Assembly: GCA_015061905.1 (NCBI GenBank)
Contig: SUVQ01000009.1
Span: forward strand, 1 to 64,000
DNA length: 64,000 nucleotides
Reading direction: 5' to 3'
DNA from: Verrucomicrobiota bacterium
GTDB taxonomy: Bacteria > Verrucomicrobiota > Verrucomicrobiia > Opitutales > UBA953
The position numbers were made by a program, and so were the translations under genes. Below are positions 1 through 64,000 of this stretch, piece after piece. Position 1 is the stretch's first letter. Every line of letters starts with the position of its first letter. The notes beneath the pieces are model-generated. The model did no database searches, was not told the origin of the DNA, and worked only from the letters and a program-made list of their open reading frames with translations.

Positions 1-18
1 GACAGCGCGAGGTCCCCT

Positions 19-133
19 TCTGGTGATCACAGGTGAGGTGTAACACACGTTCCCATCCCGAACACGCTCGTTAAGCCCTCAACCGCCGATGGTAGTGCAG
101 CCACGCTGCTGTGTGAGAGTAGGTCGTCGCCAG
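19..133 (+). rRNA. rrf: 5S ribosomal RNA
   Basis: The sequence has the standard 5S layout: terminal helix strands CTGGTGA and TCGCCAG at the two ends, the conserved CCCATCCCGAACACG segment at about 52-67, the CCGATGGTA segment near 87-95 and GAGAGTAGGTCG near the 3' end. It is the last gene of an rRNA operon whose 16S and 23S genes would lie before the window. A strong terminator follows directly. The ends are estimated from helix I pairing. Confidence 0.93.
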
Positions 134-140
134 TCTATAC

Positions 141-177
141 GGAGCCCGTTCTTTTAATAAAAAAAAGAACGGGCTCC
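141..177 (+). terminator. Rho-independent terminator of the rRNA operon
   Basis: A 13-bp perfect stem (GGAGCCCGTTCTT with its complement) around an A-rich loop is followed by a T-rich tract. It sits 8 bases after the 5S gene. Confidence 0.9.
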
Positions 178-478
178 TTTCGTTTTTAAGAAAAGACGTG
201 AGGCGAAAAAAAACGTTTCCGGTAAATACGGGATTGCAGACCTCCTTCGGGCACTATCGTTTAAAATCCGGAGTAGCTTCTTCCCAAAATCCCGCGACCA
301 CACGAGCGCTCCTGCAACATAATGTCGCTTTCCGTTGTCGCGCGCAGATTACGCAATTAGTTCGCGGGTGCAAATACTCTCAAAAAAACATGTTCTCGAG
401 GAATGAATCACAGGAACGCGATAAATCTATGGAACAATGTTTTCGTTAAATTGACGAAGCTCGCAATGACTCGTTTCT
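178..478. other. Intergenic stretch with no recognisable gene
   Basis: About 300 bases between the rRNA terminator and the first protein gene. The open frame at 198-449 has no ribosome binding site, no recognisable domain and a composition like non-coding DNA. I see no repeat or RNA structure here. Confidence 0.5.
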
Positions 479-838
479 TTACGGAGCATACCAGGTGAAA
501 TCAAGGCGTCCTTGGGTGAATTTGGCATAGAGCGAAAGAAGGTAGCCTTTTACTTCATATTTGACTATTCCGTGTGGTCCCAATCCTAACCCGATATCGA
601 AAGCAGGTAGTGTATATCTTGTGTTGGGAAACAGTATTTTGTATGGGTCTTTATCTCCATCGGGCCATGTTATGCAGACGGTTAATATTTCGTCGGAGGT
701 ATTTTCAAGTGTCACCGTGTAAAAAATAGAACCTCCTTCTTCGTAGAGTTTTACGGGAGGTTTTATGGGAAGCCATCCAGTAAAAAAAGATAAGCAACTG
801 AAGCAGCAAACAAAAACGAGTAATATTTTGAACTTCAT
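479..838 (-). CDS. Small secreted protein of unknown function
   Basis: This 119-residue protein begins MKFKILLVFVCC and has a hydrophobic stretch to about residue 20, a likely Sec signal peptide. The rest looks like a single beta-rich domain. Its middle (ENTSDEILTV, then a P..RYTLPAFDI segment) resembles residues 70-115 of the membrane protein at 1088-1534, so the two may share a domain. It is the last gene of a minus-strand cluster of small envelope proteins next to the rRNA operon. The gene is AT-rich compared with the housekeeping genes and has no DUS-like word. No function is assigned. Confidence 0.6.
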   Translation of the reverse strand: MKFKILLVFVCCFSCLSFFTGWLPIKPPVKLYEEGGSIFYTVTLENTSDEILTVCITWPDGDKDPYKILFPNTRYTLPAFDIGLGLGPHGIVKYEVKGYLLSLYAKFTQGRLDFTWYAP

Positions 839-898
839 TGTAATAGTTAATTTTCAATGGAAATTTGATTTGTTATGAAAATCTGTGCCCTTCGTTTT

Positions 899-980
899 CT
901 TTAGAAGGGTATTGAAATACGAAATCGTAAACATCAGATTCGAGCATACGATTCGACAAAAACTTGGCGGAATTATCGCA
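899..980 (-). pseudogene. Truncated duplicate of the 5' part of the gene at 2227-2640
   Basis: Positions 922-955 are identical over 34 bases to 2573-2606, and similarity continues on both sides. Read on the minus strand the fragment encodes SAKFLSNRMLESDVYDFVFQ, matching the N-terminus of the 137-residue protein. It has no start codon at the equivalent place (a stop lies just before) and runs into a stop soon after. It is a decayed paralogue, evidence of duplication within this island. Confidence 0.8.
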
Positions 981-1087
981 TTACCTCATCATAAAATACA
1001 CCGAATGTTTTTCTAAAATTAGTTCGCAGAGCTGATAAGCAGAAATAAAGAGGGATTTTGGAAAAGTTTATTTTTGAAACGTAGTTA

Positions 1088-1534
1088 TCAGCCTAGGTCG
1101 GTGTAAGTTAGGCTCCTGGACGTATAATATATTTCGTCATCATCGTGCCAAGTGCGAATCTCAATCTCCCCGACTGCGCCCTGCGCTCGTAGAATAATTT
1201 TTTTATGCTTGAGCCTATCCACACTGAACGTGTAGCTCGAGTATGAAGGAATCAAAAAATGTGAATCAGAATCGGGATCTCCAACAAAGTAGAGTGTACA
1301 GCGAATAGCCTTGTTTAGGGTGTTCCGGAGTGTGATTTCGTCTGCGTCTTGATTTATCCTTACTATCAAGGGAAACGGGAACGCGCATTTTATGAGTGTC
1401 GAAATTGTAACATATGACAGTATAGCTACTGCCAGTCCTGCAAGCAATCCCCACCACTCGAGTATCGGATAGAACAGTACGGAGAAAAACCCAAAAATTC
1501 CCCAAAAAAGCAAATTACGAATGAAATCAATCAT
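1088..1534 (-). CDS. Small membrane protein of unknown function
   Basis: The 148-residue product has two hydrophobic segments at about residues 5-25 and 28-52 (FWGIFGFFSVLFYPILEWWG, then LAGLAVAILSYVTIS). A probably extracytoplasmic or cytoplasmic beta domain of about 95 residues follows. Its NTLNKAIRC to SYTFSVDRL stretch resembles the secreted 119-residue protein downstream. A short stretch of about 210 bases without visible signals separates it from the lipoprotein gene upstream. It contains the only DUS-like word of the island (1377). The family is not recognised. Confidence 0.6.
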   Translation of the reverse strand: MIDFIRNLLFWGIFGFFSVLFYPILEWWGLLAGLAVAILSYVTISTLIKCAFPFPLIVRINQDADEITLRNTLNKAIRCTLYFVGDPDSDSHFLIPSYSSYTFSVDRLKHKKIILRAQGAVGEIEIRTWHDDDEIYYTSRSLTYTDLG

Positions 1535-1746
1535 TATTGTTAAGTTTAGAATTTTTTTACTAATTGATCAAAAAACCGTCGCCGCGAAGATAAAAAAGAG
1601 GCTCCATAAATTTTGAGTCCAAGATCCAGAAAGAATCCCATGACTCCTTTCTGAAAAATAAAAATTTGTCCGCCCTCAACTTTCAGTGCACTTTTTTATT
1701 GAGGCATCACGCCGGTCCCGATTTGCGACTATGTATGCAACGAAAA

Positions 1747-2022
1747 CTACCACCACTCCTTGTTACCCAAGTGATTCGGATTACTCGCTTTCTCGATGTG
1801 ATAGTCCCGTATTGAGTCATCCAATTCCGAGCTTTGGTTCTTAGCGGCGTTTAGGCTCTTCTTGAGATGATTTATTTCCAGCTGTAAACTCTGTTTCTCC
1901 TTACGAGCCTTTTCAAGTTCACACGTCAATTGCTTTTCTCGGGCAATTTCTGTGGGACTACTGCAAGCAGAGCAAGTCAATAAAATCCCTAAAAATAAAA
2001 TAAAACAATTAAACGTTTTCAT
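1747..2022 (-). CDS. Small coiled-coil lipoprotein
   Basis: I start this 91-residue protein at MKTFNCFILF. That ATG overlaps the stop of the upstream gene by one base (TAATG), a typical translational-coupling arrangement, whereas the longer frame would begin inside the neighbour. A lipoprotein signal is visible, with lipobox LTCSAC near residue 19. A heptad-rich, highly charged stretch at about residues 28-65 (EKARKEKQSLQLEINHLKKS) should form a coiled coil. The C-terminus is polar. It pairs with the preceding lipoprotein, which has the same design. Function unknown. Confidence 0.65.
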   Translation of the reverse strand: MKTFNCFILFLGILLTCSACSSPTEIAREKQLTCELEKARKEKQSLQLEINHLKKSLNAAKNQSSELDDSIRDYHIEKASNPNHLGNKEWW

Positions 2023-2249
2023 TAAAATATGAGATCTATGAGAATTGTCCACAGTCCAACGCTTGCCCTCACGCCGTTCTCTTTCTTTACTTTTTCTACC
2101 TCAGTCGTAAGATTCGCTTTTTGAGATTTGAGTTTGCTGACTTCTTGCTTTTCACGGATTAATTCTCGTTCAAGCTGATTGTTAGATTCAACCGTCGCGC
2201 ACCCGACAAGCAGGAGCAACATTCCGCTATTTAGTAGTATTTGTTTCAT
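2022..2249 (-). CDS. Small coiled-coil lipoprotein
   Basis: This 75-residue protein begins MKQILLNSGMLLLLVGCATV. It has a short lipoprotein signal with Cys near residue 17, then a coiled-coil-prone charged region at about residues 25-60 (ERELIREKQEVSKLKSQKAN). Its start lies inside the 3' end of the upstream gene (about 23 bases of overlap) and its stop overlaps the next start by one base. The three genes are therefore almost certainly one transcription and translation unit. It resembles its downstream neighbour in design but not clearly in sequence. Function unknown. Confidence 0.65.
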   Translation of the reverse strand: MKQILLNSGMLLLLVGCATVESNNQLERELIREKQEVSKLKSQKANLTTEVEKVKKENGVRASVGLWTILIDLIF

Positions 2250-2640
2250 TTTTAGATTTTATTTGGTCTCCTATACGTCGATTTTGTTTTGTCTCGAAGG
2301 CGATATTTATGGCTAAAACAAGACAGAGCTCCGGAAAAAATTGTGGAAATATGAACCGGAATGTGTTGTAGATTGCCATGATTCTATAAATGTTTTTTTC
2401 GTTTTCTTGTGAATTTTCAAAGAAAGGAACTATCCCTTTGAACTCTTCGAAACGAAGACCACTTAGGAGTGTGTCATAAGTCTTTTGGATATCCGGATTT
2501 ATATCCTTCCATTTGATCTGAGAGGAAGTTGCCATTTGGCGTATTTTTTCTTCTGAAGGAGATTGAAAAACAAAATCGTAAACATCAGATTCGAGCATAC
2601 GATTCGTCAACAATTTAGCTGAGGTGTTTAGTGTTAGCAT
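2227..2640 (-). CDS. Hypothetical protein, first gene of the lipoprotein cluster
   Basis: A 137-residue protein starting MLTLNTSAKLLTNRM. The N-terminal 85 residues look helical and soluble. A hydrophobic segment at about residues 90-115 (FRFIFPQFFPELCLVLAINI) may be membrane associated, and the C-terminal tail is basic and polar. Its 3' end overlaps the first lipoprotein gene. A decayed second copy of its 5' part lies at 899-980. I recognise no family. The overlapping three-gene arrangement with two lipoproteins suggests an envelope-associated role, which is inference only. Confidence 0.6.
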   Translation of the reverse strand: MLTLNTSAKLLTNRMLESDVYDFVFQSPSEEKIRQMATSSQIKWKDINPDIQKTYDTLLSGLRFEEFKGIVPFFENSQENEKNIYRIMAIYNTFRFIFPQFFPELCLVLAINIAFETKQNRRIGDQIKSKNETNTTK

Positions 2641-3228
2641 AATTAGTGTTCATTGGGTTCTATAATGGAAATAGCTATCAGTGTGGGCGTTTGTTCCCGC
2701 GTCAAAAAGGGTTTGTTTTTGACAAGGAATGAGGTTACAAAAAAAAAACGGATATCAAGAGAAAAGCGGAATTTGGGCGTTTTAGGCGGGAAAGCGGGGC
2801 GATTAAGGCGGCGACCACGAAGTTTTGCGGGAACGCGGGACGGTTCGGGGATCTTTCTGAAATTTTCTTTGCGGAGAGCGATGAGAATGCTACGGAAAAT
2901 TTTGCGTTTCGGCGTCTTGCGCGAGCTTTTTACGCATCTTGAGCGGATGGATTTTGTCGCGAGCGGGAACGTTACTTGGCGAAAGTTTCTTTCCGAAAAA
3001 TCAGTTTTCCCTATCGGAAATGATGGTTGTGCGGACAAAACGCTCAAAACAACTTTCCGTGCTTCCCGTGTTTTCCGTGGCTCAAAAATATCACCGCATG
3101 AACGCCACGGCTCGAAAAACACGTTCCCACCTGACGCCGGCACTTTGCAAATCATTCTTTAGCCAAATCAAAAAAAAAATTAGAAAAAATGCGGGAACGT
3201 GTGCGCTTTTCTTCCAAAAGGAGTTACT
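2641..3228. other. 588-base stretch without a convincing gene
   Basis: Overlapping open frames on both strands (2653-3162 plus, 2643-3155 minus) encode Arg/Lys-rich, low-complexity peptides with no domain and look spurious. The stretch contains four DUS-like words (2828, 2964, 3121, 3191), and the last 40 bases carry the ribosome binding site of the next gene. It may be decayed coding sequence. Confidence 0.5.
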
Positions 3229-3984
3229 ATGAAGAAACGATATATTGGAAGCATCGCTTTTTTCGTTGCCGGATGTTCTTTGGCTTGCGCGGGAACGGTT
3301 ACGGTTGAAACAGCGGAGAAAGATAATCAGGGAACGTATTACGGATTTACGTTGGCTCTTGGAAGCGGCTCGGCGGCACTTACGGATCCGGGGAATATTT
3401 TGGCGGAACATGCCGGAACGTTGGTCTCCCTCGATAGCGTAGATGTGTTGGCGCGCTCAAACGGCTCCTATGAGGAATCTCGCCTCGCGGTTTATTCTTT
3501 CGTCGAAGACGGGAACGTGGGCGATTTTGTCGGGCTGTCCGAAAGTGTATCTTTTTCTCCCGATACAAATTTGAATTTTCAATTTGAAGGCATAGAACTG
3601 GAACTCGGGAAACGTTATCAGTTTTTGTTTGTAGATAAAAACGCGACGGCTACGTTGCTGACAAATTCCGATGAAAGCACGATCCCGCTTCTGACCTTGT
3701 ATCAGCAACATGCCATGCCGTTGGGAATTGCCGTGACGGCGGATCAATACACCGGTTCGATGCTTCCGAGCGGATGGGGAATTTATAAGAGCTCCGGGCT
3801 AAACTCGTGGGAAGGTCATCGCATGCCGGTTGCGTCGGTTACGGTTTCTTCGGTTGAAATTCCGGAGCCGGGAACGTTCGGCGTTCTCGCCGGTGTCGGA
3901 GTGCTTTTGCTTGCGATTTCCCGTCGGCGACGGAGGAAAAATGCTACTTCGGATTCGCGGGAACGCGAGATTTCGCCGTCTTGA
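3229..3984 (+). CDS. PEP-CTERM sorting domain protein
   Basis: I start at MKKRYIGSIA, 5 bases after AAAGGAG, one of the few clear Shine-Dalgarno sequences here. The 251-residue product has a Sec signal peptide (to about residue 24, SLACAG) and a soluble beta-rich body of unknown fold. Its C-terminal signal is VEIPEPGTFGVL followed by a hydrophobic segment and RRRRRK, the tripartite tail recognised by exosortase-type enzymes. Unlike the other two PEP-CTERM proteins here, about 14 residues follow the arginine cluster. That extension contains a DUS-like word and overlaps the convergent thioredoxin-fold gene by 41 bases. Exosortase is not in the window. Confidence 0.85.
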   Translation: MKKRYIGSIAFFVAGCSLACAGTVTVETAEKDNQGTYYGFTLALGSGSAALTDPGNILAEHAGTLVSLDSVDVLARSNGSYEESRLAVYSFVEDGNVGDFVGLSESVSFSPDTNLNFQFEGIELELGKRYQFLFVDKNATATLLTNSDESTIPLLTLYQQHAMPLGIAVTADQYTGSMLPSGWGIYKSSGLNSWEGHRMPVASVTVSSVEIPEPGTFGVLAGVGVLLLAISRRRRRKNATSDSREREISPS

Positions 3985-6151
3985 AGCTCTGATATTTCCC
4001 GGAGTGATTGCGCGCGGAGAAGGCGGCATAAATCGCATTTTCCGTGTCGCCCGCTTCTTCGTAAAGCTCGGAAAGCATGCCAAAATACGCCGCCTGATAC
4101 GGCGTTCCCGCCGCAAGAATATTTCGGCAGGCGAGGATGATCAGCGGGAGATTTTGCGCTCTAAGATTGGGCGATGAGCAGAGCGTCTTCATCTGGTATT
4201 CGGCAACGTATATATTATCCGGATACTTTTTTAGAAGACGTTCACAAATTTTTCCGACTGCGTCAAATTTGCCTTTAGAAAAAGGTTCGCTGATGAGCAA
4301 GTCTGCCGCGGCGATTTCAAGTGTCGGGTGCTTTTCGATTTCCTCCTGCAATTCCGCGATGCGTTCCCGCACTTCGTTAAATTTTGATTGGCGCACGAGA
4401 TTACGTATTTTTGAAATTTCTCCCGACGTGCGGATGAAATTTTTATGTTCTTTCGCCCGGAGGGCAGATGCGCTTTGGTGGTCGTAATCGGTGCGAGTCG
4501 CTTCCTCGAAAATCCATTCCGGCAAATCCTGCTCGGAGCCGGACCAAATCACCTTGCCGTCGCGAAGTGCGGCGACGGCGGGAACGGCGGAAACGTTAAA
4601 AAGTTTTTCCAATGTTTGTCTGTCGGCGTCCGCAGGAAGAACTGCAACGGCATGCGGAGTTTCGTTGCGCGGGAACGTGAGTTCTTTTTGAGCTCTTCCC
4701 GGCGTTTTTTCGACGGCAAGCACAACGATTTGCGCGCCGGGAACGCGTGCCGATTTTTCGTCAAACCACCGTGCCGGACCCCGGCGGAAGAACGAGTTTT
4801 GCGAGGTTTCGGAAAGCGGACCCCAAAAATCGACAAAAAGTATTCCGTTCTGCGGGAGCGTTTCCGGGCATTGTCCGCGAAGCCATTTAAGGGAATTGAA
4901 AAACTTGATTACGTTCCCGGCATCCGGCGTGGTTGAAGCAACTCGCGGCGGATTTTCCGCTGACGGAGCGGACGTTTTCTCGGGCTTGAACATCGCAGAG
5001 AATCCCTCGGGAACGCGTTGCTCTTCTGCGTCCAGTTTGTCGAAAAGGCAGAGCTGTTGAGGATTCTGCGAGAGTTTTTCGCGAAGTTTCCGGAGGCGGG
5101 CATATTCTGCGGAAAGCTCCCACGCGTTTTTTCGCGCGAAGAGCGCGTCGGAATCATCTCCGCGCGCTTCGTAAACATCGGCGATACGCGTGAACAGGAA
5201 ACTGCGTTGCTCCGGCATGTCGCCGCAAAGCGCGAGTGCTCGTTCTAAGCATTCGAGCGCGAGGGCAAGATCTTTCTCTTCGGCGGGAACGTCGTCGGTG
5301 TTTTGAATAAAATTGGCGACGCGCAACTGGCACTGAAAGCTTTCCGGAAATGCGTCTGCGAGGCGACGGAGGCAGGCGTTAAGTTTTCGAAAATCTTCAT
5401 TTTTGAGTGCCTGATAAACGGGGATTTCAAGGGCTTCTATTTTTTGTCGCTCGGGAACGCTGAGGTCGCCGAGGAGTTTTTGAAGTTCCGTTTCTGCGGT
5501 TTCGATTTTCCCTTCGGAAAAAAGCGTTGCAATTTCCTGCACCCGTTTTTGCGCTTCCGAGGCGCGTTCCCGCGGAGATTTCGCAAAATCTGCGGAGAAA
5601 TCCGGACGCGTCATCGCGTTTACAATTTCGGAAGAGAGGCGCATCGGATGCCCTTTCCAGAGCACGTTCCCGTTTTTGACGGCAAATGCAAAAGGAATCC
5701 CGACAACTTTTAGCGGCTTCAGCCACTCGGTTTCCGTGTTCTTTTTAGTGTCAACTGCGATGGTGTAGGTCGGTGGAGTGTTGCGTTTGGCGAGAAAATT
5801 TTTCAGCGTTTTCGGATCTGCACGATCCCGGATATTTACGCCGATGATTTGAACGGGAAGTTTTTTTCGAAGCACGTCCTGATGAATGGCTTCGATGTGC
5901 GGAATCGCCGCTAAGCACGGACCGCACCAGGTTGCCCAAAATTCAAAGATGTAAACCTTGTCTTTTTCCCATCTCGAAACGGGCGCGCCTTGAAGCCATT
6001 CTGCCGGGAGTCCGCTTTCCGGCAACAAAAGCGTTTGCTGCGAGGTCTCGGACGTGCTTGGCGCAGAGGGCACTGTTTGCGTTCCCGCGCCGACGGAAAA
6101 CGCCGTGGCGGCAAAAAGAGAGAATGCAACGAGAAATGTTTTTTGCAACAT
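3944..6151 (-). CDS. Periplasmic TlpA-like protein with tandem thioredoxin folds and helical repeats
   Basis: The 735-residue protein starts with a signal peptide (cleavage near residue 22, FSVGAG). Domain 1 (about residues 48-190) is a TlpA/ResA-type thioredoxin fold with active site WCGPC at 75-79 and a cis-Pro region VVGIPFAF. A TPR-like helical region follows (about 200-400). A second thioredoxin-like domain (about 425-560) keeps the fold signature (ILFVDFWG, then SAVPAVAALRDG), but SETS replaces the Cys pair. The C-terminus is helical repeats again. Domain 1 probably acts on periplasmic disulfides; domain 2 is likely non-catalytic. It follows the ilvB terminator. Confidence 0.8.
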   Translation of the reverse strand: MLQKTFLVAFSLFAATAFSVGAGTQTVPSAPSTSETSQQTLLLPESGLPAEWLQGAPVSRWEKDKVYIFEFWATWCGPCLAAIPHIEAIHQDVLRKKLPVQIIGVNIRDRADPKTLKNFLAKRNTPPTYTIAVDTKKNTETEWLKPLKVVGIPFAFAVKNGNVLWKGHPMRLSSEIVNAMTRPDFSADFAKSPRERASEAQKRVQEIATLFSEGKIETAETELQKLLGDLSVPERQKIEALEIPVYQALKNEDFRKLNACLRRLADAFPESFQCQLRVANFIQNTDDVPAEEKDLALALECLERALALCGDMPEQRSFLFTRIADVYEARGDDSDALFARKNAWELSAEYARLRKLREKLSQNPQQLCLFDKLDAEEQRVPEGFSAMFKPEKTSAPSAENPPRVASTTPDAGNVIKFFNSLKWLRGQCPETLPQNGILFVDFWGPLSETSQNSFFRRGPARWFDEKSARVPGAQIVVLAVEKTPGRAQKELTFPRNETPHAVAVLPADADRQTLEKLFNVSAVPAVAALRDGKVIWSGSEQDLPEWIFEEATRTDYDHQSASALRAKEHKNFIRTSGEISKIRNLVRQSKFNEVRERIAELQEEIEKHPTLEIAAADLLISEPFSKGKFDAVGKICERLLKKYPDNIYVAEYQMKTLCSSPNLRAQNLPLIILACRNILAAGTPYQAAYFGMLSELYEEAGDTENAIYAAFSARNHSGKYQSFKTAKSRVPANPK

Positions 6152-6195
6152 GGGGTAGAAAACAGAAGAGGGTAATGATTTTTTATATACGAAAA

Positions 6196-6236
6196 AAACG
6201 TTCCCGCGCGGATTGTTTTTTTTGCGGGAACGTTTT
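6196..6236. terminator. Terminator made of an inverted DUS-like pair
   Basis: CGTTCCCGC and GCGGGAACG flank a T-rich loop, with A and T runs outside. It lies directly after ilvB on the minus strand and before the next minus-strand gene. Confidence 0.85.
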
Positions 6237-6252
6237 TCGTATTAAACGGAGT

Positions 6253-8115
6253 TTATTCTTTTTTACCCCAAAGCCGTTCAAGGCGGGCAACGGTGCAATC
6301 TCCGCAGGACTCGTTTGTCATGATTTCGAGCGCGGAGCGTCCTGCCGGAAGGAAGGGCAAAACGTGTTCGCCGTAGGGAACGACGACGTCGAGCACGAAG
6401 GGACCCGGCGTGTCGAGCATTTCGCGCATGGCATCGTGCAATTCTTCGCGCTTGATGACGCGGCGACCGTTGACGCCGAAGCCTTTCGCGATGGTTACAA
6501 AATCCGGATAAAGCCCGGGAACGTTATCCGGAGAGCCGATGTTATTGACGTCTCCGAGCAGGGTTTGCCCGCGGTTGGAACCGTAGAAACAGTCTTCCCA
6601 CTGCGCAACCATTCCGAGGAACTGATTGTTCAGAATAACGATTTTGACCGGAAGCTTTTCAACCGACATCGTCGCAAGTTCCTGAATGTTCATGAGAACG
6701 GAGCCGTCGCCGTCCACGTTGACGACGATTTTATCCGGATGGGCGGCGGCGACACCGCAGGCGGCGGGAACGCCGAAGCCCATTGTGCCGGAGCCGAGCG
6801 AGCTGATGAACGTGCGCGGATTTTTAAAGTGATAGTATTGCGGCGTCCACATTTGGTGTTGCCCGACACCCGTGCAGACAATGGCTTCGCCCTTTGTTTC
6901 TTGGTAAAGAGCTTCGATGGCTTCCTGCGGCATGATGTGCGGCGAGCCGTGGCGGTCGTAGCTGAACGGGAACGGATGTTGTTTTTTCCATCCGTCAATG
7001 ATTTTGAACCATTCGGTCAGATCCGGCTTTTTAAAGTTTGTGCGTTCGGCGAGGTCGATTAGGCGTTCGAGCGCGTCGTGAATTTCGCCTTCAATCGGGA
7101 ATTGAACGCGCTTGTTTTTGTTGTGCTCGGCGCGGTCGATGTCGAAATGAACGATGGTCGCGTTCGGCGCAAAGGTTTTGACCGGACCGGTGATGCGGTC
7201 GTCAAAGCGCGCGCCCATCGCAATCAGCAGGTCGGAATGATAAACCGCCCAGTTGCCGGCGACGGTCCCGTGCATGCCGAACCAATAGAGCGATTGCGGA
7301 TCGTCCGGCGGGAACACGCCGAGCCCCATCAGCGTGGATGCGACGGGAACGCCGGTGAGCTTTGCAAATTTGCGGAAAAGCTCCGTCGATTCCGACGAAA
7401 TAATCCCGCCGCCGATGTAGAGCACCGGTTTTTTTGCGGAAGAAATGAGGTCGAGAACGAGCTTGAGCTCGTCGTCCATCGCGTGCTTTTTGCCGGGGAT
7501 TTTTGCCGGAAATTCGTCCATGGATTTCGGGAATTTCGGCGTGAAAAGGGCTTGTTGGACATCTTTCGGAATGTCGATAACGACGGGACCCGGGCGTCCG
7601 CTTGTCGCGATTTTAAAGGCTTTGAACATGATTTCCGGCAGTTCTTCCGCCTTGAGCGCGAGGAAGCTGTGCTTGACGATGGGAAGCGTCATGCCGAAAA
7701 AGTCCGTTTCCTGAAATGCCTGCTTTCCGATGAATTGCGAGAAAACCTGCCCGGTGATGAAGACGACGGGAATGCTGTCCATGAACGCGTCGGCAATCGC
7801 GGTAACGAGATTGGTCGCGCCGGGACCGCTGGTCGCGAAGCACACGCCCGGTTTTCCGGTGGAACGCGCATAGCCGCTTGCCATGAAGCCGCCGCCCTGT
7901 TCGTGGCGGGGGAGGATGATGCGCATTTTTTTCGTTTTGGAAAGTGCCTGGTTCAGTTCGATGGCAGAACCGCCCGGATAGGCAAAAACCGTGTCTACGC
8001 CGAGAAGCTCAAGGCAACGAACGACGACATCTGCGCCGCGCATTTTCGGGCTGTTTTCTGCAGCTCCTGCTTTCAAAAGGGTCGGTTTTCCGGAGTCGGT
8101 TTCAGTTTGGCTCAT
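6253..8115 (-). CDS. ilvB: Acetolactate synthase large (catalytic) subunit
   Basis: This 620-residue ThDP enzyme condenses two pyruvates to acetolactate, or pyruvate with 2-oxobutyrate, at the start of branched-chain amino-acid synthesis. It has the N-terminal ThDP-binding domain with catalytic Glu72 in [12 protein letters not shown], a central FAD-type domain, and the C-terminal ThDP motif from DGDGS to ILNN (about residues 465-495). The length fits the anabolic AHAS large subunit, with a slightly long N-terminus. No ilvN regulatory subunit lies beside it; its upstream neighbour is metX. The 5' third (7350-8115) lacks DUS-like words. Confidence 0.95.
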
Positions 8116-8165
8116 AGCGATTTAGTTCAGTAAAAAACCGAAATTTTAACGCAAAGCGTGCGTTC

Positions 8166-8371
8166 CCGCAAATTGAAATTTGCTGAAGTTTGCTTCAGCA
8201 AAAGTTGAAGTGCAGAACCGCTTAAAAGTTTAACCGGCTTCGCCGGGAGATTTACCTGTTTTTAGTTTTAAAAAAGGATTAGACCCTCGTTTTGCTGGCA
8301 AAACGAATAAACTCTTCTGCACTTAAGCTTTTAAACTAAATTGAAATTTGCCCGAGGCAAATTTCAATTTC
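8166..8371. repeat. Imperfect long hairpin element with GCAAATTGAAATTT ends
   Basis: The element begins GCAAATTGAAATTTGC and ends with its near complement. Inside, AAGTGCAGAA pairs with TTCTGCACTT and a CTTAAAAGTTTAA segment with its complement, making a roughly 200-bp imperfect inverted repeat. It fills the ilvB-metX gap. The element at 14059-14269 has the same ends and general design. Confidence 0.7.
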
Positions 8372-9533
8372 CCGCGAGGAATTGCGCGGTAAGGTCGTAG
8401 AGCCGCTTGGAATCGAGGAGAAACGAGTCGTGTCCGCTGACGGCTTCGATTTCGGCGTAGCGTGCGTCTTTGCCGGCGCGTTGAAGCGCGAGAACGATTT
8501 CGCGGTTTTGCCAAGGCGGATAAAGCCAGTCCGTTGAAAATCCGATGACGAGCGCGCGAGCCTTGATATCGGCGAAAACCTGGTCGAGGGAACGTTTTTC
8601 CGAAAGGTTGAAGCGATCCGTTGCCTGCGTGATGTAGAGGTAGGAATTGGCATCAAAGCGATCGAGGAATTTGTCTCCCTGGTGATGCAAATAGCTTTCA
8701 ATCGGGAACGTGATTTTTCTCAAAAATTCGCTGGTGGCGATGCGTCCTCCCGGAAGTTCGATACGCGGATCTTTGCGCGTTTTCATCGTCAGGCTGAAAT
8801 CCGAGAGATAGGTGATGTGCGCCATCATGCGCGCGACGGCGAGCCCGGTGCGCGGTCCCGTGCCTTCGAGTTCGCCGTAGTAGCCGCCGAGCCAGTTCGG
8901 ATCTTGGACGATGGCGGCACGGGCGACGGCGTTGAAGGCAATCGCTTGCGTGTTTTGGCGTGCCGTGCATGCCATTGCGACAATGTTTTTCACGGCATCG
9001 GGATATTCAATCGCCCAAAGAAGCGTTTGCATTCCGCCCATAGAGCCGCCGATGACAGCGTGAAGTTTTTTGATTCCGAGAAAATCAACCAACGCTTTTT
9101 GCGCGCGCACCATATCGCGCAAGGTCAGCACGGGAAAATCGATACCGTAGGGATCTCCGGTAGCGGGATTGACGGATTTCGGTCCGGTAGAGCCGCTACA
9201 ACCGCCGAGACAATTGGAGCAAATGACAAAATATTTGCGTGTGTCGACGGCTTTGCCTTCTCCGATGAAGTGATCCCACCAGCCGGGGCGTTTGTCTTCC
9301 GGGCGGTGTTTTCCGGCGACGTGATGGTCGCCCGTAAGAGCGTGGCAAATCAAAACGGCGTTCGACTTATCGGCATTCAGCTTGCCGTAAGTTTCGTAGC
9401 GAATGGTAAATTCGGGAATTTCTCCGCCGAGCTCGAACGCGAATTTTTTTTTGCAAACGAAATCCTGCGGGGAAACCAAAAGCGTTTCCGCACCGTCGTT
9501 TTTACCGGGATTCGAATCTTCGTCGTCGGTCAT
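8364..9533 (-). CDS. metX: Homoserine O-acetyltransferase (MetX family)
   Basis: The 389-residue alpha/beta-hydrolase-fold acyltransferase activates homoserine for methionine synthesis. The nucleophile is Ser164 in IGGSMGG. The family stretch NCLGGCSGSTGPKSVNP is at about 107-123, and the C-terminal SGHDSFLLD gives the catalytic His-Asp region. Acetyl versus succinyl specificity cannot be settled by eye, but sequence and length fit the acetyl enzyme. Only 11 bases separate it from the phosphatase gene upstream, so the two are probably co-transcribed. The last codons enter the hairpin element at 8166-8371. Confidence 0.92.
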   Translation of the reverse strand: MTDDEDSNPGKNDGAETLLVSPQDFVCKKKFAFELGGEIPEFTIRYETYGKLNADKSNAVLICHALTGDHHVAGKHRPEDKRPGWWDHFIGEGKAVDTRKYFVICSNCLGGCSGSTGPKSVNPATGDPYGIDFPVLTLRDMVRAQKALVDFLGIKKLHAVIGGSMGGMQTLLWAIEYPDAVKNIVAMACTARQNTQAIAFNAVARAAIVQDPNWLGGYYGELEGTGPRTGLAVARMMAHITYLSDFSLTMKTRKDPRIELPGGRIATSEFLRKITFPIESYLHHQGDKFLDRFDANSYLYITQATDRFNLSEKRSLDQVFADIKARALVIGFSTDWLYPPWQNREIVLALQRAGKDARYAEIEAVSGHDSFLLDSKRLYDLTAQFLAGN

Positions 9534-9544
9534 GAGGAGAAAAT

Positions 9545-10009
9545 TTAGCCGAGGGTTTTTAGAAAGGCGATCAGTTGCGGGAACGCGGAAAGAATGGCGT
9601 TGCGCGCGGCGCGATAGTCATCGGCGTTCCCGCCGAACGGGTCGGGAACTTCGCGCGGGAACGTATTTTTCGGAAAAAATTCTCCGATACAAAAGACCTG
9701 TGCCGGGAGCGTTTTCAGCGCGTGAACGTGTCCGGGGGTCATTCCGATAAAAATATCGCCTGCGTTCAGTGCGAAATCCGAAGCTCGGCGGGAACGGTGC
9801 GCGGACAAGTCGCCGCCTTTCTCTTTTACCGCCAGACGGGCATTTTCGGTGGCGGGTTCTCCGCTCGCTGCCGCCAAGCCGAAAGATTCCGCGTGAAATT
9901 TTTCCGCCAATCCGACTTGCGCCAATTCCGCCCGGAAAAGTGCCGCCGCCATCGGGCTCCGGCAAGTATTGCCGGTGCAGACAAAATAAATGGTGCGGGA
10001 AGGAGGCAT
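9545..10009 (-). CDS. Low-molecular-weight protein-tyrosine phosphatase family
   Basis: A 154-residue protein of the LMW-PTP/arsenate reductase fold. The P-loop CTGNTCRS is at residues 11-18, with nucleophile Cys11 and Arg17, and the general-acid loop is VPDPFGG near residues 124-130. Its close relatives dephosphorylate tyrosine kinases or act in polysaccharide export; the substrate here is unknown. It sits between smpB and metX with short gaps. It carries four DUS-like words in about 460 bases, one of the denser genes. Confidence 0.88.
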   Translation of the reverse strand: MPPSRTIYFVCTGNTCRSPMAAALFRAELAQVGLAEKFHAESFGLAAASGEPATENARLAVKEKGGDLSAHRSRRASDFALNAGDIFIGMTPGHVHALKTLPAQVFCIGEFFPKNTFPREVPDPFGGNADDYRAARNAILSAFPQLIAFLKTLG

Positions 10010-10060
10010 GGAGAAAGTTTTTTAAAGGTAGCGCGGTGGCGGGAACGCCGCAATGCGATT

Positions 10061-10531
10061 TTAACGGCGGCGTAGCGCGCGGCGCACGTAGCGTTCGTCG
10101 TCGCGCTTTTTCATGTCATTGCGCTTGTCGAAAAGTTTTTTCCCTTGGGCGAGCGCGATTTCGACTTTGACCAAGCCGTGGCGAAAATAAAGTTTGGTCG
10201 GCACGATGGTTTTTCCGCCGGAGCGGATTTCGGCGACGAGCTTGCGGATTTCGCGCGCGTGCAAGAGAAGTTTTCTCGGGCGGTAGGGTTGGTGATTATT
10301 GGTGTTTCCGAAGTCGTATTCGGAAATGTGAGCGTGGTAAAGAATCGGGATCGAGCCGTTATCGATGCGGACAAACGCGTCGGCGATATTTGCGCGTCCG
10401 AGGCGCACGGCTTTGACTTCCGTTCCCGTAAGCGCAATGCCCGCTTCAAAGCGGCTCTCGAGAAAATAATCTCGCGAGGCTTTAGGGTTGCGGACTTCCG
10501 CAAGTCGCTTGTTGTCTTTTTTTTTGCTCAC
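10061..10531 (-). CDS. smpB: SsrA-binding protein
   Basis: The 156-residue SmpB brings tmRNA to stalled ribosomes for trans-translation. It matches throughout: NPKASRDYFLESRFEAGIALTGTEVKAVR at the N-terminus, NHQPYRPRKLLLHAREI in the middle, and the basic tail (KKRDDERYVRRALRRR) that inserts into the mRNA channel. The length is typical. It lies downstream of rpoZ with an intervening terminator-like hairpin. The tmRNA gene is not in this window. Confidence 0.96.
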   Translation of the reverse strand: MSKKKDNKRLAEVRNPKASRDYFLESRFEAGIALTGTEVKAVRLGRANIADAFVRIDNGSIPILYHAHISEYDFGNTNNHQPYRPRKLLLHAREIRKLVAEIRSGGKTIVPTKLYFRHGLVKVEIALAQGKKLFDKRNDMKKRDDERYVRRALRRR

Positions 10532-10550
10532 GAATTTTAGAAAAAGAAAA

Positions 10551-10593
10551 GGGCAGACGATTCGCTCCGGTGTTTGGAACGCCGCGTCCGCCC
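10551..10593 (-). terminator. Terminator-like hairpin between rpoZ and smpB
   Basis: GGGCAGACG pairs with CGTCCGCCC (one mismatch) and is followed on the minus strand by a T-rich tract. It would end or attenuate transcription leaving rpoZ. Confidence 0.65.
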
Positions 10594-10621
10594 GTTTTCC
10601 GCTTTTTTGTCGAAGCGCGTT

Positions 10622-10831
10622 TTAGCGCGAGGTTTCCGGCAATTCGTAGGAGAGCTTGCCTTCGATGATTTCGCGGAGGGCGATATCTTCGGGTTCGAGT
10701 TTCTCAAGGGATTCGATCAGCGGCGTCATGCCTTCGTGCTGAAGCTGATGAACACGGTGAGAAACGACATTGATGAGAATGTTCGGATCCTTGATGACTT
10801 TGTTCGCTTGTTTCAGATAATCTTCTCTCAC
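10622..10831 (-). CDS. rpoZ: RNA polymerase omega subunit
   Basis: The 69-residue protein has the omega signature: NVVSHRVHQL, then PLIESLEKLEPEDIALREIIEGKLSY, covering conserved region 1 and the ALREI-EGK motif. Omega supports assembly of the beta' subunit. I prefer the GTG start giving MREDYLKQANK, since relatives begin this way; an in-frame TTG at 10888 would add 19 residues of unlikely sequence. It heads a minus-strand run with smpB, the phosphatase and metX. Confidence 0.85.
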   Translation of the reverse strand: MREDYLKQANKVIKDPNILINVVSHRVHQLQHEGMTPLIESLEKLEPEDIALREIIEGKLSYELPETSR

Positions 10832-10974
10832 GGCTGTAAAAATGTTTAGTGAACGAGAAAAGATGCCGAATTCCGTCTCCTCTTGCAAGAAATTTTAAAC
10901 CGCGTTCCCGTATTATTTTGAAAAAAAACCGGGCAATTCCCGTGAAGTTCCCGCGCGACACGGGAACGCGCAAA

Positions 10975-11787
10975 TCAAAGGCGGGGAACGGCGGCAAGCA
11001 ACGTTTTCGTGTAATCGGATTGCGGCGAGCCGTAAACTTCTTCCGGCGTGCCGTGTTCAACAATTTCTCCGCCGCGCATCACCAAAACGTAGTCGCTTAA
11101 ATCTTCGACGACCGCCAAGTCGTGCGCGACAAACAGATACGCGACGCCGGTTTGCGCCTGAATTTTTCTCAAAAGTTCTATGATTTGCGCCTGAACGGAA
11201 ACGTCCAGCGCGGAAACGGGCTCGTCGCAGACGATGAGTTCCGGCTTTACGGCGAGCGCGCGAGCGATGGCGATGCGCTGGCGTTGCCCGCCGGAAAATT
11301 CGTGCGGATAGCGCAGGCGATGGTCCGCGCTGAGCCCGACTTGCTCCAGCAGCGAAACAACTTCGGCGTCGCGTTCCCGCGCCGACATTTTCGGAAAATG
11401 AATTTCGAGCGGCTCGGAAAGAATGTTGAAAACGGTTTGGCGCGGGTTGAGCGAGGCGTAGGGATTTTGGAAAATCATTTGGATTTTCCGTCGAAGCGGG
11501 AGCGGCATCCGCGCTGTCCGGAAGCGCGAAATTTCATCGTTCCCGCAAAATATTTTTCCGGAATCGATGCTTTGAAGGCGCAGAATTGCGCGTCCGAGCG
11601 TGGATTTCCCGCATCCGGATTCTCCGACTAAGCCGACGGTTTTCCCGGCGGGAATTTCAAACGAAACTCGGTTCACCGCCGTGAAAATTTCCTTGCCGCC
11701 GAACCCGAAAAATTTCCGCGTTCCCGTGCGTCTTAAAAATTTTACGGAAACGTTTTCAACACGAAGAATAGGAGACGGATTCGACAT
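10975..11787 (-). CDS. Oligopeptide/dipeptide-type ABC transporter ATP-binding protein
   Basis: A 270-residue OppF/DppF-like ATPase with Walker [10 protein letters not shown] at 55-63, signature SGGQRQRIA, Walker [13 protein letters not shown] and the H-loop VAHDLAVV. Such subunits energise import of peptides or nickel with two permeases and a binding protein. None of those partners is nearby, so it either serves a remote operon or is a solitary subunit. It lies between rsmA and rpoZ on the same strand. Confidence 0.88.
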
Positions 11788-11839
11788 CGGAGCTCTTTTT
11801 TCTTTTTGCGGATTTCGGTGATTCTTGCGGAAAGCCCGA

Positions 11840-12715
11840 TTACGCTTCGTTTAAAATTTCGTTCAATTTCATCCACGCCGGCGCGGGAACGCATTCCGGA
11901 CGGGAAAGCGCATCGACGCCGAATTGCGGAAGAATTTCCAGCCAAGCATTGATTTTTTCCGACGGGAAAAATGCGTCCGCCGCCGTTCTTTTCAGCGCGG
12001 AACCGAGTTGCTTGCGTCGGTAAATGAAAAGTTCCCGAATAATTTTGCGTGCCGCCCGGCAAAAAATGACCGGATTTTCCCGACGTCGCAGATGCAACAA
12101 ATACGAATCAACTTTCGGCGGCGGGAAAAAGCATTGTGCGGGGACTTTGTGCCCGGGAAGACGCTCGTAAGCGGCTTCGAGAATGACGGAAAGTGCGCCG
12201 TAGTTTTTCGTTCCCGCCGTCGCGGTAAATCTGTCCGCAGCTTCTTTTTGAAGCATCAGAACAAGTGTTTTCGGTAAATTTCCGCTTTCCAAAACCGCAT
12301 CCATCCACGGCGTGGAAATCGCGTAGGGCAAATTGGCAACGATTTTGAAAGGCGTTCCCGCCGATTTTTTTTGCGGGAACGCGGCAAGCGGAAAGTCCAT
12401 TGCGTCGCCTTCCGTTAAATCAAAATTTTCCGGATAATGCGGAGCAACGCGTTCCCGCAGATGCGCGGCGAGGGTGGCGTCGCGTTCAACTGCGAAAACC
12501 TGCGCGCCCGCCTGTAGAAGCGTCGTCGTCAAAGTGCCCAAGCCGGGACCGACTTCTACGACAACGTCTCCGTCTCGAATTTCGGCAAGCTCAAGCGATT
12601 TGCGAACGATGTTGCCGTCCACGAGAAAATTTTGTCCGAGCCATTTTTTCGGAGAATGCGAAAGGAGCGCGAGCAGTTCCCGCGTCGTGTTCAGATTGTA
12701 AGGTCCCGTCAGCAT
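11840..12715 (-). CDS. rsmA: 16S rRNA adenine-1518/1519 dimethyltransferase
   Basis: The 291-residue KsgA/RsmA uses S-adenosylmethionine to dimethylate two adjacent adenines near the 3' end of 16S rRNA. Visible motifs: KKWLGQNFLVD at the N-terminus, SAM motif I EVGPGLGTLT at about 54-63, catalytic NLPY near residue 130, and the C-terminal helical RNA-binding domain. Inside it, two inverted DUS-like words (12353 and 12373) flank a T-run and form a terminator-like hairpin within the coding region. Confidence 0.95.
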   Translation of the reverse strand: MLTGPYNLNTTRELLALLSHSPKKWLGQNFLVDGNIVRKSLELAEIRDGDVVVEVGPGLGTLTTTLLQAGAQVFAVERDATLAAHLRERVAPHYPENFDLTEGDAMDFPLAAFPQKKSAGTPFKIVANLPYAISTPWMDAVLESGNLPKTLVLMLQKEAADRFTATAGTKNYGALSVILEAAYERLPGHKVPAQCFFPPPKVDSYLLHLRRRENPVIFCRAARKIIRELFIYRRKQLGSALKRTAADAFFPSEKINAWLEILPQFGVDALSRPECVPAPAWMKLNEILNEA

Positions 12716-12735
12716 TTTTTAGTGAGAGAAAAAGC

Positions 12736-14025
12736 CTAGCTTTTTTTCCCGACTTTTGCGAGCAAGACCATGCCGGCAACGAAAAGTAAGGCGATGGCGG
12801 CTATGCCCGCACGCGTGGAAAACAAACCGTCGCTCCCGCTTGGAAAAACGGCGGCGATGACGGCGAGAAGAATCGGACCGAGAACGGTTGAGCAACGCCC
12901 GATCATGCTGTAAAAGCCGAAGAAGGAAATTTCCCGTCCGGCGGGAATGAGCGTGGCGAAAAAAGAGCGCGACAGAGCCTGGACACCGCCTTGCACCATG
13001 CCGATAAGCGCGGCAAGAATGAACATCGGCGAGGTTTCAAAACCGAAAAGCGTCAGCGTTCCCGTCGGCATCATTGAGCCGTAAAGCGCGACGCCGATAT
13101 AGATTGTGAGCGCGGTGAAAAGCACGGGCTTTGCGCCGAAAATTTTTCCGAGCTGTCCGAAAATCATTGCGCAGGGAACGCCGAAAATCTGGACGATGAA
13201 AAGCGCGAGGAACAAATCGTTTTGAGAAAATCCGAGAGCGTTCCCGTAACGCACGGCGCTTGTGATGATAGTGTGCACGCCGTCGATGTAGCAAAAATAG
13301 GCGAGCATGAACCAGCGCAGGCGGCGTTCCCGCCAAAACGCAATGCAGGTTTCGCGCAGGTTAAAAAAGTGGTGTCTCCGGCTCGATGCTTCGGAATTTT
13401 TTGCCTGCAGCGGTGTTTCCCGGCGCAACAGCAACGGGAACGCAAAAACCAACCACCAGAGTGCCCCAAACACAAAAAGCCTCCCCGCGCCGAATGCTTC
13501 GCTATAAAATTGCATCCACAAAAAAATCCCGCCGAGCAAAAGCACGCCGCCGAGATAGCCGAGTGAAAACGCAACGCCGCTGATAAAATGACGCTTCCCG
13601 GGCGCGGCGACATCGAGCAATAACGAATCGTAAAATAAATTTGCCCCGAAAAAACCGATGGCGGCGAGAACGTAAATCAGCGATGCCGCTTGCCAGTCTC
13701 CCTCTCCGATAAACGCAAGCCCCGCCATTCCGGCAATGCCCGTTCCCGCGAGAACGCGGAAAAACTTCATGCGCAAGCCGCCGGATTGCGCGACAACGGC
13801 GAGGAGCGGAGAAAGCAAGGCTACAAAAATGCTCGCACCCGCAAGCGTGACGGAATACCAAAACGTTTTTGCTTCTGGCTCCGGTAGCGAGGTGCTCCAA
13901 TATTCGTTGAATAAAATCGGAAACAGCACCGCGAGCACAATCATCGAAAACGCCGTGTGCCCGAGGTCGTAAATCGCCCAGCGCGTTGCTCCGAAATAAT
14001 TTTTTGAAGAAGAGGAATCTTCCAT
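12736..14025 (-). CDS. MFS transporter, UMF1 (Atg22-like) family
   Basis: A 429-residue integral membrane protein with about 12 hydrophobic segments. The N-terminal ATRWAIYDLGHTAFSMIVL is typical of UMF1/Atg22-like permeases, and the second half has the matching long helices. I start at MEDSSSSKNYFG. The open frame extends 22 codons upstream, but those codons cover a DUS-like word and the edge of the hairpin element at 14059, so they are unlikely to be coding. The substrate is unknown; efflux of amino acids or other small molecules is known for distant relatives. Confidence 0.82.
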   Translation of the reverse strand: MEDSSSSKNYFGATRWAIYDLGHTAFSMIVLAVLFPILFNEYWSTSLPEPEAKTFWYSVTLAGASIFVALLSPLLAVVAQSGGLRMKFFRVLAGTGIAGMAGLAFIGEGDWQAASLIYVLAAIGFFGANLFYDSLLLDVAAPGKRHFISGVAFSLGYLGGVLLLGGIFLWMQFYSEAFGAGRLFVFGALWWLVFAFPLLLRRETPLQAKNSEASSRRHHFFNLRETCIAFWRERRLRWFMLAYFCYIDGVHTIITSAVRYGNALGFSQNDLFLALFIVQIFGVPCAMIFGQLGKIFGAKPVLFTALTIYIGVALYGSMMPTGTLTLFGFETSPMFILAALIGMVQGGVQALSRSFFATLIPAGREISFFGFYSMIGRCSTVLGPILLAVIAAVFPSGSDGLFSTRAGIAAIALLFVAGMVLLAKVGKKS

Positions 14026-14058
14026 GTGGGGATTTTCCGCGTTCCCGCCTCTTTCCGC

Positions 14059-14269
14059 AAATTGAAATTTGTTGCTCGAAACGATCAACAAATGCTGAAA
14101 AGTTTAAGAGCTTAGAAGTTTAGTTGTTTCGCAAGCGAAACAAGGAAAAGAATCCTTTTTTTATTTTATAAAAGTAAAACTCTCGGCATAGCCGATTAAA
14201 CCTTTCAGCTTCTCAGCTTTTAAACATTTAGCGAACGCAATGCGTTCGCTAAATTTCAATTTGCGGGAC
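14059..14269. repeat. Imperfect long hairpin element, relative of the four-helix-bundle flanks
   Basis: The ends are GCAAATTGAAATTT and its complement AAATTTCAATTTGC. The inside, at about 14092-14231, is clearly similar to 29412-29533, the right flank of the four-helix-bundle gene (shared runs such as AAGTTTAGTTGTTT and CAGCTTTTAAAC). The left end repeats the design of 8166-8371. It lies between divergently oriented genes and carries no open frame. Confidence 0.75.
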
Positions 14270-14299
14270 GCGCGGGAACGTGATTTTATCGCCGGAACG

Positions 14300-14779
14300 A
14301 TGAACAAAGTCCTCAAACTGATTCTTGAAGGCGAGCAGCTTTCGACTGAGCAAATGGCTCGCATCCTCGAACTCACGCCCGCCGAAGTCGAAGCCCAAAT
14401 CGCCCATCTTAAGGACGAAAAAATTTTGCTCGGATGGCGTCCGGTGCTCAATCCCGCATTTGACGAAGAAACGCGCGTTCGCGCCGTTATCGAACTGAAG
14501 GTTTCTCCGGATGTGAGCGGCGGGTTCGACCGCGTTGCCGAGCGCATCAGCCAGTTTGACCAGGTGGAAAGTTGCTACCTGATGTCGGGTGCCTACGACC
14601 TGCTCGTCATTGTCAACGCGGATAATCTTTACAAGGTTGCCAACTTCGTCCACAACCGGCTCGCGCGCATTGCCGGCGTTTTGTCGACGGGAACGCACTT
14701 CATGCTCCGCGCGTATAAAGAATCCGGATACACAATTGCCGCACCGGAAAAACCGGAACGCCTTGCCGTTTCGCAATAG
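14300..14779 (+). CDS. Lrp/AsnC-family transcriptional regulator
   Basis: A 159-residue regulator. The N-terminal winged helix (MNKVLKLILEGEQLSTEQMARILELTPAEVEAQIAHL, about residues 1-50) precedes an AsnC/RAM ligand-binding domain (RVRAVIELKVSP to STGTHFMLRAYKESG, about 60-145). I start at ATG 14300, where similarity to relatives begins; the longer frame would include hairpin element sequence. Lrp/AsnC proteins sense amino acids. The aminotransferase gene 140 bases downstream on the same strand is a likely target or partner. Confidence 0.88.
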   Translation: MNKVLKLILEGEQLSTEQMARILELTPAEVEAQIAHLKDEKILLGWRPVLNPAFDEETRVRAVIELKVSPDVSGGFDRVAERISQFDQVESCYLMSGAYDLLVIVNADNLYKVANFVHNRLARIAGVLSTGTHFMLRAYKESGYTIAAPEKPERLAVSQ

Positions 14780-14884
14780 TGAACAATGAACAGTGAATAA
14801 CGAATAACGCAGTGCAAGGGATTTTGCCCAAGCAAAATCTTTGAAGAGAGAATTATTCACTATTCGTTATTCATTATTCACTAA
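14774..14884. repeat. Intergenic hairpin of AATAACGAAT/ATTCGTTATT type
   Basis: AGTGAATAACGAATAACG on the left is mirrored by CACTATTCGTTATTCATT on the right, around a GC-richer middle containing GGATTTTGCCC and GGGATTTTGC-type pairs. A similar element lies at 33763-33868. It separates the asnC-type and aminotransferase genes. Confidence 0.7.
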
Positions 14885-14920
14885 AAAAACTTTCCCCATT
14901 CGTTTTATACTTTTTCAAAA

Positions 14921-16084
14921 ATGAGAGATTTTCTTGCTTCTCACGTGCGCACGATGCCGAAATCCGGCATTCGAGATTTTTTCGCGATCGTTTCACAAAT
15001 GAAAGACGCGGTTTCGCTCGGGATCGGCGAACCGGATTTCGTTACGCCGTTTCATATTCGCGACGCCGCTATTTCTGCGCTTGAACGCGGACACACCAGC
15101 TACACGGACAACCGCGGTTTGATTGCGTTGCGCAAAGAAATTTCCAAATACGTCGCCGCCAATTACGGTCCGGAATACAATCCGGAAACGGAAATTATCA
15201 CGACGGTCGGCGTTTCCGAAGCACTCGATGCCGTGTTGCGCGCAATTCTTAATCCGGGCGACAAAGTCATCTATCACGAGCCGTGCTACGTTTCGTATTG
15301 CCCGTCGATTAAACTTTGCCACGCGGAAGCCATCGCCGTGGAAACAAAGGCGGAAGACAAATTCGCCATCACAATCGAAGCCCTTCGCAAAGCCTGGCAA
15401 CCCGGAGTAAAGGCTCTTTTGATTAACTTCCCGACGAATCCGACCGGCGGCACCGCGTCGCGGGAACTACTCGAACAAATCGCCGAGTTCGCCATCGAAA
15501 AAGATATGCTCGTCATTTCCGACGAAATTTATTCCGAGCTGACTTTCGACGGCAACCACACGTCTATCGCCTCGATTCCGGGAATGCGGGAACGCACCGT
15601 TTTCCTGCACGGTTTTTCCAAAGCTTACGCGATGACGGGCTTCCGCGTCGGTTACGCTTGCGGTCCCGCCGACATTATCGACGGTATTTTGAAAATTCAC
15701 CAATACGGCATTCTCTGCGCTCCGATTGTTTCGCAGGAAGCGGCAATTGAAGCTCTGCGCAACGGGAAAAAATCCATGCTCGAAATGCGCGAAAAATATC
15801 GGGAACGCCGCGACTTTATCGTGCGCCGCTTCAATGAGCTCGGGCTCAAATGCCACTCGCCGCGCGGCTCGTTTTACGCGTTTCCGGACATTTCTTCGAC
15901 AGGGCTGAGCTCGATGGAATTTGCCAAAGGCTTGCTCAACGCCGAGCGCGTCGCCATGGTGCCGGGAACGGCTTTCGGCGCATGCGGCGAAGGTTTTTGC
16001 CGAGCGAGTTTCTCGACATCCTACGCGAACATCGACGAAGCCTGCATGCGCATCGATCGCTATTTAAAAAGCTTAAAAGCGTAG
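14921..16084 (+). CDS. PLP-dependent aminotransferase, class I/II
   Basis: A 387-residue fold-type I aminotransferase. Visible are the substrate and cofactor regions SLGIGEPDF and NFPTNPTGG, then the PLP lysine in FSKAYAMTGFRVGY near residue 235, and a C-terminal CRASFSTSYANIDEA with the carboxylate-binding Arg. It belongs to the aspartate/aromatic/alanine aminotransferase group (PatA/AspC-like); the exact substrate is open. Pairing with an AsnC-type regulator suggests amino-acid-responsive expression. A DUS-pair terminator follows. Confidence 0.9.
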   Translation: MRDFLASHVRTMPKSGIRDFFAIVSQMKDAVSLGIGEPDFVTPFHIRDAAISALERGHTSYTDNRGLIALRKEISKYVAANYGPEYNPETEIITTVGVSEALDAVLRAILNPGDKVIYHEPCYVSYCPSIKLCHAEAIAVETKAEDKFAITIEALRKAWQPGVKALLINFPTNPTGGTASRELLEQIAEFAIEKDMLVISDEIYSELTFDGNHTSIASIPGMRERTVFLHGFSKAYAMTGFRVGYACGPADIIDGILKIHQYGILCAPIVSQEAAIEALRNGKKSMLEMREKYRERRDFIVRRFNELGLKCHSPRGSFYAFPDISSTGLSSMEFAKGLLNAERVAMVPGTAFGACGEGFCRASFSTSYANIDEACMRIDRYLKSLKA

Positions 16085-16102
16085 CGTTTTCAGATTAAAA
16101 AA

Positions 16103-16141
16103 AGGCGTTCCCGTCTGTCGGTTTTGGCAGCGCGGGAACGC
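16103..16141. terminator. Bidirectional terminator made of an inverted DUS-like pair
   Basis: GCGTTCCCG and CGGGAACGC flank a loop that contains a second small stem, with A and T runs outside. It lies between the convergent aminotransferase and acetyl-CoA transferase genes. Confidence 0.85.
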
Positions 16142-16213
16142 TTTTTTCTTAATAAAAAAGGTGCTTCCGCTAATTGCGAAAACACCTTTTGAGGCTCTGT
16201 TCTTCCGGCTGTT

Positions 16214-17698
16214 TTACGCCATGTTCGCCTTGCGCATATCGCCTTCGGCAAGGAATGCGCGGTGGAATTCGAGTGCTTTCGTAACATCGCAGGGCGTGTG
16301 GTAGCCCGGCGTGCGCGCAATGTAATCGCGAAGCAACTGTTTGTATTCCGGATGAACGCATTTTTCGATGAGCTCTTCGGCGCGTTCCCGCGGAGATTTG
16401 CCGCGCAGGTCGGCAACGCCCTGTTCCGTGACGACGATATCGACATCGTGTTCCGTGTGGTCGATGTGCGAACACATCGGGACAATGGAAGAAATCGCGC
16501 CTTTTTTCGCGACGGACGGGCAGGTGAAGATCGTGAGATACGCGTTGCGAGCGAAGTCTCCGGAGCCGCCGATTCCGTTCATCATTTGGCGGCCGTAGAA
16601 ATGCGTGGAGTTGACGTGTCCGAAAAGGTCCACTTCAATCGCCGTGTTCATGCAAATCAAACCGAGGCGGCGCACGATGCCCGGATTGTTGGAAATTTCC
16701 TGCGGGCGCAAAACGATTTTGTTTTTGTAAAAATCGAAGTTTTCGTAGATGTGCTTGAGGCAATCGTCCGAAACGGTCAGCGAGCAACCTCCGACGAAGG
16801 TGCAACGACCGGCGTCCATGAGCTTGATGACGGAGTCCTGAATGACTTCCGTGTGCATGCGGAACGGCGGAATTTCGGTGTTGCGACCGAGGGCGGCGAG
16901 AACGGCATTGGCGATGTTGCCGACACCGGACTGAATCGGGAGAAATTCTTTCGGCAAGCGGCCTGCGCGAAGCTCGTCTGCCAAGAAGTTGCAAACGTTT
17001 TCGCCGATTTTATCGGTAACGGGATCGCTGTCCTTGAACGGCGCGATGTGGTCGTTTTCGTTGGTGTTGACGATGCCGACAATCTTGGCGGGATCGACTT
17101 GGAGCCATGTCGTTCCGATACGGTCCTGAACGTGGGTTAGAGGAATCGGCGCGCGATGCGGCGGGTTTGCCGGTGTGTAAACGTCGTGCAAATCCTTCAG
17201 CCCGGGGTGGTGATACGCGTTGAGTTCGACGATGATGCGATCGGCAAGCGCACAGTAAGTCGCCGTGTTCCCGCCGGCGGTCGTGAGGGCGATTTTTCCG
17301 TCGTCTGTAACTTCCGTGGCTTCGACGATTGCGGTCTGAACGCGCGGGATAAAGCCATAGCGCATATACATTGCGGTATGCGAAAGGTGCATATCGTTGT
17401 AGCGCGTTTTTTGCGAATTAATGTTTTTGCGCAAATCGGCATTGGATTGATACGGCGTGCGATAGCCGATGGCGTCTGCTTGCGCGAGCACTCCGTCTGT
17501 CGAAGCCGAAGTTGAAGCTCCGGAGAAAAGATTTACCTTAAACGGGCGTCCGGCGGCGTGTTCCGCATTTGCTTTTTCGGCAAGCGCGCGCGGAACGGCT
17601 TTGGGTGCGCCGGCAGCGGTGAAGCCGCTGAGACCGATGTTTTCGCCGTTCCCGATAAGGGCGGCTGCTTCTTCAGGAGTGAGAGTATTGAATTTCAT
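16214..17698 (-). CDS. Acetyl-CoA hydrolase/transferase (succinyl-CoA:acetate CoA-transferase type)
   Basis: A 494-residue class I CoA-transferase of the AarC/Cat1/ScpC group. These enzymes move CoA between succinate, acetate or propionate, tying acetate or propionate release to the TCA branch. The catalytic Glu probably lies in RMHTEVIQDS (about residue 290). The C-terminal oxyanion/CoA segment is NGIGGSGDFARNAY. I start at MKFNTLTPEEAA; a TTG four codons upstream is less likely. About 1.25 kb of it (16390-17640) lacks any DUS-like word, unusual for this window. A succinate- or acetate-forming anaerobe would use it, which is inference. Confidence 0.88.
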   Translation of the reverse strand: MKFNTLTPEEAAALIGNGENIGLSGFTAAGAPKAVPRALAEKANAEHAAGRPFKVNLFSGASTSASTDGVLAQADAIGYRTPYQSNADLRKNINSQKTRYNDMHLSHTAMYMRYGFIPRVQTAIVEATEVTDDGKIALTTAGGNTATYCALADRIIVELNAYHHPGLKDLHDVYTPANPPHRAPIPLTHVQDRIGTTWLQVDPAKIVGIVNTNENDHIAPFKDSDPVTDKIGENVCNFLADELRAGRLPKEFLPIQSGVGNIANAVLAALGRNTEIPPFRMHTEVIQDSVIKLMDAGRCTFVGGCSLTVSDDCLKHIYENFDFYKNKIVLRPQEISNNPGIVRRLGLICMNTAIEVDLFGHVNSTHFYGRQMMNGIGGSGDFARNAYLTIFTCPSVAKKGAISSIVPMCSHIDHTEHDVDIVVTEQGVADLRGKSPRERAEELIEKCVHPEYKQLLRDYIARTPGYHTPCDVTKALEFHRAFLAEGDMRKANMA

Positions 17699-17857
17699 TG
17701 GAATTTTCAAAAAAAGGAATTTTTCGCTGTTTTTTTGCCGCGTCCCGCAAAGGTAAACGCTTTCGCAAGCCTACTCCGGCAAATGCGTTCCCGCAAGGGA
17801 AAATGATTTTCGGATGTCGGGAAATTTCCGGACGAAAGGGCGAAAAAGGGGCGCGTT

Positions 17858-18667
17858 TTAGCCGAGTTCGGCAATTTTCAGGCGGGAACGTATTTCGTCC
17901 TCCGTCAGTTCATAAAGCGCATCGAGCAATTTTGCGGCAAATGTGCCGGGTGCGCCCGAATTTTCAAAAGCTATTTCCCCGGCGATACCCAGGATTCCCG
18001 CAGAGGCGGCGGCTCCTGCGAAAGGCGATTCCGCGACGGCTACGCAGGCCGCTGTCAGAGCTCCCATGGCGCACCCGATACCCGTTACGCGCGTCATCAT
18101 TGCGTGGCCGTTGGAAAATGCCGTCAGCAGACGTCCGTCCGTAACGTAATCGGTTTCTCCGGTAACCAACACAATCGCTCCGGTTTTCAATGAGAGTTCT
18201 CCTGCGGCGTTGACTGCGGCATCGCTTTCGCAGGTGCTTTCCGGTCCGCGCGGCTTGGCGTCGTAGCCGGCGAGGGCGAGAATTTCGGCGGCGTTCCCGC
18301 GAATCACGGAAGGCTGCAACGCCAGTAATTCTTGGGCGAAACGGGAACGCAAGCCGAGTAACCCGACCGCGACGGGATCGAGCACCCAGGGAATTTTTTG
18401 CGTGTTTGCGGCATTGACGGCGGTGCGCATGACTGCTGCCTGTTCGTGCGAAAGCGTGCCGAGATTGACGAGGAGCGCGCTTGCGCAACTGTGAATGAGC
18501 TCTTCGCATTCCGAGGCGTCGTTAAGCATCACGGGTGCTGCGCCGACAGCGAGCAGGAGATTTGCCGTAATCTGCCGGACGACGGAATTGGTCAAAGCAA
18601 GCACGAGCGGCGATTTTTCGCGCAGGCGCGTGAGCGTTTCGGAAACGATGTTTTCTGTGTTTTTCAT
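17858..18667 (-). CDS. thiM: Hydroxyethylthiazole kinase
   Basis: The 269-residue ThiM phosphorylates 4-methyl-5-hydroxyethylthiazole for thiamine salvage. Family features are visible: ALTNSVVRQITANLLLAVGAAPVM near the N-terminus, WVLDPVAVG in the middle, IRGNAAEI, VVLVTGETDYVTDG-like segments, and the catalytic loop TGIGCAMGALTAA. It stands alone; no thiD, thiE or transporter is adjacent. I see no TPP riboswitch in the roughly 75 bases upstream, which hold the terminator of the next operon. Confidence 0.93.
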   Translation of the reverse strand: MKNTENIVSETLTRLREKSPLVLALTNSVVRQITANLLLAVGAAPVMLNDASECEELIHSCASALLVNLGTLSHEQAAVMRTAVNAANTQKIPWVLDPVAVGLLGLRSRFAQELLALQPSVIRGNAAEILALAGYDAKPRGPESTCESDAAVNAAGELSLKTGAIVLVTGETDYVTDGRLLTAFSNGHAMMTRVTGIGCAMGALTAACVAVAESPFAGAAASAGILGIAGEIAFENSGAPGTFAAKLLDALYELTEDEIRSRLKIAELG

Positions 18668-18697
18668 AAATGTTTTTTTTTATAAATTTTCGGGAAT

Positions 18698-18732
18698 AAA
18701 AAAGCCGCCCTGTTTTTGCAGGACGGCTTTTT
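18698..18732 (-). terminator. Rho-independent terminator
   Basis: AAAAAGCCGCCCTG pairs with CAGGACGGCTTTTT, leaving a T-run on the minus strand. It ends the lipoprotein gene at 18743-19183 and lies just upstream of thiM. Confidence 0.88.
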
Positions 18733-18742
18733 GCGGGAAAAA

Positions 18743-19183
18743 TTACTTTTCGCTCGGAAGGTTCGAAGAAATCTTCGAGATGATTTGGAGCGAGGCTGCC
18801 AAATCTCCCCACGCGCCGTAAGAGACGCTGACTTCCGTGTAAGGAATCGGAGCGCGATCCGTGCCGCGCGTCGAAACCTGACGGCTGACGATGTCGACCG
18901 TTACTTTGTAGTCGCCGACGGCGCGCCCGTAGAGCGTATAACCGCTTTTGAACTGCGTGTAGCCGGTAACGAAAATTCCGAGGTCGCGAAGGGATTTTTC
19001 TGCTGCTTTGTAAACGGCGTCGACATCGCTGTTGTAGTAGCGGACGTCCGTGAGCGTTCCCGTAACGCTGTTCCATGTGCCTTCCGGACGGCGGGAGCCG
19101 GGCTGGTCAACGGGTTGAGACGTGCAACCGGAAAGAACGATTGCGGCGACAAATGCAGAAACGGCGAGGAATACTTTTTTCAT
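18743..19183 (-). CDS. DUF3568-like lipoprotein
   Basis: The 146-residue protein starts at MKKVFLAVSAF, with a lipoprotein signal and lipobox VLSGC near residue 21. The mature domain (about 35-140) has alternating strands and one helix (VDAVYKAAEKSLRDLGIFV, then VDIVSRQVSTR) resembling the small DUF3568 lipoproteins, which I recall mainly by pattern. An open frame begins four codons earlier, but the lipoprotein signal argues for this start. Its promoter region separates it from the divergent neighbourhood upstream. The role is unknown. Confidence 0.7.
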   Translation of the reverse strand: MKKVFLAVSAFVAAIVLSGCTSQPVDQPGSRRPEGTWNSVTGTLTDVRYYNSDVDAVYKAAEKSLRDLGIFVTGYTQFKSGYTLYGRAVGDYKVTVDIVSRQVSTRGTDRAPIPYTEVSVSYGAWGDLAASLQIISKISSNLPSEK

Positions 19184-19287
19184 AAAAGAATACAAGAATG
19201 ATTTAAAATGTATCGGCGATTTTGTGTGTTTCCCGTGAACTTGGCAAACGGAAAGTTAGAAAACGGGAACGCAGGTTGTTTTTTGGA

Positions 19288-20082
19288 TTACGGCTGCGCC
19301 GGGACGACGGAGTAGAACCCGTTTTTTTCGGAAACGGAGAGCGGGAAATCGAAAAGCTCGGAAAGGCGGGCGGAGGTCAGAGCGCGTTCCCGAGTGTCGT
19401 CGGCGAGAACATTTCCGTTTTTTAGCAAAATAACACGGGAAAACTCCGGCGTTATTTCTGCGAGGTTATGAGTAACCAAAATAACGGTGGTGCCGGCGGT
19501 CATCAGTTCCCGAAGTTTTTGTAAATACCGAAACGCCGATTTCAAATCCAGCCCGCTTGTCGGCTCGTCCAAGACGAGGGCTTCCGGAGAATTGACCAGT
19601 GCGCGCGCGAGCAGAAAGCGGCGTTGTTCGCCGGTGGAAAACGTGCCGAATTCCCGCTGTGACAAAGTTTCGATTTCGAGCATGCGCATCACATTGCGCG
19701 CCAGCTGCCGCTGTCCGCGCGAAACGGAGAGATCTCTCCATACTCCGTAGGTGGAGAAAAAGCCGGAAAGAACGACATCGCGCCCGAGCGCGTCTTCCGG
19801 GAAGTGATGCTGAAGGTCGTTGGAAACGATCCCGAGGCGGGAACGCAATTCCCGCACGTTCCAAAGTTTTTCTCCGAAAATTGTCAGCTCCGAATCCTCG
19901 GCGGCAACGGGATAAATTTCCCGCGTGAGAAGCTTCAGGAAGGTGGATTTTCCTGCGCCGTTCGGTCCCAGAATCGCCGTGTTGCATCCGACGGGAACGG
20001 AGAGCGACAATTCGGAAAAAACGGTTTGCCTGCCGCGAACAACCGAGAGATTCCGAAGCGTTAAAATATTTTTCTCGCTCAT
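19288..20082 (-). CDS. Solitary ABC ATPase (ModF/YlmA-like)
   Basis: A 264-residue ATP-binding cassette: Walker A GPNGAGKST near 39-47, a degenerate signature FSTGEQRRFLLARAL, Walker B ALVLDEPTSGLD, and the H-loop VTHNLAEI. Sequence and lack of a permease place it with solitary, cytoplasmic or metal-related ATPases rather than a standard importer. Its start codon overlaps the lemA stop by one base (TAATG), so the two are translationally coupled. Function unknown. Confidence 0.82.
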   Translation of the reverse strand: MSEKNILTLRNLSVVRGRQTVFSELSLSVPVGCNTAILGPNGAGKSTFLKLLTREIYPVAAEDSELTIFGEKLWNVRELRSRLGIVSNDLQHHFPEDALGRDVVLSGFFSTYGVWRDLSVSRGQRQLARNVMRMLEIETLSQREFGTFSTGEQRRFLLARALVNSPEALVLDEPTSGLDLKSAFRYLQKLRELMTAGTTVILVTHNLAEITPEFSRVILLKNGNVLADDTRERALTSARLSELFDFPLSVSEKNGFYSVVPAQP

Positions 20083-20669
20083 TAAAATTGAACTTTTACG
20101 GCTTGGCGCGCTTCCTCGTTTTCAAGCCGGAGCAATTCCGCCGGCAAAAATCCGCAAACGTTGGCAACAACGGACGCCGGGAACATTTCGCGCCCGTTAT
20201 TGTAAGCCGTTACGGAATCATTGTAAGCTTGGCGGGCAAACGAAATTTTATTTTCCGTGGAGGAAAGCTCTTCCATGAGCTGAGCCATGTGGCGGTCAGA
20301 CTTTAAATCCGGGTAGGATTCGCATACCATCATCAGGCGCGAAAGGGCGGAGCCGAGTGCGCCTTCCGCCCGGGAAAGTTTGCTGATCGCCGCTGCGTTA
20401 GCGGGATCGCCGCTCGCGGTCTTCGCGGCGGATTGTGCAATATTGCGCGCTTCCGTTACGGCTTGAAGCGTTTCTTTTTCATGCGCCAAAAAACCTTTTG
20501 CGGTTTCCACGAGATTCGGAATCAAATCGTAACGCCGTTGCAACTGAACATCAATTTGAGCAAAGGCATTTTTGAATCGGTTGCGCAGGGAAACCAAACC
20601 GTTGTAAACGGAAATGCCCCAAAACAAAACCAAAAGAAGAACTGCAATGATAATCAATACGGGAATCAT
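20082..20669 (-). CDS. lemA: LemA family protein
   Basis: A 195-residue protein with one N-terminal transmembrane helix (IPVLIIIAVLLLVLFWGI) and the LemA signature NAFAQIDVQLQRRYDLIPNLVET. The rest is helical and ends with the AYNNGREMFPASVVANVCGF segment typical of the family. LemA proteins are membrane anchored with a helical bundle; their role is poorly known. Coupling to the ABC ATPase downstream is unusual, because lemA is more often next to a TPM-domain or M48 protease gene. Confidence 0.92.
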   Translation of the reverse strand: MIPVLIIIAVLLLVLFWGISVYNGLVSLRNRFKNAFAQIDVQLQRRYDLIPNLVETAKGFLAHEKETLQAVTEARNIAQSAAKTASGDPANAAAISKLSRAEGALGSALSRLMMVCESYPDLKSDRHMAQLMEELSSTENKISFARQAYNDSVTAYNNGREMFPASVVANVCGFLPAELLRLENEEARQAVKVQF

Positions 20670-20780
20670 ACGGAGCTAAGCGTAGGCGGGAACGGCGAGG
20701 GCGTAAACAGAATTTTAGCACTACGAAAATGGTGCGCGCTTTTGAAAAATTTCGGCGGGTAGGCGGGAACGTAAAAAAAA

Positions 20781-20806
20781 AAGACTCGCCCTTGCGGACG
20801 AGTCTT
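20781..20806 (-). terminator. Rho-independent terminator of the HU gene
   Basis: AAGACTCG and CGAGTCTT form a perfect 8-bp stem, followed on the minus strand by a T-run of ten. Confidence 0.9.
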
Positions 20807-20824
20807 CGTAAAGCGAAACAAAAC

Positions 20825-21112
20825 TTATTTCGCCTTGGCAGCGATAGCCTTGAGAGCAGAGCCGGCTTTGAACTTGACGTTCTTGGAAGCCTTGATGCTG
20901 ATCTTTTCGCCGGTCTTCGGGTTGATGCCCTTGCGAGCGGCACGCTTGGCAACGGAGAAGGTGCCGAATCCGATCAGTTGAACGGAGGAGGTCTTCTTAA
21001 TGCCTTCCTTGATGCCTTCGAGAACGGCTTCAACGGCGCGTTCGGCTTGGGCTTTGGAGGCGTCGGTGCCGAGTTTAGCTTTTACTGCTTCGATGAGTTC
21101 ACCTTTATTCAT
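20825..21112 (-). CDS. hup: HU-family DNA-binding protein
   Basis: A 95-residue histone-like protein starting [15 protein letters not shown]. It keeps the dimerisation helices, the central [22 protein letters not shown] with the beta-arm that inserts in the minor groove, and [16 protein letters not shown] at the end. It compacts and bends DNA. The ATG is preceded by no Shine-Dalgarno. The gene has its own terminator and a roughly 280-base AT-rich upstream region, as expected for a highly expressed monocistronic gene. It has no DUS-like word inside. Confidence 0.95.
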
Positions 21113-21390
21113 AGGAGTTTTTGGGATATTTGTTGTAGTCTATAAAATGTTAACCGTGTGTTAACGCAGATAAATACAGGCTTAGAACGGCGTTCCGTCA
21201 ATATCTTTTCTAAAAAATATTTTTTAGAAAAAAACAAAAAGCATTAAGAAAAGTCTTGTCGTTCCCGATAAGAAATGATTGCCGACCTGTTTCGGGCATA
21301 ATTTTATGCGGAAGGAATAAAAACTGCGGGAACGCGAATTGTATACAAAAATAATATACGTGCGGTTCCCGGAGCGTTTTTATTCGGAGC

Positions 21391-21855
21391 TTAGTCCGCT
21401 TGCGGTCTCATTTCTGCCGCACCTGGGAGAATGTTCGACGTCGGCAGCAGGTAGGCAGCTTCTTTATTTTTTACCCAAATTTTTTGTTCGCGAAACAGTT
21501 TCGCGGGAACGCGTTCGCAGGCTTCTCCCACGGTCTTCGCGGGATCGCGGCGTCCTTTTTTCGAGCGATTGTATTCGTAGGTCGCGGCGAAAATGCGTTC
21601 TTCAACGGAAAATTCGCTTTGGTCTTCCGGAATTTGAACAACCCAGCCGACGAGTTCTTTTCCGTCCAAAACACCTTCGGGATCGCTGGCGACAAAGACG
21701 TATTTTTTCTTTGTCGGCGGCTCTCTTTCTTCCGCTTCCATTTTTTCGATTTTCATTTGTTCCTGAATATCGGAAAGAATTTGAGCGGTCAGGCGCGCGT
21801 CGATGGAGTTGCGTTCCAATACGAATTGTAAAAGGTCTAAGTCTACTTTTGCCAT
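21391..21855 (-). CDS. Hypothetical cytoplasmic protein
   Basis: The 154-residue product starts at MAKVDLDLLQFVLERNSID; the longer frame adds 13 hydrophobic residues without support. An N-terminal helical, charged half (to about residue 50) is followed by a basic/acidic linker, then a segment with WVVQIPEDQSEFSVEERIF. No signal peptide, membrane segment or recognised domain. It is a single-gene unit between HU and tRNA-Asn. The gene looks real from its length and composition, but function is unknown. Confidence 0.6.
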   Translation of the reverse strand: MAKVDLDLLQFVLERNSIDARLTAQILSDIQEQMKIEKMEAEEREPPTKKKYVFVASDPEGVLDGKELVGWVVQIPEDQSEFSVEERIFAATYEYNRSKKGRRDPAKTVGEACERVPAKLFREQKIWVKNKEAAYLLPTSNILPGAAEMRPQAD

Positions 21856-21914
21856 AAGTGTAAAAAGGAGAATTTTTTTAATCGAAAAAAGCAAATTGAA
21901 ATTTGTGAAAAGAA

Positions 21915-21946
21915 AAATCCCGCATCAACTTGCGTTGCGCGGGATT
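21915..21946 (-). terminator. Terminator downstream of tRNA-Asn
   Basis: AAATCCCGC pairs with GCGGGATTT, with an inner CAAC/GTTG extension and a T-run on the minus strand. It is only 8 bases from the tRNA 3' end. Confidence 0.85.
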
Positions 21947-21953
21947 TATAAAG

Positions 21954-22028
21954 TGGCTGCCCAGGTTGGGGTCGAACCAACGACCAATTGATTAACAGTC
22001 AACTGCTCTGCCACTGAGCTACTGGGCA
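21954..22028 (-). tRNA. tRNA-Asn (anticodon GTT)
   Basis: A full cloverleaf is readable on the minus strand: acceptor TGCCCAG with CTGGGCA, D-arm GCTCAGTGGCAGAGC, anticodon loop CTGTTAA, and T-arm GTTGGTTCGACCCCAAC. The 3' CCA is encoded. Confidence 0.97.
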
Positions 22029-22044
22029 ATCAAAAGTAAAAACG

Positions 22045-22073
22045 ATTAAGACGTTTCTTTTGGTTGTTGTCAA
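22045..22073 (-). promoter_or_regulatory. Sigma-70-type promoter for tRNA-Asn
   Basis: On the minus strand TTGACA is followed, after 17 bases, by CTTAAT. The -10 ends 17 bases before the tRNA. The -35 is perfect and the -10 matches 4 of 6. Confidence 0.65.
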
Positions 22074-22100
22074 ATAGTTTTTTGTCGCCGGGATAAAAAT

Positions 22101-22135
22101 AAAGACGCCGAAGCGAACGAAGGCTCGGCGTCTTT
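22101..22135 (-). terminator. Terminator of the nan operon
   Basis: AAAGACGCCGA pairs with TCGGCGTCTTT, followed on the minus strand by a T-rich tract. It lies about 25 bases after the nanA stop. Confidence 0.87.
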
Positions 22136-22160
22136 ATCTTTTTACGAAACGAACTTGCGT

Positions 22161-23054
22161 TTAGTCGGCAAGAATCTTAGTGAGCCGTGCGACGCAATCC
22201 GCCTTCGCTTCTGCGGAGAGGTTGCCGAGCGGCGGGCGAACGCCGCCCATGTCGAGCCCGTGGTAAGCCATCATAGCTTTGCCGCCGGAAACGCCGCCGT
22301 ATTGCACGAGAATGTCGACGATTTCGCAAACTTTCGCCATGCCTTTCGCGATTTCCGCTTGGTCGCCTTTTTTATAGGCGTCCCAAATTTTGTAGTAAAG
22401 CGGTGCGGAGTAATTGTAAGTCGAACCGATGGCGGATTCGGCACCGCAGGCGAGTGCTCCTGCGAACCATTCGTCGATGCCCCACGTGATATCGTATTTT
22501 CCGCCGCAGGCGCGTTGGCAACGCTGGAACATGTAAAGGTCCGGATAGTTAAACTTGATGCCGGCGAGTTGCGGGATTTTTCCGTCCGCTTTAATCAGGA
22601 ACTGTTCCATGTCGAAATTAACGCCGGACATGCTCGTGTGGTAGTAGTAGAAGGGCAGGTTCGGGGCGGCGACGAGAACGGAGTTGATGTAGTCGATCAA
22701 GCCGTCGATGGAGCCCGGTTTAAAGAAATTCGGCGGAACGATGGAGGTGGCGTCCAAGCCGAGTTCTTGGGCGTAAGCGGCAAGTTCCCGCGCGTCCGCA
22801 ATGGAAAGTGCGCCGACGTGAACGATGATGAAAAGTTTTCCTTTGCCGTAGTCTGCCCAGGCTTTCATGACGGATTTGCGTTCGTCAACGGAGCAACAAA
22901 TGCCTTCGCCGGTCGTGCCGCAAATGTAAGCGCCCACAACGCCTTGTTTGACGAGCAAATCAATTTGCTTCGGGATTTCAGAGAGGTTGACGCTCCCGTC
23001 GGCATTGAACGGCGTATGCGGTGCGGCAACAAGTCCTTGGAGTTTCTTAGCCAT
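22161..23054 (-). CDS. nanA: N-acetylneuraminate lyase
   Basis: A 297-residue class I aldolase of the DapA/NanA superfamily. It has the carboxylate-binding GTTGEG at 47-51, Tyr138 in YYYHTSMSGV and the Schiff-base Lys167 in AGIKFNYPD. The YYYH-SGV and GIK pattern favours sialic-acid lyase (Neu5Ac to ManNAc plus pyruvate) over dihydrodipicolinate synthase. The YhcH/NanQ gene just upstream supports that choice. The whole gene, about 0.9 kb, has no DUS-like word. It suggests use of host sialic acids. Confidence 0.9.
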   Translation of the reverse strand: MAKKLQGLVAAPHTPFNADGSVNLSEIPKQIDLLVKQGVVGAYICGTTGEGICCSVDERKSVMKAWADYGKGKLFIIVHVGALSIADARELAAYAQELGLDATSIVPPNFFKPGSIDGLIDYINSVLVAAPNLPFYYYHTSMSGVNFDMEQFLIKADGKIPQLAGIKFNYPDLYMFQRCQRACGGKYDITWGIDEWFAGALACGAESAIGSTYNYSAPLYYKIWDAYKKGDQAEIAKGMAKVCEIVDILVQYGGVSGGKAMMAYHGLDMGGVRPPLGNLSAEAKADCVARLTKILAD

Positions 23055-23129
23055 AATCTTGAATATTGGTTTGGGTGAATTTATAAAAAAATAACAAAGT
23101 GCGCCCGGTATTTGTTTCGGCGGGAACGC

Positions 23130-23573
23130 TCAGTCGCAACGTGCTTTCATAATCAGCTTGCGGAAGGGGCGGTCGGAAATGGCGGGAGCGTGAATGTCTT
23201 CCGGCCAATAGACGATAAATTCTCCGGGTTGAACTGTCGTGTAAACCTTCGCGGCTCCTTCGTAGAGCTGGCAGTCTCCGGCTTCGTCGTAGGGCGTTTC
23301 CGGAATGTCGCCGCGCGGAGTCCACCCGAGGGTTTCCGGTGCGTCAATCGGGACGTGAACGTCGAGGTATTTTTGGTGGCTTTCGAGCTTTGCCGTTTCC
23401 TTGGTTTTTCCCGGATGATCAACGACATTGATAAATGCGTTGTCTCCGTCGATGACGATTTTCCCGGCGGGAACGCTCTTTAAATCGTGCGTTTTGACGT
23501 AGTCAAAAAGTTTTTTGAAATAAGGGTTCAGCGCTTCGTAGCGCGCGGAGTCTTTAAGAGGGGCAAGTATCAT
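23130..23573 (-). CDS. nanQ: YhcH/YjgK/YiaL family protein (sialic acid anomerase NanQ-like)
   Basis: A 147-residue cupin-like protein with the YhcH signature: SHQKYLDVHVPIDAPETLGWTPRGD, a metal-site-like DVH, then PGEFIVYWPEDIHAPAI with the C-terminal KLIMKARCD. Relatives open or equilibrate Neu5Ac anomers ahead of NanA. It is followed by nanA with a gap of about 75 bases on the same strand, forming a minimal two-gene nan operon. No nanK, nanE or transporter is present here. Confidence 0.88.
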   Translation of the reverse strand: MILAPLKDSARYEALNPYFKKLFDYVKTHDLKSVPAGKIVIDGDNAFINVVDHPGKTKETAKLESHQKYLDVHVPIDAPETLGWTPRGDIPETPYDEAGDCQLYEGAAKVYTTVQPGEFIVYWPEDIHAPAISDRPFRKLIMKARCD

Positions 23574-23636
23574 AGCTCGTTAATTCTCCGTCTGTTTTGC
23601 GGAGAATGCAAATTGAAATTTGCCGAGTAAGTGTAA

Positions 23637-24200
23637 ATGCGTATGATGAAACCCGATATGACTTTGTTTCAGGCTTATTTGATTGCGGGCGGTTCGCTTA
23701 CGGTATTGGGCGCGCTACTCCTGTTTTTCGGCGAAAAAATTTCCCCGGCGCTTCTCGCGCTTCCGCGTTCCCGCGCGGCGGCTTTGGTGCTTTGGGGCGC
23801 GGCGTTTGCGTGGTTCATTTATCACTTGATGACAATTCCGAATGTGGATCTTGCCGGATTTCCCCGCTCGTGGCTGATTGCGTTGTTCGGCGGCGCGGGG
23901 CTTCTTGCGTTCAAATATTTGCCGGATTTGCTTTCGCTTCGAGGGCTCGCCGTGTTGATTCTTTTTGCCTGCAATGAATTTCTCGGTGCCGGTTTCGGGC
24001 AACTTCCGTATTCGCGTATCCTCGCGGGAACGTCTTATCTGCTCATCATCGGCGCGCTCTGGTCGGGAGCGTCTCCGTATGTGTTGCGAAATGCTATCGA
24101 GTGGACAACCCGTTCGCGCCGTAATTCGCGACTTGTCGGCGCGGGGCTCGTGCTTTTCGGTGTCGCAAATCTTTTTGCCGGTCTTTTTTGGCTTCCGTAA
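23637..24200 (+). CDS. Integral membrane protein of unknown function
   Basis: A 187-residue, very hydrophobic protein with about six predicted membrane segments (for example AYLIAGGSLTVLGALLLFF, WLIALFGGAGLLAF, RNSRLVGAGLVLFGVANLFAG at the end). There is no charged signature, domain or family I can name. The preceding intergenic region has a GCAAATTGAAATTTGC copy at 23609. It lies 32 bases before gmk on the same strand and is probably co-transcribed. Confidence 0.75.
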   Translation: MRMMKPDMTLFQAYLIAGGSLTVLGALLLFFGEKISPALLALPRSRAAALVLWGAAFAWFIYHLMTIPNVDLAGFPRSWLIALFGGAGLLAFKYLPDLLSLRGLAVLILFACNEFLGAGFGQLPYSRILAGTSYLLIIGALWSGASPYVLRNAIEWTTRSRRNSRLVGAGLVLFGVANLFAGLFWLP

Positions 24201-24232
24201 AACCCGAATTTTAAATTCCTAATTTTTCATTT

Positions 24233-24844
24233 ATGTCCTCCGAAAATTTTAAGCCTTCTCCTGTTCTACTACTCGTCTCCGGTCCCGCCGGAAGCGGAAA
24301 AACCACGCTCTGCGATCGCATGACGGAGGCGTTCCCGCAAAACATCCGCCGCGTCGTTACCTGCACAACGCGTTCTCCGCGGGGAACGGAAAAAAACGGC
24401 GTTGATTACTTTTTCCTTTCCCGGGATGAATTTGAACAGGGCGTTTCCGCCGGAGATTTTCTCGAATACGCTCAGGTGCACTCTAATCGCTACGGCACCC
24501 GGCACGCTCAAGTGCGCGAAATTCTCGATGCCGGGCGCGATGTTTTGCTGAACCTCGATGTGCAGGGGGCGGAAACCGTTCGCCGCGTCGCGCAAACAGA
24601 CGACCGCTTGGCGCGTGCACTCGTTTCCGTGTTTATAATGCCGCCGAGCGTAGAAGAATTGCGTTCCCGCTTGACCGGACGTGGGACGGATGCTCCGGAC
24701 GAAGTGGAGCGTCGCATGCGTGTTGCTCTCGACGAAATGGCGCGCTGGCGCGAATACGACTACTGCCTTGTTTCCGGCTCGCGGGAAGCGGATTTCGAGC
24801 GCATAAAAGCAATCTATTTTGCCGCTAAAATGCGAACACGATAG
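24233..24844 (+). CDS. gmk: Guanylate kinase
   Basis: A 203-residue kinase converting GMP to GDP. P-loop GPAGSGKTT at about 16-24; GMP-binding segment TCTTRSPRGTEKNGVDYFF; then EYAQVHSNRYGT, LLNLDVQGAETV and the lid residues SRLTGRGTD with a C-terminal MARWREYDYCLV. The length is typical and the order of motifs complete. It follows the membrane protein gene by 32 bases. Confidence 0.95.
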   Translation: MSSENFKPSPVLLLVSGPAGSGKTTLCDRMTEAFPQNIRRVVTCTTRSPRGTEKNGVDYFFLSRDEFEQGVSAGDFLEYAQVHSNRYGTRHAQVREILDAGRDVLLNLDVQGAETVRRVAQTDDRLARALVSVFIMPPSVEELRSRLTGRGTDAPDEVERRMRVALDEMARWREYDYCLVSGSREADFERIKAIYFAAKMRTR

Positions 24845-24887
24845 TGGCACATCCGGAGAAGATTTTTTTGCAAATTAATTTTCGGGA

Positions 24888-24916
24888 TTGACGAAAATAA
24901 TAATTCCGCGTTTAAT
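24888..24916 (+). promoter_or_regulatory. Sigma-70-type promoter for tRNA-Ser
   Basis: TTGACG, a 17-base spacer, then TTTAAT (5 of 6 to the -10 consensus) ends 23 bases before the tRNA. Confidence 0.75.
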
Positions 24917-24939
24917 CCCGCCTCAATTTTCGGCTTAAC

Positions 24940-25027
<88 letters not shown>

Positions 25028-25031
25028 CTTT

Positions 25032-25078
25032 AAAAAGCCCGCAAACCTGCGTAAATACAGGGTTCGCGGGCTTTTTTT
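25032..25078. terminator. Bidirectional terminator between tRNA-Ser and rsmE
   Basis: AAAAAGCCCGC pairs with GCGGGCTTTTT with an inner AACC/GGTT extension. T-runs occur on both strands, so it can serve the tRNA and the convergent rsmE. Confidence 0.9.
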
Positions 25079-25833
25079 TAGTAAAAATTGGCGCGCATTT
25101 GGTCTGCAACGGAGAGGCAATAATGCGCCGCTGTCGGAACACGAAGGACAAACGGACCGAGACGCGCGGGGAGAAAACCCGCGTTCCGCGCCGCAGAATA
25201 TTCCTCCGGCGTCAAGTCTCCTTCCGGACCGACGAGCCAGAGAATTTTCTCCGGCGGATTTTTCCGCGCTTCGTTTTCTATTTCGCGGCAAGAGCGCGTT
25301 CCCGCTTCAAGGCTTGCCGTAAGTTTTAGCGTTCCCGCAGGTTCGTTTTCGATTTTTTTGAAAAAATCTTTGGCGGAAAGCACCGGAAAAATCTCGGGAA
25401 CAAAGGGATTCCCGCTTTGCTTGCAGGCTTCGACGGCGATGGCGTTCCAACGCTCCAGTTTGTGCGCGGCGCGCGCGGGATCGAGCTTCATTTCCGAGCG
25501 GGAGCCGAGAATCGGATAAAATTCGGAAAGCCCGATTTCGACGGCGGCGCGGATAATATCGTCCGTCAGCGAGCCTTTCGGCAACATTTGGGCGAGGGCG
25601 AGTCGGCATTTCGGCGGGGAAAAACATTCGTGCGAATCGACGGAAATTTCCAATGCCTTAGCATCGGAATTAAGCATTTTCCCCGTCCATACGTTCCCGA
25701 GTCCGTCGAAGGCGGAAATTTTTTCGGAAGTTTTTGCGCGCAAAACCTTTACGATGTGAAAACTTTCTTCGCGCGAAAGCGTGATCGTGTGCGAATCGGC
25801 GGGAACGTCAAAAGGATGGTAGGCGCGGAGCAT
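25078..25833 (-). CDS. rsmE: 16S rRNA (uracil-1498-N3)-methyltransferase
   Basis: A 251-residue SPOUT methyltransferase. The N-terminal PUA-like domain starts with HIVKVLRAKTSEKISAFDG. The C-terminal knot contains LWLVGPEGDLTPEE and RLGPFVLRVPTAAHYCLSVAD. The middle has the family segments ALAQMLPKGSLTDDIIRAAVEIG and WNAIAVEACKQSGN. It methylates U1498 of 16S rRNA. It is the last gene of a minus-strand run after rnhC. Confidence 0.95.
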   Translation of the reverse strand: MLRAYHPFDVPADSHTITLSREESFHIVKVLRAKTSEKISAFDGLGNVWTGKMLNSDAKALEISVDSHECFSPPKCRLALAQMLPKGSLTDDIIRAAVEIGLSEFYPILGSRSEMKLDPARAAHKLERWNAIAVEACKQSGNPFVPEIFPVLSAKDFFKKIENEPAGTLKLTASLEAGTRSCREIENEARKNPPEKILWLVGPEGDLTPEEYSAARNAGFLPARLGPFVLRVPTAAHYCLSVADQMRANFY

Positions 25834-25885
25834 TGGGAAGTGAAAGAGTGGAATAGTGGAGGAGTGGAAAAGTGGGGAGTGGAAA

Positions 25886-26863
25886 TTACGGGAGTGCCGC
25901 TTCGGAGGCAGTTTTGAAGTGAAGTTTCACAAATTCTCCGAAGCGTGCGGCTCCGAATTTGCGGAAAATTTCCGTTGCCGCTTTTTTTGCCTCTGCGCCG
26001 GAGCCTTTAGGCAAACGCGTTCCCGCAAGTTCGGAGATTTTTTCGAGTTCGTGGACATAAACGGCGCGCGCGACAATGGAAGCGGCGGCGACAACGGGAT
26101 CGCTTTCCGCTTTCGTGCGCATCCGCAAGTCAAAATCAATTCCGTTGCGGGCAAGGTTGCGCTGCACAATCGGGGATTTTGAAAATTGGTCGAGAAGCCC
26201 CCACGCCGGAAGCGCGTTCCCGTTTTCTTCCGCTTGCGCGAGTGCTTCCTTGAGAGCGAGAAAATGCAAATGCCCGAGAAGCGTATTCAGGTTTCCGAAT
26301 TTTGTATAAAGTGTATTGTATTTTTCGATACGAGCAAATGCCGTTTTGACAATTACTCCGGGCGTGGCGCGAATTATTTTTTCGAGTTCCAGAATTTTTT
26401 TATCGGAGGAGATCTGTTTGGAATCCTTTACGCCGGCGGCGAGCCATTTTTCGACGGCGGATTTTTCCGCGATAACGCAGGCGGAAACAACGGGACCGAA
26501 GAGGTCGCCTTTTCCCGATTCGTCCAATCCGGCGTGGTGTTCAAACCATTCCGGATTGTGAACTTCGTCGTAGCCGAGCCGGGCGATTCCCGTTACCTGC
26601 GGCTCCAGTGTGTTTACGACAAAATCTTCCGTTCCTTTCCCGGAAATGACGACTTTCCCGGACGTGTAGGCGGCAATCGTTACGCCTTGAGATTTTGATT
26701 TGTATGAAAAATGTGTATACGCGGTTTGCGTGGCTTCAAACGCCGAGTTTTCCGCACAGATTTTACCGAGCTTCGCGATTTGCTCTGTGTCGAGCGTCAA
26801 CGTGTAAAGCGCGGTTTTTTGGGGGGACGAGTCCCCGGAGGGAAGTTTTGTTTTCTTCGGCAT
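25886..26863 (-). CDS. rnhC: Ribonuclease HIII
   Basis: A 325-residue protein with an N-terminal TBP-like domain (about residues 15-100, with YKSKSQGVTIAAYTSGKVVISGKG) and a type 2 RNase H domain. The catalytic start is GLDESGKGDLFGPVVSA near 112-128, with the second acidic residues in VKDSKQIS and SDPVVAAASIVARA. It cleaves RNA in RNA-DNA hybrids. A 50-base low-complexity run (AGTGGAATAGTGGAGGAGTG) separates it from rsmE. Confidence 0.93.
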   Translation of the reverse strand: MPKKTKLPSGDSSPQKTALYTLTLDTEQIAKLGKICAENSAFEATQTAYTHFSYKSKSQGVTIAAYTSGKVVISGKGTEDFVVNTLEPQVTGIARLGYDEVHNPEWFEHHAGLDESGKGDLFGPVVSACVIAEKSAVEKWLAAGVKDSKQISSDKKILELEKIIRATPGVIVKTAFARIEKYNTLYTKFGNLNTLLGHLHFLALKEALAQAEENGNALPAWGLLDQFSKSPIVQRNLARNGIDFDLRMRTKAESDPVVAAASIVARAVYVHELEKISELAGTRLPKGSGAEAKKAATEIFRKFGAARFGEFVKLHFKTASEAALP

Positions 26864-26912
26864 AAAATTTTTAGGAAGACCATTCTACGCGTTCCCGCGG
26901 AAAATGCGATGC

Positions 26913-28208
26913 TCATTCCTGCGGCGTTTCCGGCGGAAAAACCGCTACCGTTTCCAAAAATTCCGCCAACGCATTTTCGATGCGGGAAGGAGAAAAGCGT
27001 TCCTGCACGCGCGCGGCTCCGTCCGCCGCCGTCAGCGCCCATTCTTCCGGGGAGATTTTTACGATGAGATCGCTCATCAAACGCACGGTTTCCGGCGCGC
27101 AGGCGTTGAAAAGCAGCGGGCTGTCCGGAGAGGACAAATCCTGCATTTCTCGTGTCATGGAGGCAAAAACAAGGCATCCGCAAGCCATCGCTTCGGCAGC
27201 CGCCAGCGGGAACGCCGTTTCGTCCTGCGGAATGTAAACGTAAAGCCCGATGCGGTGCAGGAAATCCCGAACACGATTCTCCCGGCTCACGCTCCCGATG
27301 AAATCCACGCGCTCAGCCAAGCCGGGAACGCCGCGAATGCGGGACCGCAACTTTTCCGCCTCCGGCGAATTTTCATCGCCGACGAGCAAAATCCGCATAT
27401 ACGGGTGCGCCGCCGCTTGGCGGGCAAACGCGTCCAGCACTACAAGCACGCCGGATTTTTCGGAAAAACCGCCGTCCCAGCCCCATACGCAGGAGCGCTC
27501 CGGGGACGTTTCCGCAAATGTGAAAATTGTATTGTCCACGGGCGGAGGAATGATTGCTGAGCGTTCCAAATTGGGGAAAACGCCGGCATTGCGTTCCCGC
27601 AAATTTTCCGTTGCGAAAATAGCCGCGCGCACTCCGCAAAAATTTTCCGGCGCGGGGCGAATTTCTCCGTAAAGCGAGCGAATCAGCGCGGAGGCGATTA
27701 ATGTTGCCGGCGAGAGCGAATGCCGGTGCTTCATCGCGAGAGTCCAAAACGGATCGCATGCCGGATAATTCCGGGGCCAATCGGAATCGACCCACGGAAT
27801 TGCGGCTTGTGCCTGCGCGAGGGCGAGCATCCATTCCTGTGTGGAAAGCCCGGTCGGATTCAAAATCAAAAAGGCGTTCCCGCGGCGCGACATTTGAGCC
27901 ACTTTTTCCGCCGTTGCCACCGAGTTCGCAGAAAGCATCCGGTAGCCGCGCCAAAGCTTTGCGTCGGCGGAATTTCCGTTCATTCGGGATAGAATCGGCA
28001 AAAACTCTTCCGTTTCTTCGCCTGTTTCAAACTTGCCGCAGAATTTTCTCAAAAGCCAGTTGCGGGACTCTGCGATTTTTCCGATTGCGGAAAACGCCGC
28101 CGCCGCAAATTCCCCGCATTGAGAATCGGGCGGGAACGCATTTGAAAGGCAAACTGTCCGCAACTTCGGCATTTCCGAAAAGCTTTCCGTTTTGCCCGGA
28201 AAAGGCAA
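26913..28208 (-). CDS. Glycosyltransferase family 4-like protein
   Basis: A 431-residue protein with a GT-B layout. The C-terminal half carries VLVVLDAFARQAAAHPYMRILLVGDENSPEAEKL, RVDFIGSVSRENRVRDFLHRIGLYVYIPQ and the nucleotide-sugar segment AFPLAAAEAMACGCLVFAS, the expected E-x7-E-like region. The N-terminal half is divergent. Start alternatives are 28208 or 28172 (MPKLRTVCLSNAF). The acceptor is unknown; cell-surface glycan or lipopolysaccharide synthesis is likely. No other glycan genes are adjacent. Confidence 0.8.
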   Translation of the reverse strand: MPFPGKTESFSEMPKLRTVCLSNAFPPDSQCGEFAAAAFSAIGKIAESRNWLLRKFCGKFETGEETEEFLPILSRMNGNSADAKLWRGYRMLSANSVATAEKVAQMSRRGNAFLILNPTGLSTQEWMLALAQAQAAIPWVDSDWPRNYPACDPFWTLAMKHRHSLSPATLIASALIRSLYGEIRPAPENFCGVRAAIFATENLRERNAGVFPNLERSAIIPPPVDNTIFTFAETSPERSCVWGWDGGFSEKSGVLVVLDAFARQAAAHPYMRILLVGDENSPEAEKLRSRIRGVPGLAERVDFIGSVSRENRVRDFLHRIGLYVYIPQDETAFPLAAAEAMACGCLVFASMTREMQDLSSPDSPLLFNACAPETVRLMSDLIVKISPEEWALTAADGAARVQERFSPSRIENALAEFLETVAVFPPETPQE

Positions 28209-28356
28209 CGTTTAAAATAGAACGCGCGCGTTCCCGTTGGACTCTTCAGGGCGTTGAGTGGAAATTTATTTTTTTGTCGCTTCTTTTTGCGAGCAAAGGT
28301 TCCGGGCGGAAAATTTTATTCGCGGGGAGGGGCGGGAACGCGTTAGATTGCGGCGT

Positions 28357-28947
28357 ATGAGCTCCGAATTTAAAGAACCTTTTTCCGCTTACATTTTTGA
28401 TTGCGACGGCACGCTTGCCGCGTCGATGAAGTTGCACCACGCCGCGTGGGAATATTCCGTGCGCCGCCAAGTCGGCGAGAGTTGGGCGTTCCCGTGGGAT
28501 TTTTTCTGCACTCTCGGCGGCATGAACACGGCGGACACGATTGCGATTTTGGAAAATCGTTACGGTTTTAAAATCAGCATCGAAAAACTGCTTCCGGATT
28601 ATCACGCGTATCTTGCCGAGCACATTTGCGAAGTGGAGCCGATTCCGGATGTTTGTGCCTACGCGAGAAAACTTGCCGCGCGCGGCGCAAAGCTCGCTGT
28701 CGCCTCGGGAGGTTTTCGCAAGGAGGTTCACGAGATTTTAAAAACTATCGGCGTGGCGGAGCTTTTCCCGGTGGTCATCACGTCGGAAGACGTTGCCAAT
28801 TGCAAACCGGCGCCGGATTTGTTTTTACTCGCGGCGGAAAAGCTCGGCGTTCCCGCGCGGGAATGCCTTGTCGTCGAAGACAGTCCGAAAGGTTTTGATG
28901 CTGCCGAAGCCGCCGGCATGGCGTGCATGATGGTTTATCCGCAATAG
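28357..28947 (+). CDS. HAD-superfamily phosphatase / beta-phosphoglucomutase-like
   Basis: A 196-residue HAD-IA hydrolase starting MSSEFKEPFSAYIFDCDGTLA. Nucleophile Asp15 and acid Asp17 lie in FDCDGTL, motif II is LAVASGG, and motif III/IV is CKPAPDLFLLAAEKLG to VVEDSPKGFDAAEAAG. The cap region of about 60 residues fits the beta-phosphoglucomutase subgroup. I chose this start because the upstream part of the open frame is DUS-containing intergenic sequence. The substrate, a sugar phosphate or nucleotide, is not determined. Confidence 0.87.
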   Translation: MSSEFKEPFSAYIFDCDGTLAASMKLHHAAWEYSVRRQVGESWAFPWDFFCTLGGMNTADTIAILENRYGFKISIEKLLPDYHAYLAEHICEVEPIPDVCAYARKLAARGAKLAVASGGFRKEVHEILKTIGVAELFPVVITSEDVANCKPAPDLFLLAAEKLGVPARECLVVEDSPKGFDAAEAAGMACMMVYPQ

Positions 28948-28949
28948 CA

Positions 28950-29535
28950 GGAAGCTGAAGAGCTTAAGAGCTGAAAAGTTTAGCCGACTTCGCCGAGAAT
29001 CTTACTATGGAAGAATTTAGGTTTAATTTTGAAAAACTAATCGTTTGGCAAAAAGCAAGAACGTTGGCGAAAGAAGTATACACGGCTACGGAAAATTTTC
29101 CGGCGGAGGAACGTTTCCGGCTTGCGGACCAGATTCGGCGCGCCGGAATTTCCGTAGCGTCGAATATCGCAGAAGGCTCAAGTAGGAGATCATTTAAAGA
29201 CCAAGAGCGTTTTCTTGAAATCGCTTACGGTTCGCTCATGGAAGTTTGCTGTCAGATGCAATTATCCGTGGATCTTGGTTTCATTTCCGAGTCTGATTTT
29301 GCTCGTTTTCGGGAACGTTTTCGGGAGATTTCCCGCTTGCTCGTTGCACTGAAAACAAGTTTGGCGAATCGGCAATAGATGTGCACGTTCGGTGAATCCG
29401 ACTTTGTCAAAAGCCGAAGAGCTTATAAGTTTAGTTGTTTTGCTTGTAGAAAAAGAATCTTGTTTTAACCATATAAAGGAAAACATCTCGGCTCGCCGAC
29501 CAAACTTTTCAGCTCCTCAGCTTTTAAACTTACTT
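28950..29535 (+). repeat. Inverted-repeat-flanked element carrying the four-helix-bundle gene
   Basis: The left flank (28950-29002, with GAGCTGAAAAGTTTAG and CCGACTTCGCCGAGAAT) is inverted on the right (29489-29535, with ATCTCGGCTCGCCGACC and AAACTTTTCAGCTC). The right flank 29412-29533 is similar to 14092-14231, which has no gene. The pattern suggests one element with the gene and a related one without it. Confidence 0.7.
29007..29378 (+). CDS. Four-helix-bundle protein (IVS/S23-type)
   Basis: A 123-residue all-helical protein with the family signature: FEKLIVWQKARTLAKEVY at the N-terminus, ADQIRRAGISVASNIAEGSSR in helix 2-3 and ERFLEIAYGSLMEVCCQMQL. Relatives were first seen in 23S rRNA intervening sequences and now occur as free-standing genes of unknown role; the Avd protein of diversity-generating retroelements has the same fold. 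Here it lies inside an inverted repeat in the gap between a HAD phosphatase gene and trmL. There is no reverse transcriptase nearby. Confidence 0.88.
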   Translation: MEEFRFNFEKLIVWQKARTLAKEVYTATENFPAEERFRLADQIRRAGISVASNIAEGSSRRSFKDQERFLEIAYGSLMEVCCQMQLSVDLGFISESDFARFRERFREISRLLVALKTSLANRQ

Positions 29536-29540
29536 TCAAA

Positions 29541-30005
29541 ATGCTCCACCTCATTCTTTTTAATCCGGAAATTCCGCAAAACACGGGCAACATCGGGCGT
29601 ATGTGTGCGATTACGCGTTCCCGCCTGCACCTGATTCATCCGCTCGGATTCACGATTACCGACGCGCATCTGCGCCGCTCCGGCATGGATTACTGGAAAT
29701 CGCTCGATGTCGTGCACCACGAAAACTGGGACGCATTTTTGGCGTTCCCGCAACGCCCGACGCGGCTTTGGCTTTTGACGACCAAGGCGGAAAAAGGGCT
29801 TTGGGACGCGGATTTTCGCGACGGAGACGGGCTCGTTTTCGGCAACGAAGGTCACGGCGCTCCCGCGTGGCTCCACGATTTTATCGGGAAAGATTTTGAA
29901 ATCAAAATCCCGCAACCTGCGGAAACGTTGCGTTCGCTGAATCTTTCCACTGCCGCCGGGATCGCCGCCTACGAAGCTCTCCGGCAAATCACACGCGGGA
30001 AATAA
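29541..30005 (+). CDS. trmL: tRNA (cytidine/uridine-34-2'-O)-methyltransferase
   Basis: A 154-residue SPOUT methyltransferase. It opens with LILFNPEIPQNTGNIGRMCAIT, the family hallmark, then LIHPLGF, GMDYW, VFGNEGHGAP and the knot segment IKIPQPAETLRSLNLSTAAGIAAYEALRQ. It 2'-O-methylates the wobble base of certain leucine tRNAs. Its ATG lies just 6 bases right of the four-helix-bundle element, so the element supplies the sequence immediately upstream. Confidence 0.94.
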   Translation: MLHLILFNPEIPQNTGNIGRMCAITRSRLHLIHPLGFTITDAHLRRSGMDYWKSLDVVHHENWDAFLAFPQRPTRLWLLTTKAEKGLWDADFRDGDGLVFGNEGHGAPAWLHDFIGKDFEIKIPQPAETLRSLNLSTAAGIAAYEALRQITRGK

Positions 30006-30078
30006 CGCAGAGAAGCTCTTCGCGAAAAAAAAATTCAATTTGCGTTTTTCGGGGAATGGGAATTTCTTTTGAAACCCA

Positions 30079-30921
30079 ATGAAATCGGGCGAAAAAAAGC
30101 CGATGCTACGCATCGAAAAAGACTTTATCAGCGCGTTGCCTCTCATGCAATACGAGGGGAAAATTGTCCTTGTTGAAGACGAAAAAACGGCAAAAAAGGC
30201 GGTGCGTGCGCTTTCCCGCGAAAAAATTCTCGGGTTCGATACGGAAACGCGTCCGTGTTTTCGCAGGGGTGTCGGCTACATGGTTTCGCTGGTTCAACTT
30301 TGCGGGAAAAAATGCGTATATCTGTTTCGCTTGGATTTTTGCGGCGGCGTTCCCGTTTTGTTTCCTTTGTTCGAAAATCCGAATATTCTCAAGGTCGGCG
30401 TTGCCGTTAAAGACGATGTGCTTCACCTTAAGATGCGGGCTCCGTTTGACGATGCGGGTTTTGTGGATGCGAGCAAATTTACCCGCGCCGCCCGCATCGA
30501 AAATACCGGCTTGCGTGCGCTGACGGCGCATTTTCTCGGAGGGCGCATTTCCAAAGCGGCGCAGGTTTCGAATTGGGCGGCGAAGGAGCTTTCTCCGCAA
30601 CAAATCGTTTATGCGGCAACGGACGCGTGGATTTCGCGGGAGCTTTTCCTGAAACTGCAAACTCTGGGAATTGCTCCGGAAATTTCCTCGGTCGGCTCCA
30701 TTTGCGTGCGCGATGTCGGAGCGGACGATGCCGGAGAAAAATCGGCGGGCGTAAAACTTTTCAAAGAGAAAAAATCACTTTCTCCGGAAAAACTGCGGCG
30801 TTCCCGTGTGCGCGGAGCTTTGCCGAAAAAATCGGGCGTTGCGAAAGACAAGGGCGCGGAAAAATCCGAAGAAAAACGCCCGCGCCGTCGGCGTTCCCGT
30901 TCCTCTGAAAGACGCTCTTAG
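30079..30921 (+). CDS. DEDD-type 3'-5' exonuclease
   Basis: A 280-residue protein. The exonuclease domain spans about residues 28-210, with Exo I GFDTET (Asp54, Glu56), Exo II GVAVKDDVLHL and Exo III YAATDAWISRELF with Tyr, so it is the DEDDy class (WRN/RNase D-like). A roughly 65-residue Lys/Arg-rich tail at the C-terminus is probably a flexible nucleic-acid-binding tail. There is no HRDC domain, so it is not classical RNase D. Substrate unknown. Confidence 0.87.
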   Translation: MKSGEKKPMLRIEKDFISALPLMQYEGKIVLVEDEKTAKKAVRALSREKILGFDTETRPCFRRGVGYMVSLVQLCGKKCVYLFRLDFCGGVPVLFPLFENPNILKVGVAVKDDVLHLKMRAPFDDAGFVDASKFTRAARIENTGLRALTAHFLGGRISKAAQVSNWAAKELSPQQIVYAATDAWISRELFLKLQTLGIAPEISSVGSICVRDVGADDAGEKSAGVKLFKEKKSLSPEKLRRSRVRGALPKKSGVAKDKGAEKSEEKRPRRRRSRSSERRS

Positions 30922-31029
30922 ACGCTTGCCGTTTTAGGGGCGGACGCGAGCGAGCGGCGCAACGCTGTCGCGTTGCGGGAATTTCCGTGCGTGAACGGCG
31001 TTCCCGCGCCATCGCGAAACCGTTGCTTT

Positions 31030-31215
31030 TTTACGTTTGAGGTAGGGCGTAAAGGTCGGTTAAAAAGCCTCGCCCTGGGGGCAAGGCGGGTATTTCAGTT
31101 CGAGACATTCGGTTCTTGGTGCTTTTATGACCTTTCTCGTGGGATGCCAATTCGGGATTCACAATCATTAAATGGGCAGACGAGTTTTCCGTCTACGCCC
31201 ACGTTTTTTTTTTTA
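31030..31215. ncRNA. Possible structured RNA in the gap before a PEP-CTERM gene
   Basis: The 437-base gap 30922-31358 has no convincing gene but holds matched segments. AAAGGTC near 31050 pairs with GACCTTT near 31127, and AAAAG with CTTTT just inside. On the minus strand GCCTTGCCC and GGGCGAGGC with a CCA loop and TTTTT form a terminator-like hairpin at about 31067-31092. On the plus strand a terminator lies at 31172-31203. Strand and identity are unclear. Confidence 0.3.
31172..31203 (+). terminator. Terminator-like hairpin with T12 tail
   Basis: TGGGCAGACG pairs with CGTCTACGCCCA (one bulge), followed by ACG and a run of 12 T. The nearest plus-strand gene ends 250 bases upstream, so it may end an unrecognised small transcript. 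Confidence 0.65.
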
Positions 31216-31232
31216 AGTTTGCGAAAAAGTGC

Positions 31233-31262
31233 TTGCAGAAGCCCTTTTTTTTTTGCGAGAAT
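31233..31262 (+). promoter_or_regulatory. Promoter of PEP-CTERM gene 31359
   Basis: TTGCAG, 18-base spacer with a T-run of ten, then GAGAAT. Directly downstream is CCGTGTTAAGAATTGAGACA. The same architecture, with the same spacing and similar bases, precedes the paralogous gene at 47853. Confidence 0.6.
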
Positions 31263-31358
31263 CCGTGTTAAGAATTGAGACATTTGGGTAACATAGCTGT
31301 TCCTGCGCGTTTCGCTTCTTTTAACTCTCAAGTTTTAACAACAAACATCACTATTATT

Positions 31359-32135
31359 ATGAAAAAATATATTATGGTCGTAGCTCTTCTCGCAACGGGA
31401 AGCGTTTTCGTTAGTGCTGCAACTTCTGTTACTCATCTGGATATGGAAGAGGGGAGCTCATTATCAAATCTTTATGGGGGAGGGCAAGATAACTACTCCA
31501 CGGAAAGCGAAGGAGGAGTTGAAGGATTTGGAGATTGGGCAAATATCACGGGGGCTCTTTGGAGCGGGAATTCGACAGGTTATTCTCAGAGCGCAATAGC
31601 TGTTTCCTTTTGGATGAAAAGCAATTGGGACGCGACAAATCTTGTGTCCTCTTCCGCCAATCCCCAGTGGAGCTCTCAGTGGCTTTGGGAGTCTTGCGAT
31701 CCTACTACGGCTAATGCATTGTCGTTCGGTCTTTCTGCAGACGGTTCTCTTCGCTTAAATGTCGAAGGGAAGGCTGCGATAAATACGGCGGAGAAACTTA
31801 TCAAGAAAGATGTGTGGACTCATGTTGGCTTTGTCTTTTTTGAAGGTCAAATGCGTATATATGTAAACGGAAAAGAGGCCGCGTCGGGAACGGCTGGGGT
31901 GACATCGATTGCTTATTATAATTCGACTTCTCTCCGTGTCGCGGAAAAGAACAAAAACATGACTACAACGGAAACTTGGACAGGCGGTATTGATGAATTG
32001 AACGTTTGGACAATCACGGATGTCGCAGATGGGCATAGAGCTATTGCATCCGCTGTCCCCGAACCTTCTGCGTTCGGTATGCTTGCTGGCTTGGGAGCGT
32101 TAGTGCTCGTGGCTTCGCGTCGCCGTCGCAAATAA
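31359..32135 (+). CDS. PEP-CTERM protein with LamG-like domain
   Basis: A 258-residue secreted protein. The signal peptide MKKYIMVVALLATGSVFVSAA is cut near residue 21. A concanavalin-like (LamG/laminin G 3) beta-sandwich body follows, seen in VSFWMKSNWD, WTHVGFVFFEGQMRIYVNGKEAAS and GGIDELNVW. The C-terminal sorting signal is AVPEPSAFGMLAGLG, a hydrophobic stretch and SRRRRK. It is a paralogue of the protein at 47853. The exosortase system presumably moves it to the outer surface. Promoter and terminator define a single-gene unit. Confidence 0.9.
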   Translation: MKKYIMVVALLATGSVFVSAATSVTHLDMEEGSSLSNLYGGGQDNYSTESEGGVEGFGDWANITGALWSGNSTGYSQSAIAVSFWMKSNWDATNLVSSSANPQWSSQWLWESCDPTTANALSFGLSADGSLRLNVEGKAAINTAEKLIKKDVWTHVGFVFFEGQMRIYVNGKEAASGTAGVTSIAYYNSTSLRVAEKNKNMTTTETWTGGIDELNVWTITDVADGHRAIASAVPEPSAFGMLAGLGALVLVASRRRRK

Positions 32136-32156
32136 GCTTTAACTACGCTTAATAAC

Positions 32157-32195
32157 AAAAACGCTTCACTGAAGAAACTCGGTGAAGCGTTTTTG
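32157..32195 (+). terminator. Rho-independent terminator
   Basis: AAAAACGCTTCAC pairs with GTGAAGCGTTTTT, followed by GTTTTGG. It ends the PEP-CTERM gene. Confidence 0.9.
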
Positions 32196-32294
32196 TTTTG
32201 GATTGAACGAATCCGAAATTATTCCCTCTACACAAAAAACCTACAGGGGGACGGAATGCCCGTGCTTTCCATAAGTCAACTTTTGAAGAATTCC

Positions 32295-32450
32295 TTAAAA
32301 AACCTTGTCTACGATCGGCGCATCGTCATGTATCATGCGTTCCCGCACCGCCTTAAAGTTTCCGGGGTAAATGCTTTCACGCTCTGCCATTTTACGCTTC
32401 AGAACAGAATCAGAAATAGGCAACTTCGGAAAACAATTCCTATCCGCCCT
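32295..32450 (-). pseudogene. Possible C-terminal remnant of a lost gene
   Basis: On the minus strand an open stretch of about 50 codons ends at TAA (32295-32297) and reads like protein: FPKLPISDSVLKRKMAER, then YPGNFKAVRERMIHDDAPIV. An in-frame ATG at 32390 would give 31 residues. Upstream the frame closes with TGA near 32470. It contains one DUS-like word. It could be a tiny gene or a remnant; I recognise no family. Confidence 0.3.
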
Positions 32451-32566
32451 TATTTCTGAATGAGACCACTTTCAAAAGCCCGGGAACTCGCTTAAATACA
32501 AGTTTTTCCGGATTTTCCCCGTTCGGGCGACGAACGTTTAACGGTGTCGGAAATGGCGGAGATTCT

Positions 32567-32609
32567 CTTTCTGCCAAATAGAAAACAGGGCTCTCTGTTT
32601 GGCAGAAAG
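32567..32609. promoter_or_regulatory. Inverted repeat upstream of the first RND operon
   Basis: CTTTCTGCCAAA and TTTGGCAGAAAG form a perfect 12-bp arm pair, with an inner ACAG/CTGT pair, about 70 bases before the adaptor start. There is no T-run on the plus strand, so an operator or leader hairpin is as likely as a terminator. Confidence 0.5.
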
Positions 32610-32676
32610 AAAAAATCTTTTGAAACTTTCGTTTGATATTGTGGGGCGTTTCTATAGGATAGTTCCCTCAAATTTT

Positions 32677-33771
32677 ATGAAGATGAAAGCAGCATTGTTT
32701 TTGGGAATTTTTTTAGCCTCGCTGACGGGAACGCCGCTTGCCGCCGAAGAAGTTGCGGTGGAAAAGTTAGAGCTTGTGGCGGCGGGAACGGTGCAGGAAG
32801 CGGAAAGCATTATTACGCGCCGTTACCCCGGGCGCGTGGTTTCTCCGGCGAGCATTGCGGTTACGTCGCGCGTTTCCGGGGATTTGCTCGAAGTGGCGTT
32901 CAAGGAAGGTGATTTCGTGAAAAAAGGGCAGTTGCTTTACCGCTTGGACGACATTCGCTACATCGCCGCGCGGAAGAGCGCCGAAGCCAAAATCGCCGAG
33001 TATCGCGCCCGTGTGGCTTATTCCAAGGCGAATTTTGAGCGCACGCAGCAACTTTTCGACAAGGAAGTTTCGACGCAGGACGAACTCGAAAGCGCGCGCA
33101 GTGAATACGAGGCGAACAAGGCTTTGTTTTCTGCGGCGGAAGCGGATTTAATCGTCGCGTTGGACGATTTGAAAAATACGCGGATTTATGCGCCTGCGGA
33201 CGGGAGAATCGGGATTAACGCAACCCCGGCGGGAAGCTACATTACGCCGGCTTCGGGAACGCTCGCAACGGTCGTTCAGCTCGATCCCGTGCGCGTGCGT
33301 TTTTCGCTGAGTAATCGCGATTTTCTTTCGATTTTCGGGAACGAAAAAACATTGAGAGAACAAAGCCGCATCGCACTTTTGCTGGCGGACGGAAAAAATT
33401 ATGAAACGGTCGGCGCGGTCGATTTCATTGATAACACCGCCAACGAGCAAACCGATACGGTGCAAATTTACGCAAAGTTTTCCAATCCCGATGCAAAACT
33501 TCTTCCCGGAAGCACGGTTTCCGTGGTCTTGGAATGCCGCTCGGGAACGCTGATGCCTGCCGTGGTTCCGTCCGCCGTGATGTATGACACGCAAAGTCCG
33601 TATGTCTACGTGCTTGACGGGGACAATCGCGTGGCGCGCCGCAACGTCGTGCTTGCGCAGACGACGGACGAACTCCAATTCGTTGAATCCGGGTTGAAGC
33701 CGGGCGAACGCATCATTACGGACGGGACGCACAAGGCGATTCCGGGGCGAAAAGTCAAGGTCAGCGAATAA
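32677..33771 (+). CDS. RND efflux periplasmic adaptor (membrane fusion protein), system 1
   Basis: A 364-residue AcrA/MdtA-like adaptor. The signal peptide MKMKAALFLGIFLASLTGTPLAA ends near residue 23. A biotinyl-lipoyl-like half-motif (SRVSGDLLEVAFKEGDFVKKGQLLYRLDD) follows, then a helical hairpin (residues about 100-165, AKIAEYRARVAYSKANFERT) and beta-barrel and membrane-proximal domains. It links the RND pump and the outer-membrane channel. An alternative ATG lies at 32683. It heads a three-gene operon. Unlike system 2, the adaptor is not a lipoprotein and has no adjacent regulator gene. Confidence 0.9.
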   Translation: MKMKAALFLGIFLASLTGTPLAAEEVAVEKLELVAAGTVQEAESIITRRYPGRVVSPASIAVTSRVSGDLLEVAFKEGDFVKKGQLLYRLDDIRYIAARKSAEAKIAEYRARVAYSKANFERTQQLFDKEVSTQDELESARSEYEANKALFSAAEADLIVALDDLKNTRIYAPADGRIGINATPAGSYITPASGTLATVVQLDPVRVRFSLSNRDFLSIFGNEKTLREQSRIALLLADGKNYETVGAVDFIDNTANEQTDTVQIYAKFSNPDAKLLPGSTVSVVLECRSGTLMPAVVPSAVMYDTQSPYVYVLDGDNRVARRNVVLAQTTDELQFVESGLKPGERIITDGTHKAIPGRKVKVSE

Positions 33772-33868
33772 TGAATAGCGAATAATGAATAGCGCGGCAC
33801 CAAAATTTTGGGCGGAGGAAAAAATTTTGAACAATAAATTATTCACTGCCTGCTATTCGTTATTCATT
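33763..33868. repeat. Intergenic hairpin of GAATAATGAATAGC/ATTCGTTATTCATT type
   Basis: GCGAATAATGAATAGCGAAT on the left is inverted in TATTCGTTATTCATTTAATT on the right, around CCAAAATTTTGGGC. It belongs with the element at 14774-14884 and lies between the adaptor and pump genes of the same operon. Confidence 0.7.
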
Positions 33869-33893
33869 TAATTTTTTTTCCTGAAAAAATTCG

Positions 33894-36800
33894 ATGTTTT
33901 CCAAAATTTTTATTGAACGTCCGCGATTCGCGGCGGTTGTCAGTTTGGTGATTTTTCTCGCCGGGATGATTTGCCTGTTGCGCTTGCCCGTCGAAGAGTA
34001 TCCGGAAATTGCGCCGCCGAGCGTTCGCGTTTCCGCCAGCTACACGGGAGCGAGCGCGGAAACCGTGCGCGACGTTATTGCAACGCCGCTCGATGCCGTT
34101 ATCAACGGTGTCGAAGACATGCTTTATTTTTCGTCCACCTGTAGCAACGACGGGCAATATTCGTGCTCGATTTCGTTCAAAACCGGCGTGAACGACGATA
34201 TTGCGATGGTCAATGTTCAAAACGCCATCAAGCAGGCGGAGCGGAAATTGCCGTCGGAAGTCCAGCGCACGGGTGTGCAGGTGCGCAAACGCAGCAACGA
34301 TATTCTCGCGATGTTCTCGTTCACGACGGACGGCACGTCGATGAATACGATGCAGTTGAGCAACTATATTTCGAGCACGGTTGCGGATGCGATTTCCCGA
34401 GTGGACGGCGTTTCTTCCGCCGACGCGATGGGCGGGGACGTTTATTCCATGCGTATTTGGCTCGATCCCGTCCGCCTTTCCGGGCTCGGACTCTCTACGG
34501 ACGATATTTCCAAGGCGGTTGAATCTCAAAATATTCAGGCGGCGGCGGGAACGCTCGGTTCCGAACAGGGCAACGAATATCTTCAATTCAAAATTAATGT
34601 TCAGGGACGCTTAAAAAATGCCGAGGAGTTCGGCGATATTATCGTGCGCACGGCAGAAGACGGAAGCATTCTTCGCCTCAAAGACGTGGCGCGCGTGGAA
34701 CTCGGCGCGCGAACTTACGCCGGACATGCGAATTTTAACGGGAAAGAATCCGTCGGAATGGCGATTTTCCGCAACAGCGATTCCAATGCGCTTGCGACGG
34801 TGAAAAAAGTGCGCGCGGTGCTTGACGATATGGCGACGCGCTTCCCTCCCGGCGTGAGCTACGACGTGTCGTATGATCCGACGCAGTTTATCGTTGTTTC
34901 GCTGGAAGAAATCGTCGAAACCATCATCATCGCGCTTTTGCTCGTCGTGCTCGTAACGTATGTGTTTTTGCAGGATTGGCGGGCGACGCTCGTTCCCGCG
35001 ATTGCGATTCCGGTTTCCCTCGTCGGAACTTTTACGTTCATGTATTTGCTTGATTACAGCGTGAACGTGCTGACGATGTTCGGGCTGATTTTGGTTATCG
35101 GTTCTTTGGTGGACGACGCGATCGTCGTTGTCGAAAACTGCCAGTCTCTGATGGCGCGGGAACGCCTTTCGGCGAAGGACGCGGCGATAAAAAGTATGTC
35201 GCAAATCACGGGTGCGATTATTGCAACGACGCTTGTTACGATTGCGTGTTACGTTCCGTTGGCGTTTTACGGCGGAATGGTCGGGCGCATTTACATGCAG
35301 TTTTCGGTAACGATGTGTATCGCGCTGGTGCTCTCCACCGTGGTGGCACTGACGCTCAGCCCGGCACTTTGCGCACTGATTATGCGCCCGCCGCGGGAAC
35401 GTGTTTCTCCGATTTTTAAACCGTTTAATGCGCTTTTGGACGGCACGAAAAAAATCTACCTCGGCTTCGTGCTCCGTCTTGTGCGCCGGGCTTCTTTGAC
35501 CGTCGGCTTCATGGTGCTGTTTTTTGCCGGAATTTGGTATTTTTCGGAAAAAATTCCGGGTTCGTTTTTGCCGGAAGAAGACAAAGGCTCCATCACGATG
35601 AATATCGAACTCGCTCCGGGAGCGACCATCACGCGCACGGAAGCGACTCTCGAAAAAGTGCGGGAACGCATTTCGAAAATTCCCGGAATTAAAGCCGTGA
35701 TGACAATTCCGGGACGAAGCCGTATCGGGAGCGACGGCGAACACGTCGCCATGGGATACGTCCGCCTCAAAGACTGGTCCGAGCGCACGACTCCGGAAAC
35801 GCAACTCGATGCCATCGTCAATAAATTACAGGAGGCAACGGCGGATATTCCCGAAGCTCGCATCATGTTTTTTACCCCGCCGGCAATCATGGGGCTCGGC
35901 GCTGTCGGCGGCGTTTCCGCCGTGCTTTGCGCGGAAGGCGACGCTTCCCCCGAAGAACTTTCGAATGTGGTAAAAACGCTGGTCGCGGACTTAAACGCGC
36001 TCCCGCAGGTGCGCCGGGCAAGTTCGTCCTACAACGCGGACACGGCGCAACTTTTCCTTGATATCGACCGCGTGAAAGCGGAGTCGCTCGGCGTTCCCGT
36101 GGATCGTATTTTCTCCACACTGCAAAGCCAACTCGCATCGTTTTACATCAACGACTTCAACTACGCGGGCGATGCGTTTTACGTTAAAATGCAGGCGGAC
36201 AAAGCTTACCGCGTAACACAGGACGACATTCGCGGGCTACTTGTTGCGAGCAACTCCGGAGAAATGGTGCCGCTCAATGTGTTTTCGAAATTGCGTTTTA
36301 CGGTCGGACCGACGGAAATTCAGCGTTTCAATAAACTGACTTCCGCCGATATTTCCGTGCAGGTCGCCGAAGGCTACACCAGCGGCGAAGTGATGGCGAT
36401 TTTGGAAAAAATGAAATTGCCGCAAGGCTACCACATCGAGTGGAAAGGGCAGAGCTATCAGGAACGGCAAAATCAGGGGCAAATCGTGCTGATTATGGTG
36501 CTCGCAATGCTTTTCGCGTATTTGTTCCTCGTCGCACAATATGAAAGCTGGACAATTCCCGTTCCCGTGATGCTGACGGTGTCGATTCCGACGCTCGGCG
36601 CGCTTGTCGGTTTGTTGGTTTGGGGGCTTTCGCTCGGTATTTACGCTCAGCTCGGTTTGGTGATGCTTATCGGGCTCTCCGCGAAAAACGCTATTTTGAT
36701 GATTGAGTTTTCCAAGCAATCCCGGGAGGCGGGTTATTCAATTAAATCCGCCGCGCTTCTTGGAGCTTCGTTGCGTTACCGCGCGGTGCTCATGACGGCG

Positions 36801-37025
36801 TGGTCCTTCCTCTTCGGCGTGTTCCCGCTGGTTATCGCAACGGGTGCCGGCGCCGGTTCTCGTCGCGCCATCGGCGTAACGACATTTACCGGAATGCTTG
36901 CCGCAACGCTCGTCGGCATTATTTTCGCGCCCGCGCTTTACGCGCTTTTTCAGCGCATACGGGAACGCTGCCGCCGCACCGTAAACCTTCCCGACGGAAC
37001 TCCGGAAAACGAGCAAGCCGAATGA
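33894..37025 (+). CDS. RND efflux pump (HAE1/AcrB-like), system 1
   Basis: A 1043-residue inner-membrane pump. Family features: N-terminal FIERPRFAAVVSLVIFLAGM helix 1, two large periplasmic loops, proton-relay Asp pair in VIGSLVDDAIVVVENC (TM4), and Lys in LIGLSAKNAILMIEFSK (TM10). The length is typical of hydrophobe/amphiphile exporters. Together with the adaptor before and channel after it should span the whole envelope. It extrudes unknown toxic compounds. There are seven DUS-like words in it. Confidence 0.95.
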   Translation: MFSKIFIERPRFAAVVSLVIFLAGMICLLRLPVEEYPEIAPPSVRVSASYTGASAETVRDVIATPLDAVINGVEDMLYFSSTCSNDGQYSCSISFKTGVNDDIAMVNVQNAIKQAERKLPSEVQRTGVQVRKRSNDILAMFSFTTDGTSMNTMQLSNYISSTVADAISRVDGVSSADAMGGDVYSMRIWLDPVRLSGLGLSTDDISKAVESQNIQAAAGTLGSEQGNEYLQFKINVQGRLKNAEEFGDIIVRTAEDGSILRLKDVARVELGARTYAGHANFNGKESVGMAIFRNSDSNALATVKKVRAVLDDMATRFPPGVSYDVSYDPTQFIVVSLEEIVETIIIALLLVVLVTYVFLQDWRATLVPAIAIPVSLVGTFTFMYLLDYSVNVLTMFGLILVIGSLVDDAIVVVENCQSLMARERLSAKDAAIKSMSQITGAIIATTLVTIACYVPLAFYGGMVGRIYMQFSVTMCIALVLSTVVALTLSPALCALIMRPPRERVSPIFKPFNALLDGTKKIYLGFVLRLVRRASLTVGFMVLFFAGIWYFSEKIPGSFLPEEDKGSITMNIELAPGATITRTEATLEKVRERISKIPGIKAVMTIPGRSRIGSDGEHVAMGYVRLKDWSERTTPETQLDAIVNKLQEATADIPEARIMFFTPPAIMGLGAVGGVSAVLCAEGDASPEELSNVVKTLVADLNALPQVRRASSSYNADTAQLFLDIDRVKAESLGVPVDRIFSTLQSQLASFYINDFNYAGDAFYVKMQADKAYRVTQDDIRGLLVASNSGEMVPLNVFSKLRFTVGPTEIQRFNKLTSADISVQVAEGYTSGEVMAILEKMKLPQGYHIEWKGQSYQERQNQGQIVLIMVLAMLFAYLFLVAQYESWTIPVPVMLTVSIPTLGALVGLLVWGLSLGIYAQLGLVMLIGLSAKNAILMIEFSKQSREAGYSIKSAALLGASLRYRAVLMTAWSFLFGVFPLVIATGAGAGSRRAIGVTTFTGMLAATLVGIIFAPALYALFQRIRERCRRTVNLPDGTPENEQAE

Positions 37026-37120
37026 GCCCGATTCAAAAAATAAACTTCGGAAAAAGCCTCTTCCGCAAAACGCGAAATGAGGGGCACTTCTTCCGTTAAA
37101 AAATGAAAACTTTGTCTGAT

Positions 37121-38500
37121 ATGAAAAAAAATCTTTGGTTAATGCTGGCGGCGGGAACGTTGCTTGCGGGAACGGCGTGCTCGACGGTGGAGGAAGCGCG
37201 CGATGCGCAAAATCCCGACAATCGCCTGCGCGGCGAACGCACGGTGGAGTATTCGGAATACGGATACGCGCCGGGAATGGTGCTTTCGCTTGCAGACTTG
37301 GAAACAATTGCGCTCGATGCGAATCCGAAAATTTTCCAAGCCCGCCAAGCCGTGATTTCCGCTCAGCTTGCCGTCAAAAATGTTTGCGCGGATTATATGC
37401 CGACGTTAGATGCGTCCGCGACTTACGCGCGCTCGACGCATAATGATTCGAAGCGCGGGCAGAGTTTTCACAATAACGGCGGGAACGAGCTCGGGCTTTC
37501 CCTGAATCTTTTGCTGTGGGACTTCGGAAAAACCGATGCAAAATTCGAACAGGCGGCGGCGAAACTGATTTCGGCGGAAAAAGATTTGCTTTCGGCGGAA
37601 AATCTCGTGCGCTACAACGTGCGCAAAGCCTATTTCGAATTGCGCCGAAACATCGAGCTGAACGTCGTCGCCGAACAGGCGGTTGAACAATACAAAGAAC
37701 ACTTGGCGCAAATGCTCGCGTATCGCGATGCGGGAAAAGGCACCAAATACGCGTGCACGAAGGCGGAAGTGGACTACAACAACGCCGTGCTCGAAAGCAT
37801 TCGTATCGCGAACAATGTCAAAACGGCGCGCGCCGACCTAAACCTCGCTCTCGGGTTTGCCGAGTCTCCCGATTACGAACTGGGCGGGAACGTAATGGGC
37901 ACCTTTGAGCCGAACGTCGATGCGCTGATGAAAATCGCGCGGGAACGCGAACCCGGCTTGGCGTCTCTCATCGCACTTGAAAAAGCGGCTTCCGCGCATG
38001 TGGACAAAACGATCGCCGATTTGTATCCGTCTCTCGGCTTGAATTTTTCCGCAACGCTCGAAGGAAACGAATTGGATATGCCCAAAATCTGGAATCTGAT
38101 CGGCGCGGGAACGCTCACCCAAAACGTTTTTAACGGCGGGCGAAACGAGCGCGCAATCGAAGATGCCGTCGCGCAGTTGCGCACGGCGCGCAGTAAAGTC
38201 GCCGCCTACGAGCAAAATCTTTACGCCAAACTTTGCACCGCCGTGCTCACGCAAACGCGCGCGCAGAAACAACGCGATGTCGCACTTCTTTCCGAGCGCG
38301 CGGCGCGCGAAAATTTTGACATTGTTACCGCGCAGTTTGATGTCGGAAAAGCCTCTTCGCTCGACCGCACGGACGCGCAGGTTTCGCTCACGGAAGCGCG
38401 CGCCGCCTCCGTTTCCGCCGAATACGATTACCGGGAATCCGTTTCCGCGATCGCCTATCTCATCGCGACCGATCCTATTGAAGAACAGGTCGGCGACTAA
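37121..38500 (+). CDS. TolC-family outer-membrane efflux channel, system 1
   Basis: A 459-residue lipoprotein starting [21 protein letters not shown]; the lipobox Cys is near residue 20. An alternative in-frame start at 37103 adds six residues. Two OEP repeats are visible: helical stretches such as [34 protein letters not shown], and [32 protein letters not shown] in the second half. It forms the outer-membrane tunnel of the first efflux system. Two DUS-like words occur 15 bases apart inside the signal peptide (37153, 37168), encoding AGT and AGTA. Confidence 0.88.
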
Positions 38501-38528
38501 TTCATTTTTTCAAAAAAAAGAAAAATCA

Positions 38529-39290
38529 ATGCTTTCCGTTCGAATAATTCCCTGTCTCGATGTTAAGGACGGGCGCGTCGTCAAGGGCGTGCAGTTTGAA
38601 TCCCTGCGCGATGCCGGCGATCCCGTCGATTGCGCGCGTGCCTATGAAAAGCAGGGCGCGGACGAACTCGTTTTTCTCGATATAACAGCATCTTCCGACG
38701 GGCGAAACATCATGCGCGACGTCGTCGAACGCACTGCCGATCAGGTTTTTATGCCGCTGACCGTCGGCGGCGGTTTGCGCACGGTCGAAGATATTCGCGC
38801 CATGCTCAATGCCGGTGCCGACAAAGTTTCTCTGAACTCGGCGGCGATTTCCAATCCGAATCTTGTTTTGGAGTCGGCAAAACGCTTCGGCAACCAATGC
38901 ATTGTCGTCGCGATTGATGCGCGGCGTAATGCGGGAACGGATACATGGCAGGTTTATTCCCACGGCGGGCGCACGCCTTGCGGGATCGATGTTGTCGACT
39001 GGGCGAAAAAAGTCGTTTCTCTCGGCGCGGGAGAAATCTTGCTCACCAGTATGGACTGCGACGGCGTGAAAACCGGCTACGATTTGGAGCTGACGCGCCG
39101 CGTGAGTGAAGCAGTCGGCGTTCCCGTGATTGCTTCCGGCGGCGCAGGAAATTTGCAACACATGGTCGATGCCGTGAAAATCGGGAAAGCGAGTGCGGTG
39201 CTCGCCGCGTCGATTTTCCATTTCGGAACGTATTCGATTCGCGAAGCGAAAGAAGCGTTGCGTGATGCCGGATTGCCGGCGCGTCTTTAG
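38529..39290 (+). CDS. hisF: Imidazole glycerol phosphate synthase, cyclase subunit
   Basis: A 253-residue (beta-alpha)8 barrel starting [23 protein letters not shown] with catalytic Asp11. [31 protein letters not shown] with the second Asp in the SMDCDG stretch is also visible. It makes imidazole glycerol phosphate from PRFAR and ammonia. Its partner hisH and the other his genes are absent here, so the histidine genes are scattered. It starts 28 bases after the efflux channel gene and ends with a DUS-pair terminator. Confidence 0.95.
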
Positions 39291-39316
39291 CTTTTTATTT
39301 TTTTCAAAAACAAAAA

Positions 39317-39361
39317 AAACGTTCCCGCACGGCAAAAGCCGTTTTGCAGCGGGAACGCTTT
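39317..39361. terminator. Bidirectional terminator made of an inverted DUS-like pair
   Basis: CGTTCCCGC and GCGGGAACG, with a second inner stem ACGGC/GCCGT, between convergent hisF and guaA. The inner segment CACGGCAAAAGCCG is the same as in the serA terminator at 57127. Confidence 0.88.
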
Positions 39362-39420
39362 TTTTACGAAGCCCGTAGAGGGCTCCAATCTTTAATCTCT
39401 AATCTTTAACCTATCTTCCC

Positions 39421-40404
39421 TTACTCCCATTCGATAGTGCCGATGGGTTTCGGTGTAAGATCAAGCAGAACGCGGTTGATGCCTTCGACTTCGTGCGTGA
39501 TGCGATCCGTGATGCGGTGCAACACATCGTAGGGAATTTCTTCAATCGTTGCGGTCATTGCGTCTACGGTATTGACGGCGCGAACAATCGCGGGCCAACC
39601 TTCGTAGCGTTTGCTGTTGCGCACGCCGACGCTTTTAAAATCGGGAACGGCGACGAAGTATTGCCAAACTTTTCCCGCGAGTCCGCATTTGTCAAATTCT
39701 TCCCGCAAAATCGCGTCGGCTTCGCGGAGCGCGTGCAGGCGGTCGCGCGTGATGGCACCGAGGCAACGCACGCCGAGACCCGGCCCCGGGAACGGCTGGC
39801 GGAAAACCATCTTGTCGGGCAAGCCGAGTGCTTTGCCGACGACGCGGACTTCGTCCTTGTAGAGCAGTTTGAGCGGTTCGACGAGTTCCATTTCCATATC
39901 TTCGGGAAGCCCGCCCACGTTGTGGTGCGCTTTTACGCCGTCGCTTTCGAGAATGTCCGGGTAAATTGTTCCCTGAGCGAGGAAGGAAATTCCGGAGAGC
40001 TTTCCGGCTTCTTCGTCGAAAACCTTAATAAATTCGTTCCCGATGATTTTGCGTTTTTTTTCGGGTTCGGCAACGCCGGCGAGCAAATCGAGGAAGCGAT
40101 CCGTGGCGTCGACGTAAATGAGGTTCGCATCCAATCCGTTGCGGAAAACCTCAATCACCTGTTCGCTTTCGCCTTTGCGCATCAGCCCGTGGTTAACGTG
40201 AACGCAAACGAGTTGTTTGCCGATGGCTTTAATCAGTAGGGCGGCGACCACCGAGGAATCGACCCCGCCCGAAAGTGCCAAAAGCACTTGTTTGTCGCCG
40301 ACTTGGGCGCGAATTTCTCGGATTTGCTCCTCGATAAACGCGTTCGCCAGTTCCGGCGTGTTAATACGTGCCATAGATTCAGGACGTATGTTGCTTTGAC
40401 TCAT
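39421..40404 (-). CDS. guaAb: GMP synthase ATP-pyrophosphatase subunit (no glutaminase domain)
   Basis: A 327-residue protein matching only the C-terminal two thirds of GuaA: PP-loop SGGVDSS at 45-51, AHHNVGGLPE, RQPFPGPGLGVR and the C-terminal dimerisation end with LTPKPIGTIEWE. It adenylates XMP and aminates it. The class I glutaminase domain that normally precedes it is missing; only about 20 unrelated residues stand before the pyrophosphatase, and upstream is tRNA-Leu. It must take ammonia from a separate subunit or free ammonium, as in the two-subunit archaeal enzyme. Confidence 0.92.
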   Translation of the reverse strand: MSQSNIRPESMARINTPELANAFIEEQIREIRAQVGDKQVLLALSGGVDSSVVAALLIKAIGKQLVCVHVNHGLMRKGESEQVIEVFRNGLDANLIYVDATDRFLDLLAGVAEPEKKRKIIGNEFIKVFDEEAGKLSGISFLAQGTIYPDILESDGVKAHHNVGGLPEDMEMELVEPLKLLYKDEVRVVGKALGLPDKMVFRQPFPGPGLGVRCLGAITRDRLHALREADAILREEFDKCGLAGKVWQYFVAVPDFKSVGVRNSKRYEGWPAIVRAVNTVDAMTATIEEIPYDVLHRITDRITHEVEGINRVLLDLTPKPIGTIEWE

Positions 40405-40455
40405 TGTTTTTGTCTCCTTGTCTTAATAACTAAGAATGAAATGCGCTTGGAAACA

Positions 40456-40539
40456 TGGTGCCGAAGACGGGACTCGAACCCGTACGCCCGAAGACAACGG
40501 ATTTTAAGTCCGCAGCGTCTACCATTCCGCCACTCCGGC
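40456..40539 (-). tRNA. tRNA-Leu (anticodon TAA)
   Basis: On the minus strand the acceptor GCCGGAG pairs with CTTCGGC, then A and an encoded CCA. The anticodon arm is GCGGACTTAAAATCCGT with TAA. A long variable arm and GGTTCGAGTCC T-arm are present. It lies 50 bases upstream of guaA on the same strand. Confidence 0.96.
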
Positions 40540-40675
40540 ACGATGGAGCCGACAATTTTGACTTTCGCCGCGTTCCCGTGCGAGTTTTTTTTTCAAAAAA
40601 ATTAAAAACACGGCGGGAGCGTCCGGAAGCCTCCGCTTTCTTTATAAAAAACTTTGTGAAGAAAGAGAAATCCCG

Positions 40676-40704
40676 TTGACCTTTGCGAGCGGGAAGAATA
40701 AAAC
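40676..40704 (+). promoter_or_regulatory. Promoter of the tetR gene
   Basis: TTGACC, 17-base spacer, then TAAAAC (4 of 6). The tetR ATG is 15 bases downstream of the -10. Autoregulation at this site would be typical of the family. Confidence 0.6.
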
Positions 40705-40718
40705 GTTCATTCTAATTT

Positions 40719-41378
40719 ATGATGAGAAAAAGCACAGTCGTTCGCGAAAAAAGTCTGCGAACCCAAGAACGTATTTTGGAAGCTGCGGAACGCCTTTTTG
40801 CCGACAAGGGATTTTCGGGTGCGTCGATGCGCGATATTACGTCTTTGGCGAAAGTGAATCTCTCCGTTGCCTATTATTATTTTAAAGACAAGGAAGCCTT
40901 GCTCTTTGCGGTATTTGACCGCTATGTGAAGCCGTTGATGGACAAGCAGCTTGAGATGCTGGAGCGTGCGAGGAAAGAGGCGGGAACGTCTCCGATCACA
41001 CCGCGTCGCTTGCTGGAAGCGATGATTCTTCCCCGCACGGAAAGCGTCTCGGAAGTCGTTCATCAGCTTTTCACGATGTTGCTGGCTCGCCGCGGCGTTT
41101 TTGAACAGCGCGTGTTCGAATCCATCGAAAATGCGACCAAGGAAATTCGCGAAAAGTTTTTTACGGAATTTTCAAAGACGTTCCCGTTGCTTCCTTCGGA
41201 GGAAGTGCGTTTCCGCATTGAAAGCGTTCACGCAATGCTTGCGGGGTGGACGGCGATTGCTCCGTTTAAGAAAGGCACTTACCCGAAAGATATTACGCGG
41301 GAAGACCTTTTTGAAATGTTCATGGCGATGGTGCTGGAAATGTTTGGCGCGCCGCCGACGCTTTCTCGGAAAGCATAA
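40719..41378 (+). CDS. TetR-family transcriptional regulator
   Basis: A 219-residue protein. The N-terminal three-helix DNA-binding domain (RTQERILEAAERLFADKGFSGASMRDITSLAKVNLSVAYYYFKDKEALL, about residues 14-61) has the TetR helix-turn-helix. The C-terminal helical domain resembles CerR/TetR_C-type ligand pockets (LHQLFTMLLARR-like segments). It lies 38 bases before the adaptor of the second RND operon, on the same strand, so it is the likely local repressor responding to a pump substrate. Confidence 0.92.
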   Translation: MMRKSTVVREKSLRTQERILEAAERLFADKGFSGASMRDITSLAKVNLSVAYYYFKDKEALLFAVFDRYVKPLMDKQLEMLERARKEAGTSPITPRRLLEAMILPRTESVSEVVHQLFTMLLARRGVFEQRVFESIENATKEIREKFFTEFSKTFPLLPSEEVRFRIESVHAMLAGWTAIAPFKKGTYPKDITREDLFEMFMAMVLEMFGAPPTLSRKA

Positions 41379-41415
41379 ATCTTTTAACGACAAAAACAGG
41401 ACACAACTTAAATTT

Positions 41416-42645
41416 ATGAAGCAAAATAAAATGAAGAAAACCTTCTTTCTGACCGCTTTTGCGGCTCTCGCGGGAACGCTCGCGTTTACCGGTTGCGATG
41501 AAAAGAAAGCCGCCGAGCAGGCGCCGAAAGGCCCGGCGGAAATCGCCGCTGCCGTCGAAACGGTGAAATACGAAGAACTCAAAATCGTGCGCGAGCTTCC
41601 GGGACGCGTCGATGCCGTGCGCCTTGCGGACGTTTCCGCGCGTGTAACGGGAATTTTGCTCGAACGCAAATTTGAAGAAGGCGCGAAAGTCGAAAAAGAT
41701 CAGGTGCTTTTCCAAATCGATCCCGCGCCGCTGAAGGCAGCACGCGATGCCGCCGCTGCGCAGGTCGAAGTCGCCAAAGCAAACTTGAACGGCGCGCAAA
41801 TCACGTTTAACCGCTTTTCCGAGCTCGTCAAAACCGGCGGCGTGAGCCGTCAGAATTACGACGACGCGATGATTGCCGTCGATACGGCAAAAGCCGCTCT
41901 TTTGGCGGCGGAAGCGCAACTTCAATCTGCGGAAATCAGCCTCGGCTACGCGACGGTGACGGCTCCGATTTCCGGAATTATCGGTGCGGCGCTCGTCACG
42001 GAAGGCGGCATGGTTTCCGGGAACGCGCTCACGAAAATGGCGGTCATTCAGCAGATGGATCCTATCAATTTCGACTTTACGCAGTCGGCAACCGCGCTTC
42101 TCGAACTCCGCAAGGCAATCGCCGTGGGAACGGTTGAAAAAATCGACGAAAATACTGTTCCCGTGAAACTTATTTTTGACGACGGAACGGTTTACGAACA
42201 CGCGGGGAAGCTCAAATTCTCCGAAGTCTCCGTCGATAAATCCACGGGCATGTATACGCTCCGCGCGGAATTTCCGAATCCGGACAATCTTTTGCTTCCG
42301 GGAATGTTCGCCCGCGCCGTTCTCGAAGAAGGCGTGAACAAGCAGGCGATTCTCGTCCCGCAGAAAGCCGTTTCGCTCGGTACGGCGGGCAAGGCGACGA
42401 TTTTCACCGTCAACGAAAACGATATGGTGATTCCGCGCCCGATTACCATCGGGAAAATGGAAGGCGACGCGTGGACGGTAACTTCCGGCTTGAAGCCGGG
42501 CGACCGCATCGCGGCGGACGGTTTGATCTCGATCGGCATGGCGCTTTCCCAAAATCGCGAAAACGGCGTGAAAATTGTCGCACCCGCACAAACTCCGGCT
42601 CCGGCGGAATCCGCTCCCGAAGCGCCTGCGGAAGCCGAAAAATAA
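41416..42645 (+). CDS. RND efflux periplasmic adaptor lipoprotein (AcrA/MexA-like), system 2
   Basis: A 409-residue lipoprotein: MKQNKMKKTFFLTAFAALAGTLAFTGCDE with lipobox FTGC near residue 27. Lipoyl-like halves, an alpha hairpin (about 100-170, AQVEVAKANLNGAQITFNRFSEL) and a C-terminal segment WTVTSGLKPGDRIAADGL follow, all typical of HlyD/AcrA adaptors. The tail is Ala/Pro/Glu rich. I start at ATG 41416 because the longer open frame overlaps tetR and the signal peptide begins here. It is in an operon with the pump gene downstream. Confidence 0.92.
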   Translation: MKQNKMKKTFFLTAFAALAGTLAFTGCDEKKAAEQAPKGPAEIAAAVETVKYEELKIVRELPGRVDAVRLADVSARVTGILLERKFEEGAKVEKDQVLFQIDPAPLKAARDAAAAQVEVAKANLNGAQITFNRFSELVKTGGVSRQNYDDAMIAVDTAKAALLAAEAQLQSAEISLGYATVTAPISGIIGAALVTEGGMVSGNALTKMAVIQQMDPINFDFTQSATALLELRKAIAVGTVEKIDENTVPVKLIFDDGTVYEHAGKLKFSEVSVDKSTGMYTLRAEFPNPDNLLLPGMFARAVLEEGVNKQAILVPQKAVSLGTAGKATIFTVNENDMVIPRPITIGKMEGDAWTVTSGLKPGDRIAADGLISIGMALSQNRENGVKIVAPAQTPAPAESAPEAPAEAEK

Positions 42646-42735
42646 TGATGTTTCGCGGAAGCGTTGCCGTTAATGCGGCGCGTTCCCGCGAGCGATTTTC
42701 TTCTCTTGAATTTTTTATAGAAACAAGGAATTTAC

Positions 42736-45700
42736 ATGGCAAAATTCTTCATCGACCGCCCGGTTTTTGCGTGGGTGCTTTCGCTGATGATTATCCTTTT
42801 CGGGATCATCGCGATTAAGTTCCTGCCGATTGCGCAATATCCGACTATCGCGCCGCCGTCTATTTCCGTTCAGGCTTCCTACGCGGGCGCTTCTGCGGAA
42901 ACGACGCAGAAAACCGTTACCGCCGTTATCGAGCAGCAGCTCAACGGGATCGACAACCTGCTCTACATGACGTCTTCGTCGGACTCGACCGGGAACGCGG
43001 AAATCACGGTTTACTTCAATCCGGGAACGGACGACGATACGGCGCAGGTTCAGGTTCAGAACAAGGTTTCGCTCGCCACGCCGCAGCTCCCGTCCGACGT
43101 TCAACGCACGGGCGTTACCGTCAAAAAGGCGGCGCGCAACATGTTCCTCGTCATTTCGTTTTATTCCGAAGACGGCACGATTCCGAAAGCGGAAATCGGG
43201 AACTACGTCGCGTCCAACATCCTCGACCAGGTTCAGCGCGTGAACGGGATCGGACAGGTGGACTTCTTCGGCGCCGAAAACGCGATGCGCATTTGGCTCG
43301 ATGCGAACAAGCTCAACGCTTACGGCTTGACCTCGACGGATGTCGTTGCGGCGCTTCAGGCGCAGAATGTTCAGGTTCCCGTCGGCGAAGTCAACGGCTC
43401 GCCCGCCGTTCCCGGCGCGCAACTCGGCATCACGATTCAGGGTCCGGGAACGCTGGAAACGCCGGACGAATTCGGCGCGATCTTCCTGCGCACGCTCGAA
43501 GACGGTTCCCGCGTTTATCTGCGCGATGTCGCCCGCATCGAACTCGGCGAAATGAATTATCAGTTTGAATCGCACTACAACGGAAAAATGAGTATGGGCT
43601 TGGGTTGCAAGCTTGCGACGGGAGCGAACGCGCTCGAAGTCGCCAACGCCGTGAAAGCGAAAATCGAAGAACTTTCGAAATACTTCCCGGAAGGGCTGAA
43701 CTACGCGTTCCCGTATGATACGACGCTCTTCGTTCGCATTTCCATTCACGAAGTTATTAAAACCCTCGTGGAAGCGATCGTGCTCGTCTTCATCGTCATG
43801 CTCGTCTTCCTGCAAAATCTTCGCGCAACGTTCATTCCGACGATTGTCGTTCCGATCGCCTTGCTCGGAACTTGCGCCATGCTTTTTGCAATGGGTTATT
43901 CCATTAACATTTTGACGATGTTCGCGATGGTGCTCGCCATCGGGATTCTCGTGGACGACGCCATCGTCGTCATCGAGAACGTCGAACGTATTATGACCGA
44001 GGAAGGCTTGCCGCCGCGTGAAGCGACGCGCAAGGCGATGGACCAGATTTCCGGCGCACTCGTCGGGATTACGCTCGTTTTGACGGCGGTGTTCATTCCG
44101 ATGGCGTTCTTCTCGGGTTCCGTCGGCGTTATTTACCGACAGTTCTCGCTCACGCTCATTTCGTCGATGGTGTTCTCGCTCTTCCTCGCGTTGACGCTGA
44201 CACCGGCGCTTTGCGCTTCGATGCTCAAACACAATCCCACGGGAAAACACGGCGGGCTTGCCGGTTGGTTCAACCGCAATTTTGACCGCATGACCAAGGG
44301 TTACAAAAGCATCGTCGCCCGCATGATTAAGCACAGCATCATCGGGATTGTTTCCTTTGTCGCCATCGGAGCGGGATTCGGTTGGCTCTACCTGCGCTTG
44401 CCGACCGCGTTCTTGCCGGACGAAGACCAAGGCAACATTATGGCGCTCGTTCAGCTTCCGCAAACGGCGTCGCAGGAACGCACGCTCAAGGTGCTCGAAG
44501 ATTTTGAAAACTTTGCGCTCGCGCAACCGGAAGTGGATTCAATGTTCGCCGTTCAGGGTTTCTCCTTCAACGGTCGCGGACAAAACGTTGCGATGGGCTT
44601 TATCAAACTCAAAGACTGGAGCGAACGCGAAGGTCCCGAACATTCCGCCGAAGCCATCGCCGGCCGCATCTCGCAGCACTTTGCGGGGCATCAGGACGGG
44701 ATGGTGCTTTCCTTCAACTTGCCGGCAATTACCGAACTCGGGAACGCCACCGGCTTTGAATACCAGATGCAGGACCGCGGCGGGATCGGGCACGAAGCGC
44801 TCGTTAGCGCAATGAACGAAGTTTTCAAAAAGGCAAATGCTCCCGAAAGCACCATGGCGGGCGTGCGTCTCCAAGGCTTGAACGACGGTCCGATGCTCAA
44901 GATGAATGTCGACCTCGAAAAAGCACAGACACTCGGCATTGATGCCAATTCGCTCTACAGCACGATTCAGGTCGCATTCGGTTCGGCTTACGTGAACAAC
45001 TTCGTGCAGGGTTCCCGCGTTCAGCGCGTGATCGTGCAACTCGGCGCGGAAGACCGCACTTCGCCGGAACAGCTCGGAAAAATGTTTGTCCGCACGAAAA
45101 CGGGCGCGATGGTGCCGCTTTCCGAAATTGTTTCCTTTGAATGGATTATGGGCGCTCCCGCGCTCAAGCGCTACAACGGTTTCCCGTCGCTTAATATCGT
45201 CGGTCAGCCGAAGCCGGGGCGCTCCTCCGGGGAAGCGATGAAAGAGTTTGACGAAATTATCATGAATTACCTGCCGTCGGTCGGCGTGAACGGCGTCGGC
45301 GGGGAATGGACGGGTCAATCGCTCGAAGAACGCACGTCCGGAAGTCAAGCTCCCGCGCTTTATGCGCTTTCGCTCATCATCGTCTTCCTCTGCTTGGCGG
45401 CGTTGTATGAAAGCTGGTCGATTCCGTTCGCCGTGCTCCTCATCGTTCCCGTCGGGATTTTCGGTTCCGTTTGTGCGACAATGCTCGGCGGGCTTTACAA
45501 CGACGTTTACTTTAAGGTCGGCTTCCTCGTCATTATCGGTCTTTCCGCGAAAAACGCTATTCTCATTATCGAATTTGCGAAAGACTTGCAGGAACAGGGA
45601 CGCAATCTTTACGACGCGACCTTGGAAGCGGTTCAGCTTCGTCTGCGCCCGATTTTGATGACTTCGTTCGCGTTTATTCTCGGCGTGTTGCCTCTTGCCC

Positions 45701-45870
45701 GCGCCTCGGGCGCATCGTCCGCCGCGCAGAACTCAATCGGGGTCGGCGTTATCGGCGGGATGTTGGCTTCGACGATTCTCGGCGTCTTCCTGATTCCGTG
45801 CTTCTACGTCATCATCCGCAAGGTGTTCCGCGCCGCCGAACGCAAACCGAACGCCATCGTTAAGCACTAA
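42736..45870 (+). CDS. RND efflux pump (HAE1/AcrB-like), system 2
   Basis: A 1044-residue pump starting MAKFFIDRPVFAWVLSLMIILFG, very close in layout to AcrB and MexB. Asp pair in AIGILVDDAIVVIENVER (TM4), Lys in IIGLSAKNAILIIEFAKD (TM10), and the porter domain segment GSRVYLRDVARIELG. It is clearly distinct from system 1, which is more MdtB/triclosan-pump-like in detail. It sits 90 bases after its adaptor. It exports amphiphiles such as bile salts or antibiotics by family analogy. DUS-like words are absent from 43710 to 44740. Confidence 0.95.
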   Translation: MAKFFIDRPVFAWVLSLMIILFGIIAIKFLPIAQYPTIAPPSISVQASYAGASAETTQKTVTAVIEQQLNGIDNLLYMTSSSDSTGNAEITVYFNPGTDDDTAQVQVQNKVSLATPQLPSDVQRTGVTVKKAARNMFLVISFYSEDGTIPKAEIGNYVASNILDQVQRVNGIGQVDFFGAENAMRIWLDANKLNAYGLTSTDVVAALQAQNVQVPVGEVNGSPAVPGAQLGITIQGPGTLETPDEFGAIFLRTLEDGSRVYLRDVARIELGEMNYQFESHYNGKMSMGLGCKLATGANALEVANAVKAKIEELSKYFPEGLNYAFPYDTTLFVRISIHEVIKTLVEAIVLVFIVMLVFLQNLRATFIPTIVVPIALLGTCAMLFAMGYSINILTMFAMVLAIGILVDDAIVVIENVERIMTEEGLPPREATRKAMDQISGALVGITLVLTAVFIPMAFFSGSVGVIYRQFSLTLISSMVFSLFLALTLTPALCASMLKHNPTGKHGGLAGWFNRNFDRMTKGYKSIVARMIKHSIIGIVSFVAIGAGFGWLYLRLPTAFLPDEDQGNIMALVQLPQTASQERTLKVLEDFENFALAQPEVDSMFAVQGFSFNGRGQNVAMGFIKLKDWSEREGPEHSAEAIAGRISQHFAGHQDGMVLSFNLPAITELGNATGFEYQMQDRGGIGHEALVSAMNEVFKKANAPESTMAGVRLQGLNDGPMLKMNVDLEKAQTLGIDANSLYSTIQVAFGSAYVNNFVQGSRVQRVIVQLGAEDRTSPEQLGKMFVRTKTGAMVPLSEIVSFEWIMGAPALKRYNGFPSLNIVGQPKPGRSSGEAMKEFDEIIMNYLPSVGVNGVGGEWTGQSLEERTSGSQAPALYALSLIIVFLCLAALYESWSIPFAVLLIVPVGIFGSVCATMLGGLYNDVYFKVGFLVIIGLSAKNAILIIEFAKDLQEQGRNLYDATLEAVQLRLRPILMTSFAFILGVLPLARASGASSAAQNSIGVGVIGGMLASTILGVFLIPCFYVIIRKVFRAAERKPNAIVKH

Positions 45871-45871
45871 T

Positions 45872-46005
45872 GAAAGATGAGAGATGAGGGCTTAGAGATG
45901 AGAGGTCATTGCGTTCCCGCAAGTGGGAAAAGTTTTTTGAAAATCTTTTTCCGGTAATACCTCTAAGCTCTAAGCTTTAAGCTCTCAACCATCCTTTAAA
46001 AAAGA
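45872..46005. repeat. Intergenic hairpin of GCTTAGAGATGAGAGG/CCTCTAAGCTC type
   Basis: GAGATGAGGGCTTAGAGATG on the left is loosely mirrored by CCTCTAAGCTCTAAGC on the right; the interior has a DUS-like word and an AAGATTTTC/GAAAATCTT pair. It separates the pump and channel genes of system 2. Confidence 0.65.
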
Positions 46006-46012
46006 AAAAATC

Positions 46013-47473
46013 ATGTTCAAATATCTTTCCGTTCTTCCGTTTCTTGCCGTCGCAACGGCGTGCACGACAATGGCGCCCGATTACGAACGCCCCGACGTGG
46101 ACAATATCATCGCCGAAACCTATGCGGGAATCGCCGCGACGACGCCGGACGAAACCGCCGTCACGCGTCTCGGCTGGTCGGAATTTTTCGCCGACGAACG
46201 CCTCAAAGCCCTCATCAAAACCGGGCTTGAAAACAACCGCGATTTGCGCGTCGCCATTCTGAATGTCGAACAGGTGCGCGCACGCTACGATATTCAGTGG
46301 GCGGAACTGCTCCCGAATGTCGGCGGGAACGGCTCGTTTACGCGTTCCCGCACAAACGAATATCTTTCGCCCTACGGAAAGGCGGTAACGTCCAACACCT
46401 GGCAACTCGGCGTTGCCGCTTCCTACGAAGTCGATCTTTGGGGACGCGTGCGCTCGATGACGGATCAGGTTTTTGAAACCTGGCTCGCCGCCGCCGAAAA
46501 CGAACGCGCCGTGCGCCTCTCGCTCGTCGCCGGAATCGCGCTTCAATACTACACGCTCCAGCTCGCGAACGAACGCCTTTCGCTTTCGCAAAAATCCCTC
46601 CTTACGACGCAGGTTTGGTATAACATTATGAAAGACCGCTTCGAAAAAGGCGCGATTACCGAAATCGATCTCGCCTCCGCCGAAGCTCAATACCAAGCGA
46701 TGGTTTCCGCAACGGAACAACTCCGCGAAACGCAGAAACAGGCGAAAAACGCGCTCGCGCTCCTCGTCGGCGGAACCGAGCTTCCGAAGCTTAGCGGCGT
46801 TCCCGCGCTTCCGATCGCTTCCGCAAATCTGCTCAAGCCGCTCGAAGCGGGAATCCCGTCGTTCGCGCTCGTTTTGCGTCCGGACGTTCTCTCCGCCGAA
46901 CGCATGCTCCGCGCCGCCAACGCCAACATCGGTGCCGCCCGCGCCGCGTTCTTCCCGAGCATTTCGCTCACGGCAACGGGCGGTGTCGCCTCCGTCGAGC
47001 TCGACGACTTATTCACGGGCGACGCGCGCACGTGGAGCTTTGTGCCGAGCGTGAACGTGCCGATTTTCGATTACTTTAACGGTCGCCTCGAAGCGCAACT
47101 CGATGTCGCCGAGCTCCAAAAAGAAATTGAAATCGCCAACTACGAAAAAGCGATCCAGACGGCGTTCCGCGAAGTGGCGGACGAGCTCGTCGTGCAGGAA
47201 TCCATCGATAAGCGCATCGCCGCAAGCGAAGCCGCGCTCAAAGCACAACTGCGCCGCTACAAGCTGACTTCCGCAAATTATCGCGGCGGCGACGGCGTGC
47301 TCAGCTACACGGACGTTCTGCTCGCGCAAAATGATTTGTTCGCCGCCGAGCAAACACTCGTGCAAACGCGCTTTGCGAAAATCGCTTCGATGATTTCGCT
47401 CTACAAAGCCCTCGGCGGCGGCTGGACCGAACAATCCGTTCCCGAAGGCGAACAGGTCGCCGCTACGGAGTAG
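46013..47473 (+). CDS. NodT/OprM-type outer-membrane efflux lipoprotein, system 2
   Basis: A 486-residue channel starting MFKYLSVLPFLAVATACTTMAPDYERP. The lipobox ATAC is at about 15-18, and the APDYERP motif is the NodT-family start. The two helical OEP repeats include VAASYEVDLWGRVRSMTDQVFETWLAAAENERAVRLSLVAGIALQYY and, later, ANANIGAARAAFFPSISLTATGG, both diagnostic. It completes efflux system 2. It is a different subfamily from the TolC-like channel of system 1. Confidence 0.93.
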   Translation: MFKYLSVLPFLAVATACTTMAPDYERPDVDNIIAETYAGIAATTPDETAVTRLGWSEFFADERLKALIKTGLENNRDLRVAILNVEQVRARYDIQWAELLPNVGGNGSFTRSRTNEYLSPYGKAVTSNTWQLGVAASYEVDLWGRVRSMTDQVFETWLAAAENERAVRLSLVAGIALQYYTLQLANERLSLSQKSLLTTQVWYNIMKDRFEKGAITEIDLASAEAQYQAMVSATEQLRETQKQAKNALALLVGGTELPKLSGVPALPIASANLLKPLEAGIPSFALVLRPDVLSAERMLRAANANIGAARAAFFPSISLTATGGVASVELDDLFTGDARTWSFVPSVNVPIFDYFNGRLEAQLDVAELQKEIEIANYEKAIQTAFREVADELVVQESIDKRIAASEAALKAQLRRYKLTSANYRGGDGVLSYTDVLLAQNDLFAAEQTLVQTRFAKIASMISLYKALGGGWTEQSVPEGEQVAATE

Positions 47474-47500
47474 CACAACGAATAGATTATAGAAAACAAA

Positions 47501-47540
47501 ACGTTCCCGCGCGACGAAAGTCGGTTTTATGCGGGAACGT
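47501..47540 (+). terminator. Terminator made of an inverted DUS-like pair
   Basis: ACGTTCCCGC pairs with GCGGGAACGT, with an inner CGAC/GTCG stem, then a run of T. It ends the efflux operon. Confidence 0.9.
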
Positions 47541-47547
47541 TTTTTTT

Positions 47548-47632
47548 TCGCGCTAAGCCGCAAAGCCGCAAAGTTTTTTTAATCTTTCAAATACTTTGCG
47601 TCTTTGCGTCTTTGCGCGAGATTTTTACACGG
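47548..47632. repeat. Intergenic hairpin of AAGCCGCAAAG/CTTTGCGTC type
   Basis: CGCGCTAAGCCGCAAAGCCG on the left is inverted as CTTTGCGTCTTTGCGCG on the right. Near-copies lie at 48731-48813 and 59210-59262. All are intergenic. Confidence 0.75.
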
Positions 47633-47723
47633 ACCACGAAAGAAAATTTTGCTTCGCCCGATTTTTTCGCGCGAGAGCTATTTGCGTAATTGGTGAAATT
47701 TGTGGATTTTTTTCAAAACGTGC

Positions 47724-47753
47724 TTGACGGGAACGTTTTTTTTTTGCGAAAAT
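47724..47753 (+). promoter_or_regulatory. Promoter of PEP-CTERM gene 47853
   Basis: TTGACG, 18-base spacer with a T-run of ten, then GAAAAT, followed by CCGCGCTAAGAATTGGGACA. It matches the promoter at 31233 base for base in spacing. A DUS-like word lies between the -35 box and the T-run. Confidence 0.65.
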
Positions 47754-47852
47754 CCGCGCTAAGAATTGGGACAAAACGGCGGAAACGCCGCATGTGTCCC
47801 GCTTTTTACCCGCAAAATACTTTTAACACTCACAATTAAACTTAATCATTAT

Positions 47853-48659
47853 ATGAAAAAATATATCACACTCGCGGCTCTCCTCGCTGTAGGAAGTGCT
47901 TTCGCAAATGCCGCTTCTCTCGGCTACAACAGCATGACGGACGCGCAGAAAGAAGGTGTTGTCCTCGCATGGGATTTTTCCGGAACCCCGCCGACGGGGA
48001 TTCCCGTCGTGGGGGCAGGGAATGATGATTGCTTTACTGTAGTGGATGGTAAAGCTGTTGTGGACGAAGGAAGCGGAAATCCCTGGACGGATAGCCTCAC
48101 GGATAACTTTTCCGACGGGAACTTTACGTTCAGCCTTGATGTCAACAGCTTCACGGCAAGCAATTGGCAGACGCTTGTTGCGTTGTATTCTGTCGGCGGG
48201 CATGGCGATGGAAAATCACTCCAAATCGGAGTAACAAGCGATGGGGAATTGTCGGTTTTCAACAAAGTTGCCGGTGAAACGGGCTATGCAAGCATTGAAA
48301 CAAGCGAGAATATTAGTACCGGCTTGATGAGCGGATATTCCGGAGATGCGACCGTAACCGTTGTTTCCGATATGACAAATACGAAAACGTTGTCTGTCTA
48401 TGTTGACGGGGAACTTAAAGGAAGCCATTCGAATTGGACGGCATCGACTGACCAAGCTCTTATGGGGCTCCAGATTGGAGCGGCTTTCGGAGGCGGGCGT
48501 GTTTTCCCTGAGGCGACAATCAGTAATATCACGCTTTGGAACAAGGCGTTAAGTGCAAGCGAAGTATCTGCAATCGTCGTTCCCGAGCCGTCTACGTTCG
48601 GATTGTTTGCGGGCTTGGGCGCGTTGGCACTCGTGGCATCGCGTCGCCGCCGCAAATAA
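47853..48659 (+). CDS. PEP-CTERM protein with LamG-like domain
   Basis: A 268-residue secreted protein with signal peptide MKKYITLAALLAVGSAFANAA, almost the same as that of its paralogue at 31359. The body is a LamG/concanavalin-like fold: FTFSLDVNSFTASNWQTLVALYS, TKTLSVYVDGELKGSHSNW and ATISNITLWNKALSASEV. The C-terminal tail is VVPEPSTFGLFAGLG, a hydrophobic stretch, then SRRRRK. I start at the ATG that begins the signal peptide. Possible roles are adhesion or glycan binding at the cell surface. Confidence 0.9.
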   Translation: MKKYITLAALLAVGSAFANAASLGYNSMTDAQKEGVVLAWDFSGTPPTGIPVVGAGNDDCFTVVDGKAVVDEGSGNPWTDSLTDNFSDGNFTFSLDVNSFTASNWQTLVALYSVGGHGDGKSLQIGVTSDGELSVFNKVAGETGYASIETSENISTGLMSGYSGDATVTVVSDMTNTKTLSVYVDGELKGSHSNWTASTDQALMGLQIGAAFGGGRVFPEATISNITLWNKALSASEVSAIVVPEPSTFGLFAGLGALALVASRRRRK

Positions 48660-48693
48660 TTTCTGTAATATATTAATTCATAGATTATGGTTA

Positions 48694-48722
48694 GCGTTCC
48701 CGTGGTGAAAACTACGGGAATG
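48694..48722 (+). terminator. Terminator with one intact and one mutated DUS-like arm
   Basis: GCGTTCCCGT pairs with ACGGGAATGT (the word is changed to GGGAATG on the right), then T10. It follows the PEP-CTERM gene and may be a decaying DUS pair. Confidence 0.75.
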
Positions 48723-48730
48723 TTTTTTTT

Positions 48731-48813
48731 TCGCGCTAAGCCGCCAAGCCGCAAAGTTTTTTTTATCTCTCAAATACTTTGCGGCTTCGCGTCTTTGCGC
48801 GAGAATTTTAAGC
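48731..48813. repeat. Intergenic hairpin, second copy of the CGCAAAG type
   Basis: CGCGCTAAGCCGCCAAGCCG on the left is inverted by CTTTGCGGCTTCGCGTC and TTTGCGCGAGA on the right. It is close to the copy at 47548 and, like it, follows a DUS terminator. Confidence 0.75.
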
Positions 48814-48973
48814 TTTGCGGGAAGTCTCACTTTACTTCGCACGCAAAATGTTTTTGTTGCGGAAATTCCTTTGCGTTCTTTGCGGTAAAAACATTCGTGA
48901 ATATTTGTGTTTATTCGTGGTTTCTTTTTTTAGCACGGGAACGTTCCGAAATACGTTTTTTGCGGATTTTGAC

Positions 48974-49086
48974 TTTGGAAGTCAAAAAATCGGTTTTTCG
49001 TCAAAAAATTAAAATTTTTGCTTCGTTTGGAAGTGAAAATTTGGAGTTTTTGTCGAAAAATGCAAAATTTCGCTTCATTTGGAAGT
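48974..49086 (+). repeat. Three direct repeats with 52-bp period upstream of the glutamine synthetase promoter
   Basis: TTTGGAAGT occurs at 48974, 49026 and 49078, spaced exactly 52 bases. The intervening 52-base units share about 70 percent of positions, including CGTC/TGTC and GCTTC segments. The last copy ends 18 bases before the -35 box at 49105. Five helical turns per period puts all copies on one DNA face. Confidence 0.7.
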
Positions 49087-49104
49087 AAAAATCGGAAAAC
49101 CCGC

Positions 49105-49134
49105 TTGACGTGCGGGAAGGCGCGGGCGTATCTT
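49105..49134 (+). promoter_or_regulatory. Promoter of the glutamine synthetase gene
   Basis: TTGACG, 18-base spacer, then TATCTT. The -10 ends 11 bases before the ATG, so the leader is very short. Confidence 0.6.
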
Positions 49135-49145
49135 TTTTCCAGCTT

Positions 49146-51335
49146 ATGTCTTACATTCGATTTCATGCCGTAGAACGTGCTTCCAACCGGAAAGTCGTCG
49201 TTGTTCCCCCGCCGCAGGCGAAAATTTCCGAATTTTTCGGGTGCAAGGTTTTCAACCGCAAAGCGATGGCGAAATATCTCTCGAAAGAAACGTTTCGGGC
49301 GATTACGCATGCGATTGATTTCGGCGAGCCGGTTTCTTTGGAGCTTGCCGCGCACATCGCTCCCGCGATGCGAATGTGGGCGATGGAAAACGGCGCGACG
49401 CATTACACGCACTGGTTTCACCCGCTGACGGACGGCACGGCGGAAAAGCACGACGCGTTTGTCGAGCGCGACGGGAACGGCGGCATGATTGAGGAATTCA
49501 GCGGGAAGATTCTCGCTCAGCAGGAGCCGGACGCGTCGTCGTTCCCGAACGGCGGTTTGCGCTCGACGTTTGAGGCGCGAGGCTATTCGGCGTGGGATCC
49601 GTCGTCGCCCGCGTTCATTGTAGGCGATACGCTTTTTATCCCGACGATTTTTATTTCCTACGCGGGCGAGGCTCTCGACTACAAAGCGCCGCTTTTGAAG
49701 TCGCTGGAAGCGGTGAACAAGGCGGCGGTCGGAGTTTGCAAATATTTTAATTCCGACGTAACGCATGTGCAGTCGTCGCTCGGTTGCGAGCAGGAATTTT
49801 TCCTGATTGACGAGGAATTGTTCAACGCGCGTCCGGATATTGTTTTGACGGGGCGCACGCTGATGGGGCACGAATCGGCGAAAAATCAGCAGTTGGAAGA
49901 CCATTATTTCGGGGCGATTCCGCGCCGCGTTCTCGCGTGTATGCAGGAGCTGGAATACGAAGCGTGGAAGCTCGGCATTCCCGTGAAAACGCGCCACAAC
50001 GAAGTTGCGCCGAATCAGTTTGAGCTCGCGCCGATTTTCGAGGAATGCAACCTTGCGGTGGACCACAATTTGCTTTTGATGTCGCTCATGCGAGATGTCG
50101 CCCGCCGGCACAATTTCCGCGTGCTTTTGCACGAAAAACCTTTTAAGGGCGTGAACGGTTCGGGCAAGCACAACAATTGGTCGCTCAGCACGAACACGGG
50201 CGTTAATCTTTTTTCCCCGGGGAAAAACTCGATGGAAAACCTGCGTTTCGTGACTTTTGTCGTGAATACGCTGATGGCACTTTACAAAAATAACGCGCTT
50301 TTTAAAGCTTCGACGGCATCGGCGACGAATGCGCACCGCCTCGGCGCGAACGAAGCACCGCCGGCGATTATTTCTTCCTTCCTCGGAAAACAGGTCAGCG
50401 ACATTCTCGATGCGTTTGAAAAAAGCTCGGTTGACGACGCGATCAAGGTGGACAGCAAGAAGCAGATTAAGCTCGGTGTCGGGCAAATTCCGGAATTGCT
50501 TGTCGATAACACGGACCGCAACCGCACGTCGCCGTTTGCGTTCACGGGGAATCGTTTTGAGTTTCGCGCAATCGGCTCGATTGCGAATTGTGCGTCGGCG
50601 ATGACGGCGGTCAATGCGGCGGTTGCTTATCAGCTCAAGGAATTTAAAACGGAGGTGGATGCGCTTATCGCGGGCGGAATGTCCAAAAAAGAAGCGCTTT
50701 ACACCGTTATTAAAAAATACATCAAGGAGTCGAAGCCGATTCGCTTTGACGGGAACGGCTATTCCGAAGAATGGCGGGAAGAGGCGGCGCGGCGCGGCTT
50801 GGACTGCGAGACGAGCGTTCCGCTGATTTACGATGCTTACACTTCACCGCAGTCGGTAAAGGTTTTTGCGAACGGGAACATCCATTCCAAGAAGGAGCTG
50901 GAAACCCGCAACGAGGTGAAGTGGGAAATTTACACGAAAAAGCTTCAGATTGAGGCACGCGTTCTCGGCGATTTGTCGCACAATCACATTATTCCCGTGG
51001 CGATTCGTTACCAATCGGTTTTGCTGGACAATGTTGCGAAGCTCAAGGCGGTGTTCCCGCCGGAAAAATTCAACGAGCTGGCGACGGAGCAGTTGCGCCT
51101 GATTGAGGCGATTAACGAGCATGTCAGTGCCGTTACGAAAAATGCCGAGGAAATGATTGAATGCCGCAAAAAAGCAAACCGGATTGAAGACGCCCGCGAG
51201 AAAGCGATTGCGTATCACGACACGGTTTTGCCGTATTTCGACGCGATTCGCTACCATATCGACAAGCTCGAATTGCTCGTCGATAACGAAATGTGGCCGC
51301 TCCCGAAATACCGCGAGTTGCTTTTCGTGCGTTAA
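49146..51335 (+). CDS. glnN: Glutamine synthetase type III
   Basis: A 729-residue GSIII, much longer than GSI (about 470). It has the type III N-terminus (VFNRKAMAKYLSKETF), ATHYTHWFHPLTDGTAEKHDAF, the glutamate-binding SLGCEQEFFLID, TRHNEVAPNQFELAPIFEE and GVNGSGKHNNWSLST ATP/metal segment. A C-terminal helical region follows. I start at MSYIRFHAVER, 11 bases after the -10 box. GSIII is common in Bacteroidetes, Verrucomicrobia and anaerobes. It has its own promoter with three phased repeats upstream and a DUS-pair terminator. It has no DUS-like word from 49547 to 50750. Confidence 0.95.
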   Translation: MSYIRFHAVERASNRKVVVVPPPQAKISEFFGCKVFNRKAMAKYLSKETFRAITHAIDFGEPVSLELAAHIAPAMRMWAMENGATHYTHWFHPLTDGTAEKHDAFVERDGNGGMIEEFSGKILAQQEPDASSFPNGGLRSTFEARGYSAWDPSSPAFIVGDTLFIPTIFISYAGEALDYKAPLLKSLEAVNKAAVGVCKYFNSDVTHVQSSLGCEQEFFLIDEELFNARPDIVLTGRTLMGHESAKNQQLEDHYFGAIPRRVLACMQELEYEAWKLGIPVKTRHNEVAPNQFELAPIFEECNLAVDHNLLLMSLMRDVARRHNFRVLLHEKPFKGVNGSGKHNNWSLSTNTGVNLFSPGKNSMENLRFVTFVVNTLMALYKNNALFKASTASATNAHRLGANEAPPAIISSFLGKQVSDILDAFEKSSVDDAIKVDSKKQIKLGVGQIPELLVDNTDRNRTSPFAFTGNRFEFRAIGSIANCASAMTAVNAAVAYQLKEFKTEVDALIAGGMSKKEALYTVIKKYIKESKPIRFDGNGYSEEWREEAARRGLDCETSVPLIYDAYTSPQSVKVFANGNIHSKKELETRNEVKWEIYTKKLQIEARVLGDLSHNHIIPVAIRYQSVLLDNVAKLKAVFPPEKFNELATEQLRLIEAINEHVSAVTKNAEEMIECRKKANRIEDAREKAIAYHDTVLPYFDAIRYHIDKLELLVDNEMWPLPKYRELLFVR

Positions 51336-51360
51336 GGCGAAGGCGTTCCCGCAGAAACAA

Positions 51361-51395
51361 AAACGCGTTCCCGTGAGATTTGCGGGAACGCGTTT
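51361..51395. terminator. Bidirectional terminator made of an inverted DUS-like pair
   Basis: CGCGTTCCCG pairs with CGGGAACGCG around a 9-base loop, with A and T runs outside, between convergent glnN and the PA14-like gene. A third DUS-like word precedes it at 51342. Confidence 0.9.
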
Positions 51396-51425
51396 TTTTG
51401 CTTTTATTTTCAGCAAACCGGCGTC

Positions 51426-52787
51426 TTAACGGCGTTTGGTTTGTTTGGACATAAAGTTTGGACCTTCAACTTTGTATTTTCCTTCGATATAAAGGATTTC
51501 CTGAAGTTCCGGCTCGATTGCCGCGAGCTTGAATACCGAGTAGGGCGCGTTCGGATCGGCACGCTCACCTTTCTTTTCGATGCCGAGAATTGCACCGGCA
51601 TAACCGCCGGCACCTTCGCCGAAGGCGATACAGATTTTATACTTTTTTCCTTTTTGAAGCTTCATCCAGCTTCCTTTGAAAAGGTGGTTCTGAATCGTGC
51701 TACCACTTCCGGAGCCTCTGCCGTCGTTCTTGCAGTGGTCTTTCGGTTCCCAATTGGCTCCGGCAGGTTCGCGAACGGCACGCCCGTGACCTTCGCCCGG
51801 CCAGTAGGCGTAGAAAACGGTTTTGCGGTCGATCCCGACGATGATGACGTCGTCGCCCATGCCGACGAAGCGGTATTCTCCGGTTTCCGGCGGAGTGATT
51901 TCGCCTTCGTAGACGACCATCCAGCCCGGGGCGGCGAAAGGCGGTTTCCCGTCTTCTCCGGCGAATGCTGCAGTGGCAGCCGTTGCCTGAATGATGTTTT
52001 TCGTTTTTACGTCTTTGTAAATGTAAACCTGGTTGGCGTTGAGCTTTGTCGGTGCTTCGAAATAACGTTGCCCCAGTTTTCGGACATCGAAGCCGTTGTT
52101 GTCGAGCATGCCGATCGCTTTGTGGAGCTCTTCTTTACGTTTTCCCTTGTCGTTGTTGTTGATCGTGCAGTAGGTAATTTTTCCGTCGCGGGAACGCTTG
52201 AGGTCAAACAAAGTTCCTTTAAGAGTCGGCGTTTTGGAGAAGCTGGTTCCGAATGCGGAGAGGAACGAGCGACCGTTGCCGATGCCGGGACCGATGCCTT
52301 TGCCGATCCCGCCGCCTGCGCCGCCGCCGAGCCCGGAGGAGCCTCCTGCCTTCATGCCGCCCATAGAGCCCATGGAGCTGCTCATCTTCGGCATTTCCGG
52401 AAGAGTGAGCGTAGCACGCGTGCTCTTGGAAGTGATTTTGTTCTGCGTGTTCATGTCGCGCGGTTTCGGGCGCATGCGGTGCTTTTGGCGATTAGCATTT
52501 TCCCCGTTGCTTCCGCCGCCGGCGCCGGAAACGAATTCGGCGGGTTCGGGCGGTTCGGGGCGCACGGTTGCTACGACATAAAAGAGCGCGAAAACGATGA
52601 GTGCCGCGTGAAGGATAACGGAAACGATAAAGCCGTCTCCCCCGAATGATTTCCACGAAAACTTTGTGTGTCGCTTTAGCGGGTCTTCGCCGTTTTCGTC
52701 AACGGCGGGCATATCGTTGTAATAATCCTCTGCCGCGTTGTCCTGCGGCGGGAGCGGATATTCTTCGTTAGGATTTTGGGGTTCCAT
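51426..52787 (-). CDS. Membrane-anchored Gly-rich protein with PA14-like domain
   Basis: A 453-residue protein with a TonB-like plan. A short acidic cytoplasmic N-terminus leads to one membrane helix (about 53-74, FIVSVILHAALIVFALFYVV), then a Pro/Gly-rich periplasmic linker (75-185, with GGSSGLGGGAGGGIGKGIG) and a C-terminal domain of about 250 residues. That domain contains WMVVYEGEITPPETGEYRFVGMGDDVIIVGI, the pattern of PA14-type carbohydrate-binding sandwiches, and SWMKLQKGKKYKICIAFGEG. It stands alone. No TonB C-terminal motif, ExbB or ExbD is seen. Role unknown. Confidence 0.75.
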   Translation of the reverse strand: MEPQNPNEEYPLPPQDNAAEDYYNDMPAVDENGEDPLKRHTKFSWKSFGGDGFIVSVILHAALIVFALFYVVATVRPEPPEPAEFVSGAGGGSNGENANRQKHRMRPKPRDMNTQNKITSKSTRATLTLPEMPKMSSSMGSMGGMKAGGSSGLGGGAGGGIGKGIGPGIGNGRSFLSAFGTSFSKTPTLKGTLFDLKRSRDGKITYCTINNNDKGKRKEELHKAIGMLDNNGFDVRKLGQRYFEAPTKLNANQVYIYKDVKTKNIIQATAATAAFAGEDGKPPFAAPGWMVVYEGEITPPETGEYRFVGMGDDVIIVGIDRKTVFYAYWPGEGHGRAVREPAGANWEPKDHCKNDGRGSGSGSTIQNHLFKGSWMKLQKGKKYKICIAFGEGAGGYAGAILGIEKKGERADPNAPYSVFKLAAIEPELQEILYIEGKYKVEGPNFMSKQTKRR

Positions 52788-52902
52788 AGCTATTTAAAGG
52801 TGAAAGAAAAACGGGGAAAACGTCCGAACGGACAAAAATATTATTATTTAGCTTACGCCTTGAAACTCAACTCTTTTTTGAGACGGAGAAAAGAAATCCG
52901 GG

Positions 52903-53907
52903 CTAATTTTTCCGTTTGGCGTAACGATTTGCGAGAATCGTGCACACGAGAAGCTGGAGTTGATGGTAAAACATAACGGGAAGGACGATGAGCCCGATTT
53001 GCGGCGAGCTTCCGAAAATCAGTTTCGCCATGGGAACGCCGCCCGCGAGCGTTTTTTTGGAGCCGCAAAAAACGGCGGTAATTTCGTCGGTTTTTTTGAA
53101 ATGCAGAAGCCTTGCGACAAAGGTCGTTCCCGCGAGCGCGACCGTCAGCAGAATCGCCGCGCCGACGAAAGTTTCGAGCAAGAGACTGATTCCGTATTTC
53201 GTCCAAAGCCCGTTGTAAACCGAGTCTGCGAATGACGAAAAAACAAGCAGCAAAATGACGATTTTGTCGAAAATATTAATGTAATTTTTGTAGGGGAGAA
53301 TGATTTTGTAGAAAAAGGGATTGAGAATTTGCCCGAGCAGAAACGGCAGGAAAAGTAAGATGAAAAGGTTGGTAACGGTTTCTCCGAGGGGAAGCGCGTT
53401 CCCGCCCGTCGAGGCGAAAATGCTCACAATCAGCGGCGTGAGAAAAATCCCCAAAATGCTCGAAAGCGAAGCGTTAAAAATCGCGGCGGGAACGTTCCCG
53501 CGTGCGACCGCCGTCATGGCAACCGACGAAGAAATGGTCGAGGGAATTGCTCCGAGGAAATAAAATCCGAGTGCCAAATCGCTATGGATAATCGGCTTTG
53601 CGACTGCGCAAAAAAGAAACGCGAGAATCGGGAAAACGACAAAAGTCATTACCTGAACGCAAAGGTGGATTTTCCACGACAAAATGCCGTCGCGGAGATT
53701 TTTTCGCGAAATTCCCAGTCCGTGGAAAAAGAAAACGAGTGCGATTCCGAGGTCGGAAAGTTTTTCCGCGTGAATGGTGCCGCCGCTACGCCCGATGTTC
53801 GGGAAAAGCGTGGCGAGCACGACACAGGAAACCATGCCGATGAGAAACCAGTCTTTGAAAATATTCGGGATCGGGAATTTTTTTGTCCGGGCGGCGGGAA
53901 CGTTCAT
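52903..53907 (-). CDS. Bile acid:sodium symporter family protein (YfeH-like)
   Basis: A 334-residue membrane protein with about ten helices. Family marks are LSDLGIALVFFFHGLGIS, GAIPSTISSSVAMTAVARGN and a C-terminal CGSKKTLAGGVPMAKLIFG, typical of the SBF-like (PF13593) group. The bile-acid name is inherited; the real substrate is unknown. Inside, two DUS-like words meet head to head at about 53487-53502, making the perfect palindrome GCGGGAACGTTCCCGC. A gap of about 115 bases separates it from the PA14-like gene upstream. Confidence 0.88.
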   Translation of the reverse strand: MNVPAARTKKFPIPNIFKDWFLIGMVSCVVLATLFPNIGRSGGTIHAEKLSDLGIALVFFFHGLGISRKNLRDGILSWKIHLCVQVMTFVVFPILAFLFCAVAKPIIHSDLALGFYFLGAIPSTISSSVAMTAVARGNVPAAIFNASLSSILGIFLTPLIVSIFASTGGNALPLGETVTNLFILLFLPFLLGQILNPFFYKIILPYKNYINIFDKIVILLLVFSSFADSVYNGLWTKYGISLLLETFVGAAILLTVALAGTTFVARLLHFKKTDEITAVFCGSKKTLAGGVPMAKLIFGSSPQIGLIVLPVMFYHQLQLLVCTILANRYAKRKN

Positions 53908-54017
53908 TTTTAGAGGAAATTACGGCTAAAAGTATCAAATCGTTAATTTTTGTATCCTTTGCGCAGAAAAAAAACGCGAGCGGTTTAAGAAAACGGTGCG
54001 GCGGGACGGAAAGACCG

Positions 54018-55400
54018 TTATTTTGCGTTCCCGCGCAGGCGTTCCCGCAAATCATTCCAATGCGCGAGACGCTCGGCGATGGCGGCTTCCGCTCCGTTGG
54101 TTTTCGGGTTGTAGAGTTTCAGCGGCGTTTCCAAATATGTTTGCCCGGAAATGCCTTCGGGGAACTCGTGAGAATACAAATACGTTTTTCCGTGTCCGAG
54201 GGATTTATTTAATTTCGTGTGCGCGTCGCGCAAATGCACGGGCACTTTTTGCCGCGGCAAATCGCGAACCGCCGCTTTGGCGGCAAAAAGCGCTTCCGTT
54301 GCCGAATTGCTTTTCGGGCAAGTCGCAAGAAAAATAACCGTGTGCGCAAGGTTGAGCGCGCACTCGGGAAGCCCCACGAAATCACAGGCTTGCTGGCAGG
54401 CGACGGCGACGCCGATTGCGCGGGAGTCCGCCAAGCCGATATCTTCGCTCGCCAAAATCACGAGCCGCCGAGCGATAAAGCGCGGATCTTCGCCGCCTTC
54501 GAGCATGACGGCGAGCCAGTAAAGCGCGGCGTCGGGATCGCAACCGCGCACGGATTTGATAAATGCGGAAATCGTGTCGTAGTGCTCGTCTTCGCCGCGG
54601 TCGTAGCGGATTTGGCGTTCCCGCGCGAAGGCTTCGAGGTCTTTTTCCTCGATAGCGGTTTTCGGCGGGCGCGAGAGAGCCAGCGTTTCCAAAGTGTTCA
54701 GCGCGCGGCGCATGTCGCCTTCGCACATTTGCGCAACGGAGCGGAGGATTTTTTCGTCGGCGGAAATTTCGAGCAAGCCGAGCCCGCGCTCCTTGTCCGA
54801 AAGCGCGCGGGCGAGCGCGGAAACGACGTGCTTTTCCTCAACCGGTTCCAAGCGGAAAAGGTGAGAGCGCGACAGTAGCGGCGGAATGACGTAAAAGCCC
54901 GGATTATGCGTCGTGCAACCGATGAGGCGGACGTTCCCGGCTTCGACATCGGGCAAAAGCAAATCCTGTTGCGCCTTGTTGAAACGGTGAATTTCGTCGA
55001 TGAGCAAAAGCGTGCGGCGTTGCGGGAACGCGCGCGCGATTCGCAAAATTTCGCGCAGTTCCCCGGTGTTTGAAAGCACGGCGTTGACGTGTTCGCAACG
55101 GCAATGCGTGACGGCGGCGATGGCTTCCGCGAGCGTGGTTTTTCCGCAACCGGGCGGACCGTAAAAAAGCAGGCTCCCGAAGTTGTCCGTTTCGATGAGG
55201 CGGGGCAAAAGTGCGCCTTTGCCGAGAATTTTTTCATGACCGAGAATTTCGCTCAAATCGCGCGGACGCATGCGCGCGGCGAGCGGGCGACGAAAGCCCG
55301 CCTGCGTTCCCGTGTCGCGGGAGCTCGCCGTTGCTTCCTTGCTTTCGGAGAAATCGCCGGCGTTCCCGCCGAAAAGTGAATCTTCAAAATCTTCTGCCAT
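54018..55400 (-). CDS. rarA: Replication-associated recombination protein A (AAA ATPase)
   Basis: A 460-residue clamp-loader-like ATPase of the RarA/MgsA/WRNIP1 family. The N-terminal LAARMRPRDLSEILGHEKIL leads to Walker A GPPGCGKTT at 81-89, Walker B LLIDEIHRFNKAQQD, and sensor 1 IGCTTHNPGFYV. The C-terminal tetramerisation part contains GCDPDAALYWLAVMLEGGEDPRFIARRLV and the end YPHEF-like SHEFPEGISGQTYL segment. It acts at stalled replication forks. Seven DUS-like words occur in it. Confidence 0.95.
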   Translation of the reverse strand: MAEDFEDSLFGGNAGDFSESKEATASSRDTGTQAGFRRPLAARMRPRDLSEILGHEKILGKGALLPRLIETDNFGSLLFYGPPGCGKTTLAEAIAAVTHCRCEHVNAVLSNTGELREILRIARAFPQRRTLLLIDEIHRFNKAQQDLLLPDVEAGNVRLIGCTTHNPGFYVIPPLLSRSHLFRLEPVEEKHVVSALARALSDKERGLGLLEISADEKILRSVAQMCEGDMRRALNTLETLALSRPPKTAIEEKDLEAFARERQIRYDRGEDEHYDTISAFIKSVRGCDPDAALYWLAVMLEGGEDPRFIARRLVILASEDIGLADSRAIGVAVACQQACDFVGLPECALNLAHTVIFLATCPKSNSATEALFAAKAAVRDLPRQKVPVHLRDAHTKLNKSLGHGKTYLYSHEFPEGISGQTYLETPLKLYNPKTNGAEAAIAERLAHWNDLRERLRGNAK

Positions 55401-55532
55401 GAATCGCCCAAAACGCTACGACTTCCCGCGTTCCCGCGCAAATTGAAAGTTTCCCGCGTAAATTGAAATTTGCCCGGCGGTGCAAACTGTGATTTTCTAA
55501 AAAAACTCGCATTCAGATTCTTTTGTTTTTTT

Positions 55533-57104
55533 ATGAAAAAAGTTCTTATTCCGACCAAACTTGACGGCGTCGCCTCCAAAATGCTTGCGGCGCAAGGTTA
55601 TGAAGTGGTTCAAAACTCGGAAACTCCGCTTTCGGAGCTCGTCGCGACGCACCCGGATACGCAGATTCTCATCGTTCGTAGCGAAAAGGTTACGCCGGAA
55701 ATTATCGACGCGTTGCCGAAGTTGCGCATCGTCGTGCGCGCCGGCGCCGGTTTTGACAACATTGACATCGTTTATGCGCGCAAGAAAAGTATCGACGTTA
55801 TGAATACGCCGGGCGCGAACGCCAACGGCGTTGCCGAAGAAGTGGTGGCGATGATTTTGGCGACGTTTCGCCACATCGTTCCCGCAGACGTTTCCACGCG
55901 CGCGGGGCGTTGGGAAAAGAAAAAATACATGGGGCGAGAACTCACGAAAAAGACCGTCGGGATTGTCGGGCTCGGCAACATCGGACGCCTTCTCGCGAAG
56001 CGGCTTCAGGGGTTTGAGCCGACGCTTCTCGGCTACGACCACTTTCTCGCAAAGCAACGCGCGATCAATATCGGCGTGCGTCCGGTTTCGCTGGAGCAGA
56101 TTTTTGAAGAAGCCGATGTGATTTCTCTTCACGTTCCCGGCGGTGCCTCCACGCAAAAAATGATTTCGACGGATTTGCTTTCCCGCATGAAAGACGGCGC
56201 GCTTCTGATCAATTGCTCGCGCTACGGCGTTGTGGACGAGGAAGCATTGGCGGAGCTGAAGGCTTCCGGCAAAAAAATTCTCTACGCGACGGACGTTCAT
56301 CCGAAAGACGCGGAAGGCGAAAAACCCTCGGCGGGTGTCGCCGATCTGATTCTTCCTCATTTGGGCGCAAATACGAAAGAAGCGAATTTTAACGCGGCAA
56401 AGCGTGCCGCGGAAGAAACGATCGCGTATTTTGAAAACGGAGATACTTCCTGCGTCGTCAACGCGGAAACGCCGCAGGGATTGCACCCGATGCAATTGCG
56501 CTTGGCGCGTATGCTGGCGACGCTCGCGCGCCTCGTCAGCGGCAACCGCCCGGTTCGCAAAGCAAACTGCACGTTCTCGGGAAGTCTTCGCGAGTTTCGC
56601 AAATGGTTTACACCGAAAATCCAGGAAGGCTTGCTTCCGGAATCCGAGAAAAACCTGCCGCCGCCGGCAGCGGAGCTTTCTTTGCGCGAACACGGAATCG
56701 ATTACAAGGCGTGCGAGCCGCTCAGCGGGAACGTCGAGGAAGATTCCATTACGCTTGAGATTTTCACCGAAAGTAGCGGACGCTACCACACCGTTTCCGT
56801 GCACGGAATCGTGGCGGAGGACGTGCCGATAATTTCCCGCGTGGACGGATTCCGGAGCCTCTATTTCGACCTGCGCGGACACCTGCTTTTCGTGCGTTAT
56901 ACGGACCGCCCGGGCGTGCTCGCCCGCATCGCCAGCGTGCTCGGCGACGCGGAAATTAATATCGAAAACATTTCCGCGCCGATTGACCACGATGTCGGGG
57001 AAACGCTCGCCGTTATTAAAACCAACAAGCCCGTAACCTCGGCTCAGGTTTCCGCGATTACGACGCTTATCAAGGCACTTGATGTTTTCGCGGTTACGTT
57101 TTAA
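55533..57104 (+). CDS. serA: D-3-phosphoglycerate dehydrogenase
   Basis: A 523-residue SerA, which starts serine synthesis by oxidising 3-phosphoglycerate. Rossmann motif VGIVGLGNIG at 143-151; catalytic region VRAGAGFDNID and LILPHLGANTKEAN with the active His. An intervening domain follows, then a C-terminal ACT domain (RYTDRPGVLARIASVLGDAEINIENIS), the serine-binding regulatory module. The length matches the long type 1 enzymes. I start at the ATG giving MKKVLIPTKLDG. A DUS-pair terminator follows it. Confidence 0.93.
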   Translation: MKKVLIPTKLDGVASKMLAAQGYEVVQNSETPLSELVATHPDTQILIVRSEKVTPEIIDALPKLRIVVRAGAGFDNIDIVYARKKSIDVMNTPGANANGVAEEVVAMILATFRHIVPADVSTRAGRWEKKKYMGRELTKKTVGIVGLGNIGRLLAKRLQGFEPTLLGYDHFLAKQRAINIGVRPVSLEQIFEEADVISLHVPGGASTQKMISTDLLSRMKDGALLINCSRYGVVDEEALAELKASGKKILYATDVHPKDAEGEKPSAGVADLILPHLGANTKEANFNAAKRAAEETIAYFENGDTSCVVNAETPQGLHPMQLRLARMLATLARLVSGNRPVRKANCTFSGSLREFRKWFTPKIQEGLLPESEKNLPPPAAELSLREHGIDYKACEPLSGNVEEDSITLEIFTESSGRYHTVSVHGIVAEDVPIISRVDGFRSLYFDLRGHLLFVRYTDRPGVLARIASVLGDAEINIENISAPIDHDVGETLAVIKTNKPVTSAQVSAITTLIKALDVFAVTF

Positions 57105-57123
57105 CCCAGCGCTCCCGTAACCG

Positions 57124-57169
57124 AAACGCGTTCCCGCACGGCAAAAGCCGATCTTGCGGGAACGCGTTT
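57124..57169 (+). terminator. Terminator made of an inverted DUS-like pair
   Basis: AAACGCGTTCCCGC pairs with GCGGGAACGCGTTT, with an inner stem CGGC/GCCG. The inner loop CACGGCAAAAGCCG is identical to that at 39317-39361. A T-run follows. Confidence 0.9.
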
Positions 57170-57344
57170 TTTTTGTATGTCGTCGCGGCTTTTCGCGAAA
57201 CTTTTTTGAATTTAAACTGAAATAGTATTGCTTAGTTTTCAAGCCAAAGCGGAAGCTCGGATTCGTATTGTTGATTTTCTTCTCTCTTTCCTGCAAACGA
57301 AAACGATTTTTTTTGAAAAAGTCTACTTTTTAGGTGTTGTTTGT

Positions 57345-57373
57345 TGACGGTTGGTTATAAACATTTTAATACA
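57345..57373 (+). promoter_or_regulatory. Possible promoter for the 57432 gene
   Basis: TTGACG, 17-base spacer, then TAATAC (3 of 6). It lies about 60 bases before the start. Confidence 0.35.
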
Positions 57374-57431
57374 AATATTCGAGTCTTGTGGCTCTTCTAA
57401 ATTTAAACAAAGCACAGAAAGGATTATACTA

Positions 57432-58289
57432 ATGGAAACACCACAACCCATGCTAACTCAAACCGGTTCGTTTTCAGAGGACGGAACGAGTGGGCGTATC
57501 ACAACGACACTCAAGTTCTCCGGGGGAACAAAGACTGGTCCGGGATTTACAAGTGACTACACAATAACTGTTCCCGCAGGAAATATTTATGAGATATTTG
57601 TTTCGGCAGATGATTATGCAATTGTTTCCGGGGCGGGAATTTCGGCAAGTTCACACTGGGATGCTTCAAAAAAAAGCATTGTTTCCGGATTTTCAAAATC
57701 TACATGCAAATCACTTGAGAACATACACCAAAAAGAAACTTTTACGATCAATTATAGAAACGCTGGCGGTCCGTATGTTTTGACCGTAGAGATTACATCA
57801 ACGAGAGAAGTCCACACGCCTTGTGAGTGTACCCAATCTTCGAATTGGGTTCAAAACGGCGATGTTCAAGTTGTTTCAATGACACCTGTCGACGTTCATA
57901 TAGAGCACTTAGATGGAGGAAGTGGTGGGGACTTTATACCCTACGGAATAATTACATGGGAAATAACGGGAAAAGTTACCTGTATTTGCCGTAATTCGAC
58001 GAGAGAAGTCTTCGTGAAAAAGAATGTCCAAAGAAAAAAAACGGCAAATATTAATACCGTAAAGCTCGTGGGTGCTCTTCCTCCTGGGGCGACAACGATT
58101 CCTCAGCTACTATCAAGTATTTTTGCAGAAGCAATCTTATGGAAACTGAATGAAAAATTTATAAATCATTATATCCCGCATGAAGGAAAAGCTGCTTTCG
58201 AGAATTTTTTAAATAGATTAAATACTCCACCAAGAATTGATTCCGGATTTTGGACAGGAGATTTGTGTAATGAAACTCAAAACAAGTAA
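57432..58289 (+). CDS. Hypothetical protein, AT-rich gene
   Basis: A 285-residue protein I cannot assign. I start at METPQPMLTQTGSF, 8 bases after AAAGGA. There is no signal peptide or membrane segment. The first 200 residues are beta-rich (TITVPAGNIYEIFVSADDY, PYVLTVEITSTREV), with two CxC pairs (CECTQ and CICRN); the last 80 residues are helical. It contains no DUS-like word and is AT-rich against its neighbours, so recent acquisition is possible. Its 3' end overlaps the next gene by 20 bases, indicating an operon. Confidence 0.65.
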   Translation: METPQPMLTQTGSFSEDGTSGRITTTLKFSGGTKTGPGFTSDYTITVPAGNIYEIFVSADDYAIVSGAGISASSHWDASKKSIVSGFSKSTCKSLENIHQKETFTINYRNAGGPYVLTVEITSTREVHTPCECTQSSNWVQNGDVQVVSMTPVDVHIEHLDGGSGGDFIPYGIITWEITGKVTCICRNSTREVFVKKNVQRKKTANINTVKLVGALPPGATTIPQLLSSIFAEAILWKLNEKFINHYIPHEGKAAFENFLNRLNTPPRIDSGFWTGDLCNETQNK

Positions 58290-59070
58290 TCGATATTTTT
58301 TAGGTGCGGCGGCAATTTTCGGACTAGGACTGCTCGCGGGAACGTTCCTGTCGCCTGTAAAACGAAACACCGCAAGGGAACATTACGACGAAAGGACGCT
58401 TCGGGATCTGTATTATCACGTTTGGGAATCCGGCACCGGAGAACTTCGCTTTTATGCGAATGTTTTGTGGGGCAATCTCGGACGCCGGGCAACCATTAGG
58501 CAACTCGAGTTTTTTATCGCTATGTGGATATACTACGGCACGAGAGCCTCGGACGAGCGATTTCAGAACATTCTCGAAAAGAATGCCGACATCGTTTTCC
58601 GCTATATGGAGAATCGGGAACGTCGCGATTGGTTTTTTTCGACCTTTGATTTAAGCGAAAAACAAAAAACGCTCATCAACGACGCTTGCGTTCTCGGCGA
58701 ATCCAGAGAAAAATCACCATTTGAAGAGAACGAAAATTTCCGCGTCCAAACACGTTCCTCCTACAAAGAAGACGGACTTTCACGGTTTAGTTTCAAAAAA
58801 AATGTCGTCGAAGAAAACAACAAATTTCGTTCATACGGTGATGATGTTTCCGAAACGGAAATTGAGTACTCCACATATTACCAATACGAAGCTAAGGGGA
58901 AAACGAAATGCCGGGAGGACGGAACTTACGAGCTTCTTTACCTGATCCCGGAAAATCGCCTTATTGTTTGCCCAATGGACAAGTGCGGATTTTTGCGCGA
59001 CGAAATTTATATTGTCCCGTTTGCCTGCTTATTCATCGACGGAGACGGAACTTGGTCATTTGAAAAATAA
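58270..59070 (+). CDS. Hypothetical membrane-anchored protein
   Basis: A 266-residue protein starting MKLKTSNRYFLGAAAIFGLG after GGAG. One N-terminal membrane helix spans about residues 9-27, with FGLGLLAGTFLSP. The rest is soluble: a helical part (RTLRDLYYHVWESGTGELRFYANVLWGNLG) then a polar, charged part ending in a beta region with CPMDKCGFLRDEIYIVPF. It overlaps the upstream gene by 20 bases, so the pair is co-translated. I recognise no family. Two DUS-like words lie in it (58339 and 58617). Confidence 0.65.
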   Translation: MKLKTSNRYFLGAAAIFGLGLLAGTFLSPVKRNTAREHYDERTLRDLYYHVWESGTGELRFYANVLWGNLGRRATIRQLEFFIAMWIYYGTRASDERFQNILEKNADIVFRYMENRERRDWFFSTFDLSEKQKTLINDACVLGESREKSPFEENENFRVQTRSSYKEDGLSRFSFKKNVVEENNKFRSYGDDVSETEIEYSTYYQYEAKGKTKCREDGTYELLYLIPENRLIVCPMDKCGFLRDEIYIVPFACLFIDGDGTWSFEK

Positions 59071-59432
59071 TTACTCCGCCGAAAAGCCGATGCGTGGGCA
59101 GGTTCCATTTTGATCGGGAACGCCTCGCGACGAAAATTTATTTTCTCACAGATGCTTTGTGCGTTGAACAAGACAGGTAAACGAGGAGTGGAGACATGAC
59201 ACGTTTTTTTTCGCGCAAAGTCGCGAAGACGCAAAGTTTTATCTGTGTTTTTGTGTCTCCGTGAGAGTTGCTTAAAAGCTTTGAGCTTTAGCGGCTTTGT
59301 GCGATTCGTGTTCGTTCGCGGTTCCTTTGTTGGCGCATTGCGCCAAAGTTCCGTTCGGTTCTTCGTTTTCTTAAAAAAGTTTTGCGGGAACGCGCGGGAA
59401 ATTTTCTAATGAAGGTTCACGATTTTTAATCC
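59071..59432. other. 362-base intergenic stretch with a CGCAAAG-type hairpin
   Basis: It contains a third copy of the CGCAAAG hairpin family (59210-59262), two DUS-like words (59116, 59386) and AT-rich low-complexity sequence similar to 48880-48935. No gene is seen. Confidence 0.6.
59210..59262. repeat. Intergenic hairpin, third copy of the CGCAAAG type
   Basis: CGCGCAAAGTCGCGAAGACG is followed by GTGTTTTTGTGTCTCCGTGAG, a weakly mirrored arm. It is more diverged than the other two copies. Confidence 0.55.
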
Positions 59433-61103
59433 ATGACCTTGACTGAAAATTCTCCCGCGCCCAAAAAATCCCGCTTCCCGCGTTCCGTTTTCTTTATCGT
59501 CGGAACCGAGGCGGGCGAACGTTTCAGCTTTTACGGAATGCGGAGCATCCTCACGCTTTACATCATTTACGAGTTGATGAAAGACCTTTCCGCAAGCGGT
59601 CCCGAAGGTTTGCGCGCAGCGGAGGATTACGCGACGACAATCGGGCACCTTTTCACGATGGGCGTGTATTTTATGCCGCTTTTGGGTGCGTGGATTGCGG
59701 ACAAGTTTTGGGGTCGCTATTGGACAATCGTCGCCATGTCGCTTTTTTACGTGGTCGGGAACGCGACGCTGGCGCTGACGGTCGGTTCGCAGCTCGGGCT
59801 GGTGGTCGGGCTTTCGTTGATTGCGTTCGGCTCGGGCGGGATTAAGCCCTGTGTTTCGTCGTTTATGGGCGAACAATTTTCGAAGGATCAAAGCAACTTT
59901 ATCGCCCGCGCGTTCGGAATGTTTTATTGGGCGATAAATTTCGGATCGTTCTTTGCGTTTTTGCTGATTCCGGTGATTAAAGATTCCGTCGGCTACGCGT
60001 GGGCGTTCGGGATTCCCGGAATTACGATGGGCTTGGCGACGCTGATTTTTGTTGCGGGAACGGCAAGCTACAAGCGCAATTCCGGCGAATGGATTAACGA
60101 GCCTTCAGCGGCAATTGCAAAGCGCGTGGCGAGCTCCTCCGTGCTTTACGGCGCGCTTCCGGCGTGGTTTTTCTGCGCGTTAATTATGCTTGTGAAGCCT
60201 CAGATGCTCGGTCCGGTCGGGCAATGGGTGGGCGGAATGAACGCCCTCGGGAAAACTTTGTTTGTTGCGGGAACGGGCGCGGCGGCATTTTTGGCGGTGC
60301 TTGTAATTTTTGCGATTGCGGCGTTTTTGCCGAAGTTTTTAGGAAATTTGGCGAAAGAAGCGCATCCGGAGCGCGCGCTCCCGAAAATGCCGTCGGCGGA
60401 TAGCGTTCCCGCCGAAAAGGACGTTCCCGCGCCCTCGATGACGCTCGGCGAACGCTTCCGCGCCATTCGCGGAATCCTGTTGCTCTTTGCCGTGATTCCG
60501 GTTTTCTGGGCTTTGTTTGACCAAATGGCGACAACCTGGGTGATTCTCGGCGGGCAAATGACGGCGACAAGCCTTTTCGGCTACCCGATAAACACGGAGA
60601 CGATGCAGAACATCAACCCGATTTTCGTGATGTCGCTCATCCCGATTTTGTCGTTTTTCATTTATCCTGCGCTCAACCGCACGCGCTTTTTTAAAACCAC
60701 TCCGCTTCGCCGCATGACGGTCGGCATGGTGCTCGCCGCGTTCTCGTTCGTGATTTGCGGTTGGTTGCAAACGTCCGTCGATGCGTCGATTGCGGCGGGA
60801 ACGCCGCCGATGTCCGTGTGGTGGATGGCTTTGCCGTATTTTGTGCTGACAATCGGCGAAGTGCTTTTCTCCGCGACGGGCTTGGAATTTGCGTTCTCGC
60901 AGGCTCCGGCGGCGATGCGCAGCACGATTACGAGTTTGTGGAATCTGACGACGACGGTCGGGAATTTTCTCGTTGTGCTCGTCGTTGCGCTAACCGTGAA
61001 TTACACGGCTTCGGATCGCTTTTATTTCTTTGCGGTGCTGATGCTGGTCGTTGCCGTTATCTTCGGGCTTTTCTCCGCCTGCTACAAATATAAGAATGAA
61101 TGA
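59433..61103 (+). CDS. Proton-dependent oligopeptide transporter (POT/PTR family)
   Basis: A 556-residue, 12-to-14-helix transporter. The family motif ERFSFYGMRSILTLYI lies at 29-44, preceded by E26, giving the ExxERFxFYG proton-coupling signature. The second marker is FYWAINFGSFFAF with LLIPVIKDSVGYAWAFGIPGITMGL. The second half has a cytoplasmic loop of about 60 residues (330-390) rich in Pro and charged residues, and two long C-terminal helices. It imports di- and tripeptides with protons. It starts 60 bases after a DUS-like word. Confidence 0.93.
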   Translation: MTLTENSPAPKKSRFPRSVFFIVGTEAGERFSFYGMRSILTLYIIYELMKDLSASGPEGLRAAEDYATTIGHLFTMGVYFMPLLGAWIADKFWGRYWTIVAMSLFYVVGNATLALTVGSQLGLVVGLSLIAFGSGGIKPCVSSFMGEQFSKDQSNFIARAFGMFYWAINFGSFFAFLLIPVIKDSVGYAWAFGIPGITMGLATLIFVAGTASYKRNSGEWINEPSAAIAKRVASSSVLYGALPAWFFCALIMLVKPQMLGPVGQWVGGMNALGKTLFVAGTGAAAFLAVLVIFAIAAFLPKFLGNLAKEAHPERALPKMPSADSVPAEKDVPAPSMTLGERFRAIRGILLLFAVIPVFWALFDQMATTWVILGGQMTATSLFGYPINTETMQNINPIFVMSLIPILSFFIYPALNRTRFFKTTPLRRMTVGMVLAAFSFVICGWLQTSVDASIAAGTPPMSVWWMALPYFVLTIGEVLFSATGLEFAFSQAPAAMRSTITSLWNLTTTVGNFLVVLVVALTVNYTASDRFYFFAVLMLVVAVIFGLFSACYKYKNE

Positions 61104-61195
61104 GGAATCAGAAATGAGGTAAATTAGGAATTAGAAAAAAAAGTTTCATTCCTAATTTCTAATTCTTAACTCTTAATTCATCTTATTCCTAATTT
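61104..61195. repeat. Intergenic hairpin of GGAATTAGAA/TTCTAATTCTT type
   Basis: AGGAATCAGAAATGAGG and AATTAGGAATTAGAA on the left mirror ATTCCTAATTTCTAATTC and AATTCATCTTATTCC on the right. The element lies between the POT and aroA genes and is made of simple near-repeats. Confidence 0.65.
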
Positions 61196-61206
61196 TTTCA
61201 AAAAAA

Positions 61207-62583
61207 ATGCTTTCGATAAAACCGTTCCGCCATTTTCGTCGGGCAAGCGTAACGCCGCCCGGCTCGAAAAGTATTACGAATCGTGCGCTGATTCTCGCGG
61301 CTTTGCGCACGGGAACGACACGCCTTGCGGGAACGCTTTTCTCCGAAGATACGCGCACGATGATTGCCTGTTTGCGTAAGCTCGGGTTTCGCGTCGAAGC
61401 GAACGAAGAGGAAAAAACGGTTGAAATCGAAGGGCTCGGCGGAGAAATTCCCGCTACCCGCGCCGAACTTTTCGTTGCCAACGCGGGAACGGCGGCGCGC
61501 TTCCTTACGGCGATGCTCGTTTTGAAAAAAGGCGGCGAGTTTTTTCTCGACGGAAGCGACGCGATGCGCAAACGCCCGATGTCGGGCTTGCTCGACGCGC
61601 TCGCCCGCCTCGGTTGCGAATTTGAGTTTCACGGCGAGCGCGGATTTTTCCCGTTCACGATGAAAACGCACGGCGTTTCCGCGCGCGAAATCACGGTCGA
61701 CGCGCGCGCTTCGAGCCAAATTCTTTCCGCGCTGATGCAAATCGCGCCCGTCGCGGGAACGCAAAACGGCACAGGAATTTTTGACGTTTTTCTGAAAGGC
61801 GAAACGGTTTCGCGACCCTTCGTCGAAATGACGGCGCGCATGATTGCTCAGTTCGGCGGAGCCGTCGAAGCGCGCGGGAACGCATTTACCTGCGGCGGCG
61901 GTTATGCCTGCGGGAATTTTGATTATGCGATTGAGCCGGATGCGACCGCCGCATCTTATTTCGCGATTTTGCCTTTCGTTCATCGAAACAGCGAGGTTTG
62001 TATTGAGGGATTGAATACAAACGGATTGCAGGGCGACGCCGCTTTTGCCGTCGAGCTCGCCGTTCCGCCGCGCGACTTGCTCTCCGTCTCTCTCCAAGAA
62101 CGGGGCGGAATTGCCTCTTGCCGCGTTTCCGCCGGGACTTCAACGCGCGGATTCGACATCGATTTCAACGCGATTTCCGATACGTTTCTGACGCTTGCCG
62201 CCGTCGCTCCGCTACTCGACGCGGGAACGCCGCTCACGATTCGCGGCATCGCCCACACGCGCAAGCAGGAAACCGACCGCGTGGCGGCAATGGCGACGGA
62301 GCTTGCGAAAATCGTCGGTGCGGAAAATGTTTCGCAAACGGAAGATTCTCTCACGATTTCTCCGGTTTCCCGCAGCGAATTGCGTTCCCGCGCGGATGCG
62401 GCGCCCGGCGGAAAGATTCGAATCGCCACTTACCGCGATCACCGCGTGGCAATGAGCTTCGGGATTCTCGGCATATTCGATTTGCGGGGCGACGGCTCTC
62501 CTTGGATTGAAATCGAAAATCCCGAATGTTGCGGAAAAACATTTCCGGATTTTTTTGAGGTGCTTGAAAAAATCCGGGCGTAA
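61207..62583 (+). CDS. aroA: 3-phosphoshikimate 1-carboxyvinyltransferase (EPSP synthase)
   Basis: A 458-residue enzyme joining shikimate-3-phosphate and PEP in aromatic amino-acid synthesis. It has TPPGSKSITNRALILAAL at the N-terminus, GNAGTAARFLTAML, RPMSGLLDALARLG, and DHRVAMSFGILG at the C-terminal active-site loop (with R-E-K-like TRKQETDRVAAM). The start is MLSIKPFRHF. Seven DUS-like words (61311-62382) occur in 1.4 kb, among the densest genes here. It is followed closely by the helicase gene. Confidence 0.95.
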   Translation: MLSIKPFRHFRRASVTPPGSKSITNRALILAALRTGTTRLAGTLFSEDTRTMIACLRKLGFRVEANEEEKTVEIEGLGGEIPATRAELFVANAGTAARFLTAMLVLKKGGEFFLDGSDAMRKRPMSGLLDALARLGCEFEFHGERGFFPFTMKTHGVSAREITVDARASSQILSALMQIAPVAGTQNGTGIFDVFLKGETVSRPFVEMTARMIAQFGGAVEARGNAFTCGGGYACGNFDYAIEPDATAASYFAILPFVHRNSEVCIEGLNTNGLQGDAAFAVELAVPPRDLLSVSLQERGGIASCRVSAGTSTRGFDIDFNAISDTFLTLAAVAPLLDAGTPLTIRGIAHTRKQETDRVAAMATELAKIVGAENVSQTEDSLTISPVSRSELRSRADAAPGGKIRIATYRDHRVAMSFGILGIFDLRGDGSPWIEIENPECCGKTFPDFFEVLEKIRA

Positions 62584-62622
62584 TTATTTTTTAACGACAA
62601 AATGGCGTTCCCGCAGAAAAAA

Positions 62623-64000
62623 ATGAACATTCCGGAAGATACGCTCGTCGGCGTATTGGAACGTATCATTTTTTTTAACGACGAAAATTTTTATACCATC
62701 GGCGAAGTTTGCGAGGAAGCAACGCGCGAAACCTTTACGGTCGCGGGAACGCTTCCGTCCGTTCAATGCGGGGAGACGCTCGAATTGCGCGGTGTTTGGA
62801 CGAGCCATCCGACGCACGGGCGGCAGTTCAAAATCGCCTCGTTTTCGTCGAAGCTTCCGTCGAGCGTTCACGGTATTCGCAAATATCTCGGAAGCGGGCT
62901 GGTGCGCGGTATCGGAAAAACCTACGCCGCACGCATTGTCGAGCACTTCGGCGCAGACACGCTTCGGATTATTTCGGAAGAATCCGCGCGTTTGCGCGAA
63001 ATTCCCGGCATCGGCGCGCAACGCGTTCGCGCCATCAAGGAATCCTGGGACGAGCAGTTCGCGTTGCGGGAAGTGATGATTTTTCTCCAAACCTACGGCG
63101 TAACCACGGCTCAATGTCTGCGCATAGTTAAAGCTTACGGCGCGAACGCTAAAAAAACTTTGCAGGAAAATCCCTACCGCCTTGCGCAGGATATCGACGG
63201 TATCGCGTTCCCGACGGCGGACAAAATCGCCTCTAATCTCGGGCTTCCCACCGAAGGGAAACAACGCATCGAAGCCGGCGTTTTCTACGCGATGCAACTC
63301 GCGGAGGCGGAAGGAAATACGGCGTTCCCGAAAGACGAATTGATTGCAAAAGCAACGGAGCTTTTGGGAACGGATCCGGGGTTGCCGGAAAAAACGGTCG
63401 CCGAAATGCTCGAAAACGGGCGCTTTGTCTATGCCGACGTGCCGCGCTATGTGCGCAATCCGGACGGCTCGCGTTCCCGCGAGATTATCCGGCTTTTGCA
63501 AAAACGCGATTACGCTCACGCCGAGCGCGATATCGGTGCCTGCGTTTCCGCGCTTTTGGAAACGCCGAACCGCTTGCCGCCGATTCACGTCGAGCGTGCT
63601 TTGGTTTGGGCGCAAAACCGTGCGGGCTTTGCTTTTGCGCCCGAGCAGGCGGATGCCGTTAAAACGGCGCTTCGCGAAAAAATCTCCGTCATTACGGGCG
63701 GTCCGGGAACGGGAAAAACAACGATTCTTCAGGCGATTTGCTCGATTCTTCGTGCCAAAAACGTGCGGGTTACGCTCGCCGCGCCGACGGGACGCGCCGC
63801 TCAGCGCATGAGCGAAACCGCCGGAATGCCGGCGGGAACGATACATCGGATTCTCAAGCCGGAACCCTTACTCGGCGGTTTTTCTTTTAACGAAAAAAAT
63901 CCTCTCGCGACGGATTTCGTCGTGGTGGACGAAGCGTCTATGCTGGATACCAAGCTCGCCGCCGCGCTTTTTCGTGCCGTTCCCGCGGCGGCGCATCTCG
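62623..64000 (+). CDS. recD2: RecD2-like helicase (ATP-dependent exonuclease family), 5' part
   Basis: The frame is open from its start to the end of the window (459 residues seen). MNIPEDTLVGVLERIIFFNDENFYTIGEV is the N-terminal OB-like start of stand-alone RecD2/TraA helicases. A helix-hairpin-helix region follows (EIPGIGAQRVRAIKE), then Walker A GGPGTGKTT at about 359-367 and Walker B VVVDEASML near the end. An in-frame ATG at 62602 would add seven residues and contains a DUS-like word. It unwinds DNA in repair and recombination. The C-terminal SH3-like and UvrD parts lie beyond the window. Confidence 0.9.
   Translation, partial: MNIPEDTLVGVLERIIFFNDENFYTIGEVCEEATRETFTVAGTLPSVQCGETLELRGVWTSHPTHGRQFKIASFSSKLPSSVHGIRKYLGSGLVRGIGKTYAARIVEHFGADTLRIISEESARLREIPGIGAQRVRAIKESWDEQFALREVMIFLQTYGVTTAQCLRIVKAYGANAKKTLQENPYRLAQDIDGIAFPTADKIASNLGLPTEGKQRIEAGVFYAMQLAEAEGNTAFPKDELIAKATELLGTDPGLPEKTVAEMLENGRFVYADVPRYVRNPDGSRSREIIRLLQKRDYAHAERDIGACVSALLETPNRLPPIHVERALVWAQNRAGFAFAPEQADAVKTALREKISVITGGPGTGKTTILQAICSILRAKNVRVTLAAPTGRAAQRMSETAGMPAGTIHRILKPEPLLGGFSFNEKNPLATDFVVVDEASMLDTKLAAALFRAVPAAAHL

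Follow-up and report, generated by a model that had tools for sequence, protein, structure and literature searches.

The octamer CGGGAACG is most likely a self-DNA uptake sequence in a gut genus of Opitutales

The octamer CGGGAACG most likely serves as a self-DNA uptake sequence in a genus of gut Opitutales that is likely Ca. Spyradosoma. To our knowledge, self-DNA uptake words have been reported so far for only two bacterial families, both outside Verrucomicrobiota, and the best reading of the genomes is that CGGGAACG would be the third such sequence and the first outside Proteobacteria. Sequence comparisons suggest that it is probably a third, independently evolved self-recognition code for transformation, with a core word denser than the uptake words compared here. 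This code would be common to the deep branches of the genus; species that retain pilus and ComEC genes would have abandoned or changed it, probably on two occasions.

Results

The window, the whole stretch of DNA analysed, comprises 64,000 nt from a Verrucomicrobiota bacterium (GCA_015061905.1, contig SUVQ01000009.1, positions 1-64,000). Its most enriched 8-mer is CGGGAACG, found 204 times versus 23.2 expected under an order-3 Markov model with the word unmasked. Masking the word lowers this expectation to 9.2, and dinucleotide shuffles give 6.35. A preliminary description of this DNA had put the copies at about 200, the strand split at about 115 to 95 and the spacing at about one per 300 bases, all close to our counts (Table 1); the roughly two copies that it expected by chance were too low by either the shuffles or the masked model. 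The flanked form that it predicted, GCGGGAACGC, was recovered 79 times versus 2.6 expected. More than one base from the word on either side, flank information is at most 0.07 bit per position.

The excess extends across the whole genome (2,081,963 bases), which carries 6,550 copies, 3,233 on one strand and 3,317 on the other, or one copy per 318 bases. This is 77-fold more than the reversed word, used as a control (85 copies, 46 + 39). A Markov expectation gives the fairer ratio because the reversed word has no CpG, and in 445 kb of the genome it yields a 28-fold excess (1,417 versus 50). The density is 3.17 per kb in coding and 3.23 per kb in intergenic DNA, and the word occurs in all six frames, in line with the earlier claim that it lies on both strands and in every gene frame. 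Relative to what the encoded proteins and codon use predict, it is 11.5- and 11.9-fold over-represented, while six control rows range from 0.3 to 2.6. A few near-identical hairpin units around the word do recur (e.g. L169, L173, L185 and L187), as might be cited if the excess were put down to a repeat family or to compositional or codon bias. Such an artefact can be practically dismissed, given the Markov, reversed-word and codon-aware controls and the nearly uninformative flanks beyond the first base on each side.

We next consider strand. When 22 pieces, each 10 kb or longer, are oriented by GC skew, the G-rich strand carries 714 words and its complement 664 (p = 0.19). The strong leading-strand bias that the preliminary description had listed as telling against uptake is therefore absent, and the pairing at terminators that it mentioned in the same breath is present (see below). 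Locally, strand preference weakly follows the GC skew (Spearman 0.44, p = 0.04), the one observation that would favor a Chi-, KOPS- or nucleoid-protein-type site for recombination or chromosome handling. We find such a site very unlikely, since the strands are balanced both genome-wide and with respect to the G-rich strand, the density of one copy per 318 bases greatly exceeds that of Chi, and the decay of the word in close relatives, described below, would be unexpected of a maintenance site. Within genes there is a mild sense bias (594 versus 475, p = 0.0003). Long word-free gaps are somewhat in excess, a signature that matches the uptake words of Neisseria and Haemophilus.

Intergenic word pairs no more than 30 nt apart are found 47 times in terminator order and nine times in the opposite order; the corresponding coding pairs number 17 and 15. 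TTTT is present no more than 12 bases downstream of 35 of the 47 terminator-order pairs, compared with 3 of the 9 opposite-order pairs. Inverted word pairs have probably been co-opted as intrinsic terminators, with the pair predicted to form the hairpin ahead of the T-run. Terminator-order inverted pairs have been described for the uptake words of Neisseria and Pasteurellaceae (PMC1852404). Predicted examples from the window are given in Table 1.

Table 1. The word array and predicted terminators in the window
Feature	Position	Strand	Remarks
CGGGAACG array, preferred context GCGGGAACGC	1376..63985	both (110 +, 94 -)	204 copies, mean spacing 308 bases
Inverted pair CGTTCCCG...CGGGAACG, A/T tails, predicted terminator	6199..6232		Between two minus-strand genes, just after acetolactate-synthase-like gene 6253-8115(-)
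Inverted word pair, A/T tails, predicted two-way terminator	16106..16140		Between convergent genes
Inverted word pair, A/T tails, predicted two-way terminator	39320..39357		Convergent genes 38529-39290 + / 39421-40374 -
Inverted word pair, T tail, predicted terminator	47502..47539		29 bases after gene 46013-47473(+)
Inverted word pair, T tail, predicted terminator	51366..51390		Convergent genes 49266-51335 + / 51426-52787 -
Inverted word pair, T tail, predicted terminator	57129..57164		25 bases after gene 55533-57104(+)

Among the genomes compared, the word exceeds 5,000 copies in one genus only. Six of the eight genus genomes, whose named members are metagenome-assembled genomes, contain 5,192-6,550 copies, against 1,362 and 546 in the remaining two; elsewhere in the family, 71 genomes contain 29-375. 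In a draw of 387 Verrucomicrobiota genomes, only the three from the genus exceed 5,000 copies, and the next highest has 1,037. In the distant families f22 and f27 of the phylum, the word reaches up to about ten times its reversed control at less than 0.25 copies per kb (826 versus 84 in G103, for example, and 983 versus 300 in G172).

Among word-rich relatives, 237 of 329 CGGGAACG sites are retained versus 655 of 2,020 CGNNNNCG control sites. Among word-poor relatives, 12 of 103 old sites are retained versus 167 of 844 controls, which is at or below background. Upkeep of the word has stopped in these two species with the machinery genes still present. Because those genes remain, it is the specificity or its use that was probably lost or shifted, not the pilus genes. 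One of the two, G014, has seven terminator-order pairs versus one reversed; the other, G016, has none. There is a weak hint of a shifted word specificity in G014, where GCGGGAA occurs 115 times versus 28 in 80 kb and where old word sites (n=69) are 0.80-0.87 identical across GCGG, with 0.57-0.78 across the final five bases, against 0.76 overall. The top words of G016, such as ACCACCAACC (1,434 copies), were considered as a second uptake word and rejected: at the places listed they group into repeats with short spacing, often close to the ends of contigs, and the other seven genus genomes have 0-2 copies.

The main rival to an uptake sequence is a methylation-linked word like HIP1, made and kept by a methyltransferase together with repair or conversion linked to it, with no role for uptake. 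HIP1-type words reach 1,000-2,000 copies per Mb, and every genome that carries them is reported to have a methyltransferase to match (PMC4390886). The outer bases of CGGGAACG, GCG....CGC, are complementary to each other, and the neighbor word CGGGATCG is also enriched in the genome (106 versus 16.8), two observations in favor of such a process. However, CGGGAACG is not a palindrome, and neither of the two methyltransferase families searched, PF00145 and PF01555, follows it. PF00145 has no match in word-rich G011 and G015 and three in word-poor G016, and PF01555 has one to four matches in each of the eight genus genomes. The terminator pairs also closely match the pattern of uptake words, although they could arise with any abundant word. 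Taken together, these results make a HIP1-like origin unlikely.

For an uptake sequence, machinery is needed that could read and import it. We searched for ComEC, DprA, T2SSE-type (pilus-type) ATPases, prepilins and secretin. The first four are found in 8/8 genus genomes and secretin in 7/8, the exception being G011, an assembly of about 200 contigs. The total lack of competence and type IV pilus genes that had been named as evidence against uptake is thus contradicted. However, presence of these genes does not discriminate, because both word-poor species keep the machinery; ComEC is likewise found in 73 of 79 family genomes and is not special to word-rich members. The Lactamase_B domain had no match in the ComEC examined, although ComECs with the competence domain only do occur (PMC6299819).

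We also looked for the receptor. The candidates are a short lone pilin and a cluster of four minor-pilin genes. The seven mature prepilins detected in the genome G000 are all acidic (pI 4.3-5.3) with 0-3 cysteines, and none was singled out as resembling ComP, the Neisseriaceae receptor with two disulfides and an electropositive stripe. Within the family, the lone pilin has full-length or strong matches only in the eight genus genomes, and a search of 5.8 billion proteins, of limited reach, returned 24 relatives. However, word-poor members carry it too, and that of word-rich G017 is equally diverged (48%). A GspH-like minor pilin likewise showed no clear word-rich signature. The lone pilin and the GspH-like pilin were represented by structure models of relatives that are close or near-identical to them (P0001, 99% identical, pLDDT 87; P0045, 88%, pLDDT 77), neither of which matched a PDB structure at E < 0.001. 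With all seven prepilins acidic and neither modeled pilin matching a PDB structure, no receptor is supported, and the pilin with a visible DNA-binding site that the preliminary description had hoped for did not emerge from the prepilin survey or the two models.

That no pilin distinguishes itself raises the possibility that the word exerts its bias once DNA has been taken up, for instance on protection or recombination inside the cell, and is linked to transformation without being read by the pilus. For both families with known uptake words, the bias is described as acting at the first step, outside the cell (PMC12616744), and we regard a post-uptake role as quite improbable.

Discussion

A self-DNA uptake sequence would work as follows. 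A protein at the tip of the type IV pilus would bind word-bearing DNA outside the cell, and retraction of the predicted pilus would draw it in for transformation. ComEC would carry single strands into the cell for recombination by DprA and RecA. Biased uptake would import word-bearing alleles more often, so that the word would accumulate and be kept. The likeness to DUS and USS first proposed from the window is well supported by these genomic patterns, albeit not proven: none of the three contrary outcomes named beforehand was observed, and the tests of site conservation and decay add support.

Among the matches listed in our literature searches, all those for the letters of CGGGAACG were unrelated by title and abstract start, a metagenomics review was the lone match for uptake sequences in Verrucomicrobi- literature, none on transformation mentions Opitut-, and one of those on comEC mentions Verrucomicrobi-. 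Transformation of Verrucomicrobiota was the focus of none of the matches listed from open-license literature, by titles and abstract starts.

If this reading is true, self-DNA uptake words would cease to be a curiosity known from two examples: a third, unrelated word from another phylum would make them a strategy that has evolved repeatedly, and would imply active natural transformation by Verrucomicrobiota in the animal gut. It would also allow a comparative test of whether words accumulate through drive by biased uptake or through selection for kin DNA. The word-poor close relatives would be something like a natural knock-out of word upkeep, and the genus would offer a natural experiment on the making and loss of such a bacterial mating barrier.

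Among known systems, Chi and KOPS are also short, over-represented, non-palindromic octamers, but the known examples are strand-biased and occur much more sparsely, whereas CGGGAACG has no strong strand bias and is much denser. Cyanobacterial HIP1 shares with it a GC-rich octamer of very high density that is lineage-specific and low or replaced in some members (PMC4390886). However, HIP1 is the palindrome GCGATCGC, or an alternate palindrome, with matching methyltransferases (PMC4390886), and CGGGAACG neither is palindromic nor tracks PF00145 or PF01555. The USS of Pasteurellaceae, whose receptor is predicted to be ComN/PpdA, resembles it as a short non-palindromic word in thousands of copies, with inverted-pair terminators and a route through pilus, ComEC and DprA; an orientation bias within genes has been reported as well (PMC2346458). 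The USS differs in being AAGTGCGGT or ACAAGCGGT (PMC12616744) with downstream AT-rich segments, an extension that CGGGAACG lacks at no more than 0.07 bit per flanking position. The DUS of Neisseriaceae is of the GCCGTCTGAA type with a CTG core (PMC12616744), a different word in a different phylum, and has ComP as its receptor, while no ComP-like receptor was picked out in the genus. There are about 1,900 DUS in N. meningitidis and 5,918 kingDUS in the 2.4-Mb genome of Kingella oralis (PMC3630211), densities with which 6,550 core copies in 2.08 Mb do not compare like for like, because the 10-base GCGGGAACGC makes up only about one third of CGGGAACG copies (483 of 1,415 in the part of the genome analysed). 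Nonetheless, the DUS, read by the minor pilin ComP, is alike in being a short, non-palindromic word with thousands of copies and inverted-pair terminators, and in its route through type IV pilus, ComEC and DprA, which in the genus is known from genes.

Results

The 8-base word CGGGAACG occurs 204 times in the window, 110 times on the plus and 94 times on the minus strand, where 6.35 copies are expected from shuffles and 9.2 from a masked order-3 model. The source genome (2.08 Mb, 98% complete, 17 contigs, the window being bases 1-64,000 of contig 15) contains 6,550 copies and 85 of the reversed word. In 445 kb, made up of the window and 20 stretches of the genome, CGGGAACG tops all 8-mers with 1,417 copies versus 50 expected. 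There, G adjoins it 5' in 60% and C 3' in 52%; in the window, farther flanks carry at most 0.07 bit per base. The word falls in all six reading frames, at 3.17/kb in genes (1,069 copies) and 3.23/kb between them (348), the intergenic share being only approximate because genes were called with a simple codon-score script (316 genes, 76% coverage). It exceeds expectation from encoded proteins and codon use 11.5- to 11.9-fold; the six control rows range from 0.3 to 2.6. Such abundance would also fit a methylation-linked word like the cyanobacterial HIP1, the chief rival to self-DNA uptake. However, HIP1 is a palindrome and CGGGAACG is not, and methyltransferases (two families searched) are patchy across the genus genomes, unlike what a HIP1-like word would lead one to expect.

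Among the draft genomes of the family (n = 79), six of the eight genus members hold 5,192-6,550 copies. The other two, G014 and G016, are word-poor (1,362 and 546), and the 71 genomes outside the genus have 29-375 each. In a draw of 387 genomes from the phylum, counts above 5,000 are confined to the three genus members included, the runner-up outside the genus having 1,037 in 6.2 Mb. Some distant families, f22 and f27 (e.g. genomes G103 and G172), climb to as much as roughly tenfold over the reversed-word control, at less than 0.25/kb. This may be composition, because that control lacks CpG, or a weaker thing of the same kind. Moderate excesses elsewhere in the phylum scan point slightly toward a HIP1-like word and away from uptake. 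Of 80 named loci, 60 were counted: the word is dense in L001, L002, L003, L005 and L007 and sparse in L004 (3 copies) and L006 (6 copies), though these two group with the dense loci in the tree, and the remaining 53 have 0-3 apiece. Judging by shared sequence, L004 is part of G016 and L005 of G015. A second abundant repeat, ACCACCAACC, was seen in G016 (L086-L090, L241; 731 + 703 copies), in closely spaced clusters often near contig ends among the places listed; the other seven genus genomes have 0-2 copies apiece.

Are the sites maintained? Source-genome stretches were aligned to relatives, covering a fraction of each genome, and intact word sites were counted, with the remaining CGNNNNCG octamers of those alignments as control. 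In word-rich relatives together, 237/329 sites are intact versus 655/2,020 controls (loci L001 54/60, L002 12/17, L005 14/20, L007 2/7; genomes G012 41/59, G015 37/54, G013 56/76, G011 14/24, G017 7/12); these rows are not all independent, as L005 lies inside G015. Taken singly, L002 and L007 are weak (p = 0.04, 0.09). Word-poor relatives together keep 12/103 sites versus 167/844 controls (G014 9/72, L006 0/6, G016 3/25), and in G014 sites are intact more rarely than controls (p = 0.049). At 76-80% overall identity, the word-rich genomes G011, G012 and G015 retain their sites, in contrast to word-poor G014, which has lost them. This contrast, the strongest evidence on the point, suggests that the word has some role in word-rich species.

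The acetolactate-synthase-like gene of the window, named by eye, has gut Opitutales bins and Candidatus Spyradosoma merdigallinarum as named near relatives (91-99% identity); the genus is accordingly treated as Ca. Spyradosoma, in the phylum Verrucomicrobiota. In the tree of this gene, the one tree on which the branching order rests, the word-rich clade that includes the window has word-poor L004 as its sister (95/94), and word-rich L007 pairs with word-poor L006 (99/96). At least two changes would be needed, either a single gain with two losses or several gains, and one gene tree cannot settle which. One-base neighbours of the word are in excess in G014 and G016; CGGGGACG, for instance, stands at 35 vs 9.0 and 18 vs 4.9 there and at 15 vs 17.5 in the source genome. 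Others, CGGGATCG among them, exceed expectation in the source genome as well. The excess in the two word-poor genomes favours a word that was present ancestrally and then decayed. In G014 the specificity may have shifted rather than been lost.

Adjacent words separated by no more than 30 nt were treated as pairs. Between genes, 47 are ordered CGTTCCCG...CGGGAACG, 9 the opposite way and 9 lie on the same strand; within coding sequence the corresponding counts are 17, 15 and 54. TTTT follows within 12 bases downstream in 35/47 intergenic pairs of the first order versus 3/9 of the opposite, and convergent genes flank 15 of the 47. Kingsford and colleagues (PMC1852404) report terminator-form pairs of this sort for the uptake words of Neisseria and Pasteurellaceae. 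Near-identical hairpins from an inverted word pair recur at four places, some lacking a T-run, and are perhaps a small mobile hairpin.

Long word-free gaps are modestly in excess: over 541 kb, six reach 2 kb (2.9 expected) and one reaches 3 kb (0.1 expected). All but one of these six are AT-rich (40-46% GC) and hold genes resembling, by eye, glycosyltransferases, repeat proteins and an ATP-binding protein; the exception has 55% GC and phage-like genes (by eye). Stretches of nearly 2 kb without the word occur in ordinary long genes too.

The preliminary description proposed a search for competence and pilus genes as a check on uptake, and comEC, dprA, secretin and pilin genes are indeed present in the source genome, named by profile match. 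ComEC, DprA, prepilins and ATPases occur in 8/8 genus genomes and the secretin in 7/8. ComEC is found in 73 of the 79 family genomes, so the machinery permits the word and does not predict it. Word-poor G014 (contigs C36, C66) and G016 (C62, C75) have two secretin matches each, word-rich genomes one or none; compared with the six word-rich genomes, the word-poor pair also carry an additional three or four prepilins and one additional strong T2SSE ATPase match. These extra matches could mark a secretion system whose loss or gain accompanied that of the word. A search of 5.8 billion proteins recovered 24 relatives of one short, isolated prepilin. Its strong matches within the family are confined to the eight genus genomes, and it is a candidate pilus-tip protein.

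Locations of machinery genes and of other features observed
Feature	Location	Remark
GspE/PilB-type ATPase, PilT, second GspE/PilB-type ATPase, GspF/PilC-type protein	L228:10880-16665	one cluster
PilM-like gene, two genes without Pfam match, secretin	L182:14136-20000 and L230	PilM-like gene: Pfam PilM_2; Amuc_1101-family model 270 bits, under cut-off of 650
ComEC	L183:10296-12146	contig 15, ~47 kb past the window
DprA	L229:4677-5825
Minor-pilin cluster	L171:10596-13804	four genes; lone prepilins besides
Short lone prepilin	L184:9858-10271	G000:C16 (source genome)
Inverted-pair hairpins	L169:292-319, L187:5364-5391, L173:630-657, L185:629-656
AT-rich stretch	window 1-2827	one word, short ORFs; perhaps recently acquired DNA
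RND-type efflux pump-like sets with outer-membrane channel	window 32677-38500 and 41431-47473	two neighbouring sets, by eye
Proteins with PEP-then-RRRR tails	window 3280-3984, 31275-32135, 47853-48659	resemble PEP-CTERM sorting signals, by eye; further ones in L180 and L183
Repeat containing GGATTGAAAC	L091/L092 (G001:C3)	~40 copies within 40 kb; probably a CRISPR array

Discussion

The likeness to the DUS of Neisseriaceae and the USS of Pasteurellaceae, noted in the preliminary description, holds for the sequence features tested here, and in those respects CGGGAACG behaves as they do. The word would be recognised by a pilus-based system through a putative receptor. Word-biased uptake is, according to the introduction of PMC12616744, known only from Neisseriaceae and Pasteurellaceae. 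HIP1 is comparable to CGGGAACG in abundance, but CGGGAACG differs from it in being non-palindromic.
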